A stretch of 64,000 nucleotides of DNA from a virus, in IMG/VR virus record IMGVR_UViG_3300042479_000727, positions 22,616-86,615 of that record; one strand, 5' to 3'. Under the pieces are notes generated by a model, which saw nothing but the letters and a program-made list of their open reading frames with translations, ran no database searches and had not been told where the DNA came from. The stretch's first letter is position 1. Each line of letters opens with the position of its first letter. A program made the position numbers and the translations under genes. Shown here one piece after another: positions 1 to 64,000 of this stretch.

Positions 1-76
1 ACATTTCCCAGGCGGTTTTATCAATAAAGCGGAAATCGTTGCCCTTTTCGGGCCGGTATAAACTGAGTCTTGGCAT
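1..76 (-). CDS. Neck-type structural protein, N-terminal fragment
   Basis: The gene runs off the window edge; only the first 25 codons are visible, starting MPRLSLYRPEKG and continuing NDFRFID. This opening (PR-x-x-YRP-x-KG-x-D-x-x-FID) is one I associate with a neck/virion structural protein (often called gp14) of marine T4-like phages. An ATG two codons upstream (82) is possible, but it lies 1 nt after the late promoter motif, so the ATG at 76 is preferred. It is divergent from the neck gene at 110. Family assignment is from memory of the N-terminus only. Confidence 0.5.
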   Translation of the reverse strand, partial: MPRLSLYRPEKGNDFRFIDKTAWEM

Positions 77-83
77 AGTCATA

Positions 84-91
84 TATTTACC
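84..91 (-). promoter_or_regulatory. Late promoter motif GGTAAATA
   Basis: A T4-type late -10 element pointing at the leftward neck-type gene. It lies 7 nt from the preferred ATG (76). It is back to back with the rightward motif at 97-104, so one short spacer serves both divergent genes. Confidence 0.5.
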
Positions 92-96
92 GCTAC

Positions 97-104
97 GATA
101 AATA
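97..104 (+). promoter_or_regulatory. Late promoter motif GATAAATA
   Basis: The motif ends exactly 5 nt before the ATG at 110. In T4 the late -10 element spans about -13 to -6, which places the start site on the A of the ATG. No Shine-Dalgarno sequence is visible, so a leaderless mRNA is predicted. Confidence 0.65.
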
Positions 105-109
105 CTCGT

Positions 110-868
110 ATGAGCACATCAGATCAAGCCAAAAATTCCGTATACAACTACTGCAAAACCATGCTAGGCGATGGTATGGTAGATGTAGAACTAGATCCCA
201 TCCACTACGACACAGCACTTAATCGTGCTCTAGCAGTTTTCCGTCAGCGTAGCGACAACGCTGTGGAAGAAAGTTATGCGTTTTTAACCCTCACAGAAAG
301 CACCAACGAATATATCCTGCCCAAAGAAATACAGCAGGTTCGACAGATATTCCGCAGATCGGTGGGATCAAGAACGGGTAATGGAACGGGTGGAACGGTG
401 TTTGAGCCATTTAACTTGGCCTATGCCAATACCTATTTGTTGAGTTCAACGAATATGGGCGGCTTGCTAACCTATGAACTGTTTGCACAGTATCAAGAAT
501 TGGTAGGCAAGATGTTTGGTTCATTTATTAACTACACATGGCATCCACAGAGTCACAAGCTGATCATACATCAACGTCCTCGCGGCGAAGAATCTGTGAT
601 GTTGCAGGTATACAATAGCCGACCTGACTTTGTGATTATTGATGATGTGTATTCCGGACAGTGGATCAAAGACTATGCGTTAGCCAACTGCAAAATGATG
701 CTAGGACAGGCTCGAAGCAAGTTTGGACAGATCGCAGGTCCGCAGGGTGGTACTCAACTCAATGGTACAGCACTGATCACAGAAGGTCAAACTGAGATGG
801 AAAAACTCACCGACGATCTGATGAAATTGGTTCCCGGCGGCAGCGGATATACCTGGATAACTGGTTGA
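110..868 (+). CDS. Neck protein, gp13-like
   Basis: Predicted 252-residue structural protein, close in size to gp13 head-completion/neck proteins of T4-like phages. It opens with a helical segment (residues 1-50) containing a Y-x-x-A-L-x-x-A-L-x-x-F/Y-R pattern that I associate with this family, followed by a beta-rich middle. There is no signal peptide or membrane segment. In the virion it would seal the filled head and join the tail. The position next to a divergent neck-type gene and upstream of the sheath fits. Translation is predicted to be leaderless from the late motif 5 nt upstream. Assignment rests on context and general pattern, not on a diagnostic motif. Confidence 0.55.
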   Translation: MSTSDQAKNSVYNYCKTMLGDGMVDVELDPIHYDTALNRALAVFRQRSDNAVEESYAFLTLTESTNEYILPKEIQQVRQIFRRSVGSRTGNGTGGTVFEPFNLAYANTYLLSSTNMGGLLTYELFAQYQELVGKMFGSFINYTWHPQSHKLIIHQRPRGEESVMLQVYNSRPDFVIIDDVYSGQWIKDYALANCKMMLGQARSKFGQIAGPQGGTQLNGTALITEGQTEMEKLTDDLMKLVPGGSGYTWITG

Positions 869-913
869 CCTTATAACTAATCTATATTATAATTGTTCTA
901 AAGGGGACAATTT

Positions 914-1570
914 ATGATTATAGGTGTATGCGGTTTCATAGGCTCGGGCAAAGACACTGTAGCCGACTATCTAGTTAATTTTCACGAATTTCGCAGAGAA
1001 AGTTTTGCTTCAACACTCAAAGATGCCGTGGCCAGCGTGTTTGGCTGGGATCGAACCATGCTGGAAGGGCGCACAGCACAGGCTCGAGAATGGCGTGAAC
1101 AAGTAGATCCTTGGTGGGCAGCACGTTTAGACATGCCCACATTAACTCCTAGATGGGTTCTACAATACTGGGGAACAGAAGTCTGTCGTAGGTCGTTCCA
1201 CGACGACATATGGATTGCTTCATTAGAAAACAAACTGCGTCTCAGCAAAGATCATATTGTAATTTCAGACTGCCGTTTCCCCAATGAAATTAAATCAATT
1301 AAAGATGCAGGCGGCCAAATTGTTTGGGTGCAGCGTGGTGAGTTGCCTGACTGGTATGAGGATGCTATCAGCGCCAATCAAGGCAATAATGTAGGGCTAA
1401 ACGCCATGAAGATGCGTAAAATACATGCATCGGAATGGGCATGGCTGGGCAGTGATTTTGACAAGATCATCGACAACAATGGCAGCATCGATGAACTTTA
1501 CGAGCAGAGTGCAAACCTAGTAGTCAGCAATAAGATCGCCTTGCCTCCAAGTTATACCCTCTTTGCCTAA
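914..1570 (+). CDS. gp1: Deoxynucleoside monophosphate kinase (gp1-like)
   Basis: Phosphorylates dNMPs to dNDPs for phage DNA synthesis. The N-terminus MIIGVCGFIGSGKDTVADYL contains the P-loop GFIGSGKDT (residues 7-15), where Asp after Gly-Lys is typical of the T4 gp1 family. A later VISDCRFPNEI segment (about 115-125) is the conserved DxRFxNE stretch of this family. Length (218 aa; T4 gp1 is 241) fits. A GGGGA-like ribosome binding site precedes the ATG. The 3' end overlaps the opposite-strand zinc-ribbon gene by 54 nt. This is a lone nucleotide metabolism gene inside the structural module. Confidence 0.85.
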   Translation: MIIGVCGFIGSGKDTVADYLVNFHEFRRESFASTLKDAVASVFGWDRTMLEGRTAQAREWREQVDPWWAARLDMPTLTPRWVLQYWGTEVCRRSFHDDIWIASLENKLRLSKDHIVISDCRFPNEIKSIKDAGGQIVWVQRGELPDWYEDAISANQGNNVGLNAMKMRKIHASEWAWLGSDFDKIIDNNGSIDELYEQSANLVVSNKIALPPSYTLFA

Positions 1571-1855
1571 GATAGCAGCGCAGTTCAAGCACACGGTTTT
1601 GAGATTTGAGGGTCTGCAGTTGTTGAGATTTTCATCTACATGAAACACTCGAAATACTTCGGCGTGTTGAGATCGAAACCCGCATTTTTCACACACGGGT
1701 TTGGGTTTGTATCCTGCTCGTTGCCAACGTGGAACATGAGCACTTGCACCGTGTGCTAGACAGATTTCACACAGTGTTCTGTAATAGGCACGAGTGTCTT
1801 TGTAGTAATTAATGGCTCTAGGTCGCTGTGCGCAGGCCTTGCATAGTGGTCGCAT
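1517..1855 (-). CDS. Zinc-ribbon, HNH-like endonuclease candidate
   Basis: 112-residue basic protein with four CxxC-type pairs (CKAC, CEIC, CEKC, CLNC), suggesting two treble-clef or zinc-ribbon units. The segment VFHVDENLNNCRPSNLKTVC (about 70-89) matches an HNH core: His, then Asp, an Asn in N-x-x-NL spacing, then the C-terminal CxxC. It is probably a small homing-type or packaging-associated nuclease; catalytic ability is not certain. It lies on the strand opposite to all neighbours and overlaps the 3' end of the dNMP kinase gene. A late motif lies 4 nt upstream of the ATG. Confidence 0.6.
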   Translation of the reverse strand: MRPLCKACAQRPRAINYYKDTRAYYRTLCEICLAHGASAHVPRWQRAGYKPKPVCEKCGFRSQHAEVFRVFHVDENLNNCRPSNLKTVCLNCAAILGKEGITWRQGDLIADY

Positions 1856-1859
1856 TTGA

Positions 1860-1867
1860 TATTTACC
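1860..1867 (-). promoter_or_regulatory. Late promoter motif GGTAAATA
   Basis: The element ends 4 nt before the ATG at 1855, again predicting a leaderless or nearly leaderless transcript for the HNH-like gene. Confidence 0.5.
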
Positions 1868-1918
1868 CTTTTAGACCCCTTTTGTTCGGTGCCTAACTTG
1901 CTGTTTTTGGAATAGTAT

Positions 1919-1926
1919 GCTAAATA
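1919..1926 (+). promoter_or_regulatory. Late promoter motif GCTAAATA with leader for the sheath gene
   Basis: Unlike its neighbours, this motif is followed by a leader of about 28 nt containing the ribosome binding site CAGGAGAA, 9-10 nt before the ATG at 1960. This leadered arrangement fits a very highly expressed virion gene. Confidence 0.5.
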
Positions 1927-1959
1927 TTATGAGCAACTATTACCAGGAGAATAGGCGAT

Positions 1960-4900
1960 ATGGCACTAACATCACCAGGCGTACAAGTTACGGTAATCGA
2001 CGAGAGTTTTTATACACCAGCAGAACCTGGTACGGTTCCTCTTATCGTCGTAGCTACAGCCCAAGATAAAACAAACGGAGCTGGAACAAACACAGCTTCA
2101 GCAACAACCAAAGCAAATGCTGGCAAGGCATTTAAAATTACGAGTCAGAGAGATCTCACAGATCTTTTTGGGATTCCGTTCTTTGAACAGACAGCGAGTT
2201 CAACTCCTATCCATGGTTCAGAGCGCAACGAATATGGACTATTAGCAGCCTATAGTTTGCTAGGTGTAAGCAACGCGGCATTTATTGTTCGAGCTGATGT
2301 AGATCTAGACCAACTCGCAGCAGAAGTAGATGCCCCGGGAGCGAACCCTGTAAACGGCAAATGGTGGATGGACACACAGGCCACAACTTGGGGTATCCAA
2401 GAGTGGAACAGTGCCGCAGCATCAACAGCCGGCGGACAGAAATTTACTAACAAAGTACCGTTAGTGCTAACAGATGCAGACAGTCCTTCTAAAATTGAAA
2501 ACAATGCTCCTAAAACATCTGTAGGACAGATCGGAGATTATGCAGTAGTATTTCAAACTGTAGGTGAAGCTGCTGCATATACAACTGCAAATGACTTGGC
2601 AAGAATATATTACAAGTCTCCAGGCAATGGCGGGGTAAGTGCCGGCGGCACACCAGTTGATGCAGGCGAATGGGTATTGATAGGTTCCAATGCGTGGAAA
2701 GCCAGCTGGCCAGTAGCAGTAAGTAACACATACTCGGGAACACTGTCGGGCACTTTATTCGTTAACGCCCAACAAATTACTGCAGGAACTTTAACACAAA
2801 TCGCAAACAACATCAATTCACCCGGTATCGTGGGTGTAACAGCAAAGATGTTGGGTAATAAGTTATACATCTATTCCGATGGTAGATCATTAGGAGAAAA
2901 CACTAATGTTGAAGTTGGAGACAGTGCATTGTCTGCTGATGGACAGATAAAGTTAGAAAATGGCACAGCAAGCTGGAGCACCATTGGCATTGACACCGGA
3001 TTATACCTCAGCCCTAAACTGCAACAATCACCGCACACAGATGTGCCGACTTACAAGCGCAGTGATAACCCAACCTCATTGCAGGGATATGCTACAGGGT
3101 CTGTATGGATTAAAACCACAGAGCCAAACAACGGCGCTAGATGGAGAGCCAAGCAGTGGAGTTCAGCTACATTATCGTGGGTAGCATCAGAAGCTCCTAT
3201 ATATGCATCTACCAATGCTGCACTTTACTATCTAGATCGCAGTGGAGGTGGTGCTAACATCTCAGCAGATACAGTGTTTGTACAGAGCAATGCACAAGAA
3301 CACAGTGGATTTGACGCAACTCCAGACACAGCTGAATTCCGTATGTGGTATAGACATATAGGTATAGGTCAGGGCACCAGCATTACATCCAACATTATCA
3401 AAAGTGGAACCTTTACCGCTGCTTCTACTAGAACATTTACCTTGGCTGAAAGCATAGTAGGACAGTTGGCTCTAGATGCTGCCAAAACCATTACTTTGTC
3501 AACAGCCGCGGGAAATGCGCCTACAGGCGACAACAGCGATGCAGACAAGTTTGCTGCTGCTATCAACGCAGCCGGCTTCACAAACATCGAAGCCTCTGTG
3601 GTGCAGATTACCCTAACACAGAGCAGATTGGTAATTACTCACAATGACGGTGGCGATTTTAGACTCACAGACAGCACAGGTAATCCATTGTCGACTCTAT
3701 TCACTCCATACAACATCAAGACCAGAGCTGGCACAGAAAACTTCTACAATATTTCATTGGGTAGTGGTGCTGCAGGCGCAGAAGATCTTGCTGCAGGTGC
3801 TGCACAAGACTATCTAGCTTCAGGTTATCAGCCGTTAGCCGCACAAGATCCAAGATTCTCAGCCAGTCCAGATGCTCCATTGAATGAAGCAGCAGATCAA
3901 CAACTATGGTACAATCCTAACTTTGCTGATGTTGACATTATGGTTCATAATGGCAACACATGGGTGGGATATAGACACAGCACAGCACCATATTTTAATC
4001 AAACTGACGACACAGCGTTGACAAAGAGAACCGGTTACTTACCAATAGTAGCTGCCAGCAATCCATATGTGTCAGGCGTTACTGTCACAGGTGATTTGTG
4101 GATCAGCACAGCTGATCTAGAAAACTTCCCAACAATTTATAGATACAACAGCAATTTGACCGACATCGGTGATGTTACACTGCGTTGGGAATTGGTTGAT
4201 AAGACAGATCAAACCACAGAAGAAGGTGTGCTGTTTGCAGATGCTCGTCAAGGTACAAGTGGTGGTACAGCTACTACAGCACCTAGTGATGACATTGCCG
4301 ACTTGATTACCAACAACTTCCTAGACCCAGATGCTCCAGATCCAGCACTATATCCAAAAGGTATGTTGCTGTGGAATCTAAGACGTAGCGGCGGCAACGT
4401 TAAGCAATATCGCAACAACTATATTGATACTGCTACAGATAATCCACGCACAAGCCAATCTGGCGGTACTAATAACGGTGACCCATTTGTTAGCGGTTCA
4501 GGCCAAACTATGGAAAGCTACTATCCAGATCGTTGGGTTACAGCGTCAGGCAACAACGAAGACGGATCAGGCAGTTTTGGTCGCAAAGCACAACGCAAGG
4601 TAGTTACACAGGCCTTGAAGTCGGTGATTGACACAAGTCAAGAGATCCGTGATGAAGAACGCAGAAACTTCAACATCATAGCTTGCCCAGGATATCCAGA
4701 AACAATGAGCAATCTAGTTAATCTTAACATTGACAGAGGTATCACAGCATTTGTCATAGGTGATACTCCATTGAGATTGCCTGCAGATGCTACATCATTG
4801 AACAACTGGGGAACTAATGCAGAATTAGTCACAGACAACGGCGATGACGGCATTGTAACCTATGATGAATACTTGGCTACATACTATCCAAATGGATTTA

Positions 4901-5514
4901 CCACTGACCTAAGTGGTTCTAATGCAGTGGTTCCAGCAAGTCACATGATGCTGAAGACTATCGCACTCAGCGATAATGTCAGCTTCCCATGGTTTGCACC
5001 AGCAGGAACACGTCGTGGCGGTATTACAAATGCCACAGCAGTGGGTTATATTGATGCTGCCACAGGTGAGTTCCAAACTGTAGCACTCAACGAAGGCCAA
5101 CGTGATACACTATATGAATTAAAGGTCAATCCAATTCCATTCTTCAACGGAGTAGGACTTGTGGCTTACGGTCAAAAGACTCGTGCAAGAAATGCATCAG
5201 CACTAGATCGTATCAACGTAGCACGATTGGTAGTATATCTACGTAGCCAGTTGAACAAGTTGGCTCGTCCATATTTGTTCGAACCCAACGACAAGATTAC
5301 CAGAGATGAAATCAAACAAGCGGCAGAAAGCCTATTGTTGGAATTGGTAGGCTTGAGAGCAATCTACGACTTTGCGGTTGTGTGTGATGAAAGCAATAAT
5401 ACTCCGTCTCGTATCGATCGCAACGAACTTTATGTTGATATCGCCATAGAGCCAGTGAAAGCCATTGAGTTCATTTACATTCCATTGCGTATCAAGAACA
5501 CAGGAGAAATTTAA
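1960..5514 (+). CDS. gp18: Tail sheath protein, gp18-like, oversized
   Basis: The contractile tail sheath subunit. The N-terminus (LTSPGVQVTVIDESFY) has the S/PGV-x-x-x-x-D pattern typical of sheath proteins. The C-terminal 350 residues carry the conserved handshake and core region, with a closing beta segment (ELYVDIAIEPVKAIEFIYI) seen in gp18 homologues. At 1184 residues it is nearly twice T4 gp18 (659); the extra length is a central Thr/Ser/Gly/Asn-rich beta insertion (roughly residues 130-800), which would sit on the sheath surface. It has a strong ribosome binding site and is followed 2 nt later by the tube gene, as in T4. Confidence 0.9.
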   Translation: MALTSPGVQVTVIDESFYTPAEPGTVPLIVVATAQDKTNGAGTNTASATTKANAGKAFKITSQRDLTDLFGIPFFEQTASSTPIHGSERNEYGLLAAYSLLGVSNAAFIVRADVDLDQLAAEVDAPGANPVNGKWWMDTQATTWGIQEWNSAAASTAGGQKFTNKVPLVLTDADSPSKIENNAPKTSVGQIGDYAVVFQTVGEAAAYTTANDLARIYYKSPGNGGVSAGGTPVDAGEWVLIGSNAWKASWPVAVSNTYSGTLSGTLFVNAQQITAGTLTQIANNINSPGIVGVTAKMLGNKLYIYSDGRSLGENTNVEVGDSALSADGQIKLENGTASWSTIGIDTGLYLSPKLQQSPHTDVPTYKRSDNPTSLQGYATGSVWIKTTEPNNGARWRAKQWSSATLSWVASEAPIYASTNAALYYLDRSGGGANISADTVFVQSNAQEHSGFDATPDTAEFRMWYRHIGIGQGTSITSNIIKSGTFTAASTRTFTLAESIVGQLALDAAKTITLSTAAGNAPTGDNSDADKFAAAINAAGFTNIEASVVQITLTQSRLVITHNDGGDFRLTDSTGNPLSTLFTPYNIKTRAGTENFYNISLGSGAAGAEDLAAGAAQDYLASGYQPLAAQDPRFSASPDAPLNEAADQQLWYNPNFADVDIMVHNGNTWVGYRHSTAPYFNQTDDTALTKRTGYLPIVAASNPYVSGVTVTGDLWISTADLENFPTIYRYNSNLTDIGDVTLRWELVDKTDQTTEEGVLFADARQGTSGGTATTAPSDDIADLITNNFLDPDAPDPALYPKGMLLWNLRRSGGNVKQYRNNYIDTATDNPRTSQSGGTNNGDPFVSGSGQTMESYYPDRWVTASGNNEDGSGSFGRKAQRKVVTQALKSVIDTSQEIRDEERRNFNIIACPGYPETMSNLVNLNIDRGITAFVIGDTPLRLPADATSLNNWGTNAELVTDNGDDGIVTYDEYLATYYPNGFTTDLSGSNAVVPASHMMLKTIALSDNVSFPWFAPAGTRRGGITNATAVGYIDAATGEFQTVALNEGQRDTLYELKVNPIPFFNGVGLVAYGQKTRARNASALDRINVARLVVYLRSQLNKLARPYLFEPNDKITRDEIKQAAESLLLELVGLRAIYDFAVVCDESNNTPSRIDRNELYVDIAIEPVKAIEFIYIPLRIKNTGEI

Positions 5515-5516
5515 AA

Positions 5517-6167
5517 ATGGCAATTACATCGCTTAATAACATTGGTATTCCAACTACCAACGCAGCTGGCAGCACTCAAGTGCTGTTGATGCCAAAATTA
5601 AAATATCGCTTCAGAGTTACACTGTTGGGATTTGGAGTTACCGCAGCCACTGAACTTACCAAACAGGTGCAAGATGTTACTAGACCCAAAGTGGCGTTTG
5701 AAGAAATGACGCTGGATGTCTATAACTCCAAAGTTAAATTGGCTGGCAGACACACATTAGAACCAATTACATTAACATTGCGTGATGATGCTAGTGGTCA
5801 AGTTCAGAAAATGGTAGGACAGCAGATCCAGAAACAGTTTGACTTCATGGAACAGGCTTCAGCACGTTCAGGTATTGACTACAAATTTACCACACGCATA
5901 GAAGTTCTTGACGGGGGCAACGGATTGTTAGTGCCGAGCACTTTAGAAACATTTGAACTATATGGATGTTTCATTCAAAATGCAGACTACGGTGATGCAA
6001 ACTACAGCACCAATGAGCATATGACTGTAGCATTGTCGATTGTTTACGATAATCTATCACAGTTTGCAGCTGGTGCGGCAGCAGTAAGCCCAATAGGTGG
6101 TATTGGCGCAGCAGTAGGAAGAACTATTGGTGCAGCTACTACAGGCGCTTCTACAGCACAAGGTTAA
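5517..6167 (+). CDS. gp19: Tail tube protein, gp19-like
   Basis: Predicted inner tube subunit, stacked inside the sheath. The 216-residue protein has the gp19-type core: MPKLKYRFRVTLLGFG near residue 25, a VTRPKVAFEEMTLDVYNSKV segment (about 57-76), and a C-terminal part including FELYGCFIQNADYGDANYS. It is about 50 residues longer than T4 gp19 because of an Ala/Gly-rich tail. Position directly after the sheath gene is diagnostic. The ribosome binding site AGGAGAAA lies inside the end of the sheath gene. A terminator follows. Confidence 0.88.
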   Translation: MAITSLNNIGIPTTNAAGSTQVLLMPKLKYRFRVTLLGFGVTAATELTKQVQDVTRPKVAFEEMTLDVYNSKVKLAGRHTLEPITLTLRDDASGQVQKMVGQQIQKQFDFMEQASARSGIDYKFTTRIEVLDGGNGLLVPSTLETFELYGCFIQNADYGDANYSTNEHMTVALSIVYDNLSQFAAGAAAVSPIGGIGAAVGRTIGAATTGASTAQG

Positions 6168-6182
6168 TAGTAATATTAGCTC

Positions 6183-6213
6183 AAAAAGCCCGACTAAAAA
6201 TCGGGCTTTTTTT
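6183..6213 (+). terminator. Rho-independent terminator after the tube gene
   Basis: Perfect 11-bp arms built from AAAAAGCCCGA and TCGGGCTTTTT with a short A-rich loop and a run of T. It closes the sheath-tube transcript. Confidence 0.9.
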
Positions 6214-6217
6214 GTGG

Positions 6218-6225
6218 CATAAATA
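6218..6225 (+). promoter_or_regulatory. Late promoter motif CATAAATA
   Basis: It ends exactly 5 nt before the ATG at 6231 and directly follows the terminator. No Shine-Dalgarno sequence is present, so a leaderless transcript is predicted. Confidence 0.65.
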
Positions 6226-6230
6226 TTTGT

Positions 6231-7319
6231 ATGGCAAATAAATTCACAAGATATCTATCAGAATTCGGTTCCGGCTTGATTGAGGGTGTGACCAAACCCA
6301 AAGGTCAAATGAGTAATTATCGCCACGCTACTAGATTGTTTATTGACAACAATCTACGATTAAGCCCAAAAACCAAATTCCTGTTTTATGTATATTTCGA
6401 AATGGATAATTCAGTGCGAGGCATGTCACCATTCAGTGCCAAACACAAGAACGAAGCAGGGTTATTGGTCAAGAGTGCCGATCTTCCGAAATTTAATTTT
6501 GATTCTGTAATAAAGAATCAATACAATCGAAAAAAGATCGTATATAAACAGATAAATTATGATCCAGTAAACATCAACATGCACGATGACAGCAACAATG
6601 TTATAAGTGCCATGTGGGCTTTGTATTATGGCTACTACATCGGCGATAGGCATAATCCCAACGCTGCCTACGAATCCAATCATTATAGAGCCACTGGTAC
6701 TAACAAAGACAATTTTCGATATGGCCTAGACAATGACAAGAGTGTGGATTTTTTTAAATCTGTAACTATCTATACCATGAGTCGTAGACGATTTGTCGGT
6801 TACACATTAGTAAACCCCCGAATCAAATCATGGAGCCATGGCGGTATGGATTACTCTGCCAGCGAATTCAACGAAAGCACCATGACCTTGGAATACGAAG
6901 CGGTGCGATACAGCACAGGCAATGTGTCTGTGGGAACACCTAAAGGATTTGCAACCTTGCATTATGACACTGTGCCAAGTCCACTGAGTGTGGCAGGTGG
7001 AGGTGTTGCCACACTAACGGGCGAGGGTGGTGTGCTAGATGGGCTTGAACAGATTTTTGGTGATGTTGGAACAGGCGCTGCCTTTAACACGCCCGGAGGT
7101 TTTATAGGCACCTTGGCCAAAACTTTTAACACCTACAAAAATTTCAATAATCTCAGCAAAGAGCAATTGGCTAGCGAAGCCATTAACATACTAAGTAACC
7201 CAGGAAATATTTCAACAGCAATTGATAAGGTCAGCGGAGTTGTCGGAACTGTGTTTCCTAAAAGTGCTACAACAGAAGCTACTACTAATGCTAGACAACG
7301 CAATATCACAGGTAATTAA
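6231..7319 (+). CDS. Tail-tube-like protein, gp54-type tube initiator candidate
   Basis: 362-residue protein sharing features of the gp19/gp54 tube fold. After a basic N-terminus it has FLFYVYFEMD (about 50), GLLVKSADLPKFNFDSV (about 80), and VYKQINYDPVNINMHDDSNN (about 105), the pattern of tube proteins in which a beta strand precedes a helix with an aromatic YYGYY stretch. The C-terminus is Gly/Ala-rich and then helical. By context (after the tube gene, with its own late promoter) it may cap the baseplate and start tube polymerisation, as gp54 does in T4. A tube paralogue of other function is possible. Confidence 0.5.
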   Translation: MANKFTRYLSEFGSGLIEGVTKPKGQMSNYRHATRLFIDNNLRLSPKTKFLFYVYFEMDNSVRGMSPFSAKHKNEAGLLVKSADLPKFNFDSVIKNQYNRKKIVYKQINYDPVNINMHDDSNNVISAMWALYYGYYIGDRHNPNAAYESNHYRATGTNKDNFRYGLDNDKSVDFFKSVTIYTMSRRRFVGYTLVNPRIKSWSHGGMDYSASEFNESTMTLEYEAVRYSTGNVSVGTPKGFATLHYDTVPSPLSVAGGGVATLTGEGGVLDGLEQIFGDVGTGAAFNTPGGFIGTLAKTFNTYKNFNNLSKEQLASEAINILSNPGNISTAIDKVSGVVGTVFPKSATTEATTNARQRNITGN

Positions 7320-7321
7320 CC

Positions 7322-7687
7322 ATGGCTACAAACTTACCATCACAGACCATTGAAGACAGCGCCGCTGCTACCAAATTGTATTTTGAAAACTATGGCGAAT
7401 CTGCTCTAGAGTTTCCCTCCAACGATGTCTCTGCCGCAGTGAGCTTTTTTCAACAGGCTGGATTTGATCTTGATGCTGCCTCAACTTCTGCAGCAGTGGT
7501 ACTAAGACAGGCCAAGCTCGACAATACACCTATTTTTCAAATCTTAGATACACTAAAGAATTTTCCAGGAGTTTCATTGAGCCAGATAGTTGCAGAAATA
7601 CTTAACAACAATCGCGTGCCTACATCTATATTGGGATATAGAACTCAAAACGTCGATAACAATAAGACTAGAAATATCGCTGCCTAA
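7322..7687 (+). CDS. Conserved small virion-module protein, unknown
   Basis: 121 residues, acidic, mostly helical, without membrane segments. The C-terminal half (IFQILDTLKNFPGVSLSQIV followed by NNNRVPTSILGY) looks like an amphipathic helical domain. The gene starts 2 nt after the tube-like gene and its stop codon overlaps the start of the head-completion gene, so it is translated with the virion operon. I do not recognise a function; a baseplate or neck accessory is possible. Confidence 0.6.
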   Translation: MATNLPSQTIEDSAAATKLYFENYGESALEFPSNDVSAAVSFFQQAGFDLDAASTSAAVVLRQAKLDNTPIFQILDTLKNFPGVSLSQIVAEILNNNRVPTSILGYRTQNVDNNKTRNIAA

Positions 7688-8127
7688 TGTCTAAATTTGC
7701 ACAGGGACGATTTGAAATGAAAAATCCCGACAAGTATGTCGGCAAGAAAATACCATTGGCTCGTAGTTCATGGGAATTTGTGTTCATGCGCATGTTGGAT
7801 GAGCATCAAGGTGTAGAAAATTGGGCCAGCGAAAGCATACAGATACCGTATAGAGATCCCTTGACGGGCAAATACACAATATATGTGCCTGATTTCTTTG
7901 TGGTCTACAAGGACAAAACTGGTAAGAAACATGCAGAAGTTGTTGAAGTAAAACCGCAGAGTCAAACACTAAGAGAGTCGGTGGGCAAAAGCCGATACAA
8001 CCAAGAGCAATATATTAAAAACATGGCCAAATGGGAAGCTGCCACAGCTTGGTGCAAACAGCAGGGCCTTAGATTCAGGGTGGTCAATGAAGGTGATATT
8101 TTCCATCAAGGATCAAAAAGAAAATGA
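7687..8127 (+). CDS. gp4: Head completion nuclease-fold protein, gp4-like
   Basis: Predicted homologue of T4 gp4, which closes the head after packaging. The 146-residue protein follows the TnsA-like endonuclease layout: SSWEFVFMRMLDEH (Glu near 30), then IPYRDPLTGKYTIYVPDFFV with the catalytic-type Asp in PDFF, and AEVVEVKPQ giving the E-x-K element. Size matches T4 gp4 (150). The start overlaps the stop of the preceding gene, and the methyltransferase gene follows with an ATGA-type overlap. Confidence 0.75.
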   Translation: MSKFAQGRFEMKNPDKYVGKKIPLARSSWEFVFMRMLDEHQGVENWASESIQIPYRDPLTGKYTIYVPDFFVVYKDKTGKKHAEVVEVKPQSQTLRESVGKSRYNQEQYIKNMAKWEAATAWCKQQGLRFRVVNEGDIFHQGSKRK

Positions 8128-8702
8128 TGCATTATTCACAGGTTGGTCAAGATATCTTTGCGCTTCAAATTTGCAATCACAAATCATATGTAGAAATTGG
8201 TGCAGCAGATCCTATAAAACTGAGTAATACGTTTTTGTTAGAAAAACAGGGCTGGTCGGGTATTAGTTTAGAACTTAATGCAGATTTTAAAGCAGACTGG
8301 TCTAACATCAGGGGTAATTCTTGCTATTATACAGACGCAGTTAATTACAAGTATAATTTAAAAGATCGAATAGGATATTTGAGTTGTGACATTAATCCTC
8401 CAGAATTAACATTGCAGGCACTTAAAAATGTAATCAATCAGGGTATTGTTTTTGACTGTATAACTTTTGAACATGACGATTATTGGCGAGAAGAAAAAGG
8501 ATTTTTGGAAACATGTAATTCTGCAAAAGAATATCTAGATAGCAAAGGATACAAAGTTGCAGTAAATAATGTGTTTGCTATTAGAAGAAGAAAATCTTGG
8601 ACAGGTGAATGTCATTTTGAAACCTGGTATGTGAATAAAGATATAGAATTTAAAACTGTAGAATATAGAGACTGGGTTAAAACACAGATAAGTATGATAT
8701 GA
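8124..8702 (+). CDS. FkbM-like SAM-dependent methyltransferase
   Basis: 192-residue protein opening with SQVGQDIFALQIC, then YVEIGAADPIKLSNTFLLEK and GWSGISLELN. These are the opening, motif I and motif II of FkbM-type methyltransferases, which commonly O-methylate sugars. Later motifs are diverged; the acidic post-I region is visible but the catalytic pocket cannot be confirmed. The gene is clearly more AT-rich than its neighbours and sits between gp4-like and gp16-like genes, so it looks like inserted cargo. Overlaps on both sides (ATGA) show it is part of the operon. Confidence 0.7.
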   Translation: MMHYSQVGQDIFALQICNHKSYVEIGAADPIKLSNTFLLEKQGWSGISLELNADFKADWSNIRGNSCYYTDAVNYKYNLKDRIGYLSCDINPPELTLQALKNVINQGIVFDCITFEHDDYWREEKGFLETCNSAKEYLDSKGYKVAVNNVFAIRRRKSWTGECHFETWYVNKDIEFKTVEYRDWVKTQISMI

Positions 8703-9169
8703 CGAAAAAATTAGAAGAACTATTTGATTTAGAATCTCAAGCCGAGCCTACAGCACCACCACCGCCTGTGCATGAAGAAATTAACAGTCTCGATGATCAG
8801 TATCAAGCAGTGCAAAAGATCGTGCAAACACTGCCACATATACAAGAACTAGAAAATCTTGATGAGCAAGAACTAGACAATCTTGCCAAAAAAGCAGAAC
8901 AAGCCTACGACGATCTCATGGACCTTGGTATGAACGTGGAAGTGAGATATTCGGGTAGGATATTTGAAGTAGCTAGCTCAATGATGGGCAATGCTATCAC
9001 TGCCAAAAGCAACAAGATAGAAAAGAAACTCAAAGCTGTAGATCTACAGCTGAAAAAACTAAAAATAGACAACGATGCTGGGGTAGATCCCAACAACGTG
9101 ATAAATGGACAGGGCTATGTGATCACCGATCGCAACGAACTGCTGAAAAAATTAAGCGGAAAAGCATAA
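8699..9169 (+). CDS. gp16: Terminase small subunit, gp16-like
   Basis: 156-residue acidic, helical protein matching small terminase proteins of T4-like phages: N-terminal MTKKLEELFDLE, a central helical region (residues 40-115) that would form the oligomerising coiled coil, and a short C-terminal tail. T4 gp16 is 164 residues. It recognises DNA for packaging and stimulates the gp17 ATPase. It lies four genes before the large subunit, whereas in T4 the two genes are adjacent. Confidence 0.6.
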   Translation: MTKKLEELFDLESQAEPTAPPPPVHEEINSLDDQYQAVQKIVQTLPHIQELENLDEQELDNLAKKAEQAYDDLMDLGMNVEVRYSGRIFEVASSMMGNAITAKSNKIEKKLKAVDLQLKKLKIDNDAGVDPNNVINGQGYVITDRNELLKKLSGKA

Positions 9170-9172
9170 ATA
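9165..9172 (+). promoter_or_regulatory. Late promoter motif CATAAATA
   Basis: The motif overlaps the stop codon of the gp16-like gene and ends exactly 5 nt before the ATG at 9178. No ribosome binding site is visible; leaderless translation is predicted. Confidence 0.65.
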
Positions 9173-9177
9173 CTCAT

Positions 9178-9774
9178 ATGAAAACTTTTAAAGAATATCT
9201 CGTCGAAAACAAAAAAATTTACAGCTTTAAGATCAAAGTTGCGGGCGATGTTCCTGAAAAATTCCAAGAAGCACTAAAGTCACGCCTGGACAGCTGCAAG
9301 GTTATGACCTTTGAAAAGCTGTCAACAACACCTATACAAAAATTGCCCTTAGATTTTCCAGGCAAAGAAAACATGCAGGTTACTATATATGAAGTGATCT
9401 GCGAATATCCTACAACACCGCCTGAAATTGCTACTCATGTCAAAGCCATGGGCATTGATGAAGATTGTTTCCGTGTTAGAAACAGTGGCGAGCCTACAGA
9501 AGCAGATCAGGTATTACTGGACGATGAACCCAGCGGTGAAGCCATGTTGGATGAACAAGATTTAGACAAAGGCACAGGAAAAATCAAACACAAAGATTAT
9601 TTTGGTGATGATTTTAACAAAGGGTTTCTTAAAGATTTAAGCAAAACAGCCAAGCAGAGAACCAAAGATGGATTTGCTGCTGAATATAAAATACCCAAGC
9701 AAAAAACAGACAAAGCTGGATCTATGAGTCCAATGTCAACTGCTGGCAAACAAGATCCACGCAAAGGAAATTAA
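9178..9774 (+). CDS. Probable internal head protein with capsid-targeting-like N-terminus
   Basis: 198 residues of unknown fold. The first ten residues, MKTFKEYLVE, closely resemble the capsid targeting sequence of T4 internal proteins (MKTYQEFIAE), including the L-x-E that the gp21 prohead protease cleaves after. The middle is a compact mixed segment (residues 12-100); the C-terminal 90 residues are charged, Lys/Asp-rich and probably disordered. I infer packaging into the head during assembly, with possible ejection into the host. Next gene starts 2 nt downstream. Confidence 0.5.
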   Translation: MKTFKEYLVENKKIYSFKIKVAGDVPEKFQEALKSRLDSCKVMTFEKLSTTPIQKLPLDFPGKENMQVTIYEVICEYPTTPPEIATHVKAMGIDEDCFRVRNSGEPTEADQVLLDDEPSGEAMLDEQDLDKGTGKIKHKDYFGDDFNKGFLKDLSKTAKQRTKDGFAAEYKIPKQKTDKAGSMSPMSTAGKQDPRKGN

Positions 9775-9776
9775 CT

Positions 9777-10454
9777 ATGAACTTTCAAGAACTAATGGCA
9801 AAGATGCAGGAATTAGACAGGCCCGCCACAGAAGCCTGTGGTGACTCACCTATGCCAATGAGCATGCCATCGATGCCAGAGAAACCAGACACACCGCCAC
9901 CAAGCATGAGTTTAAATCTCAATGCACAAGGCATGGACAACATCGAAGAACTAATGAAGCTGATGACCAAAGTTAATCCAGACATGATTAATCAGCCAGC
10001 ACCGATGAATTCTATCAGCATCGAACCTATGGACAAGCCTATGGGCGGACTACCTCCATTGAAAATGCTGCCAGACATGGACAGCGATTATGATAACAGC
10101 GGAGATCTTGATGCACACGAAAAAGATCACGCAGATGAAAAACCCTTGATCAAAACTCTAGATCAAGACGACGACGGTGACCATGACATGGATGATCATG
10201 ACATGGAAAAGAAAAAAGACAAAGAAGAAGCATTTGGTAATTCACTAAACGGATCAGAGACAGAATATGCAGGTATTGACGCTGCTATCCCGGACGGGAA
10301 TGATCTAAACAAGCCTAAGAAAAGCTTCAGTGGCAAACCATATCGCGGTGACAACCCTATGGCAGCTGGCGCTTACGAAAGCAAAGAACAACTACGTGCT
10401 AGTATACGAGAAGAACTGCTTCAAAGATTGTCAGAAGCTAAAGGAGCAAAATAA
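9777..10454 (+). CDS. Acidic Met-rich protein with two EF-hand-like loops
   Basis: 225 residues. The N-terminal helix is followed by a Met/Pro-rich linker. Residues 104-115 (DYDNSGDLDAHE) match a canonical EF-hand loop at every ligand position. Residues 129-140 (DQDDDGDHDMDD) match a second loop with Asp in place of the final Glu. The C-terminus ends in a predicted helix (ASIREELLQRL). A paired calcium-binding module is unusual in the packaging region. The role is unknown; a scaffold or internal protein is plausible from its neighbours. It overlaps the next start by one base (TAATG). Confidence 0.6.
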   Translation: MNFQELMAKMQELDRPATEACGDSPMPMSMPSMPEKPDTPPPSMSLNLNAQGMDNIEELMKLMTKVNPDMINQPAPMNSISIEPMDKPMGGLPPLKMLPDMDSDYDNSGDLDAHEKDHADEKPLIKTLDQDDDGDHDMDDHDMEKKKDKEEAFGNSLNGSETEYAGIDAAIPDGNDLNKPKKSFSGKPYRGDNPMAAGAYESKEQLRASIREELLQRLSEAKGAK

Positions 10455-11098
10455 TGTCAGGATTTAAAATTTCAACTGAGTCGCTAAGACCAGAATTTTA
10501 TCAAGTGGTAATCACATTGTCTGGTGGTGCAGGAACATATCCTACAGCAGATGGCAACGATAACGGAGCGGTATGCCCACAAGATCACAGTGCATTTACA
10601 ACCAAACCAACTACATTAGCCATTGGTCGTCGTGTAGCCAGAGCTCATCAACGTTTCTTAGCCATTATCGAAAATCTACAAAAATATGCTGATGCACAGA
10701 TTCAAGACGTGCAGTTTACCAGTGCTGGTGCAACGGTGGCAGACAACCAGGCAACAGCAGTGACTTTTACAGTGAGATATGATCGTGCAGGTGCAGCAGG
10801 TGCAGGCACAGCAGACGGCGTATTGGGCGGCACAAGAGCAGAAATTGGAACACCATTCCAATTTACAGCTACCACAGACGGTACAATTACAGTTGATACA
10901 ACAGCCAAAGCTCTACGCTATCAAATTGGTCAGGCCATTGGCAGAACCAATCACGTTAAAAGCATGAGAGTGTTTGATGGCAGTCAAGGTGCTGAAATAC
11001 AAGAATCTTTGACTGTTACGTTGCCCGACTCACTTGCGGACATTTACAAAGACGTGGCCGTAACCCTTGTTGATGCAGCAGAAACCATAGACAGTTAA
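10454..11098 (+). CDS. Probable virion structural protein, unknown
   Basis: 214-residue, Thr/Ala/Gly-rich, beta-predicted protein with no signal or membrane segment. It has a helical stretch (RRVARAHQRFLAIIENLQKY, about 58-77) and long beta segments after it. Composition resembles head decoration or tail surface proteins, and the position just before a terminator and the terminase gene fits a virion component. I cannot name the family. Confidence 0.55.
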   Translation: MSGFKISTESLRPEFYQVVITLSGGAGTYPTADGNDNGAVCPQDHSAFTTKPTTLAIGRRVARAHQRFLAIIENLQKYADAQIQDVQFTSAGATVADNQATAVTFTVRYDRAGAAGAGTADGVLGGTRAEIGTPFQFTATTDGTITVDTTAKALRYQIGQAIGRTNHVKSMRVFDGSQGAEIQESLTVTLPDSLADIYKDVAVTLVDAAETIDS

Positions 11099-11115
11099 TA
11101 TAAACTAATAAATCA

Positions 11116-11142
11116 AATAGGCTCTTCGGAGCCTATTTTTTT
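11116..11142 (+). terminator. Rho-independent terminator
   Basis: Stem AATAGGCTC / GAGCCTATT with a TTCG tetraloop and a T run. It separates the preceding structural gene from terminase. Confidence 0.9.
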
Positions 11143-11143
11143 C

Positions 11144-11151
11144 ATTAAATA
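11144..11151 (+). promoter_or_regulatory. Late promoter motif ATTAAATA
   Basis: It ends exactly 5 nt before the terminase ATG at 11157. No Shine-Dalgarno sequence lies between the terminator and the start. Confidence 0.6.
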
Positions 11152-11156
11152 AACAT

Positions 11157-12743
11157 ATGTCAAAATCCTTAGACGGCAATCTAATTAAGAAAGCCCATGC
11201 ACAGATACGCTATAATCTCGACGAAGTCAAGCATCTAGAAGCTTGTATGGATCCAGTAACCGGTCCGCTATACTTTGCTAAAAACTTTATCAAGATACAA
11301 CACCCTACTAGAGGATCAATACCATTTGAGCCCTACGGGTTTCAAGAATTGTTGATTGACGCATATCACACAAACAAAGAATGCATAGCCATGTTGCCGC
11401 GCCAGATGGGTAAGACTACATGTGCAGTGGCATACCTGTTGTGGTATACACAGTTTATGCCAGATGTGCAGGTATTGATAGCGGCACACAAGTATGAAGG
11501 TGCTCGAGACATCATGGATCGTTATAGATACGCCTATGAAAATTTACCCGACTTTATTCGAGCTGGAGTGTATTCATACAACAGAAACACCATTGAATAC
11601 GACAACGGATCACGTATACAAGCAACTACTACCACAGAAAACACAGGTCGTGGTAAATCTCTTTCTCTAATCTATTGCGATGAGTTTGCATTCGTGCAGC
11701 CGCCGGAAAAAGCCAAAGAATTCTGGACAGCATTATCACCTACGCTGGCCACAGGCGGTAAAGCTATTATCACATCAACTCCTAACAGTGACGAAGATCA
11801 ATTTGCTATGATTTGGTTAGAAGCCAACAAACGGTTTGACGACTTCGGCAATGAAACTAAACTAGGAGTCAACGGTTTCTTCCCCTTCTTCGCACACTGG
11901 AAGGAACATCCAGACAGGGATGACGAGTGGGCTAGATTAGAACGTGCCAAGATTGGCGAAGAACGGTTCCGTAGAGAGTTTGAATGCGAGTTCTTGATCT
12001 ATGACGAAACTTTAATCAACTCTGTGAAGTTGGTTGAACTTGCAGGTTCAGACCCTATGATGAACATGGGGCAGACTCGTTGGTATAAAGATATAAATCC
12101 CAAAGCCACATATCTAATAGCTTTAGATCCCAGCCTAGGCACAGGTGGTGACTACGGAGCCATCCAAGTCTACGAAATGCCTGAAATGATACAAGTAGCA
12201 GAGTGGCATCACAATACCACGCCTGTGCAGCAACAGGTCAGAGTCTTGAGAGAAATACTAAAATACATACATGACAGAGGCGAAGAACGAGGCGGTGCAC
12301 CTATCATGTATTACAGTGTTGAAAATAATACAATAGGTGAATCTGCTCTGATAGTTATCAACGATATAGGCGAAGAAAACTTTCATGGACTGTTTCTTAG
12401 TGAGCCCATCCGCAAAGGACACATACGCAAGTTCCGTAAAGGATTTAATACCACGCACAGAAGTAAAATATCTGCTTGCAGTCAACTAAAAAACATGATC
12501 GAAAATCACAAGATGACTATCAACAGCAAACCGTTGATATCTGAGCTAAAAACATATATTGCTTCAGGGCTGGGTTTTAAAGCCAAGAGTGGAGAACATG
12601 ACGATTTAGTCAGTTCAACACTGTTAATCATGCGCATGGCAGATGTGTTAGCGGACTGGGATCCGCAGATCTACGATAAAATGACAGAAAAAATCACCGA
12701 TGAATCCATGCCTATGCCGATCTTTGTCAGTATGGGTCTTTGA
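11157..12743 (+). CDS. gp17: Terminase large subunit, gp17-like
   Basis: The DNA-packaging motor and headful nuclease. The ATPase domain has the Walker A PRQMGKTT at residues 81-88 and a Walker B LSLIYCDEFAF (about 170-180). A coupling motif TSTPN follows. The RNase H-like nuclease domain starts around 320 with LIALDPSLGTGGDYGAIQVYE, holding the first catalytic Asp, and ends with HDDLVSS near 480. Length 528 against 610 in T4. The predicted leaderless start fits the late motif 5 nt upstream. Confidence 0.95.
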   Translation: MSKSLDGNLIKKAHAQIRYNLDEVKHLEACMDPVTGPLYFAKNFIKIQHPTRGSIPFEPYGFQELLIDAYHTNKECIAMLPRQMGKTTCAVAYLLWYTQFMPDVQVLIAAHKYEGARDIMDRYRYAYENLPDFIRAGVYSYNRNTIEYDNGSRIQATTTTENTGRGKSLSLIYCDEFAFVQPPEKAKEFWTALSPTLATGGKAIITSTPNSDEDQFAMIWLEANKRFDDFGNETKLGVNGFFPFFAHWKEHPDRDDEWARLERAKIGEERFRREFECEFLIYDETLINSVKLVELAGSDPMMNMGQTRWYKDINPKATYLIALDPSLGTGGDYGAIQVYEMPEMIQVAEWHHNTTPVQQQVRVLREILKYIHDRGEERGGAPIMYYSVENNTIGESALIVINDIGEENFHGLFLSEPIRKGHIRKFRKGFNTTHRSKISACSQLKNMIENHKMTINSKPLISELKTYIASGLGFKAKSGEHDDLVSSTLLIMRMADVLADWDPQIYDKMTEKITDESMPMPIFVSMGL

Positions 12744-12749
12744 TAAATA
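12742..12749 (+). promoter_or_regulatory. Late promoter motif GATAAATA
   Basis: It overlaps the terminase stop codon and ends exactly 5 nt before the ATG at 12755. This spacing is the main reason for preferring 12755 over a TTG at 12740. Confidence 0.65.
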
Positions 12750-12754
12750 TACTT

Positions 12755-14647
12755 ATGGACGCAACAAACAACATAGCCACCGATTTATTCTACAAAGTAC
12801 GCAGCCGCTTCTCTGGGCTGAAATTAGGTGCCGAAACCGGTGAGATAACCATCAATCCGGAACAGGCAAGATTCTTTGATTTTGACTACACAGAAGGCCA
12901 GAATCCCATAGGGCATGTCAGCATCAGTCTTGCTGAACCCAACTCCATGAAAGTGTATTTTTCCAATGGAATTACCGAAGGCATGGATGATGGACAAAAA
13001 ACAAATTGGTACGGATTCTTAAAAGAACTGCGTCAATTTGCCAAACGCAGATTATTGAGTTTTGACACCAGAGACATTGCCAAAGACAATCTTGACAAAC
13101 GAGATTATCAATTCCTTAGTCAGAACGCACAACCTAAACCACAGACAAATACGATACAAAAACCAGTTGGAGAAAGCACAATGAGTGAAAACATAATGAG
13201 CGAAAGCTCAATGTATGGTAGCAAAACAATGAGCTATCAAAAATTAATGGACACACGTTTGATCATTAAACATAATCAAGCAGTGATGGATGACACACAA
13301 CCAGGTTCTAGAACCAGAAATATCGGTGCCTTGTTTGTAGAAAATCAAGACGGTGAAAGATTCAAATATCCATTTATTCATCTAGCTGGTGCTAGAGCCA
13401 TGCAGCGCCATGTGGCCAATGGCGGCCTGCCTTACGATGATCTAGGCAAAAGTATTACGCAAATGAGCGAAGAAATTGCACAGTTGAAAAGTTTTGGTAA
13501 CTATGTGGTCCGTAACGATCTAATGAATTCCGAAACCAACTCAGTGGTCGAAAGAAGCACAGAATATCTAAATCATCTTAGAGAACAGATCAAGGCATTG
13601 AGCAAACAAAGTCACTACGAGGCTTACAGAGAATCATTCCAGGCAAACCCCAACGAGGAAATACCTCAAGACGTGGTAGAAGATTTTAAACAAAAATTCA
13701 CAGTCAGATCGTTTAAAGAAGATATTGCAACTGTGTTTCCGGTCTTATACAGACTAATGAAAGAAGGAAGCACTATAGGCTATGACGACATAGTCGCTAT
13801 GACACAAGAAGAAATCAACAACGAAGACCTTACAGTTGAAACAGAAGACAATGACCCATTTGCTCAATTTGAAAATTGGGTAATGGCACTAGGCGAAGAA
13901 AGTGCGGTAACCAGTGAAGATCCTGAAGAGCAGGCAGCAGCATTACAGGGACTACAAGAACTTGTAGGACAACACTTCCCAGCAGGTGTCGATGGAACCA
14001 ACGCCATTGAAAGTCTTAAAGGATTAATCGAAGATCCAGAATTGTATAAAAGAATCAAAGAACAGGCAGCACAAGATCCAGATGCATGTGTAAGACCATT
14101 GGTCAAAGATTGGTTGGAATTCAATGCACCTGAAACACTAGAACAGTTGGATTTTGGCGATATGGTAGATGACCCGGAAGCGACCCAGGGAGTTGATCAA
14201 ACTGCTCCGGAAGCGGAACCAGCACCAGTTGATCCAGCGGCAGCGGTTGCGCCTGCACAAGAGCCATTGCCGCGAGAAGCTGTGGATCCCGACAATCCAA
14301 GAGACTACGAAAGACCAGCAGTAGATAGAAAAAAAGCAGGCCAGTCACCGTTAACTATGAAAGATGTAGAATACAAAGACGACAAACCCAAACGTGATTT
14401 TGAAAAGAGAAAAGAAAGATTAAACACCGAAGAGTTAGCAGAGTTTATCACATCATTTTATGATCGTGACACAGGCACATTTCCCAAAGGCCCAGAAGGT
14501 GTTGCTATTATGGTAGGCAAGAAGTTTGGCGAACAGGCAGAACAAGTTGCTCGTAAATTTGTAGAACGTATGGCACCACAGCAGAGTACCGATCAAAATC
14601 CAGAACTTCAAGAACTATCACGCATTAGAGAATTAGCAGGCTATTAA
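12755..14647 (+). CDS. Large conserved phage protein, probably virion-associated
   Basis: 630 residues of unknown family. The N-terminal 110 residues form a mixed alpha/beta domain. A Ser/Met-rich linker is followed by a long alpha-helical region (about 170-360), an acidic stretch, an Ala/Pro-rich linker (about 480-510) and a helical C-terminus ending LSRIRELAGY. That type of C-terminal tail recurs in T4-like head-associated proteins, which is weak support for a virion role. The start at 12755 is chosen from the 5-nt late motif spacing. A terminator follows. Confidence 0.65.
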   Translation: MDATNNIATDLFYKVRSRFSGLKLGAETGEITINPEQARFFDFDYTEGQNPIGHVSISLAEPNSMKVYFSNGITEGMDDGQKTNWYGFLKELRQFAKRRLLSFDTRDIAKDNLDKRDYQFLSQNAQPKPQTNTIQKPVGESTMSENIMSESSMYGSKTMSYQKLMDTRLIIKHNQAVMDDTQPGSRTRNIGALFVENQDGERFKYPFIHLAGARAMQRHVANGGLPYDDLGKSITQMSEEIAQLKSFGNYVVRNDLMNSETNSVVERSTEYLNHLREQIKALSKQSHYEAYRESFQANPNEEIPQDVVEDFKQKFTVRSFKEDIATVFPVLYRLMKEGSTIGYDDIVAMTQEEINNEDLTVETEDNDPFAQFENWVMALGEESAVTSEDPEEQAAALQGLQELVGQHFPAGVDGTNAIESLKGLIEDPELYKRIKEQAAQDPDACVRPLVKDWLEFNAPETLEQLDFGDMVDDPEATQGVDQTAPEAEPAPVDPAAAVAPAQEPLPREAVDPDNPRDYERPAVDRKKAGQSPLTMKDVEYKDDKPKRDFEKRKERLNTEELAEFITSFYDRDTGTFPKGPEGVAIMVGKKFGEQAEQVARKFVERMAPQQSTDQNPELQELSRIRELAGY

Positions 14648-14668
14648 AAGTTTCGTCGCAGTTAGATT

Positions 14669-14694
14669 GGGCACTTAGGTGCCCTTTCTTTTTG
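14669..14694 (+). terminator. Rho-independent terminator
   Basis: Stem GGGCAC / GTGCCC with loop TTAG and a T-rich tail. It ends the terminase transcript and the structural module. Confidence 0.85.
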
Positions 14695-14799
14695 GCGAAA
14701 TGAAATCAAACTTTTATGTAAACGTTTAGTCTTATTAAAGCGTTATATATATACGTAGGGAATATTCTTTGCGTAAAACAACCTAAAGGAAACTTTAAA

Positions 14800-14997
14800 A
14801 TGAAATCAGTAATCGCAATCATTGTATCAGCATTTGCAGTATCAGCATTTGCACAAGCACCTGCTGCACCTGCTAAGAAAGAAGAAGCTAAACCAGCTGC
14901 ATCTGCTCCTGCAAAGGCAGCAACGCCTGCAAAAAGTGAACCTGCTAAGAAAGAGCCAGCTAAAGCAGACGCAAAAGCCGCTACTCCAGCGAAGTAA
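14800..14997 (+). CDS. Small exported Ala/Pro/Lys-rich protein
   Basis: 65 residues: a clear Sec signal peptide (MKSVIAIIVSAFAVSAFAQA, cleavage after SAFA) and then a low-complexity Ala/Pro/Lys tail. The mature peptide would be basic and periplasmic. Such proteins are common in freshwater betaproteobacteria, so it may be host-derived; that is inference from composition. The ribosome binding site AAAGGAAA lies about 10 nt upstream. A weak TATATATA-type -10 lies about 50 nt before the start. The reading frame immediately downstream (14998-15172) may once have belonged with it. Confidence 0.7.
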   Translation: MKSVIAIIVSAFAVSAFAQAPAAPAKKEEAKPAASAPAKAATPAKSEPAKKEPAKADAKAATPAK

Positions 14998-15172
14998 TTT
15001 CGGGTTAGACGATAGTGACTTCGTTGTTGATGATGAAGTCACATTTGGTCGTAATCTAAAGGCTCGAGACTTTGGTAAGGTAGTTGATGATGACTTATCA
15101 GAGTATGTAAAATTTAGATTATGGCTAGCTAGGCAACGAGCCATGGCAGCATATAAGAAAAAGTGGGCCTGA
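14998..15172 (+). pseudogene. Open frame without start: frameshift extension or gene remnant
   Basis: An open frame, +1 relative to the exported protein, runs from its stop to a TGA inside a terminator. It encodes about 58 codons that look genuinely protein-coding: an acidic part, then LSEYVKFRLWLARQRAMAAY and KKKWA, a Lys/Arg amphipathic helix. No ATG, GTG or TTG occurs in the non-overlapping part except a late ATG at 15142; a GTG at 14936 lies in the overlap without a ribosome binding site. It could be a frameshifted C-terminal extension, a 5'-truncated phage gene, or a sequencing error. Confidence 0.4.
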
Positions 15173-15187
15173 CCCGCTTTTTCTTTT
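15155..15187 (+). terminator. Rho-independent terminator
   Basis: A 13-bp stem (AAGAAAAAGTGGG with CCCGCTTTTTCTT, one G-U pair) ends in T-rich sequence. It contains the stop codon of the open frame before it. Confidence 0.85.
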
Positions 15188-15220
15188 GGTAAGATAAATC
15201 AAAAAATACGTAGATAATCG

Positions 15221-15249
15221 TTGACCTTGATAAATAAAAAGCGCATAAT
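15221..15249 (+). promoter_or_regulatory. Sigma70-type promoter for gp32
   Basis: TTGACC, 17-nt spacer, CATAAT. A late-type motif GATAAATA lies inside the spacer (15229-15236), so early and late transcription of gp32 may overlap. The leader of about 50 nt ends in the strong ribosome binding site AAGGAGG. Confidence 0.75.
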
Positions 15250-15306
15250 AAAACATGTGCATAAGGCATATAAACATTTTAGGCATAACACAAGGAGGCA
15301 TTTAAA

Positions 15307-16275
15307 ATGGCAACATTATCAGAAATCCGTGCTAAACTTCAAGAAGCACAATCAAAGTCCACAGGACAATCCACTGGCGGTGGAGACAACGCAATTTACC
15401 CACACTGGAATATGCAAGAAGGCAAAGAAGCCGTTGTACGTTTCTTACCTGATGGCAATCCTAACAACACATTCTTCTGGGTAGAACGTGCGATGATCAA
15501 ATTGCCATTCGCTGGCATCAAAGGTGAAACAGACAGCAGAGCAGTGCAGGTACAAGTTCCCTGTGTGGAAATGTATAACGACGGCACAGCATGTCCAATC
15601 CTATCAGAAGTGCGTGGTTGGTTTAAAGATAAATCATTGGAAGAAATGGGTCGTAAATATTGGAAAAAGCGTTCATACATTTTCCAAGGCTTTGTGGTTG
15701 AAGATCCACTCAAGGAAGATAAACTTCCAGACAACCCTATCCGTAGATTTATTATCGGACCTCAGATCTATGCTATCATCCGTTCAGCGTTGATGGATCC
15801 GGAATTGGATGAGTTGCCAACAGACTATCTGAAAGGTCTCGACTTCCGTATTGCCAAGACATCAAAAGGTGGCTTTGCTGACTACTCTACATCAAAGTGG
15901 AGCCGACGTGAGCGTTCACTGACAGATGTTGAATCAGCGGCAGTAGAGTCACATGGTCTTTTTGATCTCAGCGGCTTCTTGCCAAAGAAACCCACTGATG
16001 TTGAACTTAAAGTCATGAAAGAAATGTTTGAAGCTTCTGTAGATGGTGAAGCCTATGACATGGAACGTTGGGGACAATATTTTAAACCAGCAGGCATGAG
16101 CCAAGCCACTGGTGATCCTAATAGACCAACGGCTGTTGCTGCTCCTATTGCAGATGCAGATGACGAACCAGCTCCTGTAGTTAAGGCCGCTCCAGCAGCC
16201 GCTCCGGCAGCTTCAACAGAATCTGCTAGTCGTGCGCAAGACATTCTTGCCATGATTCGCAATCGTCAGAAGTAA
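15307..16275 (+). CDS. gp32: Single-stranded DNA-binding protein, gp32-like
   Basis: Coats single-stranded DNA in replication and recombination. 322 residues (T4 gp32: 301). The N-terminal basic helix (LSEIRAKLQEAQ) matches the cooperativity domain. The core has the aromatic/basic OB-fold segments, including VPCVEMYNDGTACPILSE. Only two Cys (C-x8-C) are visible there, so the classical His-Cys3 zinc site of T4 is incomplete. The C-terminus is an Asp/Glu and then Ala-rich linker ending in a helix (AQDILAMIRNR). It is followed by UvsX and UvsY, its functional partners, and ends at a terminator. Confidence 0.92.
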   Translation: MATLSEIRAKLQEAQSKSTGQSTGGGDNAIYPHWNMQEGKEAVVRFLPDGNPNNTFFWVERAMIKLPFAGIKGETDSRAVQVQVPCVEMYNDGTACPILSEVRGWFKDKSLEEMGRKYWKKRSYIFQGFVVEDPLKEDKLPDNPIRRFIIGPQIYAIIRSALMDPELDELPTDYLKGLDFRIAKTSKGGFADYSTSKWSRRERSLTDVESAAVESHGLFDLSGFLPKKPTDVELKVMKEMFEASVDGEAYDMERWGQYFKPAGMSQATGDPNRPTAVAAPIADADDEPAPVVKAAPAAAPAASTESASRAQDILAMIRNRQK

Positions 16276-16289
16276 TTAGACTAAACATA

Positions 16290-16317
16290 GAGTGCGAGGC
16301 AATCTCGCACTCTCTTT
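16290..16317 (+). terminator. Rho-independent terminator after gp32
   Basis: Perfect 9-bp stem GAGTGCGAG / CTCGCACTC, loop GCAAT, T-rich tail. It probably allows readthrough to uvsX, since no strong promoter is seen before 16337. Confidence 0.88.
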
Positions 16318-16336
16318 CATTTCTAGGAAAATAATA

Positions 16337-16528
16337 ATGGCAAAACTAACTAAATTAACAAAAGTGAGCGAATCAATCACGATCAATCGTTATGATAATG
16401 CTTGGATGGTTGAAATTAGCGGGCGTGATAAAAAAGAAGAATGGAAGAATTCTAAAACAGTCTGCAACACAGAAGAAGAATTAATTGCGTTAATCAAAGA
16501 ATACAACGCAATGGACCTGGACAATTAA
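16337..16528 (+). CDS. Small conserved protein upstream of uvsX
   Basis: 63 residues, beginning MAKLTKLTKVSESITINRYDN. Predicted small alpha/beta fold with beta strands in the first half and a C-terminal helix. The start is chosen at the ATG preceded by AGGAAAA; an upstream in-frame ATG would extend into the terminator. It lies one base before uvsX and is likely co-translated. Function unknown; its place suggests recombination. Confidence 0.65.
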   Translation: MAKLTKLTKVSESITINRYDNAWMVEISGRDKKEEWKNSKTVCNTEEELIALIKEYNAMDLDN

Positions 16529-16529
16529 T

Positions 16530-17609
16530 ATGGCAAAAGCATTTGATATTTCTAAATTTAGAAAGTCAATTACTAAATCTATTGACGGTTTAAGTATTGG
16601 CTTTAACGACCCAACTGATTGGGTCAGTACAAACAACTATGCATTAAATTATCTTATTAGCGGAGACTTTAAACGTGGTATTCCGCTAGGTAAAGTTACA
16701 GTATTTGCAGGCGAAAGTGGCGCAGGTAAGAGTTTTATCTGTTCAGGCAATCTAGTTAAGAATGCACAAGCACAAGGTATCTTTCCGATCTTGATTGATA
16801 CAGAAAATGCGCTTGACGAGAAATGGTTACACGCACTTGAAGTTGATACAAGTCCAGATAAGTTGTTGAAACTTAACATGGCCATGATTGACGATGTGGC
16901 AAAAACTATTACAGAATTTGTTGCAGAATACAAGACAATGCCAGAAGACGAGCGTCCTAAAGTATTGTTCATCATTGACAGTCTTGGAATGTTACTGACT
17001 CCCACTGATGTTAACCAGTTTCAAGCCGGGGATCTCAAAGGTGACATGGGCCGTAAACCTAAAGCACTCACAGCACTGGTTCGTAATTGTGTAAACATGT
17101 TTGGTAGTCTAGGTATTGGTCTAGTCGCAACCAATCACACATACGCAAGCCAAGACATGTTTGATCCAGACGACAAGATCAGTGGCGGTCAAGGCTTTAT
17201 CTACGCCAGTTCAATCGTGGTTGCCATGCGTAAATTGAAACTGAAACTCGATGCTGATGGCAACAAGACCACAACTGTGCAAGGTATTCGTGCTGCTTGT
17301 AAGATCATGAAAACTCGTTATGCAAAGCCGTTTGAAAGTGTGCAGGTCGAGATTCCTTATGAAACAGGTATGAGTCCATATAGTGGATTAGTCGACCTGT
17401 TCGAAGCCAAAGGCATGCTCAAGAAAGAAGGTAACAGCCTTGTCTACACTACCAAAGACGGCGAGATCATCAAGCAGTTCCGCAAGGCTTGGGAACGTAA
17501 TGAGAAAGACGGCCTAGACATTGCCATGGAAGATATTTCCAAACATGGTGAAATTTCCACATCTGAGATAACTACTACAGTTGAACCAGACTTGGAGGAA
17601 GCACAATGA
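16530..17609 (+). CDS. uvsX: UvsX RecA-like recombinase
   Basis: Strand-exchange recombinase driving recombination-dependent replication. 359 residues (T4: 391). Walker A GESGAGKS at 61-68, Walker B VLFIIDSLGML (about 146-156), and an L1/L2 region including VATNHTYASQDMFDP and SGGQGF. The acidic C-terminal tail is typical. It sits in a gp32-uvsX-uvsY cluster. Its stop overlaps the next start. Confidence 0.95.
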   Translation: MAKAFDISKFRKSITKSIDGLSIGFNDPTDWVSTNNYALNYLISGDFKRGIPLGKVTVFAGESGAGKSFICSGNLVKNAQAQGIFPILIDTENALDEKWLHALEVDTSPDKLLKLNMAMIDDVAKTITEFVAEYKTMPEDERPKVLFIIDSLGMLLTPTDVNQFQAGDLKGDMGRKPKALTALVRNCVNMFGSLGIGLVATNHTYASQDMFDPDDKISGGQGFIYASSIVVAMRKLKLKLDADGNKTTTVQGIRAACKIMKTRYAKPFESVQVEIPYETGMSPYSGLVDLFEAKGMLKKEGNSLVYTTKDGEIIKQFRKAWERNEKDGLDIAMEDISKHGEISTSEITTTVEPDLEEAQ

Positions 17610-17839
17610 AAGAAGATTTAATCGCTGACCTGTGGCACGTGGTAATTGGACATATTCCTGAAAAACAAAGACCGGATGTGGCCACTGATTTTGTAAACAC
17701 ATTGCTTGACTACGGTATCAAAGAAAGTGTGTTAGACAGTTTGCAAGGAGTAGATCCTTTTCTTGACGAAGCTATCACATACGCCATCGACGGTGAAGAG
17801 ATCGAAGAAGATGTAGACAGCTACGACGAAGAGGAATAA
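17606..17839 (+). CDS. Small acidic conserved protein between uvsX and uvsY
   Basis: 77 residues with a very acidic C-terminus (EEIEEDVDSYDEEE). The front half is helical. It overlaps uvsX by 4 nt (ATGA) and abuts uvsY. A ribosome binding site (TTGGAGGAAG) lies in the uvsX end. I know no function; the acidic tail suggests a protein partner. Confidence 0.7.
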   Translation: MKEDLIADLWHVVIGHIPEKQRPDVATDFVNTLLDYGIKESVLDSLQGVDPFLDEAITYAIDGEEIEEDVDSYDEEE

Positions 17840-18295
17840 ATGAATTGGTACGACAAGGTTAGTAAAGATATAAGCAACATTCCAGATGCTGCGGCCTATT
17901 ATGAAGCTGAGTTAATCGAAGCAAAACAAGATGTCCGCATAGCGGGTAACATCGAGAAGGCAAGTTCGCAGATGCCCGGCATTGTGGAAGAACGCTTTAA
18001 TCAACTTCAAGAAATTGAAGGTATCCTTGAATACTTAAATATTGAACTTCGTAGACTTCGCAGTCAACATTTTCGCAAGTATCTCGAAAATTATCAACGA
18101 GCTTTATCTTCAAGGGACTGTGAAAAGTTCGTTGAAGGTGAAGCTGACGTTGTAGACTTTGAAAAAATTATCAACGATTTCGCTCTTCTACGCAACAAAT
18201 GGCTGGGCATTATCAAAGCACTTGACCAAAAACAATGGCATCTCAGCAACATTGTTAAACTACGAGTATCTGGACTAGAAGACGCCAGTCTTTAA
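17840..18295 (+). CDS. uvsY: UvsY recombination mediator
   Basis: Predicted UvsY, which loads UvsX onto gp32-covered DNA. 151 residues (T4: 137), all helical. The central stretch LNIELRRLRSQHFRKYLENY then QRALSSRDCEKFVEGEADVV is typical of UvsY in T4-like phages of marine origin, as is DFALLRNKWLGIIKALDQKQW near the end. Adjacent to uvsX. The recombination block is interrupted directly after this gene by sugar-related cargo. Confidence 0.85.
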   Translation: MNWYDKVSKDISNIPDAAAYYEAELIEAKQDVRIAGNIEKASSQMPGIVEERFNQLQEIEGILEYLNIELRRLRSQHFRKYLENYQRALSSRDCEKFVEGEADVVDFEKIINDFALLRNKWLGIIKALDQKQWHLSNIVKLRVSGLEDASL

Positions 18296-18314
18296 ATACT
18301 AGATAATATACGCA

Positions 18315-18322
18315 GATAAATA
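18315..18322 (+). promoter_or_regulatory. Late promoter motif GATAAATA
   Basis: It ends exactly 5 nt before the ATG at 18328, suggesting the first glycan block is expressed late and leaderless. Confidence 0.65.
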
Positions 18323-18327
18323 TCTGC

Positions 18328-19089
18328 ATGAAAATCGTTTTAATTACTGGTGGATTTGATCCCCTACATTCCGGGCACATTGCCTACTTCAAAGCTGCAA
18401 AAACTCTAGGAGACATGTTAATTGTTGGATTAAATTCTGACGATTGGCTTGTCCGTAAAAAAGGCGCGGCCTTTATGCCGTGGAACGAACGACTGTGCAT
18501 CATCAATAATCTATCGATGGTTGACGAAGTTTATACCTTTAATGACGATGACGGATCAGCAAAACATTTTATTCAACAAGTGCGAGCACATTATCCCGAT
18601 GCCAAACTGATATTTGCCAATGGCGGCGATAGGACCAAAGATAACATTCCAGAGATGGATGTTGTAGATTCCAATTTGTCATTTGTATTTGGTGTGGGCG
18701 GCGAAAATAAAATGAATTCTAGTTCGTGGATTCTTCAAGAATGGAAGGCTCCTAAGACCGGTAGGGCCTGGGGATACTATCGTGTCTTGCATGAACAAGG
18801 TCAAGAAGTCAAAGTCAAAGAACTTACGGTATTACCTAAAACCTGTCTCAGCATGCAACGCCATCAAAATCGAGCAGAACATTGGTTCGTGTCTGAAGGC
18901 ATCGCTACAGTCTATACTGTTGACCAATCTACAGACATGGATCTGCTAGGTGAATTTACTCGATTTCAACATATACACATCAACAAGCATCAATGGCATA
19001 AGTTATGCAACGAAACCGATCAGCCTCTGAAAGTTGTAGAAATACAATACGGAGATCAGTGCATAGAAGAGGATATAGAAAGAAAATGA
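18328..19089 (+). CDS. Nucleotidyltransferase fused to a cupin
   Basis: 253 residues in two parts. Residues 1-130 are a HxGH-type nucleotidyltransferase: GGFDPLHSGHIAYF holds the HSGH signature at about 15-18, as in RfaE/glycerol-phosphate cytidylyltransferases; the later ISSTK-like motif is not obvious. Residues 150-245 are a cupin: LSMQRHQNRAEHWFVSEG resembles the metal site of type II mannose-6-phosphate isomerase cupins. The reaction is probably NTP activation of a sugar or alcohol phosphate. It opens the glycan block between uvsY and uvsW. Confidence 0.75.
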   Translation: MKIVLITGGFDPLHSGHIAYFKAAKTLGDMLIVGLNSDDWLVRKKGAAFMPWNERLCIINNLSMVDEVYTFNDDDGSAKHFIQQVRAHYPDAKLIFANGGDRTKDNIPEMDVVDSNLSFVFGVGGENKMNSSSWILQEWKAPKTGRAWGYYRVLHEQGQEVKVKELTVLPKTCLSMQRHQNRAEHWFVSEGIATVYTVDQSTDMDLLGEFTRFQHIHINKHQWHKLCNETDQPLKVVEIQYGDQCIEEDIERK

Positions 19090-19766
19090 TTCCAATTTTT
19101 ATTGGGTATGATCCCCGAGAAGCCATAGCATACCATGTGTGTTCAAACAGTATTATTAGACATTCTAGTCATCCAGTGAGTATTAACCCGTTGGCATTGA
19201 ACATATTAAAAGACTACGAAGAAAAACACACCGACGGTAGTAATCATTTTATCTACAGTCGCTTCCTTGTTCCACACTTAATGCAATATAAAGGTTGGGC
19301 AATATTCATGGACGGCGATATGTTATTGCGTGACGACATTGAAAAACTATGGGCATTAAGAGATAATTCAAAAGCAGTTATGGTTGTTAAACACGACTAC
19401 AAAACTAAAATGTCTGAAAAGTATCTTGGTGCCAAGAACGAAGACTATCCTTGTAAAAATTGGTCTAGTGTGATACTTTGGAACTGTGGGCACCCTGCCA
19501 ATGCTGTGGTTACTCCGGAGTTTATACAAAATGCCACTGGAGCACAGGTACATAGATTTACATGGCTTACTGACGACTTAGTCGGCGAACTTCCAGTAGA
19601 ATGGAACTGGCTGGATATTGAATACGAGTGGAACCCTCAAGCAAAATTAGTTCACTATACCCTAGGAACACCTTGCTTCCATGAATTTTCAGACCAGGGT
19701 GATTTCTCCAACGAATGGCATAGAGAAAAAATTTACGTAGATTATTGTCTACAGCACGGTCTATGA
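19086..19766 (+). CDS. Glycosyltransferase with DxD motif
   Basis: 226 residues. The start is the ATG overlapping the preceding stop (ATGA); an upstream in-frame ATG would overlap 84 nt and is less likely. The N-terminus MIPIFIGYDPREAIAYHVC followed by WAIFMDGDMLLRDDIEKLW gives the GT-A fold D-G-D metal site (about 75-80). The segment NWSSVILWNCGHPAN resembles GT8-like donors. It presumably transfers a sugar from a nucleotide-sugar. It is followed by the paralogue array through another overlap. Confidence 0.7.
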   Translation: MIPIFIGYDPREAIAYHVCSNSIIRHSSHPVSINPLALNILKDYEEKHTDGSNHFIYSRFLVPHLMQYKGWAIFMDGDMLLRDDIEKLWALRDNSKAVMVVKHDYKTKMSEKYLGAKNEDYPCKNWSSVILWNCGHPANAVVTPEFIQNATGAQVHRFTWLTDDLVGELPVEWNWLDIEYEWNPQAKLVHYTLGTPCFHEFSDQGDFSNEWHREKIYVDYCLQHGL

Positions 19767-20557
19767 TCTTTTTAAGCAAAGACGGCAAAGATCCATATAT
19801 TAACATGTTTGCACAGGGGTGCAACACTAGAACAACTTCAACTGAAGATTTTAATTACAACGACAGTATTGATCCTATTGTATTAAGAGGTATACTTAAG
19901 AAAAAGTGGATACACCAATGTTGGGAAGATAGTCGTGATTTCTATTATATAGACACGGGATATTTTGGCAATGAGAGAACTGATTCAAATCCCAATGGTT
20001 GGAAAAATTGGCATCGTATAGTAAAGAACAATCTACAACATGGCGAGATCGTGCCAAGAAAAGATGATAGATTTAAACATTTTAATAAAAAGTTTCAGCC
20101 CTGGAAGAAAGATGGAAGAAAGATACTAGTAGCGAAACCAGATGAAAAACCCATGCGATTCTATGACTACAATCTAGATATTTGGTTAGAACATACAGTA
20201 AATGAAATAAAAAAATACACAGATAGACCTGTGGTAGTTAGAGAGCGGGCACCTAAAAGATTAGATAGAACAGTTAACGATACACTAGAACAGGCCCTCA
20301 ATGATGATGTATTTGCATTAGTTACATTCAACAGTGTAGCAGCTACAGAAGCTGTATTCCTTGGAATACCTGCATTTACTCTAGCACCGGCTAATGCAGC
20401 TAGTCCTGTTAGTTTGCAGGATCTATCTAAAATAAACGAACCTTACTATCCCGACCAAGATAAATTATATGCGTGGGCCTGTCATTTGTCATACGGGCAG
20501 TTTCATAATTCAGAATTGAGAAACGGCAAAGCCATGGAGATGTTATTAACATTATGA
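19763..20557 (+). CDS. GT-B-like paralogue 1 of 5
   Basis: 264 residues (start at the ATG overlapping the upstream stop). It shares with the next copies DFYYIDTGYFGN (about 60), WHRIVKNNLQH (about 85), KKFQPWKKDGRKILV, a W-x-x-x-T-x-x-x-I-K-x-Y-T-x-R-P stretch, and LVTFNSVAATEAVFLGIPAF (about 190-210). That last block resembles the acceptor/donor region of KpsC/KpsS-like GT-B glycosyltransferases. No signal peptide. Function is unknown; sugar transfer is inferred from the motif and the neighbours. Confidence 0.6.
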   Translation: MIFLSKDGKDPYINMFAQGCNTRTTSTEDFNYNDSIDPIVLRGILKKKWIHQCWEDSRDFYYIDTGYFGNERTDSNPNGWKNWHRIVKNNLQHGEIVPRKDDRFKHFNKKFQPWKKDGRKILVAKPDEKPMRFYDYNLDIWLEHTVNEIKKYTDRPVVVRERAPKRLDRTVNDTLEQALNDDVFALVTFNSVAATEAVFLGIPAFTLAPANAASPVSLQDLSKINEPYYPDQDKLYAWACHLSYGQFHNSELRNGKAMEMLLTL

Positions 20558-21324
20558 AAGAACTATCTTTAGAAGAATCTCTGGTCGTAGGGTCGAATCA
20601 TTTTTGTACTACGGATATGTCCAACATTGATAACCCTATGGTTGTTCGTGGGGTAACAAGCAAAAGCGAAATAGTAGAGTGCAAAAAGACGAACAGAGAT
20701 TTTTATTACATAGATACTGGTTATGTAGGTAATTTTCCAAGTGTAGGAAACAAGTCAGGTAAAAAATGGTGGCACCGAATTGTAAAAAATGATCTACAAC
20801 ATATTACCCCTCAATCAGTTCCCGCCGATCGATGGATCAATCTTCTTAACCAAGATCCTAGATTGAGTTGGAAAGGCTGGAAACCTTTTAATAAAAAGAT
20901 ATTATTGGTATTGCCGAATCCCAAAGCCTGTAGATATTTTGATATTGATTGTGATACATGGATTAAAGAAACTACTGAAAAAATAAAAACATATTCTAAT
21001 TTGCCGATTGAAATCAGGGCGAAAGGATCAAGAAGTGAAAGGGGACATGGATATTCAATTTACGACGCATTTAATTCTGGAGTTTACGCCACGGTGTCAT
21101 TCAACAGCATAGCATCATTGGAAAGTGTGCTATACGGCATCCCGGCATTTGTTTCGGTGCCTTGCGCAGCCAGCACTCTGGCATCTACCGATCTATCCAC
21201 ACTCGGAAATCCATTCAAACCTTCGACAGAAAATATAACCGAAATGTGTAAGACCTTGGCGTATGGCCAGTTCACCCAAGAAGAAATTACCAACGGTACA
21301 GCCTGGAAAATATTAAATCAATGA
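20554..21324 (+). CDS. GT-B-like paralogue 2 of 5
   Basis: 256 residues. Contains the same ordered motifs: DFYYIDTGYVGN, KWWHRIVKNDLQH, KPFNKKILLV, D-x-W-I-K-E-T-x-E-K-I-K-x-Y, and ATVSFNSIASLESVLYGIPAF. It overlaps both neighbours by 4 nt, so it is translationally coupled. Divergence from copy 1 is large, which points to an old duplication or separate acquisition rather than a recent one. Confidence 0.6.
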   Translation: MKELSLEESLVVGSNHFCTTDMSNIDNPMVVRGVTSKSEIVECKKTNRDFYYIDTGYVGNFPSVGNKSGKKWWHRIVKNDLQHITPQSVPADRWINLLNQDPRLSWKGWKPFNKKILLVLPNPKACRYFDIDCDTWIKETTEKIKTYSNLPIEIRAKGSRSERGHGYSIYDAFNSGVYATVSFNSIASLESVLYGIPAFVSVPCAASTLASTDLSTLGNPFKPSTENITEMCKTLAYGQFTQEEITNGTAWKILNQ

Positions 21325-22415
21325 AATTACTAGTAAACGACAAAGAACTTGCACACTATCTTATCAGTCTGATAGATTTAAAAGATCATTGCGCACACAT
21401 TGAGTTAGATGAGCGTAAAACTGCAGAAGCTATACACTTTATCATCGAAAAAAGAGATCATCATAAATTTGATATTGAAAAATTCCGTGATAAGTTTAAA
21501 GAAAAACTATGGCGGGGAGTCTCTGCGGATGCTATAGAATGGCGCAGTAAAGTCAACACAGTTTTAGAAAATTACAGAAAAAATTATTTCGGCCAAATAC
21601 ACAAAAAGGCTGAATACGTGATAGAAAAATTAGGTGCTGAAAATATCATTGACGCCTATATGAATAGTGATCAACAATATTTTATCAAAACCGTTGGACT
21701 ACAAATTGATCCCACAGCAACTATGATTCGTCGCAGAGATTTCTTGAACAGCGCAGAAGACTGTCTATTACGAAACACAGTAGGCAATGAAAATATCATT
21801 GTAGATAAAATTGATAATCATCTTCCGTTCTGGTTCATAGATAGCGGGTATACTAATTTTGTTGAATCTAATAAAAAATGGCATAGGCTTACAAGAAATC
21901 ACCTGCATTTTAATAATCAATTTGTTGCACCTGCAGATAGATTGAAAAATTTCACAGAATTTCCTAGACCTTGGCGTAACACTGGCAAAAAAATATTAGT
22001 GGTAGAGCCCGGCGAGTTTGCAGCCAGCATCATGCATGTAGATGTGGAATCTTGGACCAAACAAATCGTCGATGAACTGAAAAAACACACAGATAGACCT
22101 ATAGAAATTAGATCTAAAACTAATAAGAAAACACGCACTAGTCTTTATCAAACACTGCTAGATGGAGACTACTATTGCACGGTTAGTATCAATTCAAACA
22201 GTGCTGTGGAATCTATCTGGGCAGGCATTCCTGCTATCACTCTTGACAAACATGTTAGTAACTCTGTTACTAGAAATAATCTAGCACAGATCAATGATTT
22301 ATATTATGGCCCGCTTGGCGATTGGCTAGCATGGCTTAGTTATTGTCAGTTTACCTACAATGAACTCATGGACGGAACTGCATACAATATAGTAAAGGAA
22401 TATCACAGTGTCTAA
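21321..22415 (+). CDS. GT-B-like paralogue 3 of 5, with extra N-terminal domain
   Basis: 364 residues. The first 120 or so residues are a charged helical domain absent from copies 1 and 2. The rest follows the family: FWFIDSGYTNF, KWHRLTRNHLHF, PWRNTGKKILV, W-T-K-Q-I-V-D-E-L-K-K-H-T-D-R-P, and CTVSINSNSAVESIWAGIPAI. It ends WLSYCQFTYNELMDGTAYNIV, the same tail pattern as the others. The N-terminal addition may bind a partner or the acceptor. Confidence 0.6.
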   Translation: MKLLVNDKELAHYLISLIDLKDHCAHIELDERKTAEAIHFIIEKRDHHKFDIEKFRDKFKEKLWRGVSADAIEWRSKVNTVLENYRKNYFGQIHKKAEYVIEKLGAENIIDAYMNSDQQYFIKTVGLQIDPTATMIRRRDFLNSAEDCLLRNTVGNENIIVDKIDNHLPFWFIDSGYTNFVESNKKWHRLTRNHLHFNNQFVAPADRLKNFTEFPRPWRNTGKKILVVEPGEFAASIMHVDVESWTKQIVDELKKHTDRPIEIRSKTNKKTRTSLYQTLLDGDYYCTVSINSNSAVESIWAGIPAITLDKHVSNSVTRNNLAQINDLYYGPLGDWLAWLSYCQFTYNELMDGTAYNIVKEYHSV

Positions 22416-23334
22416 CATCACCGCTGTGGCCTATTATGGTGGAATCCCGCCTACAAACAAGAATCCAGAAAAACCTTTGATCTTGGATAATTTTTTGCAG
22501 GGAGTGAAATCGTCCGGGGATCATGCCATTGCACACACTGGGATGAATGCTGTGCCTTGTGATGTAGCATTGATACAGGGGTTTGTTCACGAACATGGTA
22601 AATCGGCTCCTCATCTTCAATTGAGACAAGATGCCGTTGCATTGCAGAAAGAAAACAATCGGAGAAGTTTAATCGTAGACAGCAATTTGTTTTTATATGC
22701 TGATCCGAATAATACCAAAACCTATCTGAGATACAGTTTTGATGGAGTTTTTCCTACTACTGGATTTTACTTTGATCGAGATATCGATCCTGGACGTTGG
22801 CAAAAAATTAGTCACGATTTACGCATAAGTTTGCAGCCTTGGAGAACACAGGGAGAGCACATATTGATTTGCCTACAGCGACACGGTGGGTGGAGCATGG
22901 GTGGGCTAGATGTTCAGACATGGTTAGATCAAACTATTGCACAAATTAGACAGCATAGTAGAAAACGTCAGATTGTTGTTCGAACACACCCCGGAGATAA
23001 AAAAATTAAATCAATTTTAAAAATTTACGGCAAAGGTGTACGATTAAGTGTTAATGAAAGATTAGTCGACGATTTAAGAGGTGCATGGGCCACAGTAGTA
23101 TACAACAGTAGTCCAAGCGTGGCTAGTATTATTGAAGGAGTTCCGGCATTTCTTACAGATCATAATCCACAGCGTAGTCAAAGTTACCAAGTAGCGAATA
23201 CAGATTTAAGTCGATTAGAAAATCCCGAGATGCCCGAGAGAAAATCATGGATTGAACAGATATCTATGTGCCATTGGAATTTTAATGAACTTCGATCCGG
23301 AGAAGCTTGGCAATTTTTCAAACAGTATCTCTAA
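22408..23334 (+). CDS. GT-B-like paralogue 4 of 5 (GTG start)
   Basis: 308 residues, starting at GTG 22408 inside the end of copy 3. The family motifs are looser: FDGVFPTTGFYFD, a PWRTQGEHILICLQRHGGW segment, HSRKRQIVVRTHPGDKK (a His-Pro typical of GT-B donors), and ATVVYNSSPSVASIIEGVPAF. It ends MCHWNFNELRSGEAW. The stop overlaps the end of the opposite-strand gene at 23331, so this is a convergent junction. Confidence 0.6.
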   Translation: MSNITAVAYYGGIPPTNKNPEKPLILDNFLQGVKSSGDHAIAHTGMNAVPCDVALIQGFVHEHGKSAPHLQLRQDAVALQKENNRRSLIVDSNLFLYADPNNTKTYLRYSFDGVFPTTGFYFDRDIDPGRWQKISHDLRISLQPWRTQGEHILICLQRHGGWSMGGLDVQTWLDQTIAQIRQHSRKRQIVVRTHPGDKKIKSILKIYGKGVRLSVNERLVDDLRGAWATVVYNSSPSVASIIEGVPAFLTDHNPQRSQSYQVANTDLSRLENPEMPERKSWIEQISMCHWNFNELRSGEAWQFFKQYL

Positions 23335-24164
23335 CGCCAATACGCTTCTGTTCTTTGAACTTTTAGATCTTCAGGTTTACTACGACCTAATTTCTTTCTA
23401 CCACCCTTGAGGTGATCCAGCCATGCGCCCCATTGGCTATTAATTAATGGGTGTCCTTCGCCCGACGTCATTCCTGGTGCTGGACGTAGGTCATGCAAGT
23501 GTGCTGCCCAATCTAGTTGTCGCATCTGCGGAAATTTTACTCGTACCGCATCAAACACAAAACTGTCATGCCACTCAGCTAACTGAAAAATTCCTTGTTC
23601 GGCTTGATCATAGACTCTTTGAAATTCTTTGAGAAAAAGTTGAATGTTAGGCGATCGTAGATTCATTGCATACAAACCACACTCTGAATATTTGCCCCTT
23701 CGACCCAGATAGCACAGCTCACTATCAGTGGGAATCATCTTGTATAGATCGGTCATGGTGATAGGACTGTGGCAAATAGTATCTGCATCCATCCATATTA
23801 AAATATCCGCATCTGTTTCTTTGACACAATCAAATATGGCATAAACTTTATGTGCAAATCTCACAGCATGCCATTTGAATCCTTTGCCTGAATCTTTTCT
23901 TAGAGATCTCACAGGATCCGCCGACACATCGCCGTTGGCCTTAGGCACATCTTTCCATGTGTTTTTAAAAGTCATTAGTTCTGCAACTTCTTCTAGACGT
24001 TTCAGTGTGACACGACTGTGATCACGGATCGCAGGGTTGCACTTTTCGGGATATAAATGAAGTATGACCTCAGTAGGCCAGTTCTCGCAGAAGGTGTTGA
24101 TCATACGCTGTGCATATTTGTTAAGTCCGTCTTCGTGAAAGGTTGTTACTACTGCTATTTTCAT
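23331..24164 (-). CDS. Glycosyltransferase-like protein with DxD motif
   Basis: 277 residues from the ATG overlapping the upstream stop (ATGA). MKIAVVTTFHEDGL opens the fold and ADILIWMDADTICHSPI (about 120) gives the D-x-D metal site of GT-A enzymes. CGLYAMNL and EWHDSFVFD in the later half also occur in similar phage and bacterial proteins. It is one of two minus-strand genes set inside the plus-strand glycan block, so it has its own promoter. Confidence 0.65.
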   Translation of the reverse strand: MKIAVVTTFHEDGLNKYAQRMINTFCENWPTEVILHLYPEKCNPAIRDHSRVTLKRLEEVAELMTFKNTWKDVPKANGDVSADPVRSLRKDSGKGFKWHAVRFAHKVYAIFDCVKETDADILIWMDADTICHSPITMTDLYKMIPTDSELCYLGRRGKYSECGLYAMNLRSPNIQLFLKEFQRVYDQAEQGIFQLAEWHDSFVFDAVRVKFPQMRQLDWAAHLHDLRPAPGMTSGEGHPLINSQWGAWLDHLKGGRKKLGRSKPEDLKVQRTEAYWR

Positions 24165-24559
24165 TGTTGTTTTTCCCATACGTGAAATGCTCCTTGGAGA
24201 CTGGTGCATCGCCACCCTGAATCGTATAACGGCGTTGATAGATCCCTAGGCAAAGCGTCGCCGCCTTCAATGAATATCAACGAATTATTTTTCTTCCAAA
24301 ATGTTTGCAGACTTTCTAATTTAGAGATGTGTTTGATGTCAAAAAATACTGCCCTGACATTTACAATGCTATCTAATCTGTCAATGCTTTGTCTATAAAT
24401 GAGATTTTTTGCTTTTAGTTCTGTGTTGTCTTCGTTCACAACAAAAATTGTTGAATATAAGTCTAACAGTTGTTCTAATTGACCAAATGCGGCACCAATT
24501 ACCAACGCATTGTCTGCGTTTTTTGACAATTTACTCAGTCTTTTTTTAATCTTATTCAT
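24161..24559 (-). CDS. Short Rossmann-like protein, possibly a truncated methyltransferase
   Basis: 132 residues. NALVIGAAFGQLEQLLDLY (about 17-35) resembles motif I of SAM methyltransferases and STIFVVNED the acidic loop after it. The C-terminal half of a normal methyltransferase is missing, so it may be a remnant or a minimal enzyme. It is coupled to the glycosyltransferase downstream by an ATGA overlap. Confidence 0.5.
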   Translation of the reverse strand: MNKIKKRLSKLSKNADNALVIGAAFGQLEQLLDLYSTIFVVNEDNTELKAKNLIYRQSIDRLDSIVNVRAVFFDIKHISKLESLQTFWKKNNSLIFIEGGDALPRDLSTPLYDSGWRCTSLQGAFHVWEKQQ

Positions 24560-24563
24560 GATC

Positions 24564-24603
24564 TATAAATATATGGCAGTATTAACTACGTAGATTATTT
24601 ATC
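24564..24603. promoter_or_regulatory. Divergent late promoters (TATAAATA + and GATAAATA -)
   Basis: TATAAATA on the plus strand (24564-24571) faces the gene at 24610. GATAAATA on the minus strand (24596-24603) faces the gene starting at 24559. Each motif lies beyond the other gene's side, so the two transcripts would overlap at their 5' ends. Confidence 0.5.
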
Positions 24604-24609
24604 AACATT

Positions 24610-25434
24610 ATGCGCTTCAAATTATATCGAGAATACGGTGCGTTAAACAGTCCTCCTGTGTTTGACGCTCTAGAACAAGGTTTAAAACAACTAGGGCATA
24701 CCATTGTGCATGACAACGAAGACGTGTCTGTGATTTGGTCTGTGCTATGGGCCGGTAGAATGCGTTCAAATAAAACAATCTACGAACAGTGTCGACAATC
24801 AGGCAAATCTGTGATGATCATAGAAGTAGGAAATCTGAAAAGAGGCGAAACTTGGCGCATCAGTCTCGACCATATCAACAATCTTGGCAGATTCGGCAAC
24901 GATATCAATCTCGATCCAACTAGACCTGAAAAATTAGGTGTTAAATTGCAGCCAATTGCCACCACACGTCGTGGCGAAATATTAATAGCCTGCCAACATC
25001 AAGAAAGTCTACAATGGCAAGGAATGCCTGCCATGAAAGACTGGGTAGCAGACACCATTGGAAAAATAAAACAACATACTCATAGAAGAATCCGTGTGAG
25101 ATATCATCCTCGGTCAGCATTTCCGTTCAAGCAATCTGGGGTGGAGGTAGAAAGACCCGTGCTTATACCCGATACCTATGACAGTTTTGATATTTTTTAC
25201 AATTATCATTGCGTGATCAACCATAACAGCGGACCAGCTATTCAAGCAGCCATAAATGGTGTTCCTATAATGTGTGATTCGTCTAGTCTAGCTGCAGATC
25301 TCAGCATCAAATGGTCAGAATTAGACAGTCCCTATGTGCCAGACAGAACTGAATGGTTTTTAAAACTATGTCACACCGAGTGGACCGTGGACGAAATACG
25401 TCAAGGCATACCAATTTCTAGATTATTCAGTTGA
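24610..25434 (+). CDS. GT-B-like paralogue 5 of 5
   Basis: 274 residues and the most diverged copy. It keeps RGEILIACQHQESLQWQGMP, W-V-A-D-T-I-G-K-I-K-Q-H-T-H-R, RVRYHPRSAF with the His-Pro, and the CVINHNSGPAIQAAINGVPIMCD block that corresponds to the F/Y-N-S-x-x-x-x-E-x-x-x-G-I/V-P signature. The final helix (WTVDEIRQGIPISRLF) also matches in pattern. Its stop codon TGA lies inside the -35 box of the next gene's promoter. Confidence 0.6.
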   Translation: MRFKLYREYGALNSPPVFDALEQGLKQLGHTIVHDNEDVSVIWSVLWAGRMRSNKTIYEQCRQSGKSVMIIEVGNLKRGETWRISLDHINNLGRFGNDINLDPTRPEKLGVKLQPIATTRRGEILIACQHQESLQWQGMPAMKDWVADTIGKIKQHTHRRIRVRYHPRSAFPFKQSGVEVERPVLIPDTYDSFDIFYNYHCVINHNSGPAIQAAINGVPIMCDSSSLAADLSIKWSELDSPYVPDRTEWFLKLCHTEWTVDEIRQGIPISRLFS

Positions 25435-25459
25435 CAACCAGAAATCAAGGCTGTATACT
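25431..25459 (+). promoter_or_regulatory. Sigma70 promoter, start site predicted on the ATG
   Basis: TTGACA, 17-nt spacer, TATACT, then six nt and the ATG at 25466. A normal sigma70 start site (about 7 nt after the -10) falls on the A of the ATG. There is no ribosome binding site. Confidence 0.8.
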
Positions 25460-25465
25460 TGAATA

Positions 25466-26650
25466 ATGTTACCATCAGAATTTGCCGAAGACATATTTGT
25501 TGAGTTTTATAAACTTGTTGCTCAACAAAAAATCTCCATACAAGGTCAAGATTTTTCACCCATCTCAAGTTTTCATGAAAAAATTATCAACAGCGGTGAG
25601 CTGACCAAAAATCAGGCGAATTTTCTCATAAAATTATTGGAAAAATACAAGATTGTATCTGCTCAGGCAGGTTTTGATTATAGGTCGCAACTACAAGATC
25701 TCAAATGGCGCAAGCCGTTTAGAGTGTTGGATCTCAGTAAAAAAATATATGTAGAACTGCGTGAAAACAAACTGGAAATTTGTCTAAAATTTCCGTATCA
25801 GCTGAAAAAAGAATTTGAAGATGAGATTGAACGTCGAGAAACTCTTTACGCTTACAGCTTTTGGGATCCCGATGATAAGGTAAGACGCTTAGATTTGTAT
25901 CAGTATAACTTAATCACATTATATGAATTTGTCTGTAAGCATAATTTTGAAATTGACGATACTTTTATGAACGTGTTGTCGGATGTAGAAGAAATTTGGC
26001 AAAATTCTGAGGATGCTACACCTTACAGCGAAGTTGATATAAATGGCGTTCAATTGAAAAACGCCAGTGACGAAACAGCGGAGTGGTGGCAAAGTAATAA
26101 AACTAGTAACATCAGCAAAGATTTGTTATTAGCTAAAAGTATGGGGTTTTTATACCAAGAAAAACCACATACTTTAGTGGAAAAAATCGCAGCCAGCCAA
26201 GAAAACAGCTTCTGGTTGAAAACCAATCAAGATTTTTTTGAGTTATCTAAATCTTTTTCCGGACAAATATGTATATTGCTAGATCGAAGCAGCGCCACAT
26301 TGCCGTGGCTGCAAAGTTTTGTAGCCGATGCTGAAAAAAGTGGAGTTGATCGTGAAGAAATCAAGGTGTGTTTTAGAGAAAACAAAGAATCCACTACTGG
26401 GCTGAATGACTGGATCAAGGTTGCAGGAGTTGGCGGCAAAGTCGAAACTGGTAGGATATTAATTTTTGAATCAAAGCCGGCTAAGTGGTTGTTTAAGACA
26501 AGCAATGATGTTACACTAGTAGTAACAAATAACATTTTCCCACCAACAAATACCATGGCACGGGATTGGTTTATGTGTCATCCCTGTGTGATATATCTTG
26601 GTGATACTAGACCAACAGAAACCAAAGGACAAAAAATTGTTGAACTGTAA
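25466..26650 (+). CDS. Conserved protein upstream of uvsW
   Basis: 394 residues, cytoplasmic, mainly helical in the first half. MLPSEFAEDIFVEFYKLV and a WRKPFRVLDLSKKIYVE segment are patterns I recall from a protein that sits beside uvsW in many T4-like phages. No catalytic motif is recognised. The link with UvsW in place suggests a repair or recombination partner. It has a canonical early promoter and a predicted leaderless start. Confidence 0.65.
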   Translation: MLPSEFAEDIFVEFYKLVAQQKISIQGQDFSPISSFHEKIINSGELTKNQANFLIKLLEKYKIVSAQAGFDYRSQLQDLKWRKPFRVLDLSKKIYVELRENKLEICLKFPYQLKKEFEDEIERRETLYAYSFWDPDDKVRRLDLYQYNLITLYEFVCKHNFEIDDTFMNVLSDVEEIWQNSEDATPYSEVDINGVQLKNASDETAEWWQSNKTSNISKDLLLAKSMGFLYQEKPHTLVEKIAASQENSFWLKTNQDFFELSKSFSGQICILLDRSSATLPWLQSFVADAEKSGVDREEIKVCFRENKESTTGLNDWIKVAGVGGKVETGRILIFESKPAKWLFKTSNDVTLVVTNNIFPPTNTMARDWFMCHPCVIYLGDTRPTETKGQKIVEL

Positions 26651-28091
26651 GTTAACAATCAAAGACGAAGTAAACATCAAGGTAGAAGGGCTACGAGTTG
26701 AAACACGACGGAAAATTGTCAATAAATTAAAGTTCGATTTACCTTATGCCCGACACATGCCGGCCTATAAACTAGGACGTTGGGACGGAACTAAAACTTA
26801 TTTTAACATTGGCGGCAGTGGATATCTTGCACACCTTGATGTGATTCTAGCAGTAATTGATGATGAAGGTTATGACATCGAAGTCGAAGATCTTAGACCG
26901 CATCAGGAATTAAAATTTGCTGCTATCGATGAAAATTACTGGGCCGACAAAGGCAAAGTCTGGCCCAAAGGACATCAACAGGCAGGAGAACCTATTGTTC
27001 TAAGAGACTATCAGTATGAGGTAATCAACAAGTTTTTAGAGAATCCTCAGGCCTTGCAAGAAGTAGCCACTGGTGCTGGAAAAACAATTACCACAGCAAC
27101 TTTAAGCCATCTATGCGAACCTTATGGTCGCACAATGGTAGTTGTTCCTAATAAATCGTTGGTGGTTCAAACTGAAGAAGATTACAAGAACCTAGGCCTG
27201 GATGTTGGTGTTTACTTCGGAGATAGAAAAGAATTAGGTAAGACACATACCATATGCACCTGGCAAAGTTTGAATGTGTTAGACAAGAAAAGCTATGACA
27301 ACGACACCATGACATTGGCAGAATTCTGTGAAGGAGTCTGCGCGATCATTGTTGACGAAGTGCATCAAGCCAAGGCAGAAGTATTGACCAAACTACTGAC
27401 ACAAAACTTTCGTAACTGTGCCATACGCTGGGGACTCACCGGAACTGTGCCTAAAGAACAGTGGGAGTTTCAAGGTATATTGGCCAGTATAGGTCCTGTG
27501 ATAAATCAAGTATCTGCGTATGATTTACAGGAAAAAGGTGTGTTAGCACAATTGAATATCAATGTGTTACAGACCACAGATGTGCAGGTGTTTAATTCAT
27601 TCCAGGACGAATACTCATTTCTTGTCACAGACGATAATCGGCTACAATGGATCGCCGGTAAGATCACTGCGTTATCTGCTACCGGTAATACTCTGGTGTT
27701 AATTAACAGAATCGATACAGGAAAAAAATTAATTGACTTAATACCAGAGGCAGTGTTTGTCAGCGGCGGTATGAAACTCGATGATCGCAAGGAAGAATAT
27801 GATGAAATTAAAACAAGTGATGGCAAGATTATTTTGGCGACTTATGGTGTGGCCGCTGTGGGTATTAATATTCCACGTATTTTTAATTTGGTTCTTCTTG
27901 AACCCGGAAAGAGCTTTGTCCGTGTTATACAAAGCATTGGGCGAGGCATTAGAAAAGCAGAAGACAAAGATCACGTAGAGATCTGGGATATTACCAGCAC
28001 CTGCAAATATGCCAAGCGGCACCTAACAGAAAGAAAAAAGTTTTATAAAGAGGCCAAATACCCCTTTACCATTACCAAGGTTAATATATGA
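26598..28091 (+). CDS. uvsW: UvsW-like SF2 DNA helicase
   Basis: Branch-migrating helicase that resolves R-loops and recombination intermediates. Motif I ATGAGKT near residue 157, motif II DEVH near 252, motif III GLTGTVP, motif V-type TYGVAAVGINIP and motif VI SIGRGIRK. The N-terminal 100 residues form the double-stranded DNA-binding type domain of UvsW. The start is uncertain: the ATG at 26598 overlaps the previous gene by 53 nt; the TTG codons at 26638 or 26641 would shorten the overlap. Confidence 0.9.
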   Translation: MVILDQQKPKDKKLLNCKLTIKDEVNIKVEGLRVETRRKIVNKLKFDLPYARHMPAYKLGRWDGTKTYFNIGGSGYLAHLDVILAVIDDEGYDIEVEDLRPHQELKFAAIDENYWADKGKVWPKGHQQAGEPIVLRDYQYEVINKFLENPQALQEVATGAGKTITTATLSHLCEPYGRTMVVVPNKSLVVQTEEDYKNLGLDVGVYFGDRKELGKTHTICTWQSLNVLDKKSYDNDTMTLAEFCEGVCAIIVDEVHQAKAEVLTKLLTQNFRNCAIRWGLTGTVPKEQWEFQGILASIGPVINQVSAYDLQEKGVLAQLNINVLQTTDVQVFNSFQDEYSFLVTDDNRLQWIAGKITALSATGNTLVLINRIDTGKKLIDLIPEAVFVSGGMKLDDRKEEYDEIKTSDGKIILATYGVAAVGINIPRIFNLVLLEPGKSFVRVIQSIGRGIRKAEDKDHVEIWDITSTCKYAKRHLTERKKFYKEAKYPFTITKVNI

Positions 28092-28729
28092 TACATCCTC
28101 TTGAACCTACTCAGTTTTCTGAAAACACATTTAACTGGGATTTTTACGATACTGATTTTTTCTTTAGCCCAGATGGCACACAAGAATTCCCTAATCACCA
28201 TTGTAAAAAAACGTGGGTAGCTAGTCTTCCTTTTATTACAGAAAAAAGAAATGCTATAGATGTTGGTTGTAGAGACGGCGAATATACAAGATATCTTCAC
28301 AAAGATTTTAATCATGTTTTTTGTTTTGATTATCGAAGAAGAAAATTATTTCATAAAAATGTTGACCTATCTAAAATTACACATTTTAAATGTGCGTTGG
28401 GTGAAGAACATAAAATTATAAAGGTAAGCGGTGGTGGAAGTATAACTGCTGGAAAAGTACCGCAAGAAAAGTGGTATGATGAACAGCTATACACTATAGA
28501 TGAATTTAATTTTTCAGATATTGATTATATTAAAATTGATGTAGACGGATACGAATTAAATGTTTTACAAGGTGCAGTTAACACCATTAAAAAATACAAT
28601 CCTCTGTTGGTTGTAGAACAAGAAAACAGTGATACTAGAGCAATTGATTTCTGTAAGATCAATTTTAACTATGACATTTTAGCATGGGATGCTGATCACC
28701 GAAACGTAATACTAGGAAAATTAAAATGA
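28088..28729 (+). CDS. FkbM family methyltransferase
   Basis: 213 residues. KRNAIDVGCRDGEYTRYL (motif I, about 56), VFCFDYRRRKLF (motif II), IDYIKIDVDGYELNVLQGA (about 145-163) and PLLVVEQE are the set expected of FkbM-type SAM methyltransferases. Probably O-methylates a sugar. It is AT-rich compared with uvsW, begins inside its stop codon (ATGA), and is cargo between two conserved core genes. Confidence 0.85.
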   Translation: MIHPLEPTQFSENTFNWDFYDTDFFFSPDGTQEFPNHHCKKTWVASLPFITEKRNAIDVGCRDGEYTRYLHKDFNHVFCFDYRRRKLFHKNVDLSKITHFKCALGEEHKIIKVSGGGSITAGKVPQEKWYDEQLYTIDEFNFSDIDYIKIDVDGYELNVLQGAVNTIKKYNPLLVVEQENSDTRAIDFCKINFNYDILAWDADHRNVILGKLK

Positions 28730-29232
28730 GAATACTCACACTAAACAATGAAGCATTTGATCTAAACGAATTGCCGGATCAAGTAGACGAAGATACAAGA
28801 TTTTCGGTGCTGGATAATTCAAATCCACAGGATCCAGATTTTTATTTCATGCCTTTGATATTTTTAGAATCGTTTAATTCACCGGCTATAGTGCTGAACA
28901 TAGGAGGCTATGAAGTGCAAATGCCTTTGGATTGGTGCATGGTAGTAGGTGACAAAGATTGTGGGCTTGATCCCGAAGTGTTACCGTTGACTAGTATCAA
29001 TGAGCGTGGATTTGACGCACTAGTGTTTAATCCGATCAAAGGCTTTAGAGCAGAATATATGCCTATAGAAATTGTTAATATCTATCAGGATGTGCGTTGG
29101 TATTTTCCTAAGATGAAAAACGGACAATTATTAACTGTGCCGCTCAGCGAGGAGGTCAATCCACCTTGCGTGTTCTTTGTCAAAGAAGTTTCAAGACAAA
29201 GCGAAGTTTTGCAATTACATAAATTGATCTGA
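28726..29232 (+). CDS. Conserved T4-like phage protein downstream of uvsW
   Basis: 168 residues, starting MRILTLNNEAFDLNELP. The segments NPQDPDFYFMPLIFLESFNSPA, INERGFDALVFNPIKGFR and DVRWYFPKMKNGQLL recur, as I recall, in a conserved protein next to uvsW in marine T4-like phages. The fold looks beta-rich. No known function; core rather than cargo because of codon style and context. Confidence 0.65.
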   Translation: MRILTLNNEAFDLNELPDQVDEDTRFSVLDNSNPQDPDFYFMPLIFLESFNSPAIVLNIGGYEVQMPLDWCMVVGDKDCGLDPEVLPLTSINERGFDALVFNPIKGFRAEYMPIEIVNIYQDVRWYFPKMKNGQLLTVPLSEEVNPPCVFFVKEVSRQSEVLQLHKLI

Positions 29233-29258
29233 TTAAATACACACATTAAGGAGATAGC

Positions 29259-29603
29259 ATGAAAGCAGGAAAAGTATGGGGACAGACAGAATTGTTAGAA
29301 GCCAACGGTGTATTAGAATTTCATCGTATTGAAGCCAACGCCGGTGGAGTATGTTCTAAGCATAAACACAAATACAAGTGGAATGGATTCTTTGTCGAGT
29401 CCGGTGAAATGATTATTCGTGTATGGAAAGGCAATTATGATCTCGTAGACGAAACTTTGTTAAAGGCAGGCGAATATACAAAGGTTGCTCCGGGCGAATA
29501 TCATCAATTTGAAGCAGTCACAGACTGTGTAGCATTTGAATTATATTGGGCAGAATTTGATCACGATGACATTGAGCGTGAAACTGTGGGGTATTCAAAA
29601 TGA
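29259..29603 (+). CDS. Cupin-domain protein
   Basis: 114 residues, single-domain cupin. SKHKHKYKWNGFFVESGEM supplies the first cupin motif (His-x-His and the Glu), and PGEYHQFEA the second (His). Such small cupins bind metals and act as sugar isomerases or epimerases, or bind sugars; here it starts the second glycan block. A late-like motif (ATTAAATA) and an AAGGAGA ribosome binding site precede the ATG, so this transcript has a leader. Confidence 0.8.
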   Translation: MKAGKVWGQTELLEANGVLEFHRIEANAGGVCSKHKHKYKWNGFFVESGEMIIRVWKGNYDLVDETLLKAGEYTKVAPGEYHQFEAVTDCVAFELYWAEFDHDDIERETVGYSK

Positions 29604-30199
29604 CAAAACAGTGGTTAGGCAGTGGCGGGCTCTGGGAAACAGAATTATATCAAAGCCACAAGAAAGAAAATTTTGAAATTCTAGATAAATTCTTAGGCAG
29701 CGCACCAATGAAGATTTTAGATATTGGCTGCGGGCTTGCTTGGGAATCGAGAATGTTCAATGAAAAATATAATTCCGAGCTGTGGTTGTTAGACGGCGAT
29801 ACTAAAGATAACGACTCTAAATCTCCCGAAGCATCAACTGGAAAATATAATAAGACAGCTAACGATTTCTTATTCTATCATCCATTGTCAGAGGTAGACG
29901 CAGAATTAAAAAAATTAGGCACTAAAAAATATCATTTAATTGATTGCAATAATATTAATATTCCAGAAGATGTTAAATTTGATTTGATTACGTCGTGGGT
30001 GTCTTGTGGTTTTCACTATCCTGTAAACACTTATAAAGATTTGATATTAAAACATTCACATGCAAATACGAGAATTATAATGGATTTGCGAGTGATATAC
30101 AAAAAGACTAATATGCCCGAGCAAGAAGACGGCGTAGAAATTGTTAATGTGATTAATCAACGAAACAAATATATAATGGCTGAGGTAAAACTATCATGA
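29600..30199 (+). CDS. Class I SAM-dependent methyltransferase
   Basis: 199 residues. MKILDIGCGLAWESRMF (about 36-52) is motif I, and SELWLLDGDT supplies the acidic loop. DLITSWVSCGFHYP matches motif IV position. Likely small-molecule or sugar methyltransferase. Overlaps the preceding and following genes by 4 nt. AT-rich. Confidence 0.75.
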   Translation: MTKQWLGSGGLWETELYQSHKKENFEILDKFLGSAPMKILDIGCGLAWESRMFNEKYNSELWLLDGDTKDNDSKSPEASTGKYNKTANDFLFYHPLSEVDAELKKLGTKKYHLIDCNNINIPEDVKFDLITSWVSCGFHYPVNTYKDLILKHSHANTRIIMDLRVIYKKTNMPEQEDGVEIVNVINQRNKYIMAEVKLS

Positions 30200-30966
30200 T
30201 ATCAATAGTAATGGCATATTATAATCGATTAGAATTATTAAGACATACTCTAAAAACATTTATTCAAAGTCGGGAAAAAGACTTTGAAGTAATAATTGTA
30301 GATGATTTTAGCAATTTAGAAAACAGTTTAGATACTGTTCCTAGTGAATTTCCGTCGCTGAATATTAAAATAATTAAAATGTCAGATCGAGGATCTAAGA
30401 CTTGGTTTAATCCCTGTGTGCCGTATAATGTTGGATTCCGTGAAAGTTCTGGTGACAAAATTATTATTCAAAATCCAGAGTGCTGTCATCAAGGCGATGT
30501 AATCTCATATGTGAATCAAACATTAACTGATGACAATTATCTAACCTTTCATTGCTGGGCATGTAACAAAGGCGATGTAAGAATTCTACATCAAGGCGGT
30601 ACAATAGATGTAGGCGGAACAAAATCTAGTAAAACAAAATGGGTTAATCATAGTGTTCACCATCCAGTGGGATATCACTATACCTCGGCAATTACTAGGA
30701 AGAACTTGTGTGAATTAAATGGTTTTGACGAAGAATTTGCTTTCGGTCATAGTTATGATGACGACGAATTTTTACAAAGAATTAAAAATAAAAAATTAAA
30801 TGTAACGTTTGTTGAAGCACCGTATGTTATACATCAATGGCACCCTAAAATGTATAATAACCCGCTGGCGCCGCCAGCAACTGTTAATAATCAACAATTA
30901 CTTGCCAAATTGCAAGCATCTGTTCCCCCCACTATTAGAGCTAATAATAAGGACAATATTAAATGA
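30196..30966 (+). CDS. Family 2 glycosyltransferase
   Basis: 256 residues. Starts MISIVMAYYNRLELLRHTL, followed by EVIIVDDFSN, the nucleotide-binding D-D pair of GT2. TRKNLCELNGFDEEFAFG then YDDDEFLQRI gives the GT2 acceptor-side pattern with the E/D-D catalytic region. Probably transfers a sugar onto a growing glycan. Coupled by overlaps to both neighbours. Confidence 0.85.
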   Translation: MISIVMAYYNRLELLRHTLKTFIQSREKDFEVIIVDDFSNLENSLDTVPSEFPSLNIKIIKMSDRGSKTWFNPCVPYNVGFRESSGDKIIIQNPECCHQGDVISYVNQTLTDDNYLTFHCWACNKGDVRILHQGGTIDVGGTKSSKTKWVNHSVHHPVGYHYTSAITRKNLCELNGFDEEFAFGHSYDDDEFLQRIKNKKLNVTFVEAPYVIHQWHPKMYNNPLAPPATVNNQQLLAKLQASVPPTIRANNKDNIK

Positions 30967-31496
30967 AACACAATATAAACGGAAAACGAGCTTCATCGAA
31001 CGACGAGCTAATGAGATATCTACACTCCGTTGTTAAAGAAGGAGATTCTATTTTAGATCTCGGATGCGGTCCGAAATTATATTCAGATCCATTTAAAGAC
31101 AGATGTAGCAAAATTATCACAATTGATGCATGGGAGTCAGTGAATCCAGATTTTGTAGCAGACCTAGAAACTGTTGATCTAAACACCTTATTAGGCGGTG
31201 AGAAATTTGATTATGTTTTAATGATAGATTTTATCGAACACCTTGATAAAGATGCAGGCATTCGTCTTTTAGATTCTGTGAAAACTCTTACCACTAAAAA
31301 AATTGTATTATTGACTCCGTTAGAAGAAATTTGGGATGATAATCATAAAAATGTAAATGATCCAAGATTATGGTGCTATGGTAATACTTTTGACATACAT
31401 AAAAGTCTTTGGCATAAAGAAGATTTTACAGACTGGACACCATTAGACTTACCTAGTCTTTGCCATTATTTTGTTGGGGTATTTCCAAATGACTAA
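30963..31496 (+). CDS. SAM-dependent methyltransferase
   Basis: 177 residues. DSILDLGCGPKLYSDPF (motif I), KIITIDAWE (motif II), FDYVLMIDFIEHLDK (motif IV) and KKIVLLTPLEEIWD (motif VI region). A compact class I fold. Substrate unknown; the next gene is the nucleotide-sugar epimerase, so a sugar is likely. Confidence 0.8.
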   Translation: MKHNINGKRASSNDELMRYLHSVVKEGDSILDLGCGPKLYSDPFKDRCSKIITIDAWESVNPDFVADLETVDLNTLLGGEKFDYVLMIDFIEHLDKDAGIRLLDSVKTLTTKKIVLLTPLEEIWDDNHKNVNDPRLWCYGNTFDIHKSLWHKEDFTDWTPLDLPSLCHYFVGVFPND

Positions 31497-32562
31497 GGTT
31501 CTAACAATTTTAGGAACAAGACCTGAGATTATAAGACTATCTAGAATTATTCCTAAACTTGATAACATTGTTGATCATAAAATATTGCATACCGGTCAAA
31601 ATTATGATAAAAATTTAAATGATGTATTCTTCAAAGAATTGAGTTTAAGAAACCCAGATTATGTAATTGACAATAAATCTGTATCCTTTGCAGAACAAAT
31701 TGGTAATACATTTGTAGGTGTTGAAAAATTTGTAAACGAATTTAAGCCTGATAAAGTTTTGATATTGGGCGACACCAATTCAGGCCTAGCAGCAATTATA
31801 TGTGAAAGATTAGGCATTCCGGTCTATCATATGGAAGCTGGCAATCGTTGTTATGATCTTAAAGTTCCTGAAGAAAAGAATAGAAAAATTATTGATGCCG
31901 TGTCTAGTATAAATTTACCTTATACTGAGTTAAGCCGTCAAAATTTATTGCGTGAAGGTGCTGCAAACAACAAAGTATTTGTCACGGGGAATCCAATTAA
32001 AGAAGTAATAGATTTTTATGCAAATGAAATAGACAGTTCTCCTATATTATCAGCACTTAATCTTGAAAAAAATAACTACATTATAGCCACAGCGCATCGA
32101 GCAGAAAATGTTGATGTTAACGATCGGTTGATTAATATTTTTGAAAGTTTTGAAGAAATATCTAAAGAATATAAGATAGTGTTTAGTTGTCATCCTAGAA
32201 CCAAACAAAAATTAGCAAAGTTTAATATTTTAGTTGATAATCCAAACATTATAATAACGGAACCTTTGGGGTTTTTTGATTTTGTCAACTTAGAAAAAAA
32301 TGCACATATGGCAATTAGCGATTCAGGAACGGTTCAAGAAGAAATGTGTTTATTCGGTATACCAACAATTACCATTAGAGATACAACAGAAAGACCAGAA
32401 ACAGTTTGGTGCGGCTCTAACGTAATTAGCGGCTTGGATAAAGAAAATATTGTTGCCTGCTTTAACAGAATGAAGTCAGCTGACAGGAACTGGAAAATAC
32501 CTGAAGAGTACAATCAAAATAATGTATCAGACGTAGTTGTTAACATACTACTGTCGAACTAA
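31489..32562 (+). CDS. UDP-N-acetylglucosamine 2-epimerase family (WecB/CapG/WbvD)
   Basis: 357 residues from the ATG at 31489 (8 nt overlap). The family signature is complete: GTRPEIIRLSRIIPKL, HTGQNYD, LGDTNSGLAA, HMEAGNRCYD, TAHRAENVD, ISDSGTVQEE. Together with the dehydratase (33320) and reductase (34309) it forms a three-enzyme set from UDP-GlcNAc to an L-configured 2-acetamido-2,6-dideoxyhexose (UDP-L-FucNAc or UDP-L-QuiNAc). In those pathways the 2-epimerase acts last. Confidence 0.88.
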   Translation: MTKVLTILGTRPEIIRLSRIIPKLDNIVDHKILHTGQNYDKNLNDVFFKELSLRNPDYVIDNKSVSFAEQIGNTFVGVEKFVNEFKPDKVLILGDTNSGLAAIICERLGIPVYHMEAGNRCYDLKVPEEKNRKIIDAVSSINLPYTELSRQNLLREGAANNKVFVTGNPIKEVIDFYANEIDSSPILSALNLEKNNYIIATAHRAENVDVNDRLINIFESFEEISKEYKIVFSCHPRTKQKLAKFNILVDNPNIIITEPLGFFDFVNLEKNAHMAISDSGTVQEEMCLFGIPTITIRDTTERPETVWCGSNVISGLDKENIVACFNRMKSADRNWKIPEEYNQNNVSDVVVNILLSN

Positions 32563-32571
32563 GGACAATTG

Positions 32572-33327
32572 ATGAAAAAGAAATATGTAGAATTTGACAA
32601 ATTTGATCTAGAAGATCTTTCTAACGAATTTCAATCTAAGCAACCGTTTAACTATATTGCTATAGATGATTTTTTTACAGAAAAAGTTATTAATGAAACA
32701 CTAACTGACTTCAACAATGAAAATTTTGAAAGTTGGGACAAGCGTAATCACGATAAGATTCAAATTAAATGGCGTAGTGATTGGAAAGACGATAGTGATG
32801 TTCCTGCTAACACATTGGATTTAATTAATTTTTTAAATGGTGGAACATTTTTAAGATTCTTATCTAAGCTAACTGGAATTAATGGGCTTATTCCTGATCC
32901 CTATCTAACAGGCGGCGGATTTAACCAGATCAATACAGGCGGCACACTAGCAGTACACGCAGACGGCAACTGGCACGATCTAATGGGAGTACACAGAAGA
33001 TTAAATGTTATCCTATACTTAAACGATAATTGGCAAGAAGAATGGGGAGGCCATTTAGAAATGTGGTCTAGAACCCCCGACAACAAACCAGGAGTATGCG
33101 TTGATAAAATTAGTCCATTACTTAACAGACTGGTTGTATTTAGAACTGACGATTTTAGTTTTCACGGTCATCCTACTCCGTTAAAATGCCCCGAAGATAG
33201 AAGTCGTAGATCATTAATTTTGTATTACTATACAAATACAAGACCTGCAGAGGAAGTGGAATCTTTGGATAACAAACATAGAGCATTATTCCACAACCCA
33301 GATGACATCGGAGTAAAATATGAATGA
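32572..33327 (+). CDS. 2-oxoglutarate/Fe(II) oxygenase
   Basis: 251 residues (start at ATG 32572; a TTG just upstream is unlikely). The double-stranded beta-helix iron site is readable: LAVHADGNW (His-x-Asp), then DDFSFHGHPTPL (distal His) and RRSLILYYYT with the Arg that would bind 2-oxoglutarate. Similar proteins occur in glycan gene clusters. It may hydroxylate a sugar or a protein. It overlaps the dehydratase gene. Confidence 0.75.
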   Translation: MKKKYVEFDKFDLEDLSNEFQSKQPFNYIAIDDFFTEKVINETLTDFNNENFESWDKRNHDKIQIKWRSDWKDDSDVPANTLDLINFLNGGTFLRFLSKLTGINGLIPDPYLTGGGFNQINTGGTLAVHADGNWHDLMGVHRRLNVILYLNDNWQEEWGGHLEMWSRTPDNKPGVCVDKISPLLNRLVVFRTDDFSFHGHPTPLKCPEDRSRRSLILYYYTNTRPAEEVESLDNKHRALFHNPDDIGVKYE

Positions 33328-34312
33328 TAGTATTTTTGACAACGCACGAATTTTAATTACAGGCGGCACTGGCTCGTGGGGGCAAACACTGACTCGATTA
33401 ATGCTTGAAAAACACAACCCTAAAGAAATTATTATTTTTTCAAGAGGTGAACTTCAGCAGGTATTAATGCAACGTAAGTTTAAAAATCTCAATATCAAAT
33501 ACATCATAGGAGATGTTAGAGACTACGAAGCAGTTAAGTTTGCTACTAAGAATGTTGATTATATTTTTCACATGGCTGCTCTTAAACACGTACCTATCTG
33601 CGAAGATCAACCTCAGGAAGCTATTAAAACAAATGTAATAGGTACAACAAATGTTGTTAATGCTGCGATTGAAAATCGTGTTAAAAAAGTCATCGATGTA
33701 TCCACCGACAAGGCAGTTGAGCCATTGAACTTATACGGAATGACTAAAGCTGTGGGTGAAAAGTTGATTATTCAAGCCAACGATCTAACCGATCATACTA
33801 GATTTGTCTGTGTACGTGGAGGCAATGTTATGGGATCTAATGGCAGTGTTATTCCATACTTTATAGAACAGATCCGTAACGGTGGACCGGTTACTATCAC
33901 TGATCTAAGAATGACTCGATTCTTCTTAACACTCGAAGAAGCTATTGGTTTACTATTTAAAGCTGCCGAAGAAAGTATAGGTGGTGAAACATTTGTAATG
34001 AATATGCCAGCGGCATACATCAAAGATATCGCAGACATTTTGATAGATGTCTACGGCGATGCAGAAATTACAGAGATGGGGAGTAAACCCGGTGAAAAAT
34101 TAGATGAGATGCTGATATCAAAACACGAAGCAGTAATGTCATACAAATATGACGATGCATATTTTGTGATACTACCATTTAATCCTAAACAAACATTAAT
34201 AGACAAGTATAGCAGCTTAGAGAAGTTTTCAGAAGAAGAGTTTAGTTCTAAAACATTTATTATGCAACGCAATGCCATTAAAGAAATGCTTAAGAAAGGC
34301 AATTTTATATGA
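33320..34312 (+). CDS. UDP-GlcNAc 4,6-dehydratase (CapE/PseB family)
   Basis: 330 residues, SDR fold. ARILITGGTGSWGQTLTRLM gives the Rossmann NAD motif (GGTGSWG at 14-20); HMAALKHVPICEDQPQEA and TNVIGTTNVVNAA are family hallmarks; the catalytic Tyr-x-x-x-Lys is in NLYGMTKAVGEK, with Met after Gly as in the CapE/PseB group. It removes water from UDP-GlcNAc and often inverts C5. It is placed between the epimerase and reductase genes. Confidence 0.88.
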   Translation: MNDSIFDNARILITGGTGSWGQTLTRLMLEKHNPKEIIIFSRGELQQVLMQRKFKNLNIKYIIGDVRDYEAVKFATKNVDYIFHMAALKHVPICEDQPQEAIKTNVIGTTNVVNAAIENRVKKVIDVSTDKAVEPLNLYGMTKAVGEKLIIQANDLTDHTRFVCVRGGNVMGSNGSVIPYFIEQIRNGGPVTITDLRMTRFFLTLEEAIGLLFKAAEESIGGETFVMNMPAAYIKDIADILIDVYGDAEITEMGSKPGEKLDEMLISKHEAVMSYKYDDAYFVILPFNPKQTLIDKYSSLEKFSEEEFSSKTFIMQRNAIKEMLKKGNFI

Positions 34313-35124
34313 AAATCTTAGTAGTTGGCAGTAACGGTATGGCCGGTCATGTTATCACTCGATATCTCAAACAACAAGGCCACGATGTAAGCACACTGGC
34401 AAGATCTAATGCAGATCTTATTATAGATGTTGAGAATTTTGCAGAAATACAACGCCTCGGTGAAGTTACAAATATTTTTGACTTTGTGATCAATTGTGTG
34501 GGATTGTTAGTTAAAGATAGTAACGATCGTCCGGATCGTGCTGCATTGATCAATGGTTGGTTTCCACACTTTTTAGAACATACCTTTTTAAAAAGCAAAA
34601 CACGAGTGGTTCACTTATCAACTGATTGTGTGTTTGATGGCAAGAAAGGAAACTATGTTGAATTAGATACACACACCGAAACTAACTTGTATGGCAAGTC
34701 GAAATCTCTAGGTGAAATTAACAACGATAAAGACGTTACTTTTAGAATGAGTATCATCGGACCTGAAATAAAATCAAATGGCACAGGACTCTTTAATTGG
34801 ATTGTCAATAATTCTGCAAGTGAATTGCAAGGATGGAACAATGCTTGGTGGAACGGCATCACTACCTTACAGTTGGCAAAATGCATTGATCAATACATGC
34901 AAACTCCGGTAATTACGGGAGTGTATCATCTTGTTAACAATGATAATAAGATTAACAAATATGACTTGTTGTGTAAAATAAACGATATATTTGCTCTTAA
35001 CAAAACCATTATACAAACACAAGGTCCAAAGCCCGTAAACAAAATCTTAATTGACACACGTAAATTATTAGAGTTTAATATTTCCGATTACGATCAAATG
35101 CTTATTGAATTAAAAAATCTATGA
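34309..35124 (+). CDS. RmlD-like 4-keto sugar reductase
   Basis: 271 residues, SDR fold. MKILVVGSNGMAGHVI (NAD(P) motif), HLSTDCVFDGKKG (catalytic Thr region) and NLYGKSKSLGE (Tyr-x-x-x-Lys). It lacks the C-terminal cupin of CapF reductases, so it is closer to WbvR/RmlD enzymes. With the dehydratase and epimerase this would favour the UDP-L-RhaNAc to UDP-L-QuiNAc route over UDP-L-FucNAc. Product assignment is inference. Confidence 0.8.
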   Translation: MKILVVGSNGMAGHVITRYLKQQGHDVSTLARSNADLIIDVENFAEIQRLGEVTNIFDFVINCVGLLVKDSNDRPDRAALINGWFPHFLEHTFLKSKTRVVHLSTDCVFDGKKGNYVELDTHTETNLYGKSKSLGEINNDKDVTFRMSIIGPEIKSNGTGLFNWIVNNSASELQGWNNAWWNGITTLQLAKCIDQYMQTPVITGVYHLVNNDNKINKYDLLCKINDIFALNKTIIQTQGPKPVNKILIDTRKLLEFNISDYDQMLIELKNL

Positions 35125-35804
35125 TTCTTCCTTCTTTGAATATACCGGCTCGATTAACGGGTAACTTTTTTTATTTTGCGGCAGATTCAAAATATTTTGA
35201 TCTATATGGTAAAGCACTGGCCTTAAGTTTACTACAACATGCGCCGTGGGCAAAAGTTCATGTTCACTTGTATAATCCAACAGACAAACAACTAGAATGG
35301 TGTTCTCAAAAAAATATAAGTTACACCAACGAATTACTAGATGTTGATGATAAAGAATTTAATACCCTATGTGCCTGCATTCGATTTATACGAATTCCGG
35401 AAATATTTGATCCAGCTGCAAAAATTATAAGTTTTGATTGTGATGTGATTGCCAATAAAACAATTCCATTAATTAAATTTTTAGAGGCAACTAACATTAG
35501 TAAAATTACTATTAGAAAAGGTGGCAAATCGTTAGCCAGTGCAATATCGTTTGGAGATGATGATTTTAGAAATACTTATAGCACTAGATTACAAGAAAGT
35601 TTCAAACAAGGAAACATTTATTGGTTTTTAGATCAAGATATATTAGATGCTATGATGATAGAAAAATCAATACCTCGATTAAGTTCTGAATGGACCGGTA
35701 CAAAAATGACCCCCGAACGAATGATATGGACTGCTAAAGGATCTAGAAAACATGAAAACGAACAGTATGTAAACTTATTAAATTTTTATAATTCGCAGGT
35801 ATAA
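35121..35804 (+). CDS. GT8-like glycosyltransferase
   Basis: 227 residues. KIISFDCDVIANKTI (about 100) holds the D-x-D of GT-A folds; NTLCACIRFIRIPEI before it and YWFLDQDILDAMM after it match the GT8 layout (acceptor Asp-Gln-Asp). It resembles the protein at 38228 in layout. It ends the second glycan block and overlaps the reductase by 4 nt. Confidence 0.7.
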   Translation: MILPSLNIPARLTGNFFYFAADSKYFDLYGKALALSLLQHAPWAKVHVHLYNPTDKQLEWCSQKNISYTNELLDVDDKEFNTLCACIRFIRIPEIFDPAAKIISFDCDVIANKTIPLIKFLEATNISKITIRKGGKSLASAISFGDDDFRNTYSTRLQESFKQGNIYWFLDQDILDAMMIEKSIPRLSSEWTGTKMTPERMIWTAKGSRKHENEQYVNLLNFYNSQV

Positions 35805-35857
35805 AAAGGTTAGCAGGGTTCGAAATTTGTGTTAAAATTTATAGATTAGGAAATAAA

Positions 35858-36118
35858 ATGGGAAAATTAACACCAAGTGCTACATATATCTACGAACGCA
35901 ACGGCGAAGAAATCTATGCCAGAGAAGTTGGTAAATTAGAACGAACGATGATTGGAAAATATATCGACCCATTTAACGAAAATATAACCATCAATTATGA
36001 GTTAGAAAATACTTGGAAAGATATTTTAAGAGAATCTCGGACGAATCCCACTTTACAAGAAGCCCTAGAACGTGTTAAAATATTGTATCACTTGAGCAAA
36101 GACCATGGCCAAAAATAA
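35858..36118 (+). CDS. Conserved small replication-region protein
   Basis: 86 residues starting MGKLTPSATYIYERNGEEIYAREVG; the C-terminal helix (TLQEALERVKILYHLSK) is a pattern I recall from T4-like phages. An AGGAAA ribosome binding site lies just upstream. No enzyme motif. It overlaps the next gene by 14 nt. Function unknown. Confidence 0.65.
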   Translation: MGKLTPSATYIYERNGEEIYAREVGKLERTMIGKYIDPFNENITINYELENTWKDILRESRTNPTLQEALERVKILYHLSKDHGQK

Positions 36119-36584
36119 ACACGTAGATCTATTCAAAGATATCATACCCTGTGTTGATCAGGGAATCAAAGAACTCTGGGACGCTGCCACAGAAGAAGGC
36201 CGAAAAGAAATCAAAGGAGATCTGTGGAATCTCAACAGATATATCAGCAGTGTATCGGGCTCTGATAGAGAAATACAAGAACACTATCTGCTCACTGTAA
36301 ATCAATACTACAACAAAAACTGGGCCAACATTAGCCAACACCCTAAACTGCAATGGCTGACATTAGTGGCTTGCAGTCACGAATCTAAAGCCAAACAGTT
36401 TCATGAATGGATTCCTCTGAAAAAAGAAAAGAACAGGAAAGAAGAATTTCTTGCCACGATATTTCCAACTATGAAAAGGGCAGACATTGCTACACTTGCA
36501 GCCATCACTACAGATCGAGAAATCAAAGACTATTGTCAAACCCTTGGATGGGACAAAAAAGAAGTCAATGCAATTAAATTTTAA
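36105..36584 (+). CDS. gp62: Clamp-loader small subunit, gp62-like (tentative)
   Basis: 159 residues. The opening DLFKDIIPCV, the helical middle with NPLN-type NRYISSV and PKLQWLTLVACSHESKAKQFHEWI (basic K-x-F-x-x-W-I), and the C-terminal IFPTMKRADIATLAAIT helices follow the layout of phage clamp-loader subunit A (gp62) proteins. gp62 joins gp44 in loading the sliding clamp. gp44 and gp45 are not in the window, so the assignment lacks neighbours and rests on general pattern. Confidence 0.5.
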   Translation: MAKNKHVDLFKDIIPCVDQGIKELWDAATEEGRKEIKGDLWNLNRYISSVSGSDREIQEHYLLTVNQYYNKNWANISQHPKLQWLTLVACSHESKAKQFHEWIPLKKEKNRKEEFLATIFPTMKRADIATLAAITTDREIKDYCQTLGWDKKEVNAIKF

Positions 36585-37251
36585 GTGCGAACATTGCAAT
36601 AAATTATTTGCCAAAGAAAAAACTTTGGTAGTGCATATTTGTGAACAAAAGCGTCGCCATCTTAGCCGCAATGAAAAACATGTGCTAATGGGATTGTTGA
36701 CATTCCAAAGATTCTATCAGCTCACACAAAAAGCACAACAGCCCAAGACCTTTGAAGAGTTTGCCACTTCTAGTTTCTATACAGCCTTTGTGAAATTTGG
36801 CAGTTTCTTGGTTAATACAGCGCCTATATATCCTGAGCGATTTGTAGACTACGTGGTCAAGAGCGGAGTTAAACTAGATCATTGGTGCAGAGATGAATTG
36901 TATCAAAGCTATATCGCAGATTTAATCAAAGTAGAGCCTGCTGATGGTGCCATACAACGCAGTATCATGACCATGATGTCATGGGCGGAATCAAACTCTG
37001 CAGCATGGGAACATTATTTTGCCTATGTAAATCTAAACAGAGCCACTCATGATATCAAAGAAGGATTAGTAAGTCCTTGGATGATATTGAATACTCGATC
37101 AGGCAAAGAAATGTTGACCCGCATGAACGATGAACAATTAGAAATCATCGGGCCTATGATAGATCCTCAGTTTTGGTTGCGTAGATTTAAAGCTCTGCCA
37201 GCAGATCATGAATTAGTAAAAGATGTCATCAAGGAGGCCAAAATACTGTGA
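36568..37251 (+). CDS. Zinc-finger conserved phage protein
   Basis: 227 residues from the ATG at 36568, overlapping the previous gene by 17 nt. An N-terminal zinc finger, CEHCNKLFAKEKTLVVHIC, gives Cys-x2-Cys-x12-His-x-Cys. The rest is helical, with LGFQ-type LTFQRFYQLTQKA and FVKFGSFLVNTAPIYPERFVDYVV. I recall the same layout in T4-like phages, without known function. The finger suggests nucleic-acid binding. Confidence 0.7.
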   Translation: MQLNFKCEHCNKLFAKEKTLVVHICEQKRRHLSRNEKHVLMGLLTFQRFYQLTQKAQQPKTFEEFATSSFYTAFVKFGSFLVNTAPIYPERFVDYVVKSGVKLDHWCRDELYQSYIADLIKVEPADGAIQRSIMTMMSWAESNSAAWEHYFAYVNLNRATHDIKEGLVSPWMILNTRSGKEMLTRMNDEQLEIIGPMIDPQFWLRRFKALPADHELVKDVIKEAKIL

Positions 37252-37445
37252 CTGAAGAAAACAAACAAGAATTAATTTCTAGTGATGACATAGATATAGA
37301 AGTAATGACTACAGAAGAAGATAGTGAACACTGTGTATATGTTAAATTTTCAAACTTTGCAGATGAAGAATCTGCAGAAGAATATGCAGCATTTTTAGCA
37401 GAGACACTTCCGTTGTTGCTATTCGAAACAACAAGGATGCAGTAA
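37248..37445 (+). CDS. Small acidic protein (GTG start)
   Basis: 65 residues, very acidic (Glu/Asp-rich), starting at the GTG that overlaps the preceding TGA. Predicted alpha/beta. Coupled to both neighbours. Function unknown. Confidence 0.55.
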   Translation: MTEENKQELISSDDIDIEVMTTEEDSEHCVYVKFSNFADEESAEEYAAFLAETLPLLLFETTRMQ

Positions 37446-37657
37446 TGTCAAGACAACTCATAGACGGAACCACAGTTCAAGAATACAATACGGCAGTAGA
37501 ATTAACAATTACAACTAAATGCCCAGAGAAATGGTTGTTGGTTGATAGAGAGACTGGCGAGATATATACTCCTTACACCACACCCGGGCCTAGACAGTGG
37601 AAGAAGATAGACTATGCTACATGGACTCCACCCGCAGAGATCAAAAACAATGCCTGA
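37445..37657 (+). CDS. Small conserved protein with beta-hairpin
   Basis: 70 residues. CPEKWLLVDRETGEIYTPYTT is the repeated pattern seen in short phage proteins that precede the DnaE-like gene. TAATG overlap with the gene before; 8-nt overlap with the next. Function unknown. Confidence 0.6.
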   Translation: MSRQLIDGTTVQEYNTAVELTITTKCPEKWLLVDRETGEIYTPYTTPGPRQWKKIDYATWTPPAEIKNNA

Positions 37658-38228
37658 TATCGACATAGACTTTGTAGACAGAGCCCATGCTCTAAAGTTA
37701 TTCAAGCATGTGCCAGCCAGCCGTGTTGACAACGAAACTCTGACCAAACACAACACCGGTGTGTATTTACATAGTGTTCCAATGAATGCTGAGAAAGCTG
37801 TGTGCAGTATACCATACGATCATGCAGCAGCCGAAGAATATTTCAAGATTGATTTTTTAAATGTTGGCATTTACAAAGGTGTTCGAGATGAGGCGCACCT
37901 TATTCAACTCATGGAGACTGAGCCATTATGGGATCTACTACAAGACGAAGAGTTTATCCAGAATCTGTTTCATGTGAACGGTCATGGATCTATACTAAGA
38001 AAGATGGAACCAAAATCTATCGAACAACTAGCAGCCGTTTTAGCGATGATCCGACCAGCGAAACGTTATCTGATTGGGAAAGAATGGACCACGGTGATGA
38101 CGGAAGTTTGGACGAAACCCGACAATGAAGAATATTTCTTCAAACAATCGCATGCCACTGCCTATGCTGTAGCTATTGTGGTGCAGATGAATTTGATCTG
38201 TGAGCAGATCAGTTACGGGTATAGTTAA
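37650..38228 (+). CDS. Mini DnaE-like protein (DNA polymerase III alpha fragment)
   Basis: 192 residues. It begins MPDIDIDFVDR, matching the PDID-x-DF catalytic motif of bacterial DnaE (where the Asp residues bind metal), and ends with KQSHATAYAVAIVVQMN, matching the later K-S-H-A-x-x-Y region. The bulk of a polymerase (over 1000 residues) is missing, so DNA synthesis is unlikely. The family appears, from memory, in other T4-like phages as a hypothetical protein, which argues for a maintained function, for example as decoy or regulator of host replication. Start at ATG 37650. Confidence 0.65.
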   Translation: MPDIDIDFVDRAHALKLFKHVPASRVDNETLTKHNTGVYLHSVPMNAEKAVCSIPYDHAAAEEYFKIDFLNVGIYKGVRDEAHLIQLMETEPLWDLLQDEEFIQNLFHVNGHGSILRKMEPKSIEQLAAVLAMIRPAKRYLIGKEWTTVMTEVWTKPDNEEYFFKQSHATAYAVAIVVQMNLICEQISYGYS

Positions 38229-38989
38229 TGTTTTTTCAAGATGTAGAATTAATTTCTAGACCAAACGGTAGAGAAAAAGTAATTTTTCAATGTGATGAGA
38301 ATTATTTTATAAATTATGGAATTTATAATTTATTTTCTTGCGACAATCACGGTCACGACGTTCATTTACATTTAATAAATCCTTCCGATTTACTACTTGA
38401 GCAAATTAAAAATTTAAAATTATCAATCGATCTTTCAATTAGTAAAGAGAAGTTAACAACTACAAATATTAATTTTTATAAACTAAAAAGTTATTATTTT
38501 TGTTCGAGATATTTTATTTCTAATCTATTGTTCGAACAAAATTTAATTTCTAAAGCATACATAGTAGACGCAGATATTATTTTTAATGAAAGAATAAATT
38601 TTGACAATAGCGTAGAGTTGGGTATTCTATATTATCCACAGTATGATACTTTGTGGAAGAAAACCGGAGCTAATTTTCTTTATGTTACTGACAAAAGAAA
38701 AAACTTTATAAAAAATATTGTAAATTTATACAACGAAAAAATTCAACATATTCCGTTTGAAACTATTACCGAAAATATGGAAAAACTGCAAAGAGCGAAT
38801 ATGTATGGATTAGATCAGGTCTGCATGTCGGAACTAATAACTCAAGAACACGATTTTTTTAATTTGTGCAATTTAGAAAATTTTGTAACTAAAAAGCAAG
38901 ATTCTAAGATTTGGTCTCTAACAGGTCCTTGGAAAAAGAATCCCGATATAAAAAAATTATTAGAAAAACAAGTTAACCGATCTTTCTAA
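38228..38989 (+). CDS. GT8-like glycosyltransferase
   Basis: 253 residues, strongly AT-rich. AYIVDADIIFNERI supplies the D-x-D site; YGLDQVCMSEL (Asp-Gln) and KIWSLTGPWKKNP fill the later GT8 positions. Same layout as the protein at 35121. It is a single cargo gene placed just before a convergent gene and the structural gene at 39376, away from the two main glycan blocks. Confidence 0.65.
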   Translation: MFFQDVELISRPNGREKVIFQCDENYFINYGIYNLFSCDNHGHDVHLHLINPSDLLLEQIKNLKLSIDLSISKEKLTTTNINFYKLKSYYFCSRYFISNLLFEQNLISKAYIVDADIIFNERINFDNSVELGILYYPQYDTLWKKTGANFLYVTDKRKNFIKNIVNLYNEKIQHIPFETITENMEKLQRANMYGLDQVCMSELITQEHDFFNLCNLENFVTKKQDSKIWSLTGPWKKNPDIKKLLEKQVNRSF

Positions 38990-39344
38990 CTAGAGTAATC
39001 GACTTACGCTTGATTCGTTTGACAATAATGTCATTTAAACTAGTGCAGGGACCGTGCATGAGTTTGACATCTTTAGTTGAAAAATTTCTAATTACGTATC
39101 GAAATTCAATGATTTCTCTGGCCAAGAAAATGTTGATAGGAATTTGCCTGTTCGACTCCCACCACCAGGCTTCGCCTAGTTCTAGAAATCGCTGTTTTTC
39201 CTCGTCTGTTTTTATCATAGAATAGTCATACATACTAGTGACTTGAGCATCTTGGTTAATAATGATGCCCACATATTCATGGTTAACATGCACTATAACA
39301 CTGATAAAGGGAAAATTTTCTTGTAGGTTAGTTGTTATTCTCAT
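38973..39344 (-). CDS. Conserved hypothetical protein
   Basis: 123 residues, alpha/beta. ISVIVHVNHEYVGIIINQD and ELGEAWWWESNRQIPINIFL are its clearest blocks, the latter Trp-rich. Opposite strand to neighbours and overlapping the glycosyltransferase end by 17 nt. Function unknown. Confidence 0.55.
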   Translation of the reverse strand: MRITTNLQENFPFISVIVHVNHEYVGIIINQDAQVTSMYDYSMIKTDEEKQRFLELGEAWWWESNRQIPINIFLAREIIEFRYVIRNFSTKDVKLMHGPCTSLNDIIVKRIKRKSITLVRKIG

Positions 39345-39346
39345 TC

Positions 39347-39354
39347 GATAAATA
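39347..39354 (+). promoter_or_regulatory. Late promoter motif GATAAATA
   Basis: It lies 21 nt before the ATG at 39376; the predicted leader holds a weak AAAGG. It gives late expression to an isolated virion gene. Confidence 0.5.
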
Positions 39355-39375
39355 CTGCTAAAGGTCCGTTAGTGT

Positions 39376-40458
39376 ATGCAATTTAATCCTGTTTATTTAT
39401 ATGTCAACAAACTCGATGTATTTACCACCCCGGCGGACACTTGGTCAACTGAGAGGTATCGCAGAGTGTATAACAGAAATCTAAAAATATTTCGAGGTGT
39501 TGATAATCGCATTGACATCCAAGTTCGTAATAGTGATCAAAAGGCCAGCAACATTGCGGGCAGCACTTTGGTATTTAATCTCGTCAGTCAAGACACTAAA
39601 GATTTAGTGCTACAAAAAGACTTCACTGCTATGGATCTTGCTACCGGCAAGGTCACTGTGATTGTTACTGCCGACGAACTGCTGGATCTTAATACAGGAT
39701 TCTATAACTACAGCATAGTCAAAGAAGTTCGATCTACAGTAGACAGCACAGACTATATAGTAAATTCTAAAATGCCTTTATATATGGACAGCCAATATGA
39801 TACTATAGGCACCTTAGAAATCACTGGCGATGTATACGGCGGGGTAGCAGACAGTGTAATAGTAGACACATTTAATTATACCAATCCTTTCACTCAAGGT
39901 GCCACTGATCCTCAACCATTTTACACCAGTGCTATTATAGATGCTCGTCCTAAAACATCGCCAGCCTATCCTATTCACACATTTCAATTTTACTCTACTA
40001 ATTACAAAGGCACAGTAGAGATACAGGCCAGTTTAGACGATCAAGGAGCCACACCAAGAGAGACTAAATGGATCACAGTGTCTACCGTGGATCTTGATAC
40101 CGAACAGTATAAAAACGTCACAGGCAAGTATAATTGGTTTAGAATCAAACACACTCCAGGCGAAATTTCCAGCGTCGCAAGATTTACCATAGCTCAAACT
40201 CTTCTACTAACATATAATGTTACTATTGGTGAGATTGGCAAAGGTTATGATGTAGGTGATATTATTGTCATCACAGGTAATAAATTGGGTGGAGAATTGG
40301 GAACCAATGATCTCACTATCACGGTTTCTGCTGTTAATGCAGACGGCGGCATTACTGGATTTACATATACCGGCCTTTCATATAATGGAGTCAAAACATT
40401 TGTGTTAAATGACTCTAATATTCCTGTTGGAACCATTGACAAGATACTGTATAGATAG
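39376..40458 (+). CDS. Virion structural protein with BppU-like N-terminus
   Basis: 360 residues, beta-rich. The block IDIQVRNSDQKASNIAG then STLVFNLVSQDTKDLVLQ and ATGKVTVIVTADELLDL resembles the N-terminal domain of baseplate upper proteins (BppU type). The C-terminal 100 residues are another beta domain rich in Gly and Thr. A baseplate or tail-fibre part is likely. Its last codons contain the primase promoter. Confidence 0.6.
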   Translation: MQFNPVYLYVNKLDVFTTPADTWSTERYRRVYNRNLKIFRGVDNRIDIQVRNSDQKASNIAGSTLVFNLVSQDTKDLVLQKDFTAMDLATGKVTVIVTADELLDLNTGFYNYSIVKEVRSTVDSTDYIVNSKMPLYMDSQYDTIGTLEITGDVYGGVADSVIVDTFNYTNPFTQGATDPQPFYTSAIIDARPKTSPAYPIHTFQFYSTNYKGTVEIQASLDDQGATPRETKWITVSTVDLDTEQYKNVTGKYNWFRIKHTPGEISSVARFTIAQTLLLTYNVTIGEIGKGYDVGDIIVITGNKLGGELGTNDLTITVSAVNADGGITGFTYTGLSYNGVKTFVLNDSNIPVGTIDKILYR

Positions 40459-40464
40459 TATACT
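40436..40464 (+). promoter_or_regulatory. Sigma70 promoter for primase, start site on the ATG
   Basis: TTGACA, 17-nt spacer, TATACT, then TGTAGT and the ATG at 40471 (6 nt). It lies inside the coding end of the structural gene. Leaderless start predicted. Confidence 0.8.
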
Positions 40465-40470
40465 TGTAGT

Positions 40471-41490
40471 ATGACTCTTGTCGTTGATAAATTTCGAACA
40501 CTGCTCCCACCTCGTGCTAAATCGAGCCCATCAGGATGGACATCATTCAATGCACCCTGCTGTCAACATCGAGGGCATAGTCCTGATACTCGCAAACGTG
40601 CCGGCATAAGATTTGACGGTGATGGTGTAATCTATAACTGTTTCAATTGCAAATTTACCACAGGGTGGCAACCTGGTAGCACCATAGGCGAAAAGATGAA
40701 AACGCTGTGCAGATGGTTAGGCGCCAGCGAAGACACTATTAAAGAACTAGTGTTCGAAGCCATGAGAACAGAAGGCGATGATTACCGCCCAGAACACCAG
40801 GAAATCAAGCTAGAATTCACAGACAAACAATTACCAGAGGGTGCAATGCCTTTGTTAGAATGGCTAGATGCTAAATTAACTACTGAAGAAGAGCAAAAGT
40901 TAGTAGAAGTTGTTGAATATGTAGTTAGTAGAGGATACGATCCCACTAGCGAAAACTTCTACTGGAGTCCCGCACCAGGATATGTTGATAGAGTAATTAT
41001 TCCCTTTAGGTGGCAAGGACGTATTGTAGGTAATACTGCAAGAAAAGTAACTGCCGGAAAACCTAAATATCTATCAGATCAGCATCCTCATTTTGTTTTC
41101 AATTTTGATCAACAAAAAGAAAATCAGAAGTATATATTTGTGTGTGAAGGCCCGTTTGATGCCTTGGCCATTGACGGTGTAGCCCTTCTTACCAACGAGA
41201 TTGCCGAACAACAAAGTAGAATAATTAACAGTCTAGGTGCAGAAGTTATTGTGATCCCAGACCAAGATCGAGCAGGATTGGTGTTGTATGATCGTGCAGC
41301 AGAACTTGGTTGGTCAGTGGCTATACCAAATTGGGATGCCGATGTCAAAGATGTAGCAGATGCAGTATATCGTTATGGGAAGTTATTTGTGCTTGTAGAT
41401 GCAATAAAAACAGCACAACAAGGACAGATTAAAATTAACATGGCCAAGAAACAACAAGAACATAAATTAGAAAGGTTAGAAAATGTTTAA
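40471..41490 (+). CDS. gp61: DNA primase, gp61-like
   Basis: Makes RNA primers for lagging-strand synthesis. 339 residues (T4 gp61: 342). An N-terminal zinc module, with CCQHRGH and CFNC, is followed by the TOPRIM domain: FVCEGPFDALAI (catalytic Glu, about 220) and VIPDQDRAG (Asp-x-Asp, about 260). The partner helicase gene follows at 43083, with a carbamoyltransferase inserted between. The early promoter fits an early replication gene. Confidence 0.9.
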   Translation: MTLVVDKFRTLLPPRAKSSPSGWTSFNAPCCQHRGHSPDTRKRAGIRFDGDGVIYNCFNCKFTTGWQPGSTIGEKMKTLCRWLGASEDTIKELVFEAMRTEGDDYRPEHQEIKLEFTDKQLPEGAMPLLEWLDAKLTTEEEQKLVEVVEYVVSRGYDPTSENFYWSPAPGYVDRVIIPFRWQGRIVGNTARKVTAGKPKYLSDQHPHFVFNFDQQKENQKYIFVCEGPFDALAIDGVALLTNEIAEQQSRIINSLGAEVIVIPDQDRAGLVLYDRAAELGWSVAIPNWDADVKDVADAVYRYGKLFVLVDAIKTAQQGQIKINMAKKQQEHKLERLENV

Positions 41491-41599
41491 AAAAATTATA
41501 GATTTTCTGCTCTACCCTTGGAACAGATATCAAGAACACCGAAGATTCAAACGTAGATTAAAAGAGCTACGTAAACGTGATCCTTTTATCTACAAATGA
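41483..41599 (+). CDS. 38-residue basic protein after primase
   Basis: MFKKIIDFLLYPWNRYQEHR continues with a Lys/Arg-rich helix and ends RDPFIYK. Overlaps the primase end by 8 nt and the carbamoyltransferase start by 4 nt. A similar tiny basic protein with this ending occurs, as I recall, in other T4-like phages near primase. A membrane-associating amphipathic N-terminus is possible. Confidence 0.65.
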   Translation: MFKKIIDFLLYPWNRYQEHRRFKRRLKELRKRDPFIYK

Positions 41600-43065
41600 T
41601 TACCTGGGGAATTTCTGCCGCTAGTCACAACGCTGCATTAGCAGTGTTTGAAGACGACAAATTGATTTTCGCTAGTGAAAGCGAAAGATTCAGCGGAATA
41701 AAAAACGATGCCGATCTAGATCAAAAACTAGTAGATCATGCACGAACGTTTGGCGAGCCTGATCTTGTGTGTTGGTATGAACGTCCTTGGTTAAAAACCC
41801 TAAGACAGCTCACTGCCGGGCAAGGATGGCAGAATAATAATGTAAAAGATTATCTTAGAAAGTTTAACATTCGAGCACCAATCAAAACTTTTGGACATCA
41901 TCAAACACATGCCGCCGCAGGATATTATACCAGCGAATTTGACAATGCCTGTGTGCTAGTAATCGATGCCATTGGTGAATTTGAATGCCTAACACAATGG
42001 GATGCTGTTGGTAATAACTTACATAAACGGTATAGTCTAGAATATCCAAATAGTCTAGGATTGTTTTATTCCGCAATGACACAACGCTGCGGACTAAAAC
42101 CCAACGAAGAAGAATATATCTTAATGGGCATGGCAGCATTGGGAAATCCAAAAAGATTTCTCAGAGATCTACTAGATGATTTTGTTAGTTTACCCAATGA
42201 CGATTATGAGCATGTTTACAGGATCAAACAAAATCTACATCGTGGATGCACATGGTGGCGACCTGAATTAACAACACAGCAAGATTTTTACGATATAGCA
42301 GCAGCCACACAAGCTGTGTATGAAATGGCATTTGAGAGAGCGTTGCAGCAGGCCGTAAGATCTAGTTCAAGTAGAAATCTAGTGTTGATGGGCGGTTGCG
42401 CTCTAAACTGTGCAGCTAATCCCATAGCCTACAAATATTTTGATCGAGTTTGGATCATGCCTGCACCCGGCGACAGTGGCAGCAGTATTGGTGCAGTATT
42501 GGCACATAAGAAAAAACACATAGAATGGACTGGTCCGTATTTGGGATATGACATGGGGTATATCTCCAGCAACGAAGATATCGTGACACATTTACTCGAA
42601 TACAAGATGTGTGGTCTTGCTCGAGGCCCTGCAGAGTTTGGGCCCAGAGCGTTGGGTAACCGCAGTTTGATAGCCGATCCACGTGGTTCGGAAATCAAGG
42701 TCGCAATTAACCAGATAAAGCATCGTGAGCAGTTCAGACCCTTCGCTCCTGCAATATTAGAAGAATTCGCAAATCAGTACTTTAAAATGCCAACAGAATC
42801 AACGACTTACATGCAATATATTTCGCCTTGTTTGAAATCTGAGTCTTTTCCGGCCATAGTGCATCTAGACAATACCAGCCGTGTGCAGACGGTTAATAAG
42901 ACTGATAATCCTCAGTTCCGCGCCTTGTTAGAGCTTTGGTATGCAAAGACTGGTTGTCCTATGTTGTTGAATACCAGCCTAAACATCAAAGGCAAGCCTA
43001 TGGTTAATGATGCTGCTGATGCAGAAAGCTGGACCCAACTGCATGGTTTACCTGTGTTCAACTAG
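41596..43065 (+). CDS. NodU/TobZ-type carbamoyltransferase
   Basis: 489 residues. ITWGISAASHNAALAVFEDD opens the Kae1-like domain; FGHHQTHAAAGYYTSEFD is the metal/carbamoyl-phosphate His motif (about 100); LMGGCALNCAANP and AEFGPRALGNRSLIADPR are hallmark blocks; FRPFAPAILEE lies at the C-terminal YrdC-like junction. Uses carbamoyl phosphate to carbamoylate a hydroxyl, usually on a sugar. It is inserted between primase and helicase. Targets could be the phage glycan or a modified DNA base; the sequence does not decide. Confidence 0.9.
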   Translation: MITWGISAASHNAALAVFEDDKLIFASESERFSGIKNDADLDQKLVDHARTFGEPDLVCWYERPWLKTLRQLTAGQGWQNNNVKDYLRKFNIRAPIKTFGHHQTHAAAGYYTSEFDNACVLVIDAIGEFECLTQWDAVGNNLHKRYSLEYPNSLGLFYSAMTQRCGLKPNEEEYILMGMAALGNPKRFLRDLLDDFVSLPNDDYEHVYRIKQNLHRGCTWWRPELTTQQDFYDIAAATQAVYEMAFERALQQAVRSSSSRNLVLMGGCALNCAANPIAYKYFDRVWIMPAPGDSGSSIGAVLAHKKKHIEWTGPYLGYDMGYISSNEDIVTHLLEYKMCGLARGPAEFGPRALGNRSLIADPRGSEIKVAINQIKHREQFRPFAPAILEEFANQYFKMPTESTTYMQYISPCLKSESFPAIVHLDNTSRVQTVNKTDNPQFRALLELWYAKTGCPMLLNTSLNIKGKPMVNDAADAESWTQLHGLPVFN

Positions 43066-43075
43066 AGTGTATAAT
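43047..43075 (+). promoter_or_regulatory. Weak sigma70 promoter for the helicase
   Basis: TTTACC, 17-nt spacer, TATAAT, then 7 nt to the ATG at 43083. The -35 matches only four of six positions. If used, the transcript is again leaderless. Confidence 0.4.
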
Positions 43076-43082
43076 ATAATAT

Positions 43083-44540
43083 ATGATAAAAACATACGAT
43101 TACGAAGTGCAAAAATTATATCTTGAACTCATGCTGGCAGATGCAGAAGTATTTGTTCGATGTCAAGGTATTTTTGATCACAGCCTGTTTGATCGCAAAC
43201 TACAAGATGCAGCAGAATTCATAAATGAATATGCCAAGGGCTATAATGTATTGCCAGACTATGAAATGGTCAATGCCACCTGTAGAACTGAACTTAAACG
43301 ACCCGACGATCTCAAAGATGGTCATATGGATTGGTTCATGGACGAATTCGAAAAGTTCACTCAACACAAGGCATTAGAACGTGCTATTATTGAAAGTGCT
43401 GATTTATTAGAAAAACATGACTACGGAGCAGTAGAAGTATTGATCAAAGAAGCTGTGCAGATTGGTCTTGCTCGAGACATGGGCACAGACTATTTTGCTG
43501 ATCCCCGTGGAAGATTGATGGGCATCAAAGACAAAAACGGTCAAGTGAGCACAGGATGGCCCTGTATGGATCGTAAACTGTTTGGCGGAATGAATCGAGG
43601 AGAGTTGAACATCTTTGCAGGCGGGTCAGGTGCAGGTAAATCCTTATTCTTGGCTAATCTAGGCGTGAACTGGGCATTGGCAGGATTAAATGTGGTATAC
43701 CTAACTCTTGAACTTTCAGAAGCACTAGTTAGTATGCGTATTGATGCAATGATCACCGGAACGTCAACCAAGGATATTTTCAAAGAGCTAGATGATGTTG
43801 AAATGAAAGTTAAAATGATTGGCAAGAAGTCAGGTATGTTGCAGATCAAATACATGCCTAGCGGCAAGACTGCCAACGACATTCGTGCATATTTGAAAGA
43901 ATATGAAATCAAAGTAGGCAAGAAAGTCGATGTGCTGTTGGTTGATTATTTGGACTTGTTGATGCCAGTGAGCAAGAAAATTAGTCCAGCAGACTTGTTT
44001 ATCAAAGACAAGTATGTGTCAGAAGAACTTCGTAACCTAGCAGTAGAAAAGAACTGTGTATTTGTCACCGCGGCACAGTTGAATCGAGGCGCTGTTGAAG
44101 AAGTTGAATTTGATCACAGTCACATTTCAGGCGGTTTGTCAAAGATTCAAACTGCGGATAACGTGTTTGGTATCTTTACAAGCCGTGCCATGCGTGAGCG
44201 TGGTCGTTATCAAATACAGTTAATGAAGACACGCTCATCGAGTGGCGTGGGCATGAAGATTGATCTAGAGTTTAATCTTGAAAGTCTGCGAATCAGTGAT
44301 CTTCCAGAAGATGAACAAGAAAGTCACAACGGCGCAGGACGCGGTGGATCCAGCATTATTGAACAGATCAAACGCAAGACCGAACTTACTTCACGTGAAG
44401 AGCCCGGTGACAGCAAACCTAGTTGGGAACGTGCTGAACCCAAAGACGGATTCAGCCTAGATAAACCCAAGGTGCGAGCACAGGTAGAAAGCACCAAACT
44501 ACGTGAAATATTAAACAGCATGAACACAGATGAAGAGTAG
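43083..44540 (+). CDS. gp41: Replicative DNA helicase, gp41-like
   Basis: DnaB-family 5'-3' helicase. 485 residues (T4: 475). Walker A GGSGAGKS (about 180-187), Walker B VDVLLVDYLDLL (about 280), then FVTAAQLNRGA and the arginine-finger region TSRAMRERGRYQIQLMKTRSS. The N-terminal 140 residues are helical, as in DnaB. The acidic, flexible C-terminus is phage-typical. Partner of the primase at 40471. Confidence 0.93.
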   Translation: MIKTYDYEVQKLYLELMLADAEVFVRCQGIFDHSLFDRKLQDAAEFINEYAKGYNVLPDYEMVNATCRTELKRPDDLKDGHMDWFMDEFEKFTQHKALERAIIESADLLEKHDYGAVEVLIKEAVQIGLARDMGTDYFADPRGRLMGIKDKNGQVSTGWPCMDRKLFGGMNRGELNIFAGGSGAGKSLFLANLGVNWALAGLNVVYLTLELSEALVSMRIDAMITGTSTKDIFKELDDVEMKVKMIGKKSGMLQIKYMPSGKTANDIRAYLKEYEIKVGKKVDVLLVDYLDLLMPVSKKISPADLFIKDKYVSEELRNLAVEKNCVFVTAAQLNRGAVEEVEFDHSHISGGLSKIQTADNVFGIFTSRAMRERGRYQIQLMKTRSSSGVGMKIDLEFNLESLRISDLPEDEQESHNGAGRGGSSIIEQIKRKTELTSREEPGDSKPSWERAEPKDGFSLDKPKVRAQVESTKLREILNSMNTDEE

Positions 44541-44769
44541 TAGGTTTGAACTTTATCATTGGCACACACGCAACGGTAAAGATATAATAGAAGTAGACTG
44601 GCCCAAAGTACATAAAACTGTAGGAGTAGATCTAATAAATTGGATCAATAAACAGCCCAAAGAAAAATGTCAGTTAGTTGTAGATAAACTCAACGACGAT
44701 TTCAAGCTCGTAGCAGAATTCTACGATCAGCAAACACTATTAGCTTATCACTTAATGTGGGCTAAATAA
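44530..44769 (+). CDS. Conserved small protein after helicase
   Basis: 79 residues beginning MKSSRFELYHWHTRNGKDII; the middle (LINWINKQPKEKCQLVVDKL) is helical. Overlaps the helicase by 11 nt. Function unknown; position suggests replication. Confidence 0.6.
   Translation: MKSSRFELYHWHTRNGKDIIEVDWPKVHKTVGVDLINWINKQPKEKCQLVVDKLNDDFKLVAEFYDQQTLLAYHLMWAK
44761..44768 (+). promoter_or_regulatory. Late promoter motif GCTAAATA
   Basis: It overlaps the end of the preceding gene and ends 4 nt before the ATG at 44773. Confidence 0.5.
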
Positions 44770-44772
44770 TGG

Positions 44773-45132
44773 ATGCGAGCAAAAGAGTTTATCAATGAGA
44801 CTACAAAACCCTTACGTAAAAGTGCTAAGGCTAGTATCAGCAGTCTCCGTAAAAACACATATCTAGACAACAATAATAATCCCTATCTAGCCTATAGAAT
44901 GGGTGTGGCTATGGCTGGCAGTCCAGGATCCACGATGGATCAGGAAGGTCCTCTAGGCAGTAACTTTATCACGGTGGACTATTCAGAAGGCGACGCAGCA
45001 ATTCGACGCAGCGCCGAAAAACTAATGGGTGCACCTAGTCAAGAAGTCACTGGTAAAGGCTCAGAAGAAACAAACAATGTTAATACACAGAGCACAGTAG
45101 CTGTGGTTAAACGTAATCGCTACGGAGTTTGA
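44773..45132 (+). CDS. Probable head-packaged protein with CTS-like N-terminus
   Basis: 119 residues. MRAKEFINE resembles T4 capsid targeting sequences and has an I-x-E cleavage-type site at residues 7-9. The body is Ser/Asn/Lys-rich and basic at first, and then polar. No fold recognised. The late motif 4 nt upstream fits a virion protein despite lying next to the helicase. Confidence 0.5.
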   Translation: MRAKEFINETTKPLRKSAKASISSLRKNTYLDNNNNPYLAYRMGVAMAGSPGSTMDQEGPLGSNFITVDYSEGDAAIRRSAEKLMGAPSQEVTGKGSEETNNVNTQSTVAVVKRNRYGV

Positions 45133-45133
45133 T

Positions 45134-45844
45134 ATGCGACTGCGAGAATTTTCCCAAACAGATTTTGTCACGGTAAACTCAGAGCTGAATCCCAAGCTAT
45201 GGCAAGGCGGGAGACTGGACGGTGAAGTTCGTCTTAAACTCTTGCAGATTGCTCGTGCATTTGTGGATTTTGTGGGTGTAGATCTAGATGTCAAAGACTA
45301 CACCATAACTGGATCAAATGCCAATTATACCTGGAGCAAATACAGCGACCTTGATCTACATGTGATCATTGAAGGTGAAGTCTCAGATGCACAAAGAGAG
45401 CTGTTTTCAGCAAAAAAGGCACTGTGGGCAGAATACCATGATATCACTGTCAAAGGCCTGCCTGTGGAATGTTATGTGCAAGGTGAATCAGAAACACATC
45501 ACAGCACAGGTGTCTACAGCGTGGTCAATAACACATGGATTCTCAAGCCTCAGAAGACAGAACCTGATCTAGACGATCAAGCAGTGGAAGCTAAAAAAGA
45601 CAGCATGCTCTCGCAGATAGAACAGGCTCTGCTGTCAAAAGATCTCGACAAGCTGAGAACCGTCAAAGACAAGATTACTACCATGCGCCGAGCTGGGCTT
45701 GATCGTGCTGGGGAATACTCGGTGGAAAATGTGGTGTTTAAGATCCTGCGCAATCTAGGACTGATAGATCAAATCACAGACAAGATCCGTGAATTGGAAG
45801 ATCAAGAACTCAGTTTAGAACAGCAGACTAATATACTCGACTAA
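45134..45844 (+). CDS. Nucleotidyltransferase-fold protein
   Basis: 236 residues. ITGSNANYTWSKYSDLDLHVII (about 62-83) is the G-S-x(8)-S-D-L-D-L-H core of the polymerase-beta nucleotidyltransferase superfamily, with the Asp-x-Asp metal pair. LPVECYVQ supplies the third acidic position. The C-terminus is a helical, charged tail. The N-terminus MRLREFSQTDF is similar to, but weaker than, capsid-targeting sequences. It could nucleotidylate a protein or RNA; substrate unknown. Confidence 0.65.
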   Translation: MRLREFSQTDFVTVNSELNPKLWQGGRLDGEVRLKLLQIARAFVDFVGVDLDVKDYTITGSNANYTWSKYSDLDLHVIIEGEVSDAQRELFSAKKALWAEYHDITVKGLPVECYVQGESETHHSTGVYSVVNNTWILKPQKTEPDLDDQAVEAKKDSMLSQIEQALLSKDLDKLRTVKDKITTMRRAGLDRAGEYSVENVVFKILRNLGLIDQITDKIRELEDQELSLEQQTNILD

Positions 45845-45847
45845 ATA
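45840..45847 (+). promoter_or_regulatory. Late promoter motif ACTAAATA with leader
   Basis: Located about 55 nt before the ATG at 45903; the leader ends in AAAGGAGATTTAG, a strong ribosome binding site. Confidence 0.45.
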
Positions 45848-45902
45848 TCCCTGCGTGTGAGGCGATCTGAGCTAGGCCTAAATCAACCCAAAGGAGATTT
45901 AG

Positions 45903-46766
45903 ATGGCCAGAATCAAAAAGCAGGAAGCAGCCCCTGTAGAAAACAAAACGGATCACGACACGATTCGTGAGCTGCAAGAAGAACTAAAATTCCTACGTAT
46001 AGAGCGCGAAAGCCGTTCTCAGGATCCTGATCAGATCCGCAGACAGCAAGAACTGGTTGCTCGTAATACTCGACGTGCCTGGGATTCAGAAGCTCTGGTA
46101 CAGTTCAATGTAGCCCAGGTACAAGTAGCACGATCGATTGTCGAAGAAAATGTTACTGATGCTATGCAGAGCTATACCATCAATGCTGGCGGCAATCGTG
46201 AGCTGATTATGCGTACCACAGACGATGTCTATCGTAATCGCATGATGATGTTGACACAGCTACAACCACAGAATCCACAACAGGCATTGTTCCAGGATTC
46301 GATGATTACCAAAACTAAACTGGATTATCTACATCATCGTAATCATGTCAATCAAGAAATGGTAGAGATCATCAAAGAAATGGCAGCAGCTATCCGTGCT
46401 ATTGGAGATGTGTCAGAGCGTTTCTATGCTGTCAACGAGCTGATGGTAGAACACTGTGATGACATCAGCAACGAGAATGCAGTCTGGTTTGATGGCGAAC
46501 TAGATCGCACGATGAAGGCATCTACCGCAGACGGTAATGCAGAGCGTGTAACCGCATCGGAAACTGAAACCGATATTCTACTCAAAGCAGCAGAAATCAA
46601 CAAGTTAGAAATCCGTGCTCTAGCAGGACTAGCAGACAGCCTAGGTGATCATCTACAAGAATGCCAGGATCACGGCAATGAACTCCGAGACGAAGTTATT
46701 AATCTCAGAGAAAAAGTAGACGGTACACAGAAGCGCATTGCTAATCGTATCGCTCCCGGGAAATGA
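45903..46766 (+). CDS. Coiled-coil protein, unknown
   Basis: 287 residues. Residues 18-60 and 215-275 are heptad-type coiled coils (IRELQEELKFLRIERES and then LEIRALAGLADSLGDHLQE). The middle has a Gln/Met-rich helical segment. No enzyme motif. The strong ribosome binding site suggests high expression; a virion or scaffold role is possible. Confidence 0.6.
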   Translation: MARIKKQEAAPVENKTDHDTIRELQEELKFLRIERESRSQDPDQIRRQQELVARNTRRAWDSEALVQFNVAQVQVARSIVEENVTDAMQSYTINAGGNRELIMRTTDDVYRNRMMMLTQLQPQNPQQALFQDSMITKTKLDYLHHRNHVNQEMVEIIKEMAAAIRAIGDVSERFYAVNELMVEHCDDISNENAVWFDGELDRTMKASTADGNAERVTASETETDILLKAAEINKLEIRALAGLADSLGDHLQECQDHGNELRDEVINLREKVDGTQKRIANRIAPGK

Positions 46767-46960
46767 TTTTTCCAGATAAACCTAGACCGCCTTGGACTAA
46801 GAGCCAGCCCTTAAAGCTGGCGCAGCAACGTCCAGAACCTCAACCTGCGACAGTAGAAAAATCACAGCGTCCTAGAGGATATTGGCGTGAGCGTATAGAG
46901 TTTGCTGTGATAGTCATCGGCATGTATTTTTGGATACAATTTTGGACTCAGTATCAATAG
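46763..46960 (+). CDS. Small single-pass membrane protein
   Basis: 65 residues: a Pro/Gln/Arg-rich front and a C-terminal membrane segment (IEFAVIVIGMYFWIQFW). It overlaps the coiled-coil gene by 4 nt. The topology (short cytoplasmic N-terminus, C-terminal anchor) is seen in some holin or spanin components, but nothing specific supports that. Confidence 0.5.
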   Translation: MIFPDKPRPPWTKSQPLKLAQQRPEPQPATVEKSQRPRGYWRERIEFAVIVIGMYFWIQFWTQYQ

Positions 46961-47187
46961 TTTTCAATCCTAGAACCACGGACTTGATCTTGCCTCATCG
47001 ACGGTGGAGTAGGATCAAGAGAATCAGGTCAGGATTGAGATCTATACGGCGCTGTTATCCTTGGATTAGATTTACAGAAACCAGACAACATAATATCATT
47101 ACTGTGGTTTTTGAAACTGGGTCGATGTTGACCCAGTTTGCTCTGATATGGCGTTCAACGTGGCCCGATTGGCACAGGCTGGACTAG
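46930..47187 (+). CDS. Small basic hypothetical protein
   Basis: 85 residues, Arg-rich. The ending FETGSMLTQFALIWRSTWPD is a pattern seen in short phage proteins. It overlaps the gene before by 31 nt and meets the BAX-inhibitor gene head-on. No clear ribosome binding site; moderate confidence only. Confidence 0.4.
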   Translation: MDTILDSVSIVFNPRTTDLILPHRRWSRIKRIRSGLRSIRRCYPWIRFTETRQHNIITVVFETGSMLTQFALIWRSTWPDWHRLD

Positions 47188-47882
47188 TCTTTTCTATCGC
47201 CGAACAACTGCAAGAGATTTAGGAACAGGTTGATAAAGTCCATGTAAAGGGTCAATGCACCCGATACTTCTACCGCATCACTGGTATCCACTGAAACCAT
47301 TTCACGTATCTTTTGTGTGTCGTAGGCAGTTAGTCCAAGGAAGATGACAATTGCCAATGCTGAGATCACCATCTGCATGACTGTGCTACCAATAAAGATA
47401 TTAACAATGCTGGCAATGATGATGGCTATCAAACCCACAAACATGAACTTGCCCATGCTGTCTAGATTCTGTTTGGTAAAGTATCCATATCCGCTCATCA
47501 CGGCAAACAAGACGGCTGCTCCCATGAATGCACTAACAATGCTGCCCATGGTAAACACTGCAAAAATCATTGCAAAGCTCAAGCCCATCAAGGCCGCAAA
47601 ACCATGTAGGCATAACTGCGCTACACCTTTGCTGGGATTGTTACCTAGCACATAGCTGACGCCAAATATGGCGGCCAGGGGTGCAAAGATCACGATCCAT
47701 TTTAGCACACCTGTGAAGAAGAATTGCAGCAGCTCAGGTGTGGTGCCCACCCAAAAACTCACCAACATTGATACTATGACTGCTAGACTCATGTGTCCGT
47801 AGACACGGCCCATGGCTGCGTTGACTTGTTCTGCTGAGCGGTAACTTAATACGTCCCCGCCTGTGTAATTTGTTCCGAACAT
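47184..47882 (-). CDS. BAX inhibitor-1/YccA family membrane protein
   Basis: 232 residues with seven predicted membrane helices from about residue 30. Family features: MGRVYGHMSLAVIVSMLVS, then FGVSYVLGNNPS, and the C-terminal LGLTAYDTQKI. In bacteria this family includes YccA, which binds and slows the FtsH protease. The start is the ATG preceded by AAGGAGTT; an upstream ATG would read through the promoter. It probably derives from a host and would protect phage or membrane proteins during infection, by inference. Confidence 0.85.
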   Translation of the reverse strand: MFGTNYTGGDVLSYRSAEQVNAAMGRVYGHMSLAVIVSMLVSFWVGTTPELLQFFFTGVLKWIVIFAPLAAIFGVSYVLGNNPSKGVAQLCLHGFAALMGLSFAMIFAVFTMGSIVSAFMGAAVLFAVMSGYGYFTKQNLDSMGKFMFVGLIAIIIASIVNIFIGSTVMQMVISALAIVIFLGLTAYDTQKIREMVSVDTSDAVEVSGALTLYMDFINLFLNLLQLFGDRKD

Positions 47883-47913
47883 TTTGAACTCCTTTGTGGT
47901 TGCTGTATATTTA

Positions 47914-47942
47914 ATTATACTGTATAATATACTAACAGTCAA
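47914..47942 (-). promoter_or_regulatory. Sigma70 promoter for the BAX-inhibitor gene
   Basis: TTGACT, 17-nt spacer, TATAAT; the transcript has a leader with AAGGAG. Confidence 0.8.
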
Positions 47943-47982
47943 CATGTGATTTTGACAAAAACCGCCAAATCACACCGATATC

Positions 47983-47990
47983 AATAAATA
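47983..47990 (+). promoter_or_regulatory. Late promoter motif AATAAATA
   Basis: Located before the acetyltransferase-like gene; a leader of about 20 nt with AGGAA lies between it and the ATG at 48015. Confidence 0.45.
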
Positions 47991-48014
47991 CGCATATAAT
48001 AGGAACCACCCATC

Positions 48015-48452
48015 ATGCTACACATCATCACAGACCTTAGAGATAACCTGCTTGATCTAATCAAAGACGATCCAGTAAGACCCGAACTGCCTGCAGAGTT
48101 TCGAGTCAACAACAATTCTCGAATTTTTGTGCTGAGGGATGATCAAACACAACAACCCCTAGCAGTGACCTGTGTGAAGTTTCTCAGTGAGATTCCGCAG
48201 GATGTCGATGATCTAGCAGATCTTGCAGTAAACACCAATACTGCTGTGTTCTATACCATATGGTCATATGCTGCAGGTGCAGGGCGTAGATTGATTCAAG
48301 AAGCACAGCGGGAAATCCAACGTGAGCAGCCTGAGATCAATACCTATGTGACTCTGAGTCCCAAGACTGAAATGGCTCGTAGATTCCACTTGAAAAACGG
48401 TGCAGAAGTTTTTAGAGAAAACGCTGATACAGTGAACTATCTCTACAGATAA
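48015..48452 (+). CDS. GNAT-like acyltransferase
   Basis: 145 residues. FYTIWSYAAGAGRRLIQEAQ carries the G-x-G-x-x-L acyl-CoA binding pattern of GNAT enzymes, and RFHLKNGAEVF the late beta-bulge. It is short and lacks an obvious catalytic Glu. The substrate is unknown. It is the only plus-strand gene in a minus-strand stretch. Confidence 0.55.
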   Translation: MLHIITDLRDNLLDLIKDDPVRPELPAEFRVNNNSRIFVLRDDQTQQPLAVTCVKFLSEIPQDVDDLADLAVNTNTAVFYTIWSYAAGAGRRLIQEAQREIQREQPEINTYVTLSPKTEMARRFHLKNGAEVFRENADTVNYLYR

Positions 48453-48662
48453 TCAACTGCGAACTGATGGGGTATACAGTTTTACAAAGCCCTGCCACGT
48501 TTCACCGGTTCTAGCTGTCATTCGTTGCGCCAACTGCGCAGCCATGTCTTCGGCTAACACACGTTGACGCTGCGTGAATCTGTCGCCAGTGAGATCTTGA
48601 TTTTTCACAGTTTGCCCGGTAATCATGTTGCGGGCCATGGGTAATAGGAATTGTTCGCTCAT
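48453..48662 (-). CDS. Small hypothetical protein
   Basis: 69 residues, helical, Gln/Arg-rich (RVLAEDMAAQLAQRMTART). It converges with the GNAT-like gene without overlap. Function unknown. Confidence 0.5.
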   Translation of the reverse strand: MSEQFLLPMARNMITGQTVKNQDLTGDRFTQRQRVLAEDMAAQLAQRMTARTGETWQGFVKLYTPSVRS

Positions 48663-48696
48663 ACAGATATTTATCTTCTAGAATCAACTATACAGG

Positions 48697-49305
48697 TCAT
48701 TTGATATTCAACCATTTTAGATCGCTTCTACTGCCAATCTCCCCTCGAACAAACACATTAAATGCTAGACTGACGCGAGTGTGATCGTTGTTTGTTGGTA
48801 TAACACCGTGACACAACGACGACGGGAATATAACAATGTCTCCTGTGCCCACAGGAACCCACCAAGTTTCTGAATTAAACGGATTATAACTAGTTGATCC
48901 TAGGTCAATGGCCACGTATCGATCTTTGAAAAAATGAATCTTGTCCATGTCTTTTTTGGCATGGATATAAAACACTCCGCTCAAAATGCTGTTGCTGTGA
49001 GCATGCCTATGGTGCTGTTGACCTTTGTTGGTAAAATTCAACCAGCTCAGTGTGATGTAAGGTTCCACAGTATCCGGCACAGCAAGGATGTTTTTCATGT
49101 AGAACTTGGTCTTGTCTAAACAAAACTGTTTTAACGCTGCAAATTCAGGACGTTCTAAAATTTCAGAACTAATGCTGGTGGTGTTTTCAGCATTGCCTCT
49201 TGTTTGGGACTGAAGTTTAGAAAACGATGCCTGCTCAGCATCAGTGAAATCTTTGCCTAGATTATCTTGTAAAACTGCTGTGGGGAATAAATTTAAAATT
49301 TCCAT
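48697..49305 (-). CDS. 2OG-Fe(II) oxygenase family protein
   Basis: 202 residues. WLNFTNKGQQHHRHAHSNSI gives the His-x-His/Asp-like iron site, LSGVFYI the following strand, and HTRVSLAFNVFVRG the distal Arg/Ser site. HGVIPT lies before it. Matches the short phage 2OG oxygenase family with N-terminal LFPTAV. AAGGA precedes the ATG. Possibly a protein or glycan hydroxylase. Confidence 0.7.
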   Translation of the reverse strand: MEILNLFPTAVLQDNLGKDFTDAEQASFSKLQSQTRGNAENTTSISSEILERPEFAALKQFCLDKTKFYMKNILAVPDTVEPYITLSWLNFTNKGQQHHRHAHSNSILSGVFYIHAKKDMDKIHFFKDRYVAIDLGSTSYNPFNSETWWVPVGTGDIVIFPSSLCHGVIPTNNDHTRVSLAFNVFVRGEIGSRSDLKWLNIK

Positions 49306-49538
49306 TAACGATCCTTGCTACGCTTAATTATCCATAGGGATCAAGGTGGAGATTATTCCTTGCGAAGCGCAGCGCAAAATTTTTTTTGTGCAAAGCACAC
49401 AGCGCAAGATTTTTTACAGTCTATGTTTTGGGCTCTACCTGCTCTATGTGCCCGCCCAAAGCACGACGATATATTTCAGCACAGCTCAGCAGATTAAATG
49501 AAATAATCGCACCACTGGGCAATATCAAATTATAGCGC
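49306..49538. other. Non-coding interval with repeated GC-rich hairpins and T runs
   Basis: No convincing gene. Two copies of AGCGCAA(A/G)ATTTTTT (near 49369 and 49402) each follow a short inverted repeat (TTGCG...CGCAA, GTGCAAAGCAC), so tandem terminators are likely. The rest is unassigned. Confidence 0.45.
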
Positions 49539-49799
49539 ATGAGTTATTTACGTGACCAGCTATATACACATATGCTAACTCTGATTGCCAGCACAGGTGA
49601 ATACAACACCACAGTGGAAATACAAGGTCCCATGGGTGTGATACGCATACACGATCTAGTATGGTGTCCCCAAGATAGACCGGACATACTGTCAATATAC
49701 TACTGGGAATCATGGGCAGTCATACAAGGTGCATATCACTGCTGCTTTAGTTTACCTGGTAAAGTTGCGCTGCTTGAACCATATGAGCCACGGTGTTAG
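49539..49799 (+). CDS. Hypothetical protein
   Basis: 86 residues, alpha/beta, Trp-rich (ILSIYYWESWAVIQG). No ribosome binding site or promoter is evident; it overlaps the convergent membrane gene by 48 nt. Either of the two may be spurious. Confidence 0.35.
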   Translation: MSYLRDQLYTHMLTLIASTGEYNTTVEIQGPMGVIRIHDLVWCPQDRPDILSIYYWESWAVIQGAYHCCFSLPGKVALLEPYEPRC

Positions 49800-49946
49800 G
49801 TGTGCTAGAAACATCACAAACCACATCACTGCCATTTCATAGGGCCAAGAACTGCATATGTGCATGGGATTGAAGATGCTGTATATAAACCCTAGAAAGA
49901 ACAAGGGAGCGGGTGACAGTGATAGAAAGTGATAGATGTTAGGCAT
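49752..49946 (-). CDS. Small membrane protein
   Basis: 64 residues, two predicted membrane helices (about 8-25 and 35-57) ending in a positive tail. Function unknown; overlaps the opposite-strand candidate at its end. Confidence 0.4.
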   Translation of the reverse strand: MPNIYHFLSLSPAPLFFLGFIYSIFNPMHICSSWPYEMAVMWFVMFLAHLTPWLIWFKQRNFTR

Positions 49947-50001
49947 CTTGTATTTACAGCTGAAATGGGTCTATGCACCTAAAAAAATCCTGCGCAGTTT
50001 T

Positions 50002-50271
50002 TTAAATGGCCCCTCGTAGTATGCTCATGGTGATCTCTGTATCAGCAATCTTATACACATTGTAGCACTCTCGCCTAATGGGTTTTTGACTGGGTCGGCT
50101 TCTACGGCCACCTGCATCACTGGATAATGGCTGTAACTGTAGTTGATTGCTGGCATCATAGAGTTTTAAGACACGGGCTAGGATGATTCTATTGTGTTCA
50201 GTGACTAGGCAATGATCTCCGGGTGAGAGATGATGGCCTGCAAGGTCTCTGTGTTGTAAGGAATGATTCAT
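50002..50271 (-). CDS. Small basic protein, possible SH3-like
   Basis: 89 residues. LSPGDHCLVTEHNRIILARVLKL resembles a small beta-barrel strand pair; the centre is Arg/Ser-rich. No clear promoter. Function unknown. Confidence 0.45.
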   Translation of the reverse strand: MNHSLQHRDLAGHHLSPGDHCLVTEHNRIILARVLKLYDASNQLQLQPLSSDAGGRRSRPSQKPIRRECYNVYKIADTEITMSILRGAI

Positions 50272-50428
50272 AGTAGAAAAAGAGTTTGAAGTTGAAAAAA
50301 ACCAGCTGCGTAAAAAATTTGGGTGAGTTACTTATCATTTCAGGGTGGTGATTTGCTACCACTACTGTTGCTATTATACAACACTACATGCATAACCGGC
50401 CACCCCACCATGACCACCACCTGACCTC

Positions 50429-50641
50429 TCAACACCTCGGCGATTGTCCCGGACCGCAGCTTCGAAGATGTCCGCAACATATCTTCTGAGCTGAACCTTC
50501 CCAATTGGGGATCTGATCGAACAGGCTCTGACCCCTCCTCAGATTGGGATCCCAAGGCGCATCCCTGCGATCGTGTGTAGCGCAGCCCGTTACTGTGCTA
50601 GCGGCTACTAATATGCTGCAGATAAGCAGTGATATCTTCAT
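50429..50641 (-). CDS. Small Cys-rich lipoprotein
   Basis: 70 residues with a type II signal peptide: MKISLLICSILVAASTVTGC, lipobox T-V-T-G-C. The mature part holds ICCGHLRSC and a final Cys. It is predicted to sit on the outer membrane. It could be part of a lysis spanin or superinfection exclusion; neither is shown. It overlaps the upstream gene by 44 nt. Confidence 0.65.
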   Translation of the reverse strand: MKISLLICSILVAASTVTGCATHDRRDAPWDPNLRRGQSLFDQIPNWEGSAQKICCGHLRSCGPGQSPRC

Positions 50642-50822
50642 CAATGTCCTCTATGGTATCTAGTTGTGCTGCTGTCATTAGCTCACGCATGGTCACAGCA
50701 CGTTGTTTATATGCGGCGGGCATGGCGTTGACCAATACCTCTACTGCTTCTACTGTGTCACAGTTCCACAACAGTGTGCAGATCTGCACGTCTTGTTTGG
50801 ATAAGCCTTCTAGCCGGATCAT
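50598..50822 (-). CDS. Small helical conserved protein
   Basis: 74 residues. MIRLEGLSKQDVQICTLLW then CDTVEAVEVLVNAMP is a pattern I recall from phage proteins of T4-like type. The C-terminus is acidic. Its end overlaps the lipoprotein start. Function unknown. Confidence 0.55.
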   Translation of the reverse strand: MIRLEGLSKQDVQICTLLWNCDTVEAVEVLVNAMPAAYKQRAVTMRELMTAAQLDTIEDIDEDITAYLQHISSR

Positions 50823-50840
50823 GCTACACCTCGCAGGTAT

Positions 50841-51155
50841 TCAATCATGTTGGCCCAAGTGTTTGCAGGAACCTCTATACGTGAAGCCGGGACAGCTACA
50901 CGAGTCTTCAGTGACTGTGTATACTTGCCCACTACTACCAATGACTGTTTTTGCATTTGATGCTTTCTTCGTTGTGAATGGATTGGGTTTTACTGGTTCA
51001 AACTTACGGCCTCTCTTGTCAAATCCTTTGATGGGATTCTTGAAGTAGAAGGCTTCGGTTTCGCCCTGTTTGATATACGATACTAGATTCGTGCCATCTA
51101 CAAGGTATATGTGGGCGGGGAACTGGCCCCCTGTGATCTCTCTCAGTGCTTCCAT
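50841..51155 (-). CDS. SWIM zinc-finger protein
   Basis: 104 residues from the ATG at 51155, two bases after the upstream membrane gene. The C-terminus CSCPGFTYRGSCKHLGQHD fits the SWIM signature Cys-x-Cys-x(n)-Cys-x-His. The rest is a small alpha/beta domain. SWIM fingers bind DNA or proteins. A stand-alone phage SWIM protein in the takeover region could target host chromosome functions. Confidence 0.7.
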   Translation of the reverse strand: MEALREITGGQFPAHIYLVDGTNLVSYIKQGETEAFYFKNPIKGFDKRGRKFEPVKPNPFTTKKASNAKTVIGSSGQVYTVTEDSCSCPGFTYRGSCKHLGQHD

Positions 51156-51156
51156 G

Positions 51157-51342
51157 TTAGTCGAAGTAGTGTGCGTTACGGAAACCCAATGTGCCCGCAT
51201 ACATGCCTAGGAGGCCCAACACTGCCAACAACAATGAACCTGTGAGTTGCTCTGCATCTACGCTGGCCTCTACACCACCTACTGCACCCAGGGTGAGCAA
51301 GAGTCCTGCGATGAATACGAACATTGCTTGATTAGTTGTCAT
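51157..51342 (-). CDS. Small membrane protein
   Basis: 61 residues, two membrane helices (about 7-23 and 34-50). The start at 51342 has AAGGAAA upstream; an upstream ATG would read into the promoter. Function unknown. Confidence 0.65.
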   Translation of the reverse strand: MTTNQAMFVFIAGLLLTLGAVGGVEASVDAEQLTGSLLLAVLGLLGMYAGTLGFRNAHYFD

Positions 51343-51373
51343 TGTGTTTCCTTGTGTGTTTGTGTATGTGTTA

Positions 51374-51402
51374 ATTATAGCGTCTTTTGGATAACCTGTC
51401 AA
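51374..51402 (-). promoter_or_regulatory. Sigma70 promoter
   Basis: TTGACA, 17-nt spacer, TATAAT; drives the membrane gene and the SWIM gene. Confidence 0.85.
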
Positions 51403-51411
51403 CCACTAGGG

Positions 51412-51759
51412 TTAATCCAACCTACTTCCCGCATAGGCCTCAAAGCCATACTTCTCAAACACACCGGCTGCTGCTCTAGCACCTGCTTCCAGCGTGTCCA
51501 CGTTCTGGCATCCAAACTTGGATGGATTCCACATCTCTAAGCCGCCTGAGTATGAAGGACGGATCCCGGCGGCCTTCAAGGCCCGGCCCAACTTGGTGTT
51601 GCCCTTGACACCGTAGATCTTCACCCAGGCAAAGCCGCATGCGAATTGATCCCTGCCGCCCAGCTCTTGGCGAAAGTATTGATCAGCTGCGGCGTGGGCA
51701 GCGAATTCAGCTTCGGCTACGATCATGGGGATCTGCTCTGGAGTTGCTGTGATAGTCAT
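51412..51759 (-). CDS. Conserved small phage protein
   Basis: 115 residues. FACGFAWVKIYGVKGNTKLG then LEMWNPSKFGCQNVDTLEAG are clear blocks of a compact alpha/beta protein I believe is widespread in phages with unknown role. AAAGGACA precedes the ATG. Confidence 0.7.
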   Translation of the reverse strand: MTITATPEQIPMIVAEAEFAAHAAADQYFRQELGGRDQFACGFAWVKIYGVKGNTKLGRALKAAGIRPSYSGGLEMWNPSKFGCQNVDTLEAGARAAAGVFEKYGFEAYAGSRLD

Positions 51760-51784
51760 ATGTGTCCTTTGTGTGTATGTGTTA

Positions 51785-51813
51785 ATTATACTACCGTTTT
51801 ACCAAACTGTCAA
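51785..51813 (-). promoter_or_regulatory. Sigma70 promoter
   Basis: TTGACA, 17-nt spacer, TATAAT. The stop codon of the upstream 36-residue gene is the TGA within the -35 box. Confidence 0.85.
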
Positions 51814-51920
51814 CCAAATATGATAGTGCCTATGCCTGCAGTCCACAGCAGGAGAGCCTGGGCAATGCCAAAGTGGAACAAGAACCATGTAACAGCGATC
51901 CATCCAATCAGTTTAACCAT
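51810..51920 (-). CDS. 36-residue membrane peptide
   Basis: MVKLIGWIAVTWFLFHFGIA continues as a hydrophobic segment and ends IIFG. One or two membrane helices. Its own canonical promoter and the ribosome binding site AAAGGAGC 6-7 nt before the ATG make it a real gene despite its size. Function unknown. Confidence 0.7.
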   Translation of the reverse strand: MVKLIGWIAVTWFLFHFGIAQALLLWTAGIGTIIFG

Positions 51921-51946
51921 TGCCGCTCCTTTGTTGCTATGTGTTG

Positions 51947-51975
51947 ATTATACAACCAAAAAGCCTCGATGTCAA
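51947..51975 (-). promoter_or_regulatory. Sigma70 promoter
   Basis: TTGACA, 17-nt spacer, TATAAT, for the 36-residue membrane peptide. Confidence 0.85.
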
Positions 51976-52033
51976 CCCCACGAAGTGCCCAGGCGAGTTG
52001 CAGGGTCTAGTGGTAGGGTTGACACGTTGGCAA

Positions 52034-52420
52034 TTAGTCCACCCAGCTTTCTACCATCATCACGGGCTTTTTCAGCACACGCTTGACGAAATCCTCGGGC
52101 TCATCGTCAGTGCGCACTAACACGAATCCCATGCTTTCTACCAGGTCCACAGAGCAGATCTGAAGGTCCAAGCCTGCGGCCTCAAAGGCAATGTTCATCT
52201 TTGTAAGTGCATACTTGACGCCTGCGTCAAAGGCCGCATACTCACCGTCTGCTGTGTCCTCAAAGTCGAACTCCTGCTCCATAATGTTCACGTAGTCCTG
52301 ACCGTCTGCTACGATGAACTTGCCGATCTTCTTCCAGTTGCTCTGCTTCTCGCTGTCAAAGTAGTCACAGCACTCGTTAATGTCAAACGAGGCAAAGTTG
52401 TCATAATTTACTTTAGCCAT
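52034..52420 (-). CDS. Acidic hypothetical protein
   Basis: 128 residues, pI clearly acidic, alpha/beta (KIGKFIVADGQDYVNIMEQ). Its acidity and early promoter resemble small phage proteins that bind host DNA-binding proteins or mimic DNA, but there is no direct evidence. AGGAGCGA precedes the start. Confidence 0.65.
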   Translation of the reverse strand: MAKVNYDNFASFDINECCDYFDSEKQSNWKKIGKFIVADGQDYVNIMEQEFDFEDTADGEYAAFDAGVKYALTKMNIAFEAAGLDLQICSVDLVESMGFVLVRTDDEPEDFVKRVLKKPVMMVESWVD

Positions 52421-52455
52421 TTGGTTCGCTCCTATTGCTTTGTTACTATGTGTGT

Positions 52456-52484
52456 ATTATAACACCTTTTGGATAACCCGTCAA
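52456..52484 (-). promoter_or_regulatory. Sigma70 promoter
   Basis: TTGACG, 17-nt spacer, TATAAT. Confidence 0.85.
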
Positions 52485-52501
52485 CCACCCGGGTTATTGG
52501 A

Positions 52502-52708
52502 CTAGTAGCTTTGGTGACTGTGACCAATGCGGTAGACTTGTGTGCCCCGGGCAACCTCTTCGTCTTCACCTTCTATGGTGTAGGCTTCTGGCAACATGAT
52601 AGTTGCCAACTCGCCATAGCAGTAGTAACCGCTCTCGGTTACTACCAACTCTGCGTCCTGAGGCAATGCCTGCAATGCCTGGATCATGTGTGCTACTGTT
52701 ATTGTCAT
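52502..52708 (-). CDS. Small hypothetical protein
   Basis: 68 residues. MTITVAHMIQALQALPQDAEL followed by VVTESGYYCYGEL is a common small phage protein pattern (helix, then beta hairpin). AGGAGCGA upstream. Function unknown. Confidence 0.65.
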   Translation of the reverse strand: MTITVAHMIQALQALPQDAELVVTESGYYCYGELATIMLPEAYTIEGEDEEVARGTQVYRIGHSHQSY

Positions 52709-52744
52709 ATATCGCTCCTACTGTTTGTTTGTTGCTATGTGTGT

Positions 52745-52773
52745 ATTATATGACAGATTGGCTGGGTTGTCAA
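52745..52773 (-). promoter_or_regulatory. Sigma70 promoter
   Basis: TTGACA, 17-nt spacer, TATAAT. Confidence 0.85.
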
Positions 52774-52783
52774 CCAAATTCAA

Positions 52784-52808
52784 ATATAACCCTAGATCGA
52801 GTAGGGTT
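52784..52808 (-). terminator. Terminator after the DNA methyltransferase
   Basis: AACCCTA / TAGGGTT stem overlapping the stop codon, with a short AT tail. Confidence 0.6.
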
Positions 52809-53754
52809 ATTCCGTAGCTTCGAAAAACAGGGGATTCAATGGCGCAGATCCCTGGGCCTGATCACGGATTCTATCTTGGGCAAACTGGATGTAGTCTGCA
52901 TCAATGTCAAATCCAATGTAGTCCAAGCCCTGACGCTGCGCGGCCACAGCACTGGTTCCTGATCCCATGAATGGATCCACCAACACTCCCGACTTGACTC
53001 CGCTGAACCGTATGCACTGTTCGATTAGGGCCACGGGGAACGTGGCGGGATGACTGCCCCTGTGCAGCTCTCGATTGGCTATGGTATCATAGGGCACATA
53101 CCAGCTGTTGCCCCGGCATCGAACTGCTGGACGTGGTTTCTGACTAGCCATCTTCTGTGCTAGATCAGCTGCAAGTTTGGCCTGTTCAGCAGCAGTGGCT
53201 CGACGATTGAAGTCTTTGATGTCTGTGAATCCCATCTTCTTGGCCAAACGCCCACGAACGCGGCCGGAGTTGTCAATGTTGCAGTCCCACATGTAAGGCA
53301 CTCCAACCGCCAACTTGTCACAGACCACAGCGCCGGTTTTGGTGAAGTGAAACAGATGTTCCCACGTGGGATTAGCGAATCGTGTGCTGTTGATGGGTTT
53401 GAAATGCCCAGAAGTCACGTCATTGACTGCGATGCTCTTGACCCATGTAAAATTGTTCTGCAGGACGAAATGTCTGCGAGCGATCATGCCCACATCCATG
53501 CCCACCCAGGGATCGATGTTGCTGTAGCCCATGTTCAACCAAAAGTGGCCTGTGTCTTTGAGGCAGTGCTTGACGGCAACAAAAACCCCGTCCAACCATT
53601 CTAGATATTCCTGTCTGGGTTTGTTGTCCTGATAGGTGCTGTAGTCGATTCCCAAGTTGTAGGGCGGGGAAGTTGTGACCATGTCCACACTGGCTGCGGG
53701 AAGGGACAGCATGCCTGCCACGCAGTCTTGTAGGTGAATGATGTTGGTCTGCAT
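52807..53754 (-). CDS. DNA methyltransferase, beta class
   Basis: 315 residues. Catalytic motif IV TSPPYNLG (about 28-35) precedes the SAM motif I VDPFMGSGTSAVAA (about 262), an order called beta class. TSPPY fits N4-cytosine or N6-adenine methylation. The target-recognition region lies between. No restriction partner is adjacent, so it is probably an orphan enzyme for protection or regulation. It has a late-type motif 4 nt before the ATG instead of the sigma70 promoters around it. Confidence 0.9.
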   Translation of the reverse strand: MQTNIIHLQDCVAGMLSLPAASVDMVTTSPPYNLGIDYSTYQDNKPRQEYLEWLDGVFVAVKHCLKDTGHFWLNMGYSNIDPWVGMDVGMIARRHFVLQNNFTWVKSIAVNDVTSGHFKPINSTRFANPTWEHLFHFTKTGAVVCDKLAVGVPYMWDCNIDNSGRVRGRLAKKMGFTDIKDFNRRATAAEQAKLAADLAQKMASQKPRPAVRCRGNSWYVPYDTIANRELHRGSHPATFPVALIEQCIRFSGVKSGVLVDPFMGSGTSAVAAQRQGLDYIGFDIDADYIQFAQDRIRDQAQGSAPLNPLFFEATE

Positions 53755-53758
53755 GTGA

Positions 53759-53766
53759 TATTTACG
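53759..53766 (-). promoter_or_regulatory. Late promoter motif CGTAAATA
   Basis: It ends 4 nt before the ATG at 53754; the DNA methyltransferase may thus be made late and leaderless. Confidence 0.5.
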
Positions 53767-53771
53767 TGGGG

Positions 53772-54026
53772 TTAGTCCGCATAGATAGAAACGTGAACCG
53801 CGTTGCTGCGAAGTGTGGTCTGGCGCATGTGATCGTATCTAGGTCCACGATAGCGCACACGAACACGCTGCCCGGGACTGGCTCGTTTGACCAAGGCCCT
53901 GAAGTATTCAGCTTGGTCTATGGGAACCTGTTTGACCACGCTGAGTTCGTTGACAGGACTGCGATATTGTTGTATCATTGCTTGTTCGTCTGCGGTCAGC
54001 ACAGTGAATGCCAAGAATTTGTTCAT
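53772..54026 (-). CDS. Small hypothetical protein
   Basis: 84 residues from MNKFLAFTVLTADEQAMIQQ; the C-terminus is Arg-rich (GQRVRVRYRGPRYDHMRQTT). AAGGAGCAG precedes the chosen ATG. It has no own promoter and probably follows the membrane gene at 54043. Confidence 0.6.
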   Translation of the reverse strand: MNKFLAFTVLTADEQAMIQQYRSPVNELSVVKQVPIDQAEYFRALVKRASPGQRVRVRYRGPRYDHMRQTTLRSNAVHVSIYAD

Positions 54027-54042
54027 GATCTGCTCCTTGTTG

Positions 54043-54273
54043 TTATCCAAATGCCTTGTATAGTCCCACAAAGCCTATCAGCAGTGCTACCACGTTGACT
54101 GTGAACTGAGGTAGGTTACGCACACGCACGGTCCATGCAAGGAATGCCACTGTGCCTATGAATGCTGCGATGATGTTCCAGGGATATGCTTCTGGACCCA
54201 TAGCGTTGAGCACATGCATGGCGATAATGGCCGCTGCTCCGGTCCACTGTAAGATGTCATTTGTTCTGTTCAT
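54043..54273 (-). CDS. Small membrane protein, leaderless start
   Basis: 76 residues, three membrane helices predicted. The ATG at 54273 lies 6 nt after the -10 box, so translation should be leaderless. An upstream in-frame ATG lies in the -35 region and would not be transcribed. Function unknown. Confidence 0.7.
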   Translation of the reverse strand: MNRTNDILQWTGAAAIIAMHVLNAMGPEAYPWNIIAAFIGTVAFLAWTVRVRNLPQFTVNVVALLIGFVGLYKAFG

Positions 54274-54279
54274 GTGTGT

Positions 54280-54308
54280 ATTATAACACTGAACAGCCAG
54301 ATTGTCAA
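54280..54308 (-). promoter_or_regulatory. Sigma70 promoter, start site on the ATG
   Basis: TTGACA, 17-nt spacer, TATAAT, then ACACAC and ATG. Confidence 0.88.
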
Positions 54309-54313
54309 CCAAA

Positions 54314-54703
54314 TTAGGTGTTGTTTTTCTGCAACAGATCAGCGCCGTCCTCTTCGGAGATCACCAACCTCACATCCTTCATCCTGTGGGCAATGGCATC
54401 TATCAACGTGGCCTTGTCATTTCCCTGTCCAAGGAACGTGGAATCATCCTTGCGGTAAGCGAAGATCTGATTGCCCTGTTGCTCTAGGGTGATTTCTACC
54501 ACGGTCAAGTCCTTGGCTTCCTCGACATCTTCCGGCTGCCATCCTGGTGATTGGATCTTGATCATGGCTCGGAGTAGGTCCTGTTCAGAGACCTTCAAGG
54601 CTCGCAACAGTTGCCGGAATCCATCGAGATGCACCTGTCTTGATGCTCTCCATCCTATGAAGATCCCCACAGCTGCTGCGATGATTAGTTCTGTCATGTC
54701 CAT
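54314..54703 (-). CDS. Membrane-anchored hypothetical protein
   Basis: 129 residues. An N-terminal membrane segment (LIIAAAVGIFIGW) is followed by a soluble alpha/beta domain. Two start codons are possible: ATG 54703 (6 nt after an early -10) and ATG 54697 (5 nt after a perfect late motif). Function unknown. Confidence 0.65.
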   Translation of the reverse strand: MDMTELIIAAAVGIFIGWRASRQVHLDGFRQLLRALKVSEQDLLRAMIKIQSPGWQPEDVEEAKDLTVVEITLEQQGNQIFAYRKDDSTFLGQGNDKATLIDAIAHRMKDVRLVISEEDGADLLQKNNT

Positions 54704-54738
54704 ATTTATATTATACTGGATTTTGGATCAAAAGTCAA
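54703..54738 (-). promoter_or_regulatory. Overlapping early and late promoters
   Basis: Early: TTGACT, 17-nt spacer, TATAAT (54710-54738), then 6 nt to ATG 54703. Late: TATAAATA (54703-54710), then 5 nt to ATG 54697. The two boxes share one base, and each is spaced for its own start codon. Confidence 0.7.
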
Positions 54739-54765
54739 CCGTCTAGCAACGGGGCCTGTGGGGTC

Positions 54766-54792
54766 AAGAAGAAACCCTACAAGGTGTAGGGT
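54766..54792 (-). terminator. Terminator
   Basis: ACCCTAC / GTAGGGT stem with a T/C-rich tail, after the 48-residue gene. Confidence 0.65.
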
Positions 54793-54800
54793 CTTTGCGT

Positions 54801-54947
54801 TTAATAGACAACGTCGTCTAGTTCTATTGCAAGTGCATTAAAAGCATTTTGTATGCGCTCGTGTTCGTCTAGTCCTACTTGTTCTAGCATGTCTTGCAGT
54901 TGCAACATTAAGCTGTCGATTTTTTGTTTAGCTTGTTTGCTTGTCAT
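54801..54947 (-). CDS. 48-residue helical protein
   Basis: MTSKQAKQKIDSLMLQLQDM continues as an amphipathic coiled-coil-like helix and ends in an acidic DDVVY. Own promoter and terminator. Ribosome binding site AGAAAG is weak. Function unknown. Confidence 0.65.
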   Translation of the reverse strand: MTSKQAKQKIDSLMLQLQDMLEQVGLDEHERIQNAFNALAIELDDVVY

Positions 54948-54970
54948 CTTTTACTTTCTGTTAAAAATGT

Positions 54971-54999
54971 ATTATAGCACAAGTTGTCCAAAATGTCAA
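54971..54999 (-). promoter_or_regulatory. Sigma70 promoter
   Basis: TTGACA, 17-nt spacer, TATAAT, for the 48-residue gene. Confidence 0.85.
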
Positions 55000-55002
55000 G
55001 CC

Positions 55003-55032
55003 AAAAAAAAAGACCCTAGGGTTACTAGGGTC
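55003..55032 (-). terminator. Terminator
   Basis: GACCCTAG / CTAGGGTC stem followed by nine T on the minus strand. Confidence 0.9.
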
Positions 55033-55066
55033 TATCAAGGTTGCTGATTACCGAGAGCGAATCGGG

Positions 55067-55378
55067 TTATTCAGCAACAGCTTCTGCCTTCGCGACAGTA
55101 GTTGTAGTTACCTTGGCAGCTGTGGCCGAAGGGTTCTTCTTGACTACGTAGGCTACAGCAGCTTCGATAGCTGCGTTGCCCTTGCCAAAGCCTGTGCTCA
55201 CCATGTGCGCACCGATCTCCGCTTTGGTCATCTCATGTGGAAGATCCACGAGCTGCACGTCTGTGTGACCGTTCTTGGCCAGGATCTTGACACGCATGGT
55301 GTCGTTGGCGAAACGAACCTTGGTCTTGCCTTCGTATGTTGAAACGCCTGCTACTGCAAACTTTTTATCTGTTGCCAT
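55067..55378 (-). CDS. Small basic hypothetical protein
   Basis: 103 residues from ATG 55378 (AGAGGTAA upstream). KFAVAGVSTYEGKTKVRFAN then beta strands; helical middle; Ala/Thr/Lys-rich tail. Net positive, so nucleic-acid binding is possible. Function unknown. Confidence 0.65.
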   Translation of the reverse strand: MATDKKFAVAGVSTYEGKTKVRFANDTMRVKILAKNGHTDVQLVDLPHEMTKAEIGAHMVSTGFGKGNAAIEAAVAYVVKKNPSATAAKVTTTTVAKAEAVAE

Positions 55379-55433
55379 GATGTTACCTCTTTCTGTGTGT
55401 GTTAAAAATATGCCAATCATTCAGCATGTTATT

Positions 55434-55462
55434 AGTATAGCATACCAAATTCAAACAGTCAA
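55434..55462 (-). promoter_or_regulatory. Sigma70 promoter
   Basis: TTGACT, 17-nt spacer, TATACT. Confidence 0.8.
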
Positions 55463-55466
55463 CCAT

Positions 55467-55643
55467 TCATTTTACCAAATTAACCTGAATAGTGACACTC
55501 TCTTTCTCGTCAAGGGCGGTGATGAACTCATCGTCAAAGACCAGATCCTGCATGCTAAGGTCGATCATTTCTTCGACTCTAGCCATATCGGGTGTGCCGT
55601 TCCCAGCACAAACCACGTTGAAAACAAATTGATATTCTCTCAT
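55467..55643 (-). CDS. Small acidic hypothetical protein
   Basis: 58 residues starting at the ATG that overlaps the stop of the upstream gene (ATGA). Beta-alpha-beta pattern, acidic C-terminal half. Function unknown. Confidence 0.55.
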   Translation of the reverse strand: MREYQFVFNVVCAGNGTPDMARVEEMIDLSMQDLVFDDEFITALDEKESVTIQVNLVK

Positions 55644-55933
55644 AACCATCTATCCTTTGCCAAGGTAAAGTTAACCAGGGCCGAGTCACGAAAGAACACA
55701 TTGCCGTCTGTGTCCCAGGCCCATTCCGGCACTGCCCGACCCGCCTTCTTGATAGCCCACGCTTCGTGAATGAAACAGCCTGGGCCATTCATCTGCGTCA
55801 TGTAGCATCGCATTTCGTAGAAGGCCATGAGTCCTTGGGCACGAGCTTCTTCACCGTACCAATGACCGCTATTGGTTCTGTGTGTCCAAACACCGTAGCC
55901 ACTATAGCGTCGATCAAGTTTGATTACTTTCAT
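55640..55933 (-). CDS. Hypothetical protein
   Basis: 97 residues from the ATG overlapping the DUF1281-type gene's stop. MKVIKLDRRYSGYGVWTHRT then WYGEEARAQGLMAFYEMRCY; aromatic-rich. Function unknown. Coupled translation. Confidence 0.6.
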   Translation of the reverse strand: MKVIKLDRRYSGYGVWTHRTNSGHWYGEEARAQGLMAFYEMRCYMTQMNGPGCFIHEAWAIKKAGRAVPEWAWDTDGNVFFRDSALVNFTLAKDRWL

Positions 55934-56547
55934 TCTGCGATCAGCGCCTTCTTCTCGGCACCATCCTTGATCCAAGCAGTGAGCTCTTCTTCATTCTCAG
56001 CCTCGTATTCCCGGATGCTTTCTGCAATGCCAAATGCTTCGTTGATCTCTGGATAGTGCTGTTCGATATCATCGGCACTCATGCCTTCGAGGCTGATCTC
56101 TTCATCATTGCCATCACCGTAGGCACCAGCAAAAGCCATACCTGATTCGTAATACATAGCGTTGACCTTGAAGCCCAACTCTTCTAACTTCACATAGGCA
56201 TTCACAGGAGGAGCCCAGGCTGAATCAAAGTAGGTGTGTAGCATCTTGCCATCTGGATGCACATCAGTGCTTCCTTCACAGCCTACATCCCATTTGGTTC
56301 CCCACTCGCCTACACAGAAGTCATACCAGTTGCCATAACCGTATTTCTCTAGATTCTCAGCGGTCTTGCGTTCTAGTTCTCTCTGCTCGTCACCGTCACC
56401 CAATCGTCCTGCAACGATCTGCAGATCCGTTGGCACTGGAATGAACTCATTCAAGAACTCTCCACGCAACAGTGCATCTGCGGCACGCTTGATCATTGCT
56501 GGGTCTTCGTGTTCCAGTGTTAGGTTGTTGTTGCACCAATTAGGCAT
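55930..56547 (-). CDS. Api92/YubB-like ferredoxin-fold protein
   Basis: 205 residues. The opening MPNWCNNNLTLEHEDP is the hallmark of the DUF1281 (Api92/YubB) family, with FDSAWAPPVNAYVKLEELG and MYYESGMAFAGAYGDGNDEE as further family blocks. These occur on plasmids and phages. The function is not known. The acidic C-terminus is phage-typical. AAGGAGCG precedes the start. Confidence 0.85.
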   Translation of the reverse strand: MPNWCNNNLTLEHEDPAMIKRAADALLRGEFLNEFIPVPTDLQIVAGRLGDGDEQRELERKTAENLEKYGYGNWYDFCVGEWGTKWDVGCEGSTDVHPDGKMLHTYFDSAWAPPVNAYVKLEELGFKVNAMYYESGMAFAGAYGDGNDEEISLEGMSADDIEQHYPEINEAFGIAESIREYEAENEEELTAWIKDGAEKKALIAE

Positions 56548-56556
56548 GTTCGCTCC

Positions 56557-56766
56557 TTAAGATGTTGTTAAAAGATTCATCAGGTTCCGGTTGAGTGTGT
56601 CCATCTCACTCTGCTCAACATAGAAGTCTGTGCGTGGATCCCAATACTTGCCCTCTTTGGGATCGTAATACAAAACCCTACCAAGGAAGTTGAATGGGCC
56701 TTCTAACCCTGGGCGTGGACCATACTTGTCACGCATTGTATCGAATTCAAATGTCTTATAACCCAT
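56557..56766 (-). CDS. Small hypothetical protein
   Basis: 69 residues. FNFLGRVLYYDPKEGKYWDP suggests a beta hairpin with aromatic residues. AAGGAGAGCG upstream. First gene of a four-gene run to 55467. Confidence 0.6.
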   Translation of the reverse strand: MGYKTFEFDTMRDKYGPRPGLEGPFNFLGRVLYYDPKEGKYWDPRTDFYVEQSEMDTLNRNLMNLLTTS

Positions 56767-56791
56767 TACTCGCTCTCCTTAGTATGTGTAT

Positions 56792-56820
56792 ATTATACTA
56801 TCAGTTGCTCAATTTGTCAA
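56792..56820 (-). promoter_or_regulatory. Sigma70 promoter
   Basis: TTGACA, 17-nt spacer, TATAAT. The -35 is inside the coding end of the gene at 56801-57031. Confidence 0.85.
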
Positions 56821-57031
56821 CCGATTCGTAGTCTTTAACCATACGGTACAAAGGGTCTATGATCTCCACGTGCTCAAGCTCGAAATCGTCTGTTGCCCAA
56901 TCCATCCACTCTTCTGAGAACACTTCCACTTCCCCTGCCTGGAGCATCTCCCGAGCTTCTTCTTCAGTTGCTGCGTCGACCACGTAGATTTCCGATATGA
57001 TGGCATTGCGCCAAAATGTGAACTTCTTCAT
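56801..57031 (-). CDS. Small acidic protein
   Basis: 76 residues. AISEIYVVDAATEEEAREML-type layout (beta strand then helix) resembles short phage proteins with a DpnD/PcfM-like core. It overlaps the upstream gene (ATGA) and its end encodes part of the next promoter. Confidence 0.6.
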   Translation of the reverse strand: MKKFTFWRNAIISEIYVVDAATEEEAREMLQAGEVEVFSEEWMDWATDDFELEHVEIIDPLYRMVKDYESVDKLSN

Positions 57032-57294
57032 CGGTAGTCTTTCTTGTCACCGTAGAGTTCGTTGTGGGTGTAGCCTCTTTGATACTCTGCTACTTCTTCC
57101 TCAGACAACTGATCAACACGCAGACCTGAGTCGCCTCCCACACCGCCGTAGTGTGGATCACGTGATCGACCGTAGTAGGAATCAGCACTGCCACGATCAA
57201 ACAGGCAACCGTGTTGCTTGCGATCGAACTGCCATCCCTTGAGGATCTTTATGATACGCTCTTGTTCTGTGTCAGATTCTAGTTTAATATACAT
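57028..57294 (-). CDS. Small hypothetical protein
   Basis: 88 residues. An N-terminal alpha/beta part and a Gly/Tyr/Asp-rich middle (YYGRSRDPHYGGVGGDSG), probably a flexible loop. AAGGAGCGAAG upstream. Function unknown. Confidence 0.6.
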   Translation of the reverse strand: MYIKLESDTEQERIIKILKGWQFDRKQHGCLFDRGSADSYYGRSRDPHYGGVGGDSGLRVDQLSEEEVAEYQRGYTHNELYGDKKDYR

Positions 57295-57323
57295 CTTCGC
57301 TCCTTGTTATTCACTATACCTAT

Positions 57324-57352
57324 AGTATAACACCGATGATCCAATCTGTCAA
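57324..57352 (-). promoter_or_regulatory. Sigma70 promoter
   Basis: TTGACA, 17-nt spacer, TATACT. The stop codon of the upstream gene is the TGA within the -35. Confidence 0.85.
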
Positions 57353-57798
57353 CCAAAAAGTGTTTTGCGGGCTTTGAGCGGAATCTTGCCGCTGGGATAA
57401 TCACGCACTAGATCAGTGCCCTGTTTGAACACTACTCGAACCTTGGGGAACTCTGTAACATCGCTGATGATGTAGTCGATGCTCTCGGCGTGCTCGTGTA
57501 ACACCACTGTGTCGATCTTACGACCCGCCCCTAACATGGTGCTAGGGGCATAGCTGGCTCCACCTTTGGTAAAGCCTTTGAGATCAAACTTGCGTCCAGT
57601 GGTCTTACTCACGTGATCATAGCCCTTGGCGTCCACGAACTCCAAGTCCGGGAACCACGTAGGAATCGTGTGCTCCAAGAACTTGCTGGCCACACGACCG
57701 TCTTGAAACAGAGTGTGCAGTTGCTCCACAGGCATATCTCCAAATTGGATTTTGCCTGTGAAGTCAAATTCGTATGTGGTGTTGTATTGTGTGTTCAT
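57349..57798 (-). CDS. Possible nuclease-fold protein, leaderless start
   Basis: 149 residues from ATG 57798, 6 nt after the -10. FPDLEFVDAKGYDH then GRKFDLKGFTK gives a Glu/Asp, then D-L-K order reminiscent of PD-(D/E)xK nucleases; HEHAESIDYIISDVTEFP follows. The match is weak. If correct it could degrade or nick host DNA. Other possibility: a DNA-binding protein without catalysis. Confidence 0.5.
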   Translation of the reverse strand: MNTQYNTTYEFDFTGKIQFGDMPVEQLHTLFQDGRVASKFLEHTIPTWFPDLEFVDAKGYDHVSKTTGRKFDLKGFTKGGASYAPSTMLGAGRKIDTVVLHEHAESIDYIISDVTEFPKVRVVFKQGTDLVRDYPSGKIPLKARKTLFG

Positions 57799-57804
57799 GC
57801 TTGT

Positions 57805-57833
57805 ATTATAGCAAGGTTTCACCACATTGTCAA
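57805..57833 (-). promoter_or_regulatory. Sigma70 promoter, start site on the ATG
   Basis: TTGACA, 17-nt spacer, TATAAT, then ACAAGC and ATG. Confidence 0.88.
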
Positions 57834-57849
57834 CCACTTGGGAAAGACC

Positions 57850-58176
57850 CTATCCGCGCCTGGGTTTCATCAGAGCCTGTGCCTCTTTGCGCAGTTGTCC
57901 CGCTTCCTTGTACCTGCGGTCTGCCTGCTCCTTGAGGTCAGCTGATCGTGCTTTAGCCAGCTTCCCACCACCAAACTCACGTTCAATGTAAAAGTAGATC
58001 AAGCTGTTCTTGATCATAACAGTAAGGTCACTGCCCGAGTCCTCGGGGCAGATAAAACGCACAGGGCATGAACCCCAACCGCCACTTTCTAGGAACTCTG
58101 CGTAGTATCGTCTGTGATCTTTGTTGTAAGGATCAAAGGCCACCAAGGGCCTTGCTAGGTATTCTAATCTACTCAT
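57850..58176 (-). CDS. Hypothetical protein with charged helical tail
   Basis: 108 residues. A mixed domain up to residue 70 (WGSCPVRFICPEDSGSDL) and a Lys/Arg/Ala-rich helix (KARSADLKEQADRRYKEAGQ). Start overlaps the upstream stop (ATGA). Last gene of a four-gene run from 58623. Function unknown. Confidence 0.6.
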   Translation of the reverse strand: MSRLEYLARPLVAFDPYNKDHRRYYAEFLESGGWGSCPVRFICPEDSGSDLTVMIKNSLIYFYIEREFGGGKLAKARSADLKEQADRRYKEAGQLRKEAQALMKPRRG

Positions 58177-58352
58177 GCTCCTTGGTAGGGACTATAGATC
58201 TCTTCGTCCTCTACATCCTTAACCCCCATGGTCTCAAGTGCACCTAAGACTAGCTCTACAGGGCACTCTAACAAAGCAGCGATCATCTTGGCACTGTGGC
58301 CTTCGATGTATAGTTCTTGGATATCGTAATCCAGATTACTCATTGCGCTCAT
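58173..58352 (-). CDS. Small HTH-like protein
   Basis: 59 residues (or 56 from the second ATG at 58343). LYIEGHSAKMIAALLECPVE then LVLGALETMGV reads as a helix-turn-helix of the sigma-region-4 type. Acidic tail. Translationally coupled on both sides by ATGA overlaps. A regulator or transcription accessory is possible. Confidence 0.6.
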   Translation of the reverse strand: MSAMSNLDYDIQELYIEGHSAKMIAALLECPVELVLGALETMGVKDVEDEEIYSPYQGA

Positions 58353-58474
58353 TTAACAGTCTCCTTCATTACTTCTTGAGTTTTACCAACGGCCTTATCT
58401 ACAGCAGATGCTACACCAGAGATTCCCACTGTGGCCACGAACATACCAGCGATGAATGCCAAAATGATTTTCAT
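58349..58474 (-). CDS. 41-residue membrane peptide
   Basis: MKIILAFIAGMFVATVGISG then a Lys/Val-rich amphipathic helix. One membrane segment or signal anchor. Overlaps its neighbours by TAATG and ATGA. Function unknown. Confidence 0.6.
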   Translation of the reverse strand: MKIILAFIAGMFVATVGISGVASAVDKAVGKTQEVMKETVK

Positions 58475-58623
58475 TAGTCTTCGCTCCATTCACGAAAGTT
58501 AGGTTTAGGATCATTGCGATGTTTGAAACGATACCACAACATCTGAGGAATGCCCATGCGCCAGGCATACATAAAGTCCATTACAATCATACCTGCTACG
58601 AAAGCTAAAATCAGTTCTATCAT
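58474..58623 (-). CDS. 49-residue membrane peptide
   Basis: MIELILAFVAGMIVMDFMYA gives a membrane segment, followed by a basic, aromatic tail (WYRFKHRNDPKP). AAGGAGCG ribosome binding site and its own consensus promoter. It resembles the next peptide in its LAF-x-AGM start, so the two may be related. Confidence 0.65.
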   Translation of the reverse strand: MIELILAFVAGMIVMDFMYAWRMGIPQMLWYRFKHRNDPKPNFREWSED

Positions 58624-58652
58624 TACCGCTCCTTCCTTGTTAATATGTCTAT

Positions 58653-58681
58653 ATTATAACACCAATCTATCCAGATGTCAA
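58653..58681 (-). promoter_or_regulatory. Sigma70 promoter
   Basis: TTGACA, 17-nt spacer, TATAAT, for the four-gene run 58623 to 57850. Confidence 0.88.
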
Positions 58682-58746
58682 CACCTAGATTACACGCACA
58701 CGTAAGCAGCGGGGCCTGTGGCATTTGTGCCACAACCCCTGGCACT

Positions 58747-58815
58747 TCAGTCTGAGTGTGGTGGTAGATCATAGTCCATAGGATCGTTAGGGAACCTAGG
58801 TGTGGTAGGGCTCAT
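58747..58815 (-). CDS. 22-residue peptide after the VWA gene
   Basis: MSPTTPRFPNDPMDYDLPPH ends in SD. Its ATG overlaps the VWA gene's stop (ATGA), so it is probably translated. Pro/Asp-rich. A hairpin (GGGG.TTGTGGCA with TGCCACAG.CCCC) follows at about 58712-58738. Confidence 0.35.
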   Translation of the reverse strand: MSPTTPRFPNDPMDYDLPPHSD

Positions 58816-60017
58816 GCAGTCTCCTTCTCATAGATCACAGTCTGACCAAACGGTGCGTTGGCCTGTGTATTGCCTTTGACGATAAAGATTGTATCGCAGT
58901 AGTCCTCGTCACCCCAACCACCGCATGGGTAGCCGTCTGTGAACATAATAAACTTCTTGGGCTGGATACCGTTCTCTTCCATGAATGTCCAATTGACTTC
59001 AAAGTCTGTGCCACCGCCACCCTGTGGTTCATACTCTTCTAACTCGTGACCTTCGTCGTGTGTGATGGTCTTCCAGTTGTAGATGTCTGTGTCAAAGCAC
59101 CACAAGTTAATGCGGAAGTCCTCATACTGATCCATGATGCCTTTGATCTCGCTGAGGAATGCAGTTGCATCTTCGTCACCAATTGAACCTGACATATCAA
59201 TGCTGATTGCCACGTCGATAGTAGTTGCTTCTTTCATGCCCGGCAGTATGGCACCTGAGTGCATACTCTTGCGATTCACACGCTGAAAGGAGTAGTCGTT
59301 GCGAACGATGCTTTGGATCTCTTGTTGCACCAACTGGCGCCAGTCCATCTTAGGCTCAGTCATGTTCTTGATCATACGCATGATGCCTGCAGGAGTCTTG
59401 CCTGCACCTGCGGCCGCGGCACTTTGGATCATTGCGTCTTTGACCTCTTGCTTGATCTTTTCTGCTTCTTCTTTGGTAAGGCTAGGCTTGCCCTTGCCGT
59501 CTTTGGTCTTGTCGCCGCCAGCACCAGCACCTTCTTCTTCTTTGATGTGCTCGTCTAAGAGATCGCCCAATTGCTTGAGCAATTGATCCATAGGGATCTT
59601 CTCTGCCTGCTCATACAATTGATCGTAGATCTCTTCCCAAGCCATGCCGCGATACTTTGGATCATAGCAGATCTTAACTTCAGTGATCTTCTCACCAATG
59701 CGTTCGTCTACAAGGATCTGGTTGACAGCGTAGTCTTGTGCGATGTTCGCCAGCATACGATCTCTGCTACCGCAACGACCAAAGTGATCAAAGATAGCAT
59801 GACAGATCTCATGTGCAAAGAGGAACTCTAGTTTCTTAACACTGAGCTTCTTGACGAACTCTGTGTTATACATAAAGTCACGACCGTTAGTGGCCGCAGT
59901 CGGGCACCAGTCGTCGCTTTGGATCAAACGCATACGAGTGGCCATGTTGCCAAAGAAAGGCGCTTTGAGTAGCAGTCCTACTCGTGCAGTTGTTAGTTTC
60001 TCTACGATTGGGTCCAT
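58812..60017 (-). CDS. VWA-domain protein with zincin motif (DUF2201 type)
   Basis: 401 residues. The N-terminal part has a zinc-metallopeptidase motif, HEICH (residues 69-73) in FLFAHEICHAIFDHFGR. A charged Glu/Lys linker and Ala-rich segment (about 150-215) follow. The C-terminal VWA domain has the metal-dependent adhesion site DMSGS (about 272) and later FTDGYP. This layout matches DUF2201 proteins, which pair with MoxR ATPases, and such a gene follows at 60129-61214. Role unknown: a chaperone- or protease-like complex acting on host or virion proteins is inferred. Start has AAGGAGAGCG. Confidence 0.85.
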   Translation of the reverse strand: MDPIVEKLTTARVGLLLKAPFFGNMATRMRLIQSDDWCPTAATNGRDFMYNTEFVKKLSVKKLEFLFAHEICHAIFDHFGRCGSRDRMLANIAQDYAVNQILVDERIGEKITEVKICYDPKYRGMAWEEIYDQLYEQAEKIPMDQLLKQLGDLLDEHIKEEEGAGAGGDKTKDGKGKPSLTKEEAEKIKQEVKDAMIQSAAAAGAGKTPAGIMRMIKNMTEPKMDWRQLVQQEIQSIVRNDYSFQRVNRKSMHSGAILPGMKEATTIDVAISIDMSGSIGDEDATAFLSEIKGIMDQYEDFRINLWCFDTDIYNWKTITHDEGHELEEYEPQGGGGTDFEVNWTFMEENGIQPKKFIMFTDGYPCGGWGDEDYCDTIFIVKGNTQANAPFGQTVIYEKETA

Positions 60018-60042
60018 GTGTCGCTCTCCTTAGTATGTGTAT

Positions 60043-60071
60043 ATTATAGCATCTATTTACACACCTGTCAA
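60043..60071 (-). promoter_or_regulatory. Sigma70 promoter
   Basis: TTGACA, 17-nt spacer, TATAAT; both hexamers are perfect. Confidence 0.88.
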
Positions 60072-60073
60072 CC

Positions 60074-60111
60074 AAAAAAGGTGGGCGGGCAACTCTGAGA
60101 AGCTCCCGCCC
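60074..60111 (-). terminator. Terminator after the MoxR gene
   Basis: GGGCGGG / CCCGCCC stem with T6 on the minus strand, directly before the VWA promoter. Confidence 0.8.
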
Positions 60112-60128
60112 TTGCTATGGGCGAGGTC

Positions 60129-61214
60129 TTAATTCTCCATAGCACTGAGAACATACTTACCGAAACGCTTGTGGAACTCATCGAAGCTCTTCATCTTCGT
60201 TGCATCCAAAGGCAAGTCATAATTGGTAAGTGCAGTCTTGGCACCCATCACAACCAACTCAGTTGGGAAATTGTCCATCATGTAGCGGAAGAAGCAGTCT
60301 GCCATACCATCCCAACCCTTGGCCTTCTTCTCTGCTTGGTCTTTCAACTCATAGCACAAAGACACGGTCAATGAATACATGGCTGACACTTCTTTGATCT
60401 GCAGGTCCTTGACCTTACCGCTGAGGATGTCCTCTGCCTTAGGCAAGCGTCCTGCAATCTTACGGTGAGCCATAAACTTGGTAGCCAAGCCATCACCAAC
60501 CGCACCAGCGATCAGGGTGGCCAGTGTGTCGTTGTCGCAGTCATCGTCCTGCAGGAGTTCGCTGACGAACACCCAAGAGCGTGGAGTTGCGAATGACTTT
60601 GAAGGGCTCTTAGGATCAAAGTCATACAAGTCTTGCTTGGCAAAACCCACATAACCCAAGACCTCTGGATGCACCTTGTTGAGCGTAGCCCAGTCTTGGA
60701 AGTCATCAAAGTCTACCTTCATCTCCAAGTGGACGAAACGGTTAGCCAACGGAGCTGGCATACGATATGTCACACCACGGTCACCTTCACGGTTACCGGC
60801 GGCAACCACGTCAACACCTGCAGGCAATTTGTATGTGCCTACACGGCGGTTCAGGATCAACTGATAGGCCGCGGCTTGCACGGCTGGGGGAGCGGAGTTC
60901 AACTCATCCAAGAAGATGATTGCGGTGCTCTCTGGGTCTGTAGGCAGTTCGCTGGGAGGAGCCCAGACCATCTTGCCCTGATCAGCATTGTAGTAGGGGA
61001 TACCCTTGATGTCTGTGGGTTCCCACAGGGCCAGTCGAACGTCAACCACTTCACGGCCTGCCTGCTCGCCGATCTGCTTGACAACATCACTCTTGCCAAT
61101 GCCGGGAGGGCCCCACAGGAATGTAGGACGACGAGTTTGAATCGCCTTACGGATCGCCTTCATAGCACCCTTAGGGCCTACTTGACGGACGGAAATATCA
61201 GTTTGCTTTGACAT
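60129..61214 (-). CDS. MoxR-type AAA+ ATPase
   Basis: 361 residues. Walker A GPPGIGKS (35-42), Walker B IIFLDE (99-104) with the MoxR-type LNSAPPAVQAAAYQLIL, sensor-1 AAGN and an arginine finger in PAPLANRFVHLEM. This is the usual ATPase partner of VWA proteins in prokaryotes. It lies upstream of the VWA gene, each with its own promoter and a terminator between, so dosage may differ. Ring-forming remodeller by family. Confidence 0.9.
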   Translation of the reverse strand: MSKQTDISVRQVGPKGAMKAIRKAIQTRRPTFLWGPPGIGKSDVVKQIGEQAGREVVDVRLALWEPTDIKGIPYYNADQGKMVWAPPSELPTDPESTAIIFLDELNSAPPAVQAAAYQLILNRRVGTYKLPAGVDVVAAGNREGDRGVTYRMPAPLANRFVHLEMKVDFDDFQDWATLNKVHPEVLGYVGFAKQDLYDFDPKSPSKSFATPRSWVFVSELLQDDDCDNDTLATLIAGAVGDGLATKFMAHRKIAGRLPKAEDILSGKVKDLQIKEVSAMYSLTVSLCYELKDQAEKKAKGWDGMADCFFRYMMDNFPTELVVMGAKTALTNYDLPLDATKMKSFDEFHKRFGKYVLSAMEN

Positions 61215-61265
61215 AAGACCTCGCTAGTTAAAAACGGTTAAAACAATTAATCTCTCAGTATCATA

Positions 61266-61294
61266 AGTATAACACCAATCTGCTCAGTTGTCAA
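61266..61294 (-). promoter_or_regulatory. Sigma70 promoter
   Basis: TTGACA, 17-nt spacer, TATACT. The stop of the upstream gene (61291) is the TGA inside the -35. Confidence 0.88.
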
Positions 61295-61920
61295 CCTACG
61301 ATTTTCACATAATTCAACTGTGTTGTATTATCGCCACGCTGGGCTTTGACTTTGGCTTTGATGCTGACTGTGCCCTTAAACTCCTCAGAAGCCCAAAAGT
61401 CCACAAAGCTCTCACCCATACGGGCCGTGACACGCCACTTGCCATAGTTCTGGTTCCAGTAGCATTTGATCACTTCGATGTCTCCCTGGATGCGATCACC
61501 AACAGCAGCAACAAGCTGGGTGCTGAACCTGATCTCAGTTGTGAGTTGGTTCTTGGCTTGATCGCGCAGCATAGCAGCTGGCAAGCATGAGACCACAGCG
61601 AAATCAAACATATCGCGACCTGTGAACTCATCCTTTTGGGCGATCTTCAGGGCCTGACGTTCAAAGTCGTTGATCTTGCCTGCGATCTCTTTGAGTAGAA
61701 AGCCGTTGAAGTAGTTGCGAACCTCACGACCCCTCTCGATATCTGCAGCTGTAACCAGCGAGAAGGAGTTGCTGCGGAGCCAATCTTTGACCATCTGCTT
61801 GTTGGCCTGCTTCTCGATCACATCTAGGTTTTGAGCGTATACAGGCTCTTTGAGATAGCCCCCGTTGATACGATCTGCAGCTACCGCGGCACCCCATACT
61901 TGATCTGCTGTGAATTGCAT
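61291..61920 (-). CDS. Hypothetical protein
   Basis: 209 residues, mixed fold, no membrane segment. The C-terminal 80 residues look beta-rich (CYWNQNYGKWRVTARMGESF). No motif recognised. It lies between two AAA+ genes and has its own promoter. AGGAGCGAG upstream. Confidence 0.6.
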   Translation of the reverse strand: MQFTADQVWGAAVAADRINGGYLKEPVYAQNLDVIEKQANKQMVKDWLRSNSFSLVTAADIERGREVRNYFNGFLLKEIAGKINDFERQALKIAQKDEFTGRDMFDFAVVSCLPAAMLRDQAKNQLTTEIRFSTQLVAAVGDRIQGDIEVIKCYWNQNYGKWRVTARMGESFVDFWASEEFKGTVSIKAKVKAQRGDNTTQLNYVKIVG

Positions 61921-61949
61921 ACTCGCTCCTAAGTTCTTACTATGATGCT

Positions 61950-61978
61950 AGTATACTATCATTTATCCAATCTGTCAA
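61950..61978 (-). promoter_or_regulatory. Sigma70 promoter
   Basis: TTGACA, 17-nt spacer, TATACT. Confidence 0.88.
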
Positions 61979-62001
61979 CCTCTTTTGGAGAGTGCCGGCC
62001 A

Positions 62002-62033
62002 AAGAAAAAGGGTGTTGCTTTTACACAACACCC
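62002..62033 (-). terminator. Terminator
   Basis: GGGTGTTG / CAACACCC stem with T5CT3 tail on the minus strand, after the winged-helix gene. Confidence 0.88.
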
Positions 62034-62079
62034 TCCAAAGACGCCCCGGGAGCGAATCGGCTTGTCTTTGAAACCCTAA

Positions 62080-62349
62080 TTAAAGAGTGATGCCCAATGC
62101 CTTGGCCTTGTAGCCTAGAGCAACGATTTCACGGCTTGGCTGGCCCATCACGTATTCTGTGACAGTCACGCCATTGCCTGCTGTGCGTTGGTTAGCATAA
62201 ACAGCATAACCATTCTGCTTGATGCGGCTGACTTCTGCTGACAGGTTGCCTACACCCATTTTACGAGCTTGAGCTGCTGTAAGAGCTGCACCATTGTAGA
62301 GTGCGTTGAAGACCTTGAAAGTCTTTGTTTCTGGATTGAAACGTTTCAT
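62080..62349 (-). CDS. Winged-helix DNA-binding protein
   Basis: 89 residues. ALTAAQARKMGVGNLSAEVS then RIKQNGYAVYAN is a helix-turn-helix followed by a wing. MKRFNPETKTFKVFNALYNG is the usual lead-in. Probably an early transcription regulator. Its promoter is overlapped by a 9-bp inverted repeat (62383-62415), a likely operator for self-control. Ribosome binding site AAAGGAAA. Confidence 0.75.
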   Translation of the reverse strand: MKRFNPETKTFKVFNALYNGAALTAAQARKMGVGNLSAEVSRIKQNGYAVYANQRTAGNGVTVTEYVMGQPSREIVALGYKAKALGITL

Positions 62350-62382
62350 GTTTAAGTTTCCTTTGTTGTTGAGCTGAACTTC

Positions 62383-62415
62383 ATCAGCGTTTTATTATAA
62401 TAACAGAACGCTGAT
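62383..62415. promoter_or_regulatory. Candidate operator: inverted repeat around a -10 box
   Basis: ATCAGCGTT and AACGCTGAT, 9-bp perfect arms separated by 15 bp; the -10 box is in the middle. Neighbouring promoters lack it. Confidence 0.6.
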
Positions 62416-62425
62416 CTAAGGTCAA
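62397..62425 (-). promoter_or_regulatory. Sigma70 promoter of the winged-helix gene
   Basis: TTGACC, 17-nt spacer, TATTAT; weaker than its neighbours, which fits a regulated promoter. Confidence 0.7.
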
Positions 62426-62427
62426 GC

Positions 62428-62634
62428 TCAATCCTTCCGTTTTACAGACACATTCGCTCGAAAGAACGTGCCCAAGATAACCACAGCACACCATGTCCAA
62501 AATGTGAACTGGATAGCCAGCACAGGGAACAGAGTATTCAGGGCCCAAATCACCAACCAGGGTCCAATGGCCAATAGCAGGATGATCAGTGCTATGGCCA
62601 CGGTGACCTTTACGATACTATCAAACATTTTCAA
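62428..62634 (-). CDS. Small membrane protein
   Basis: 68 residues, two membrane helices (about 8-30 and 37-58), basic C-terminus (VSVKRKD). Overlaps the GcrA-like gene by 14 nt. Function unknown. Confidence 0.6.
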   Translation of the reverse strand: MKMFDSIVKVTVAIALIILLLAIGPWLVIWALNTLFPVLAIQFTFWTWCAVVILGTFFRANVSVKRKD

Positions 62635-62836
62635 TCTCCTCGAGTTCTTGTAGCCGTTTCAGCTCTGCGATCTCTGCATCAATGGCCTTGGTGTTGGTCT
62701 TGAGGTTAGAGCTTCCTTTCTTGTAGACCACCCAATAGTGATCTGCACAATAGCTCTTGCCCTCAAGATTCTTTTGTCCACACATAGTGTAGGGCCACTT
62801 GGTCTGCTCTGACCCTATGTATTGGCACTCACTCAT
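62621..62836 (-). CDS. GcrA-like zinc protein
   Basis: 71 residues. CQYIGSEQTKWPYTMCGQ then GKSYCADHYWVVY matches the C-terminal zinc-binding half of GcrA-type regulators (Cys, Cys, then Y-C-x-x-H). The N-terminal sigma-contacting domain is absent, replaced by a C-terminal charged helix. It may compete with a host regulator; homology is inferred from motif spacing only. Confidence 0.5.
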   Translation of the reverse strand: MSECQYIGSEQTKWPYTMCGQKNLEGKSYCADHYWVVYKKGSSNLKTNTKAIDAEIAELKRLQELEEIENV

Positions 62837-62837
62837 A

Positions 62838-63938
62838 TTAGGCCATGCCCTTCATAACAGTGACCTTGGCCATGTTCTGCCAGTTAGTAGGGAAGCTCTT
62901 CTTCAAGTCTGCACACTTCAAAACAGTTCGCAGGCTCAGCTCTCGCATGTGGCTACGATTCTCAAGGATGAAGTCCACGATCTCGTCCTTAGCAACATCC
63001 TCAAGCTCATAGGAGTCCAACATGCCGTCTTTGACGATCTGCTTGATACGCAGAACCTTCTCACGGTCTGTGTCCATGCGCAGATCGATGAAGTGACAGC
63101 GTGACTCCAATGCCGCCAAGTGCTCCTGCAGTTTCTTAGAGCGAACATTCTCAAACTTCAAGTTGGTGATAAAGATAGCACCGCCCTTGAAATCAAACTT
63201 GTCAGGCACTCCTTCTGAGCGTAGCACACGGCTGTCAGTGTTCCACGAAATGGTACGCTTCTTTGAAGTGTCCAAAGCGGCCTTGAGAATGTTAAGTGCA
63301 ACGTCGTCCAAAAGAATGCTGTCGCAGTCATCGAACACAATGATGTTCTTGGGATCACTGTATTTGTAGAGCTTGCTATACAGGCCAATGGCACTCATAG
63401 CACCCTTGACGATCTCATACTTGGGCTTGCGCTGTCCCATGAGATCGAACAGGTCATCTTTGGCTAGAACTTCTTCAACACCAAAGCTCTTGCCCACACC
63501 TGGAGGGCCTGTGACAATCATAGCACGAACGTCACCAGTCTTGACTGCTTTGGTCATGTCCTTGAGGATCTCAAAGCGCAGTCTAGTGCGCTCAATGATC
63601 TGCTCATCAGTTTCGTCTGCGACAGCAGAGTCTGGCACTTTGACCTGGCTAAAGTCTGTAACAGTAGCATCGTTCTTGCCAGCCTTAGCGGGTTTAGCCA
63701 GAGCCTGCAACATGGTAACACCAGCAGGAGCCGCCATGGTAGCAATGTCACTTTGGTTGCACCAGACCTTACAGGTCTCACCGCCACCCTTGATGTTGTA
63801 GCCTGAACGAGCCTTGATGTAGCCTTCCCAACCGTTGTTGGCTTCTGTGACAAAGTCCCCAACCATATCCAGCTCAATGCCGGGATAGATCTGATTGCTT
63901 TTGGCGCCGTATTGGCCTTGGCTTAGTGTGATACGCAT
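62838..63938 (-). CDS. AAA+ ATPase
   Basis: 366 residues from ATG 63938 (AGGAGCGAAA upstream). A unique N-terminal domain (1-110) is followed by the ATPase core: GPPGVGKS (144-151), NIIVFDDCDS (Walker B), and ITNLKFENVRS (sensor-1 region). It differs from MoxR proteins; the N-terminal beta domain may bind DNA or a protein partner. First gene of a three-gene run with the GcrA-like and membrane genes. Confidence 0.8.
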   Translation of the reverse strand: MRITLSQGQYGAKSNQIYPGIELDMVGDFVTEANNGWEGYIKARSGYNIKGGGETCKVWCNQSDIATMAAPAGVTMLQALAKPAKAGKNDATVTDFSQVKVPDSAVADETDEQIIERTRLRFEILKDMTKAVKTGDVRAMIVTGPPGVGKSFGVEEVLAKDDLFDLMGQRKPKYEIVKGAMSAIGLYSKLYKYSDPKNIIVFDDCDSILLDDVALNILKAALDTSKKRTISWNTDSRVLRSEGVPDKFDFKGGAIFITNLKFENVRSKKLQEHLAALESRCHFIDLRMDTDREKVLRIKQIVKDGMLDSYELEDVAKDEIVDFILENRSHMRELSLRTVLKCADLKKSFPTNWQNMAKVTVMKGMA

Positions 63939-63975
63939 GGATTTCGCTCCTGTGTGTGTTGTTAACATAGTCTCT

Positions 63976-64000
63976 ATTATGCACTCAAACAGGGGAGTTG
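63976..64000 (-). promoter_or_regulatory. Sigma70 promoter, cut by the window edge
   Basis: CATAAT with the last two bases (CA) of a -35 visible exactly 17 nt away. It is predicted to be complete outside the window. Confidence 0.5.

Follow-up and report, generated by a model that had tools for sequence, protein, structure and literature searches.

A T4-type late promoter box 4-5 nt before the start codon predicts leaderless mRNAs in a clade of uncultured phages

We analysed a window of 64,000 nucleotides from a virus (IMG/VR record IMGVR_UViG_3300042479_000727, positions 22,616 to 86,615) in which the hexamer TAAATA, resembling a late promoter, stands close to several start codons. Counting spacing as the bases between TAAATA and ATG, six plus-strand genes carry the box 5 nt upstream and are predicted to be leaderless. 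They encode the head-tail adaptor Ad2 (110..868, PHROG 211; box at 99..104), a tail-tube-like protein (6231..7319; box at 6220..6225), a 198-aa protein without a PHROG match (9178..9774; box at 9167..9172, whose TAA also terminates the upstream gene), the terminase large subunit, terL (11157..12743; box at 11146..11151), a virion structural (head) protein (12755..14647; box at 12744..12749, adjoining the terL stop) and a nucleotidyltransferase-like protein (18328..19089, PHROG 7878; box at 18317..18322, with a second TAAATA at 18293-18298). The open reading frame of the head protein is listed from TTG 12740; the in-register start is ATG 12755. Terminator-like hairpins with a T run lie on the same strand at 6186..6213, adjoining the 5' side of the gene 6231 promoter, and at 11116..11142, where the run has seven Ts and ends 3 nt before the terL promoter. 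The spacing is 4 nt at an HNH endonuclease gene (minus strand, 1855-1517; box at 1860..1865), a plus-strand gene for a 119-aa protein of unknown function (ATG 44773; box at 44763..44768) and a DNA methyltransferase gene (minus strand, 53754-52807; box at 53759..53764). A sequence-only reading of the window had given these same 5-nt and 4-nt spacings, and we found them as described; it needs correction at the endonuclease gene, which has a weak AAGG 11 nt 5' of its ATG (seen in the relative G001).

That reading had not listed three further minus-strand sites, the boxes at 48668..48673 (5 nt before the ATG of gene 48662-48453, 69 aa), 49951..49956 (4 nt before gene 49946-49752, 64 aa) and 54703..54708 (5 nt upstream of ATG 54697, which lies in frame inside the open reading frame 54703-54314), nor a 39-codon open reading frame 4 nt after a minus-strand TAAATA at 49550. 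Other copies of the box are followed by a leader with a ribosome site. The tail sheath gene (ATG 1960) has its box at 1921..1926, 33 nt upstream, with AGGAG, and ATG 45903 has one 55 nt upstream (45842..45847) with AAGGAG, in agreement with the earlier remark that genes with strong ribosome sites have the motif farther away. The same arrangement is found on the plus strand at 29234..29239 (19 nt before ATG 29259; TAAGGAG), 39349..39354 (21 nt before ATG 39376; AAGG) and 47985..47990 (24 nt before ATG 48015; AGGA), and on the minus strand at 47908..47913 (25 nt before the in-frame ATG 47882; AAGGAG). Neither an Rfam scan at gathering thresholds nor a tRNA scan gave a match in the window. TAAATA alone is below expectation in the window (35 sites against a shuffle mean of 52); TAAATA-N4/5-ATG, by contrast, is found 13 times where a Markov model gives a mean of 2.5 and never more than 7 in 200 simulations, which bears out the claim that chance is an unlikely source of the fixed spacing. 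In the whole 86.6-kb record, ATAAATA-N5-ATG occurs seven times (reversed control, 0), and open reading frames of at least 60 aa begin four times at spacing 4 and eight times at spacing 5, with no more than three at every other spacing from 0 to 59.

The spacing peak extends to the relatives of this virus. Over 177 clade loci there are 453 raw TAAATA-N5-ATG sites; distinct N-terminal sequences number 98 at 5 nt, 29 at 4, 1 at 3 and 15, 14 and 12 at 6, 7 and 8 nt, and gene families 38 at 5 nt, 17 at 4 and 10, 7 and 10 at 6, 7 and 8. The sequence-only reading had held that a distance distribution without a peak at 5 nt in the full genome and in relatives would refute it; the peak is present in the record and in the relatives, so it was not refuted. 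In an unbiased scan of positions 0-49 upstream, TAAATA at 5 nt was the top hexamer at any position, preceding 145 of 1,333 distinct starts against a background of 5.1; it offers gene finders a signal they can use. An open reading frame of at least 60 aa is opened by 93% of 485 TAAATA-N5-ATG, by 83% at 4 nt, by 70, 62 and 37% at 6, 7 and 8 nt, and by 5-31% at 1-3, 10 and 12 nt. The base before TAAATA is A in 64-69% and the one before that G in 42-59%. Between -25 and -14 relative to the ATG of the 98 5-nt genes no base exceeds 0.55, a count that does not include the region farther upstream.

Genes with the adjoining box rarely have a ribosome site. The distance count with and without such sites, which had been proposed as a check, peaked at 5 nt, where the fraction of starts with a Shine-Dalgarno sequence is 0.05 (n=98), compared with 0.07 at 4 nt (n=29), 0.69-0.73 at box spacings of 16-25 and 0.39 by 36-45. 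Two observations count against a leaderless reading: the 6-8 nt class is likewise without Shine-Dalgarno sequences (0.02), and one orthologue cluster has 53 members at 4-7 nt, 10 of which carry a Shine-Dalgarno-like tetramer. Start codons at 4-5 nt are biased toward ATG (215 ATG, 8 GTG and 7 TTG), with GTG or TTG in 15 of 230 versus 59 of 382 Shine-Dalgarno-led genes (323 ATG, 23 GTG and 36 TTG).

Across 22 orthologue clusters the 4-5 nt spacing is kept at 396 of 449 sites, and the leaders of sheath genes vary from 24 to 45 nt. A cluster was included only if more than half of its members had 4-5 nt, which makes this 88% partly a matter of construction, and cluster assignment favoured the ATG at 4-5 nt where one box had several ATGs. 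Assignment to the nearest ATG instead gave 452 sites at 5 nt and 61 at 4. For terL, we built a tree that left out proteins shorter than 430 aa and near-duplicates, reducing 161 rows to 107 (104 from IMG/VR and 3 named), to which 7 further named rows were added. Among the 104 dereplicated IMG/VR rows, 82 have the leaderless arrangement, 9 a Shine-Dalgarno sequence and 11 neither, and 2 are cut; the leaderless match was sought ahead of the Shine-Dalgarno match. Among the 134 related terL loci whose box is 4-6 nt from the ATG, 91 match a hairpin-plus-T-run pattern just upstream of the promoter. The G001 copies of the gene 6231 and terL-promoter hairpins fold at -11.7 and -11.8 kcal/mol, respectively. 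At other such promoters a divergent gene lies 24-27 bp away, and the G001 counterpart of gene 110 has its divergent neighbour 27 bp away. Thus, some promoters leave no room for a leader because a terminator lies directly upstream or a divergent gene opposite.

Late transcription in T4 is textbook material, and within the literature searched we know of no account of it with leaderless mRNA. The clade box is TATAAATA-like, as in T4, and its placement at -13 to -6 is predicted without mapped starts. The T4 coordinates given in the sequence-only reading agree with the available portions of PMC2988020, which give an 8-bp box with T at -13; we ourselves take this T to be the box's first base. The same portions place the box roughly one helical turn upstream of the start, without a conserved -35 element (PMC2988020). 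We consider it highly probable, from sequence evidence, that the clade has one T4-type late promoter class serving two kinds of gene and that a box at 4-5 nt yields a leaderless mRNA. The ATAAATA -10 box, often GATAAATA, would presumably be recognised by a gp55-type sigma; a box exactly 5 (sometimes 4) nt before the ATG would have the polymerase start on, or within about 1 base of, its A. The resulting mRNA would lack a leader and be translated by leaderless initiation at the 5'-terminal AUG, a host ability that we assume, and a box 16-45 nt upstream would give a leader carrying a Shine-Dalgarno sequence. Although no 5' end has been mapped, transcription most likely starts on the A of ATG in the 5-nt genes because the 5-nt peak is sharp and conserved, Shine-Dalgarno sequences are rare, orthologue spacing is mostly frozen, terminators or divergent genes adjoin some of the boxes and an initiator appears to be shared.

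The initiator is a weaker line. A T directly precedes the ATG in 76% of 5-nt genes (70% when weighted by family) versus 32% of Shine-Dalgarno-led genes. Shine-Dalgarno-led promoters have TA at motif +5/+6 in 66 of 160 cases (shuffle mean 17.9, maximum 34 in 5,000 shuffles), the positions held by that T and the A of ATG in 5-nt genes. Most of this signal comes from four gene families (104 of the 160 promoters). When families count equally, TA at +5/+6 falls to 0.23 vs 0.10, matched by 0.3% of 1,000 shuffles, and TA at +7/+8 is equally frequent (0.23 each); among promoters that have both the fuller box ATAAATA and a strong ribosome site, +5/+6 is ahead, 0.52 vs 0.34 (13 families). Leader promoters of named phages have A at +6 and TA at +5/+6 in, respectively, 11 and 5 cases in T4 (n=15), 8 and 6 in PA5oct (n=9), 9 and 3 in Phosso (n=14), 3 and 1 in Atu_ph07 (n=6), 10 and 7 in GAP32 (n=17), 3 and 3 in P-SSM2 (n=3), 0 and 0 in phiM12 (n=3), 2 and 1 in Mosig (n=7) and 9 and 2 in Melnitz (n=11); Syn9 yielded no promoters. 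Of the 14 in HTVC008M, 4 have TA at +5/+6 and 6 have it at +2/+3. Because the TA initiator is much weaker once weighted by gene family, we hold the leaderless reading slightly less firmly. It nonetheless remains the reading best supported by the peak, the rarity of Shine-Dalgarno sequences, the mostly frozen spacing, the ATG bias and the initiator.

A different reading is that these genes are translated from a read-through mRNA by termination and reinitiation from the upstream gene, the start-codon promoter being minor or serving downstream genes. Such an mRNA could exist because, of the 21 G001 genes with this arrangement, 18 follow a neighbour on the same strand, which lies 3-34 nt away for nine of them and is followed by a recognised terminator in only 3 of the 18; in the window, genes 9178 and 12755 begin 8-11 nt past an upstream stop. 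We nevertheless regard this as unlikely, as a terminator-like hairpin and T run precedes terL, gene 6231 and a third G001 gene, and the arrangement is divergent in 3 of the 21 G001 genes and at the annotated HTVC008M pair 18916/18943 (26 bp between ATGs). Moreover, reinitiation requires neither a promoter box fixed at 5 nt nor a T before the ATG.

Less likely still is that TAAATA acts in the mRNA as an A/U-rich translation-initiation element and is no promoter. Its location at the ribosome-site position in genes without a Shine-Dalgarno sequence would fit, yet Shine-Dalgarno-led genes have this box too, 16-45 nt upstream and preceded by the same preferred bases, T4 late promoters have TAAATA as their core, and in some lineages TAAGTA replaces it, likewise at 5 nt. 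The poorest case is for mis-assigned start codons with the true starts downstream behind a ribosome site: in 12 of the 98 5-nt genes an in-frame start behind a Shine-Dalgarno sequence does lie within 40 codons, but Shine-Dalgarno-led genes have such starts at an equal rate (24 of 163). The annotators of HTVC008M independently picked the same ATGs. Further, in the TerL alignment PA5oct, Phosso and GAP32 all have the KK pair that stands 10-11 residues into the window protein, and the annotated Phosso start aligns with that of the window protein.

The leaderless arrangement covers only part of the programme. Among 332 motif-linked clusters, 108 have it, 106 are Shine-Dalgarno-led with the same box, including tail sheath and tail fibres, and 118 are neither; the G001 major capsid gene is Shine-Dalgarno-led without the motif. 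The earlier proposal of a late programme built on leaderless translation was thus overstated, although its leaderless reading stands as the best supported; the programme is mixed, with ribosome sites kept by sheath and major capsid genes. A gp55-type sigma (phrog_234) is matched in 5 of 15 records (G001, G002, G003, G004 and G009; E 7e-21 to 3e-26), and not in the window's own fragment. A phrog_223 search for gp33/gp45 matched none of the 15 records and had no positive control; gp45 and gp33 profiles (PF09116, phrog_254) matched T4 and HTVC008M and gave no match in G001-G003 and G009. As phage-encoded factors that could favour leaderless translation we considered bS21, not found in G000-G005, and IF3, not found in G001-G004, G009 or HTVC008M. 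bS21 does not track the trait because it is absent from those clade records and annotated in HTVC008M and Mosig. The spacing and its conservation, the rare Shine-Dalgarno sequences, the ATG bias, the terminators and divergent genes and the gp55 of larger relatives are read directly from the genomes, the initiator less securely; transcript starts, translation, late timing and the reason for a leaderless subset are inferred without 5' end or protein data, and the label "late" rests on the motif and gene functions.

The clade resembles T4 (gp55/gp33/gp45) in its TATAAATA-type box and in the gp55 homologue of larger relatives. It differs in that gp33 and gp45 were not found by profile in the clade records searched, and the 50-kb T4 late region has no 5-nt peak (1 site at 5 nt). 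Most middle and late transcripts of the Thermus phage phiYS40 are leaderless, according to the part of the source available (PMC3594737); unlike phiYS40, whose host is Thermus, the clade has a T4-type box, two predicted translation modes from one promoter class and no IF3 found (five records). A leaderless programme of the phiYS40 type also involves an IF2/IF3 shift. As far as the accessible text of PMC12340547 goes, a -10 motif some 6-7 bp upstream of the open reading frame drives leaderless mRNA in Deinococcus-Thermus, with experimental support. That box is the bacterial TANNNT, whereas the clade combines phage genes with TAAATA.

The Pelagibacter phages HTVC008M, which is cultured, and Mosig share TAAATA-N5-ATG with the clade, although in the TerL tree they form a separate branch with P-SSM2 and Melnitz. 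Annotated coding sequences start at 12 of the 14 HTVC008M sites, 11 of the 12 without a Shine-Dalgarno sequence, and at 5 of 7 sites looked at in Mosig (4 further sites lie outside this count). The accessible parts of PMC7892664 and PMC7029224 contain no mention that we found of this arrangement in Pelagibacter phages. Late-promoter prediction failed in pelagimyophages according to the portion of PMC7029224 at hand, and a box adjoining the start codon may partly account for it. For HTVC008M, the arrangement predicts exact transcript starts, the first base being the start-codon A at 6280, 7562, 11972, 16007 (minus strand), 18916 (minus strand), 18943, 19456, 31132, 49760, 75559, 75830 and 142360. 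We tentatively suggest, as a possibility short of an even bet, that at least two T4-like branches (the uncultured, largely jumbo-related clade and the Pelagibacter phages) split a late programme that runs from one gp55-type promoter class: components needed in few copies (terminase, adaptor, baseplate wedge, end protector) would come from leaderless mRNAs and those needed in bulk (sheath, fibres) from Shine-Dalgarno mRNAs, the box position setting the translation mode and perhaps the dose of each virion protein. In the uncultured phages the T4 promoter type appears directly attached to the start codon in dozens of gene families (38 at 5 nt), which raises the question of why one phage mixes two translation modes.

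The arrangement is not a trait of all T4-like phages, as no 5-nt peak was present in the 40-50 kb covered for each of T4, PA5oct, Phosso, Atu_ph07, GAP32, P-SSM2, Syn9, phiM12 and Cr30. Whole-record counts of TAAATA-N5-ATG against the reversed control were 14/4 in HTVC008M, 11/3 in Mosig, 15/12 in PA5oct, 10/5 in T4, 3/2 in Phosso, 15/9 in Atu_ph07, 5/8 in GAP32, 6/6 in P-SSM2, 3/3 in Syn9, 0/0 in phiM12, 0/1 in Cr30, 5/3 in Melnitz, 5/3 in S-PM2, 2/2 in KVP40, 0/0 in phiW-14, 2/3 in AG-345-F15, 4/4 in AG-345-L05 and 5/5 in S-SRM01. The T4 and Atu_ph07 counts exceed their controls, and not every match was compared with annotated starts. Neither of the two KVP40 sites, nor S-SRM01 site 33060, is at an annotated start; single cases at starts are a homing endonuclease of S-SRM01 (207752) and a structural gene of PA5oct (144985).

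The source record is 86,615 bases long, and the window (positions 22,616–86,615) is a T4-type region encoding tail sheath, tube, head-tail adaptor, terminase, SSB, UvsX, UvsY, primase and helicase proteins. Among named phages, the closest terminases are those of PA5oct, Phosso and Atu_ph07 (54, 51 and 47% identity to the window's). A Nol-like carbamoyltransferase gene (window positions 41596–43065) is flanked by the primase and helicase genes; the Pelagibacter phage HTVC008M has two annotated. The sequence-only reading had listed nine genes with the T4 late-type motif TAAATA 4–5 nt before the ATG, the six at 5 nt without a Shine-Dalgarno sequence, and had predicted leaderless late mRNAs from them. 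The spacings of all nine are correct and three further such genes, all on the minus strand, were identified. TAAATA-N4/5-ATG occurs 13 times in the window compared to 2.5 in the Markov control, a five-fold excess (maximum of 7 in 200). TAAATA itself, counted over both strands together, is depleted (35 sites vs. a shuffle mean of 52; at least 35 in 98 of 100 shuffles), which would fit an avoidance of stray late promoters.

The lack of a 5-nt peak in a full genome and in relatives would have refuted the prediction; the peak is present in both. In the uncultured relative G001 (281,658 bases), spacings of 5 and 4 nt occur 15 and 6 times, respectively, and all spacings of 6–17 nt together 6 times; a second, broad hump follows at 18–33 nt. 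Two viral-contig scans yielded 159 related loci with terminases 51–100% identical to the window's, 143 of which carry at least one ORF of at least 60 aa starting 5 nt after TAAATA. Over 177 clade loci (these 159, 15 G001 pieces, the window plus two segments of the record it comes from), and with divergent orthologues scored separately, the spacings of 5 and 4 nt were represented by 98 and 29 distinct N-terminal sequences. Linked by blastp, these form 38 and 17 families, respectively, compared to 3–12 at ten other spacings tried. Rearranging the letters of TAAATA gave at most 23 distinct sequences at any spacing of 3–7 nt, with three exceptions (ATAAAT at 6 nt, 71; AAATAT at 4 nt, 49; ATTAAA at 4 nt, 25), the first two of which overlap TAAATA at 5 nt. 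Without a preset motif, the commonest upstream hexamer was again TAAATA at 5 nt (145 of 1,333 distinct starts). TAAGTA replaces it in some lineages, also with a peak at 5 nt (18 starts). ATAAGTA rather than ATAAATA lies near the ATG of the terminase large subunit gene (terL) in loci L147, L149, L155, L175 and L181, a single tree clade, and in L159, L180, L188 and L137; judged from the box sequences alone, promoter specificity may have drifted in these loci alongside the late sigma. A smaller class at 6–8 nt (41 N-terminal sequences in the 177 loci), also without Shine-Dalgarno sequences, may represent mRNAs with 1–3 nt leaders.

The T4 late box spans 8 bp with a T at −13, according to the accessible part of PMC2988020. 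If this T is the first base of the box, the box would end at −6 and the transcript would begin six bases beyond it; in genes with a 5-nt spacing, that position is the A of the ATG. The clade's promoters with a leader and a ribosome site (n = 160), a set without the 5-nt genes, lean toward the same predicted start: TA occupies bases 5/6 after the box in 66 of them (17.9 expected). The signal comes mostly from four families. Weighting by family (53 families) reduced it to 0.23 vs. 0.10 in shuffles, a value reached by 0.3% of shuffles, with TA as frequent at bases 7/8; requiring ATAAATA and a strong ribosome site (13 families) gave 0.52 at 5/6 and 0.34 at 7/8. In HTVC008M leader promoters the initiator signal was not clear (4 of 14). 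In the 5-nt genes, bases 5/6 after the box correspond to the base before the ATG, which is T in 76% (70% by family), and to the A of the ATG; in leader genes, T precedes the ATG in 32%. In E. coli and Caulobacter, leaderless mRNAs are reported to be initiated most efficiently at AUG (PMC9031893, available portion), in agreement with the ATG bias.

Distances counted with and without ribosome sites, as the sequence-only reading had proposed, separated two predicted modes of translation, with Shine-Dalgarno fractions of 2–7% at 4–8 nt and about 70% at 16–25 nt. In 22 orthologue clusters, selected for having more than half of their members at 4–5 nt, 396 of 449 sites kept this spacing; 17 of the 53 exceptions belong to two clusters of gene 18328, whose window copy is also preceded by a second box at a distance of 29 nt. 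Leader length varies among orthologues (24–45 nt for the sheath gene) and, for some, the mode itself differs between lineages. Among relatives of gene 9178, 43 of 53 members with the box at 4–7 nt lack a ribosome site, and 8 of 12 with the box at 16 nt or more have one. For terL (window ATG at 11157), 82 of the 104 IMG/VR rows in a tree of 114 terminases show the leaderless arrangement and 9 a ribosome site; counted over these two kinds of rows only, the state changed at least 10 times. Genes with the leaderless arrangement include baseplate wedge, terminase and adaptor; the sheath, tail-fibre and holin genes of G001 have a TAAATA box and a leader, and its major capsid gene is preceded by a ribosome site without a box in the vicinity. 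A link between this split and protein dose is an inference only. The proposal of a late programme built on leaderless translation goes too far; the programme is mixed and clade-level.

Some of these promoters leave little room for a leader. The window terL promoter lies 3 nt after a terminator-like hairpin with a T run, a pattern found before terL in 91 of 134 related loci with a box near the ATG (74 of the 78 that are at least 78% identical; 17 of the 56 less similar ones). A similar arrangement precedes gene 6231 and, in G001, a third gene, and three of 21 G001 cases have a divergent neighbour, two of them at only 24 and 27 bp. The remaining same-strand cases are open to upstream read-through, and a mixed mRNA supply is possible there. 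That the late mRNAs of the 4–5 nt genes are leaderless is well supported by several sequence tests, with start sites inferred and transcript ends unmeasured.

Leaderless mRNA is already known, and a T4-type late promoter version would be a variant of that phenomenon. In the available parts of the sources, leaderless late mRNAs are described for Thermus phage phiYS40 (PMC3594737), −10 boxes adjoining ORFs are common in Deinococcus-Thermus (PMC12340547), and phage transcripts are said to be often leaderless, yet AR9 leaders span 26–491 nt (PMC5312081). For T4-type phages, the earlier statement that no such description is known agrees with our finding none in the literature searched (most subscription papers were outside coverage), nor in the accessible portions of PMC3014915, PMC7892883, PMC7892664, PMC6024767, PMC7029224 and PMC2984593. 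Fifteen late promoters were counted in Melnitz (PMC9004378), the accessible part of which uses "leaderless" only within a reference title. Leaderless T4-type late promoters are apparently undescribed so far.

No 5-nt peak was detected in nine named phages, in the regions examined. Profiles of the gp45 clamp and gp33 co-activator matched T4 and HTVC008M but nothing in the uncultured relatives G001–G003 and G009, in which the late sigma gp55 is found; the late activator that couples to the clamp may have diverged strongly there or been replaced. The cultured phage HTVC008M has 14 TAAATA-N5-ATG sites vs. 4 in the reversed control, 12 of them at annotated CDS starts (11 without a ribosome site), and the genes include head closure, tube cap, baseplate wedge, tape measure, DNA end protector and tail completion. 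Mosig, from the same host, has 11 vs. 3 reversed, with annotated starts at 5 of 7 examined, DNA end protector among them. HTVC008M falls in a different branch of the terminase tree, so the trait is either old with frequent loss or has more than one origin, and the tree cannot decide. At HTVC008M (L194) positions 18916–18943, two virion genes, DNA end protector and head closure, diverge with 26 bp separating their start codons, and both late boxes fit inside this gap.
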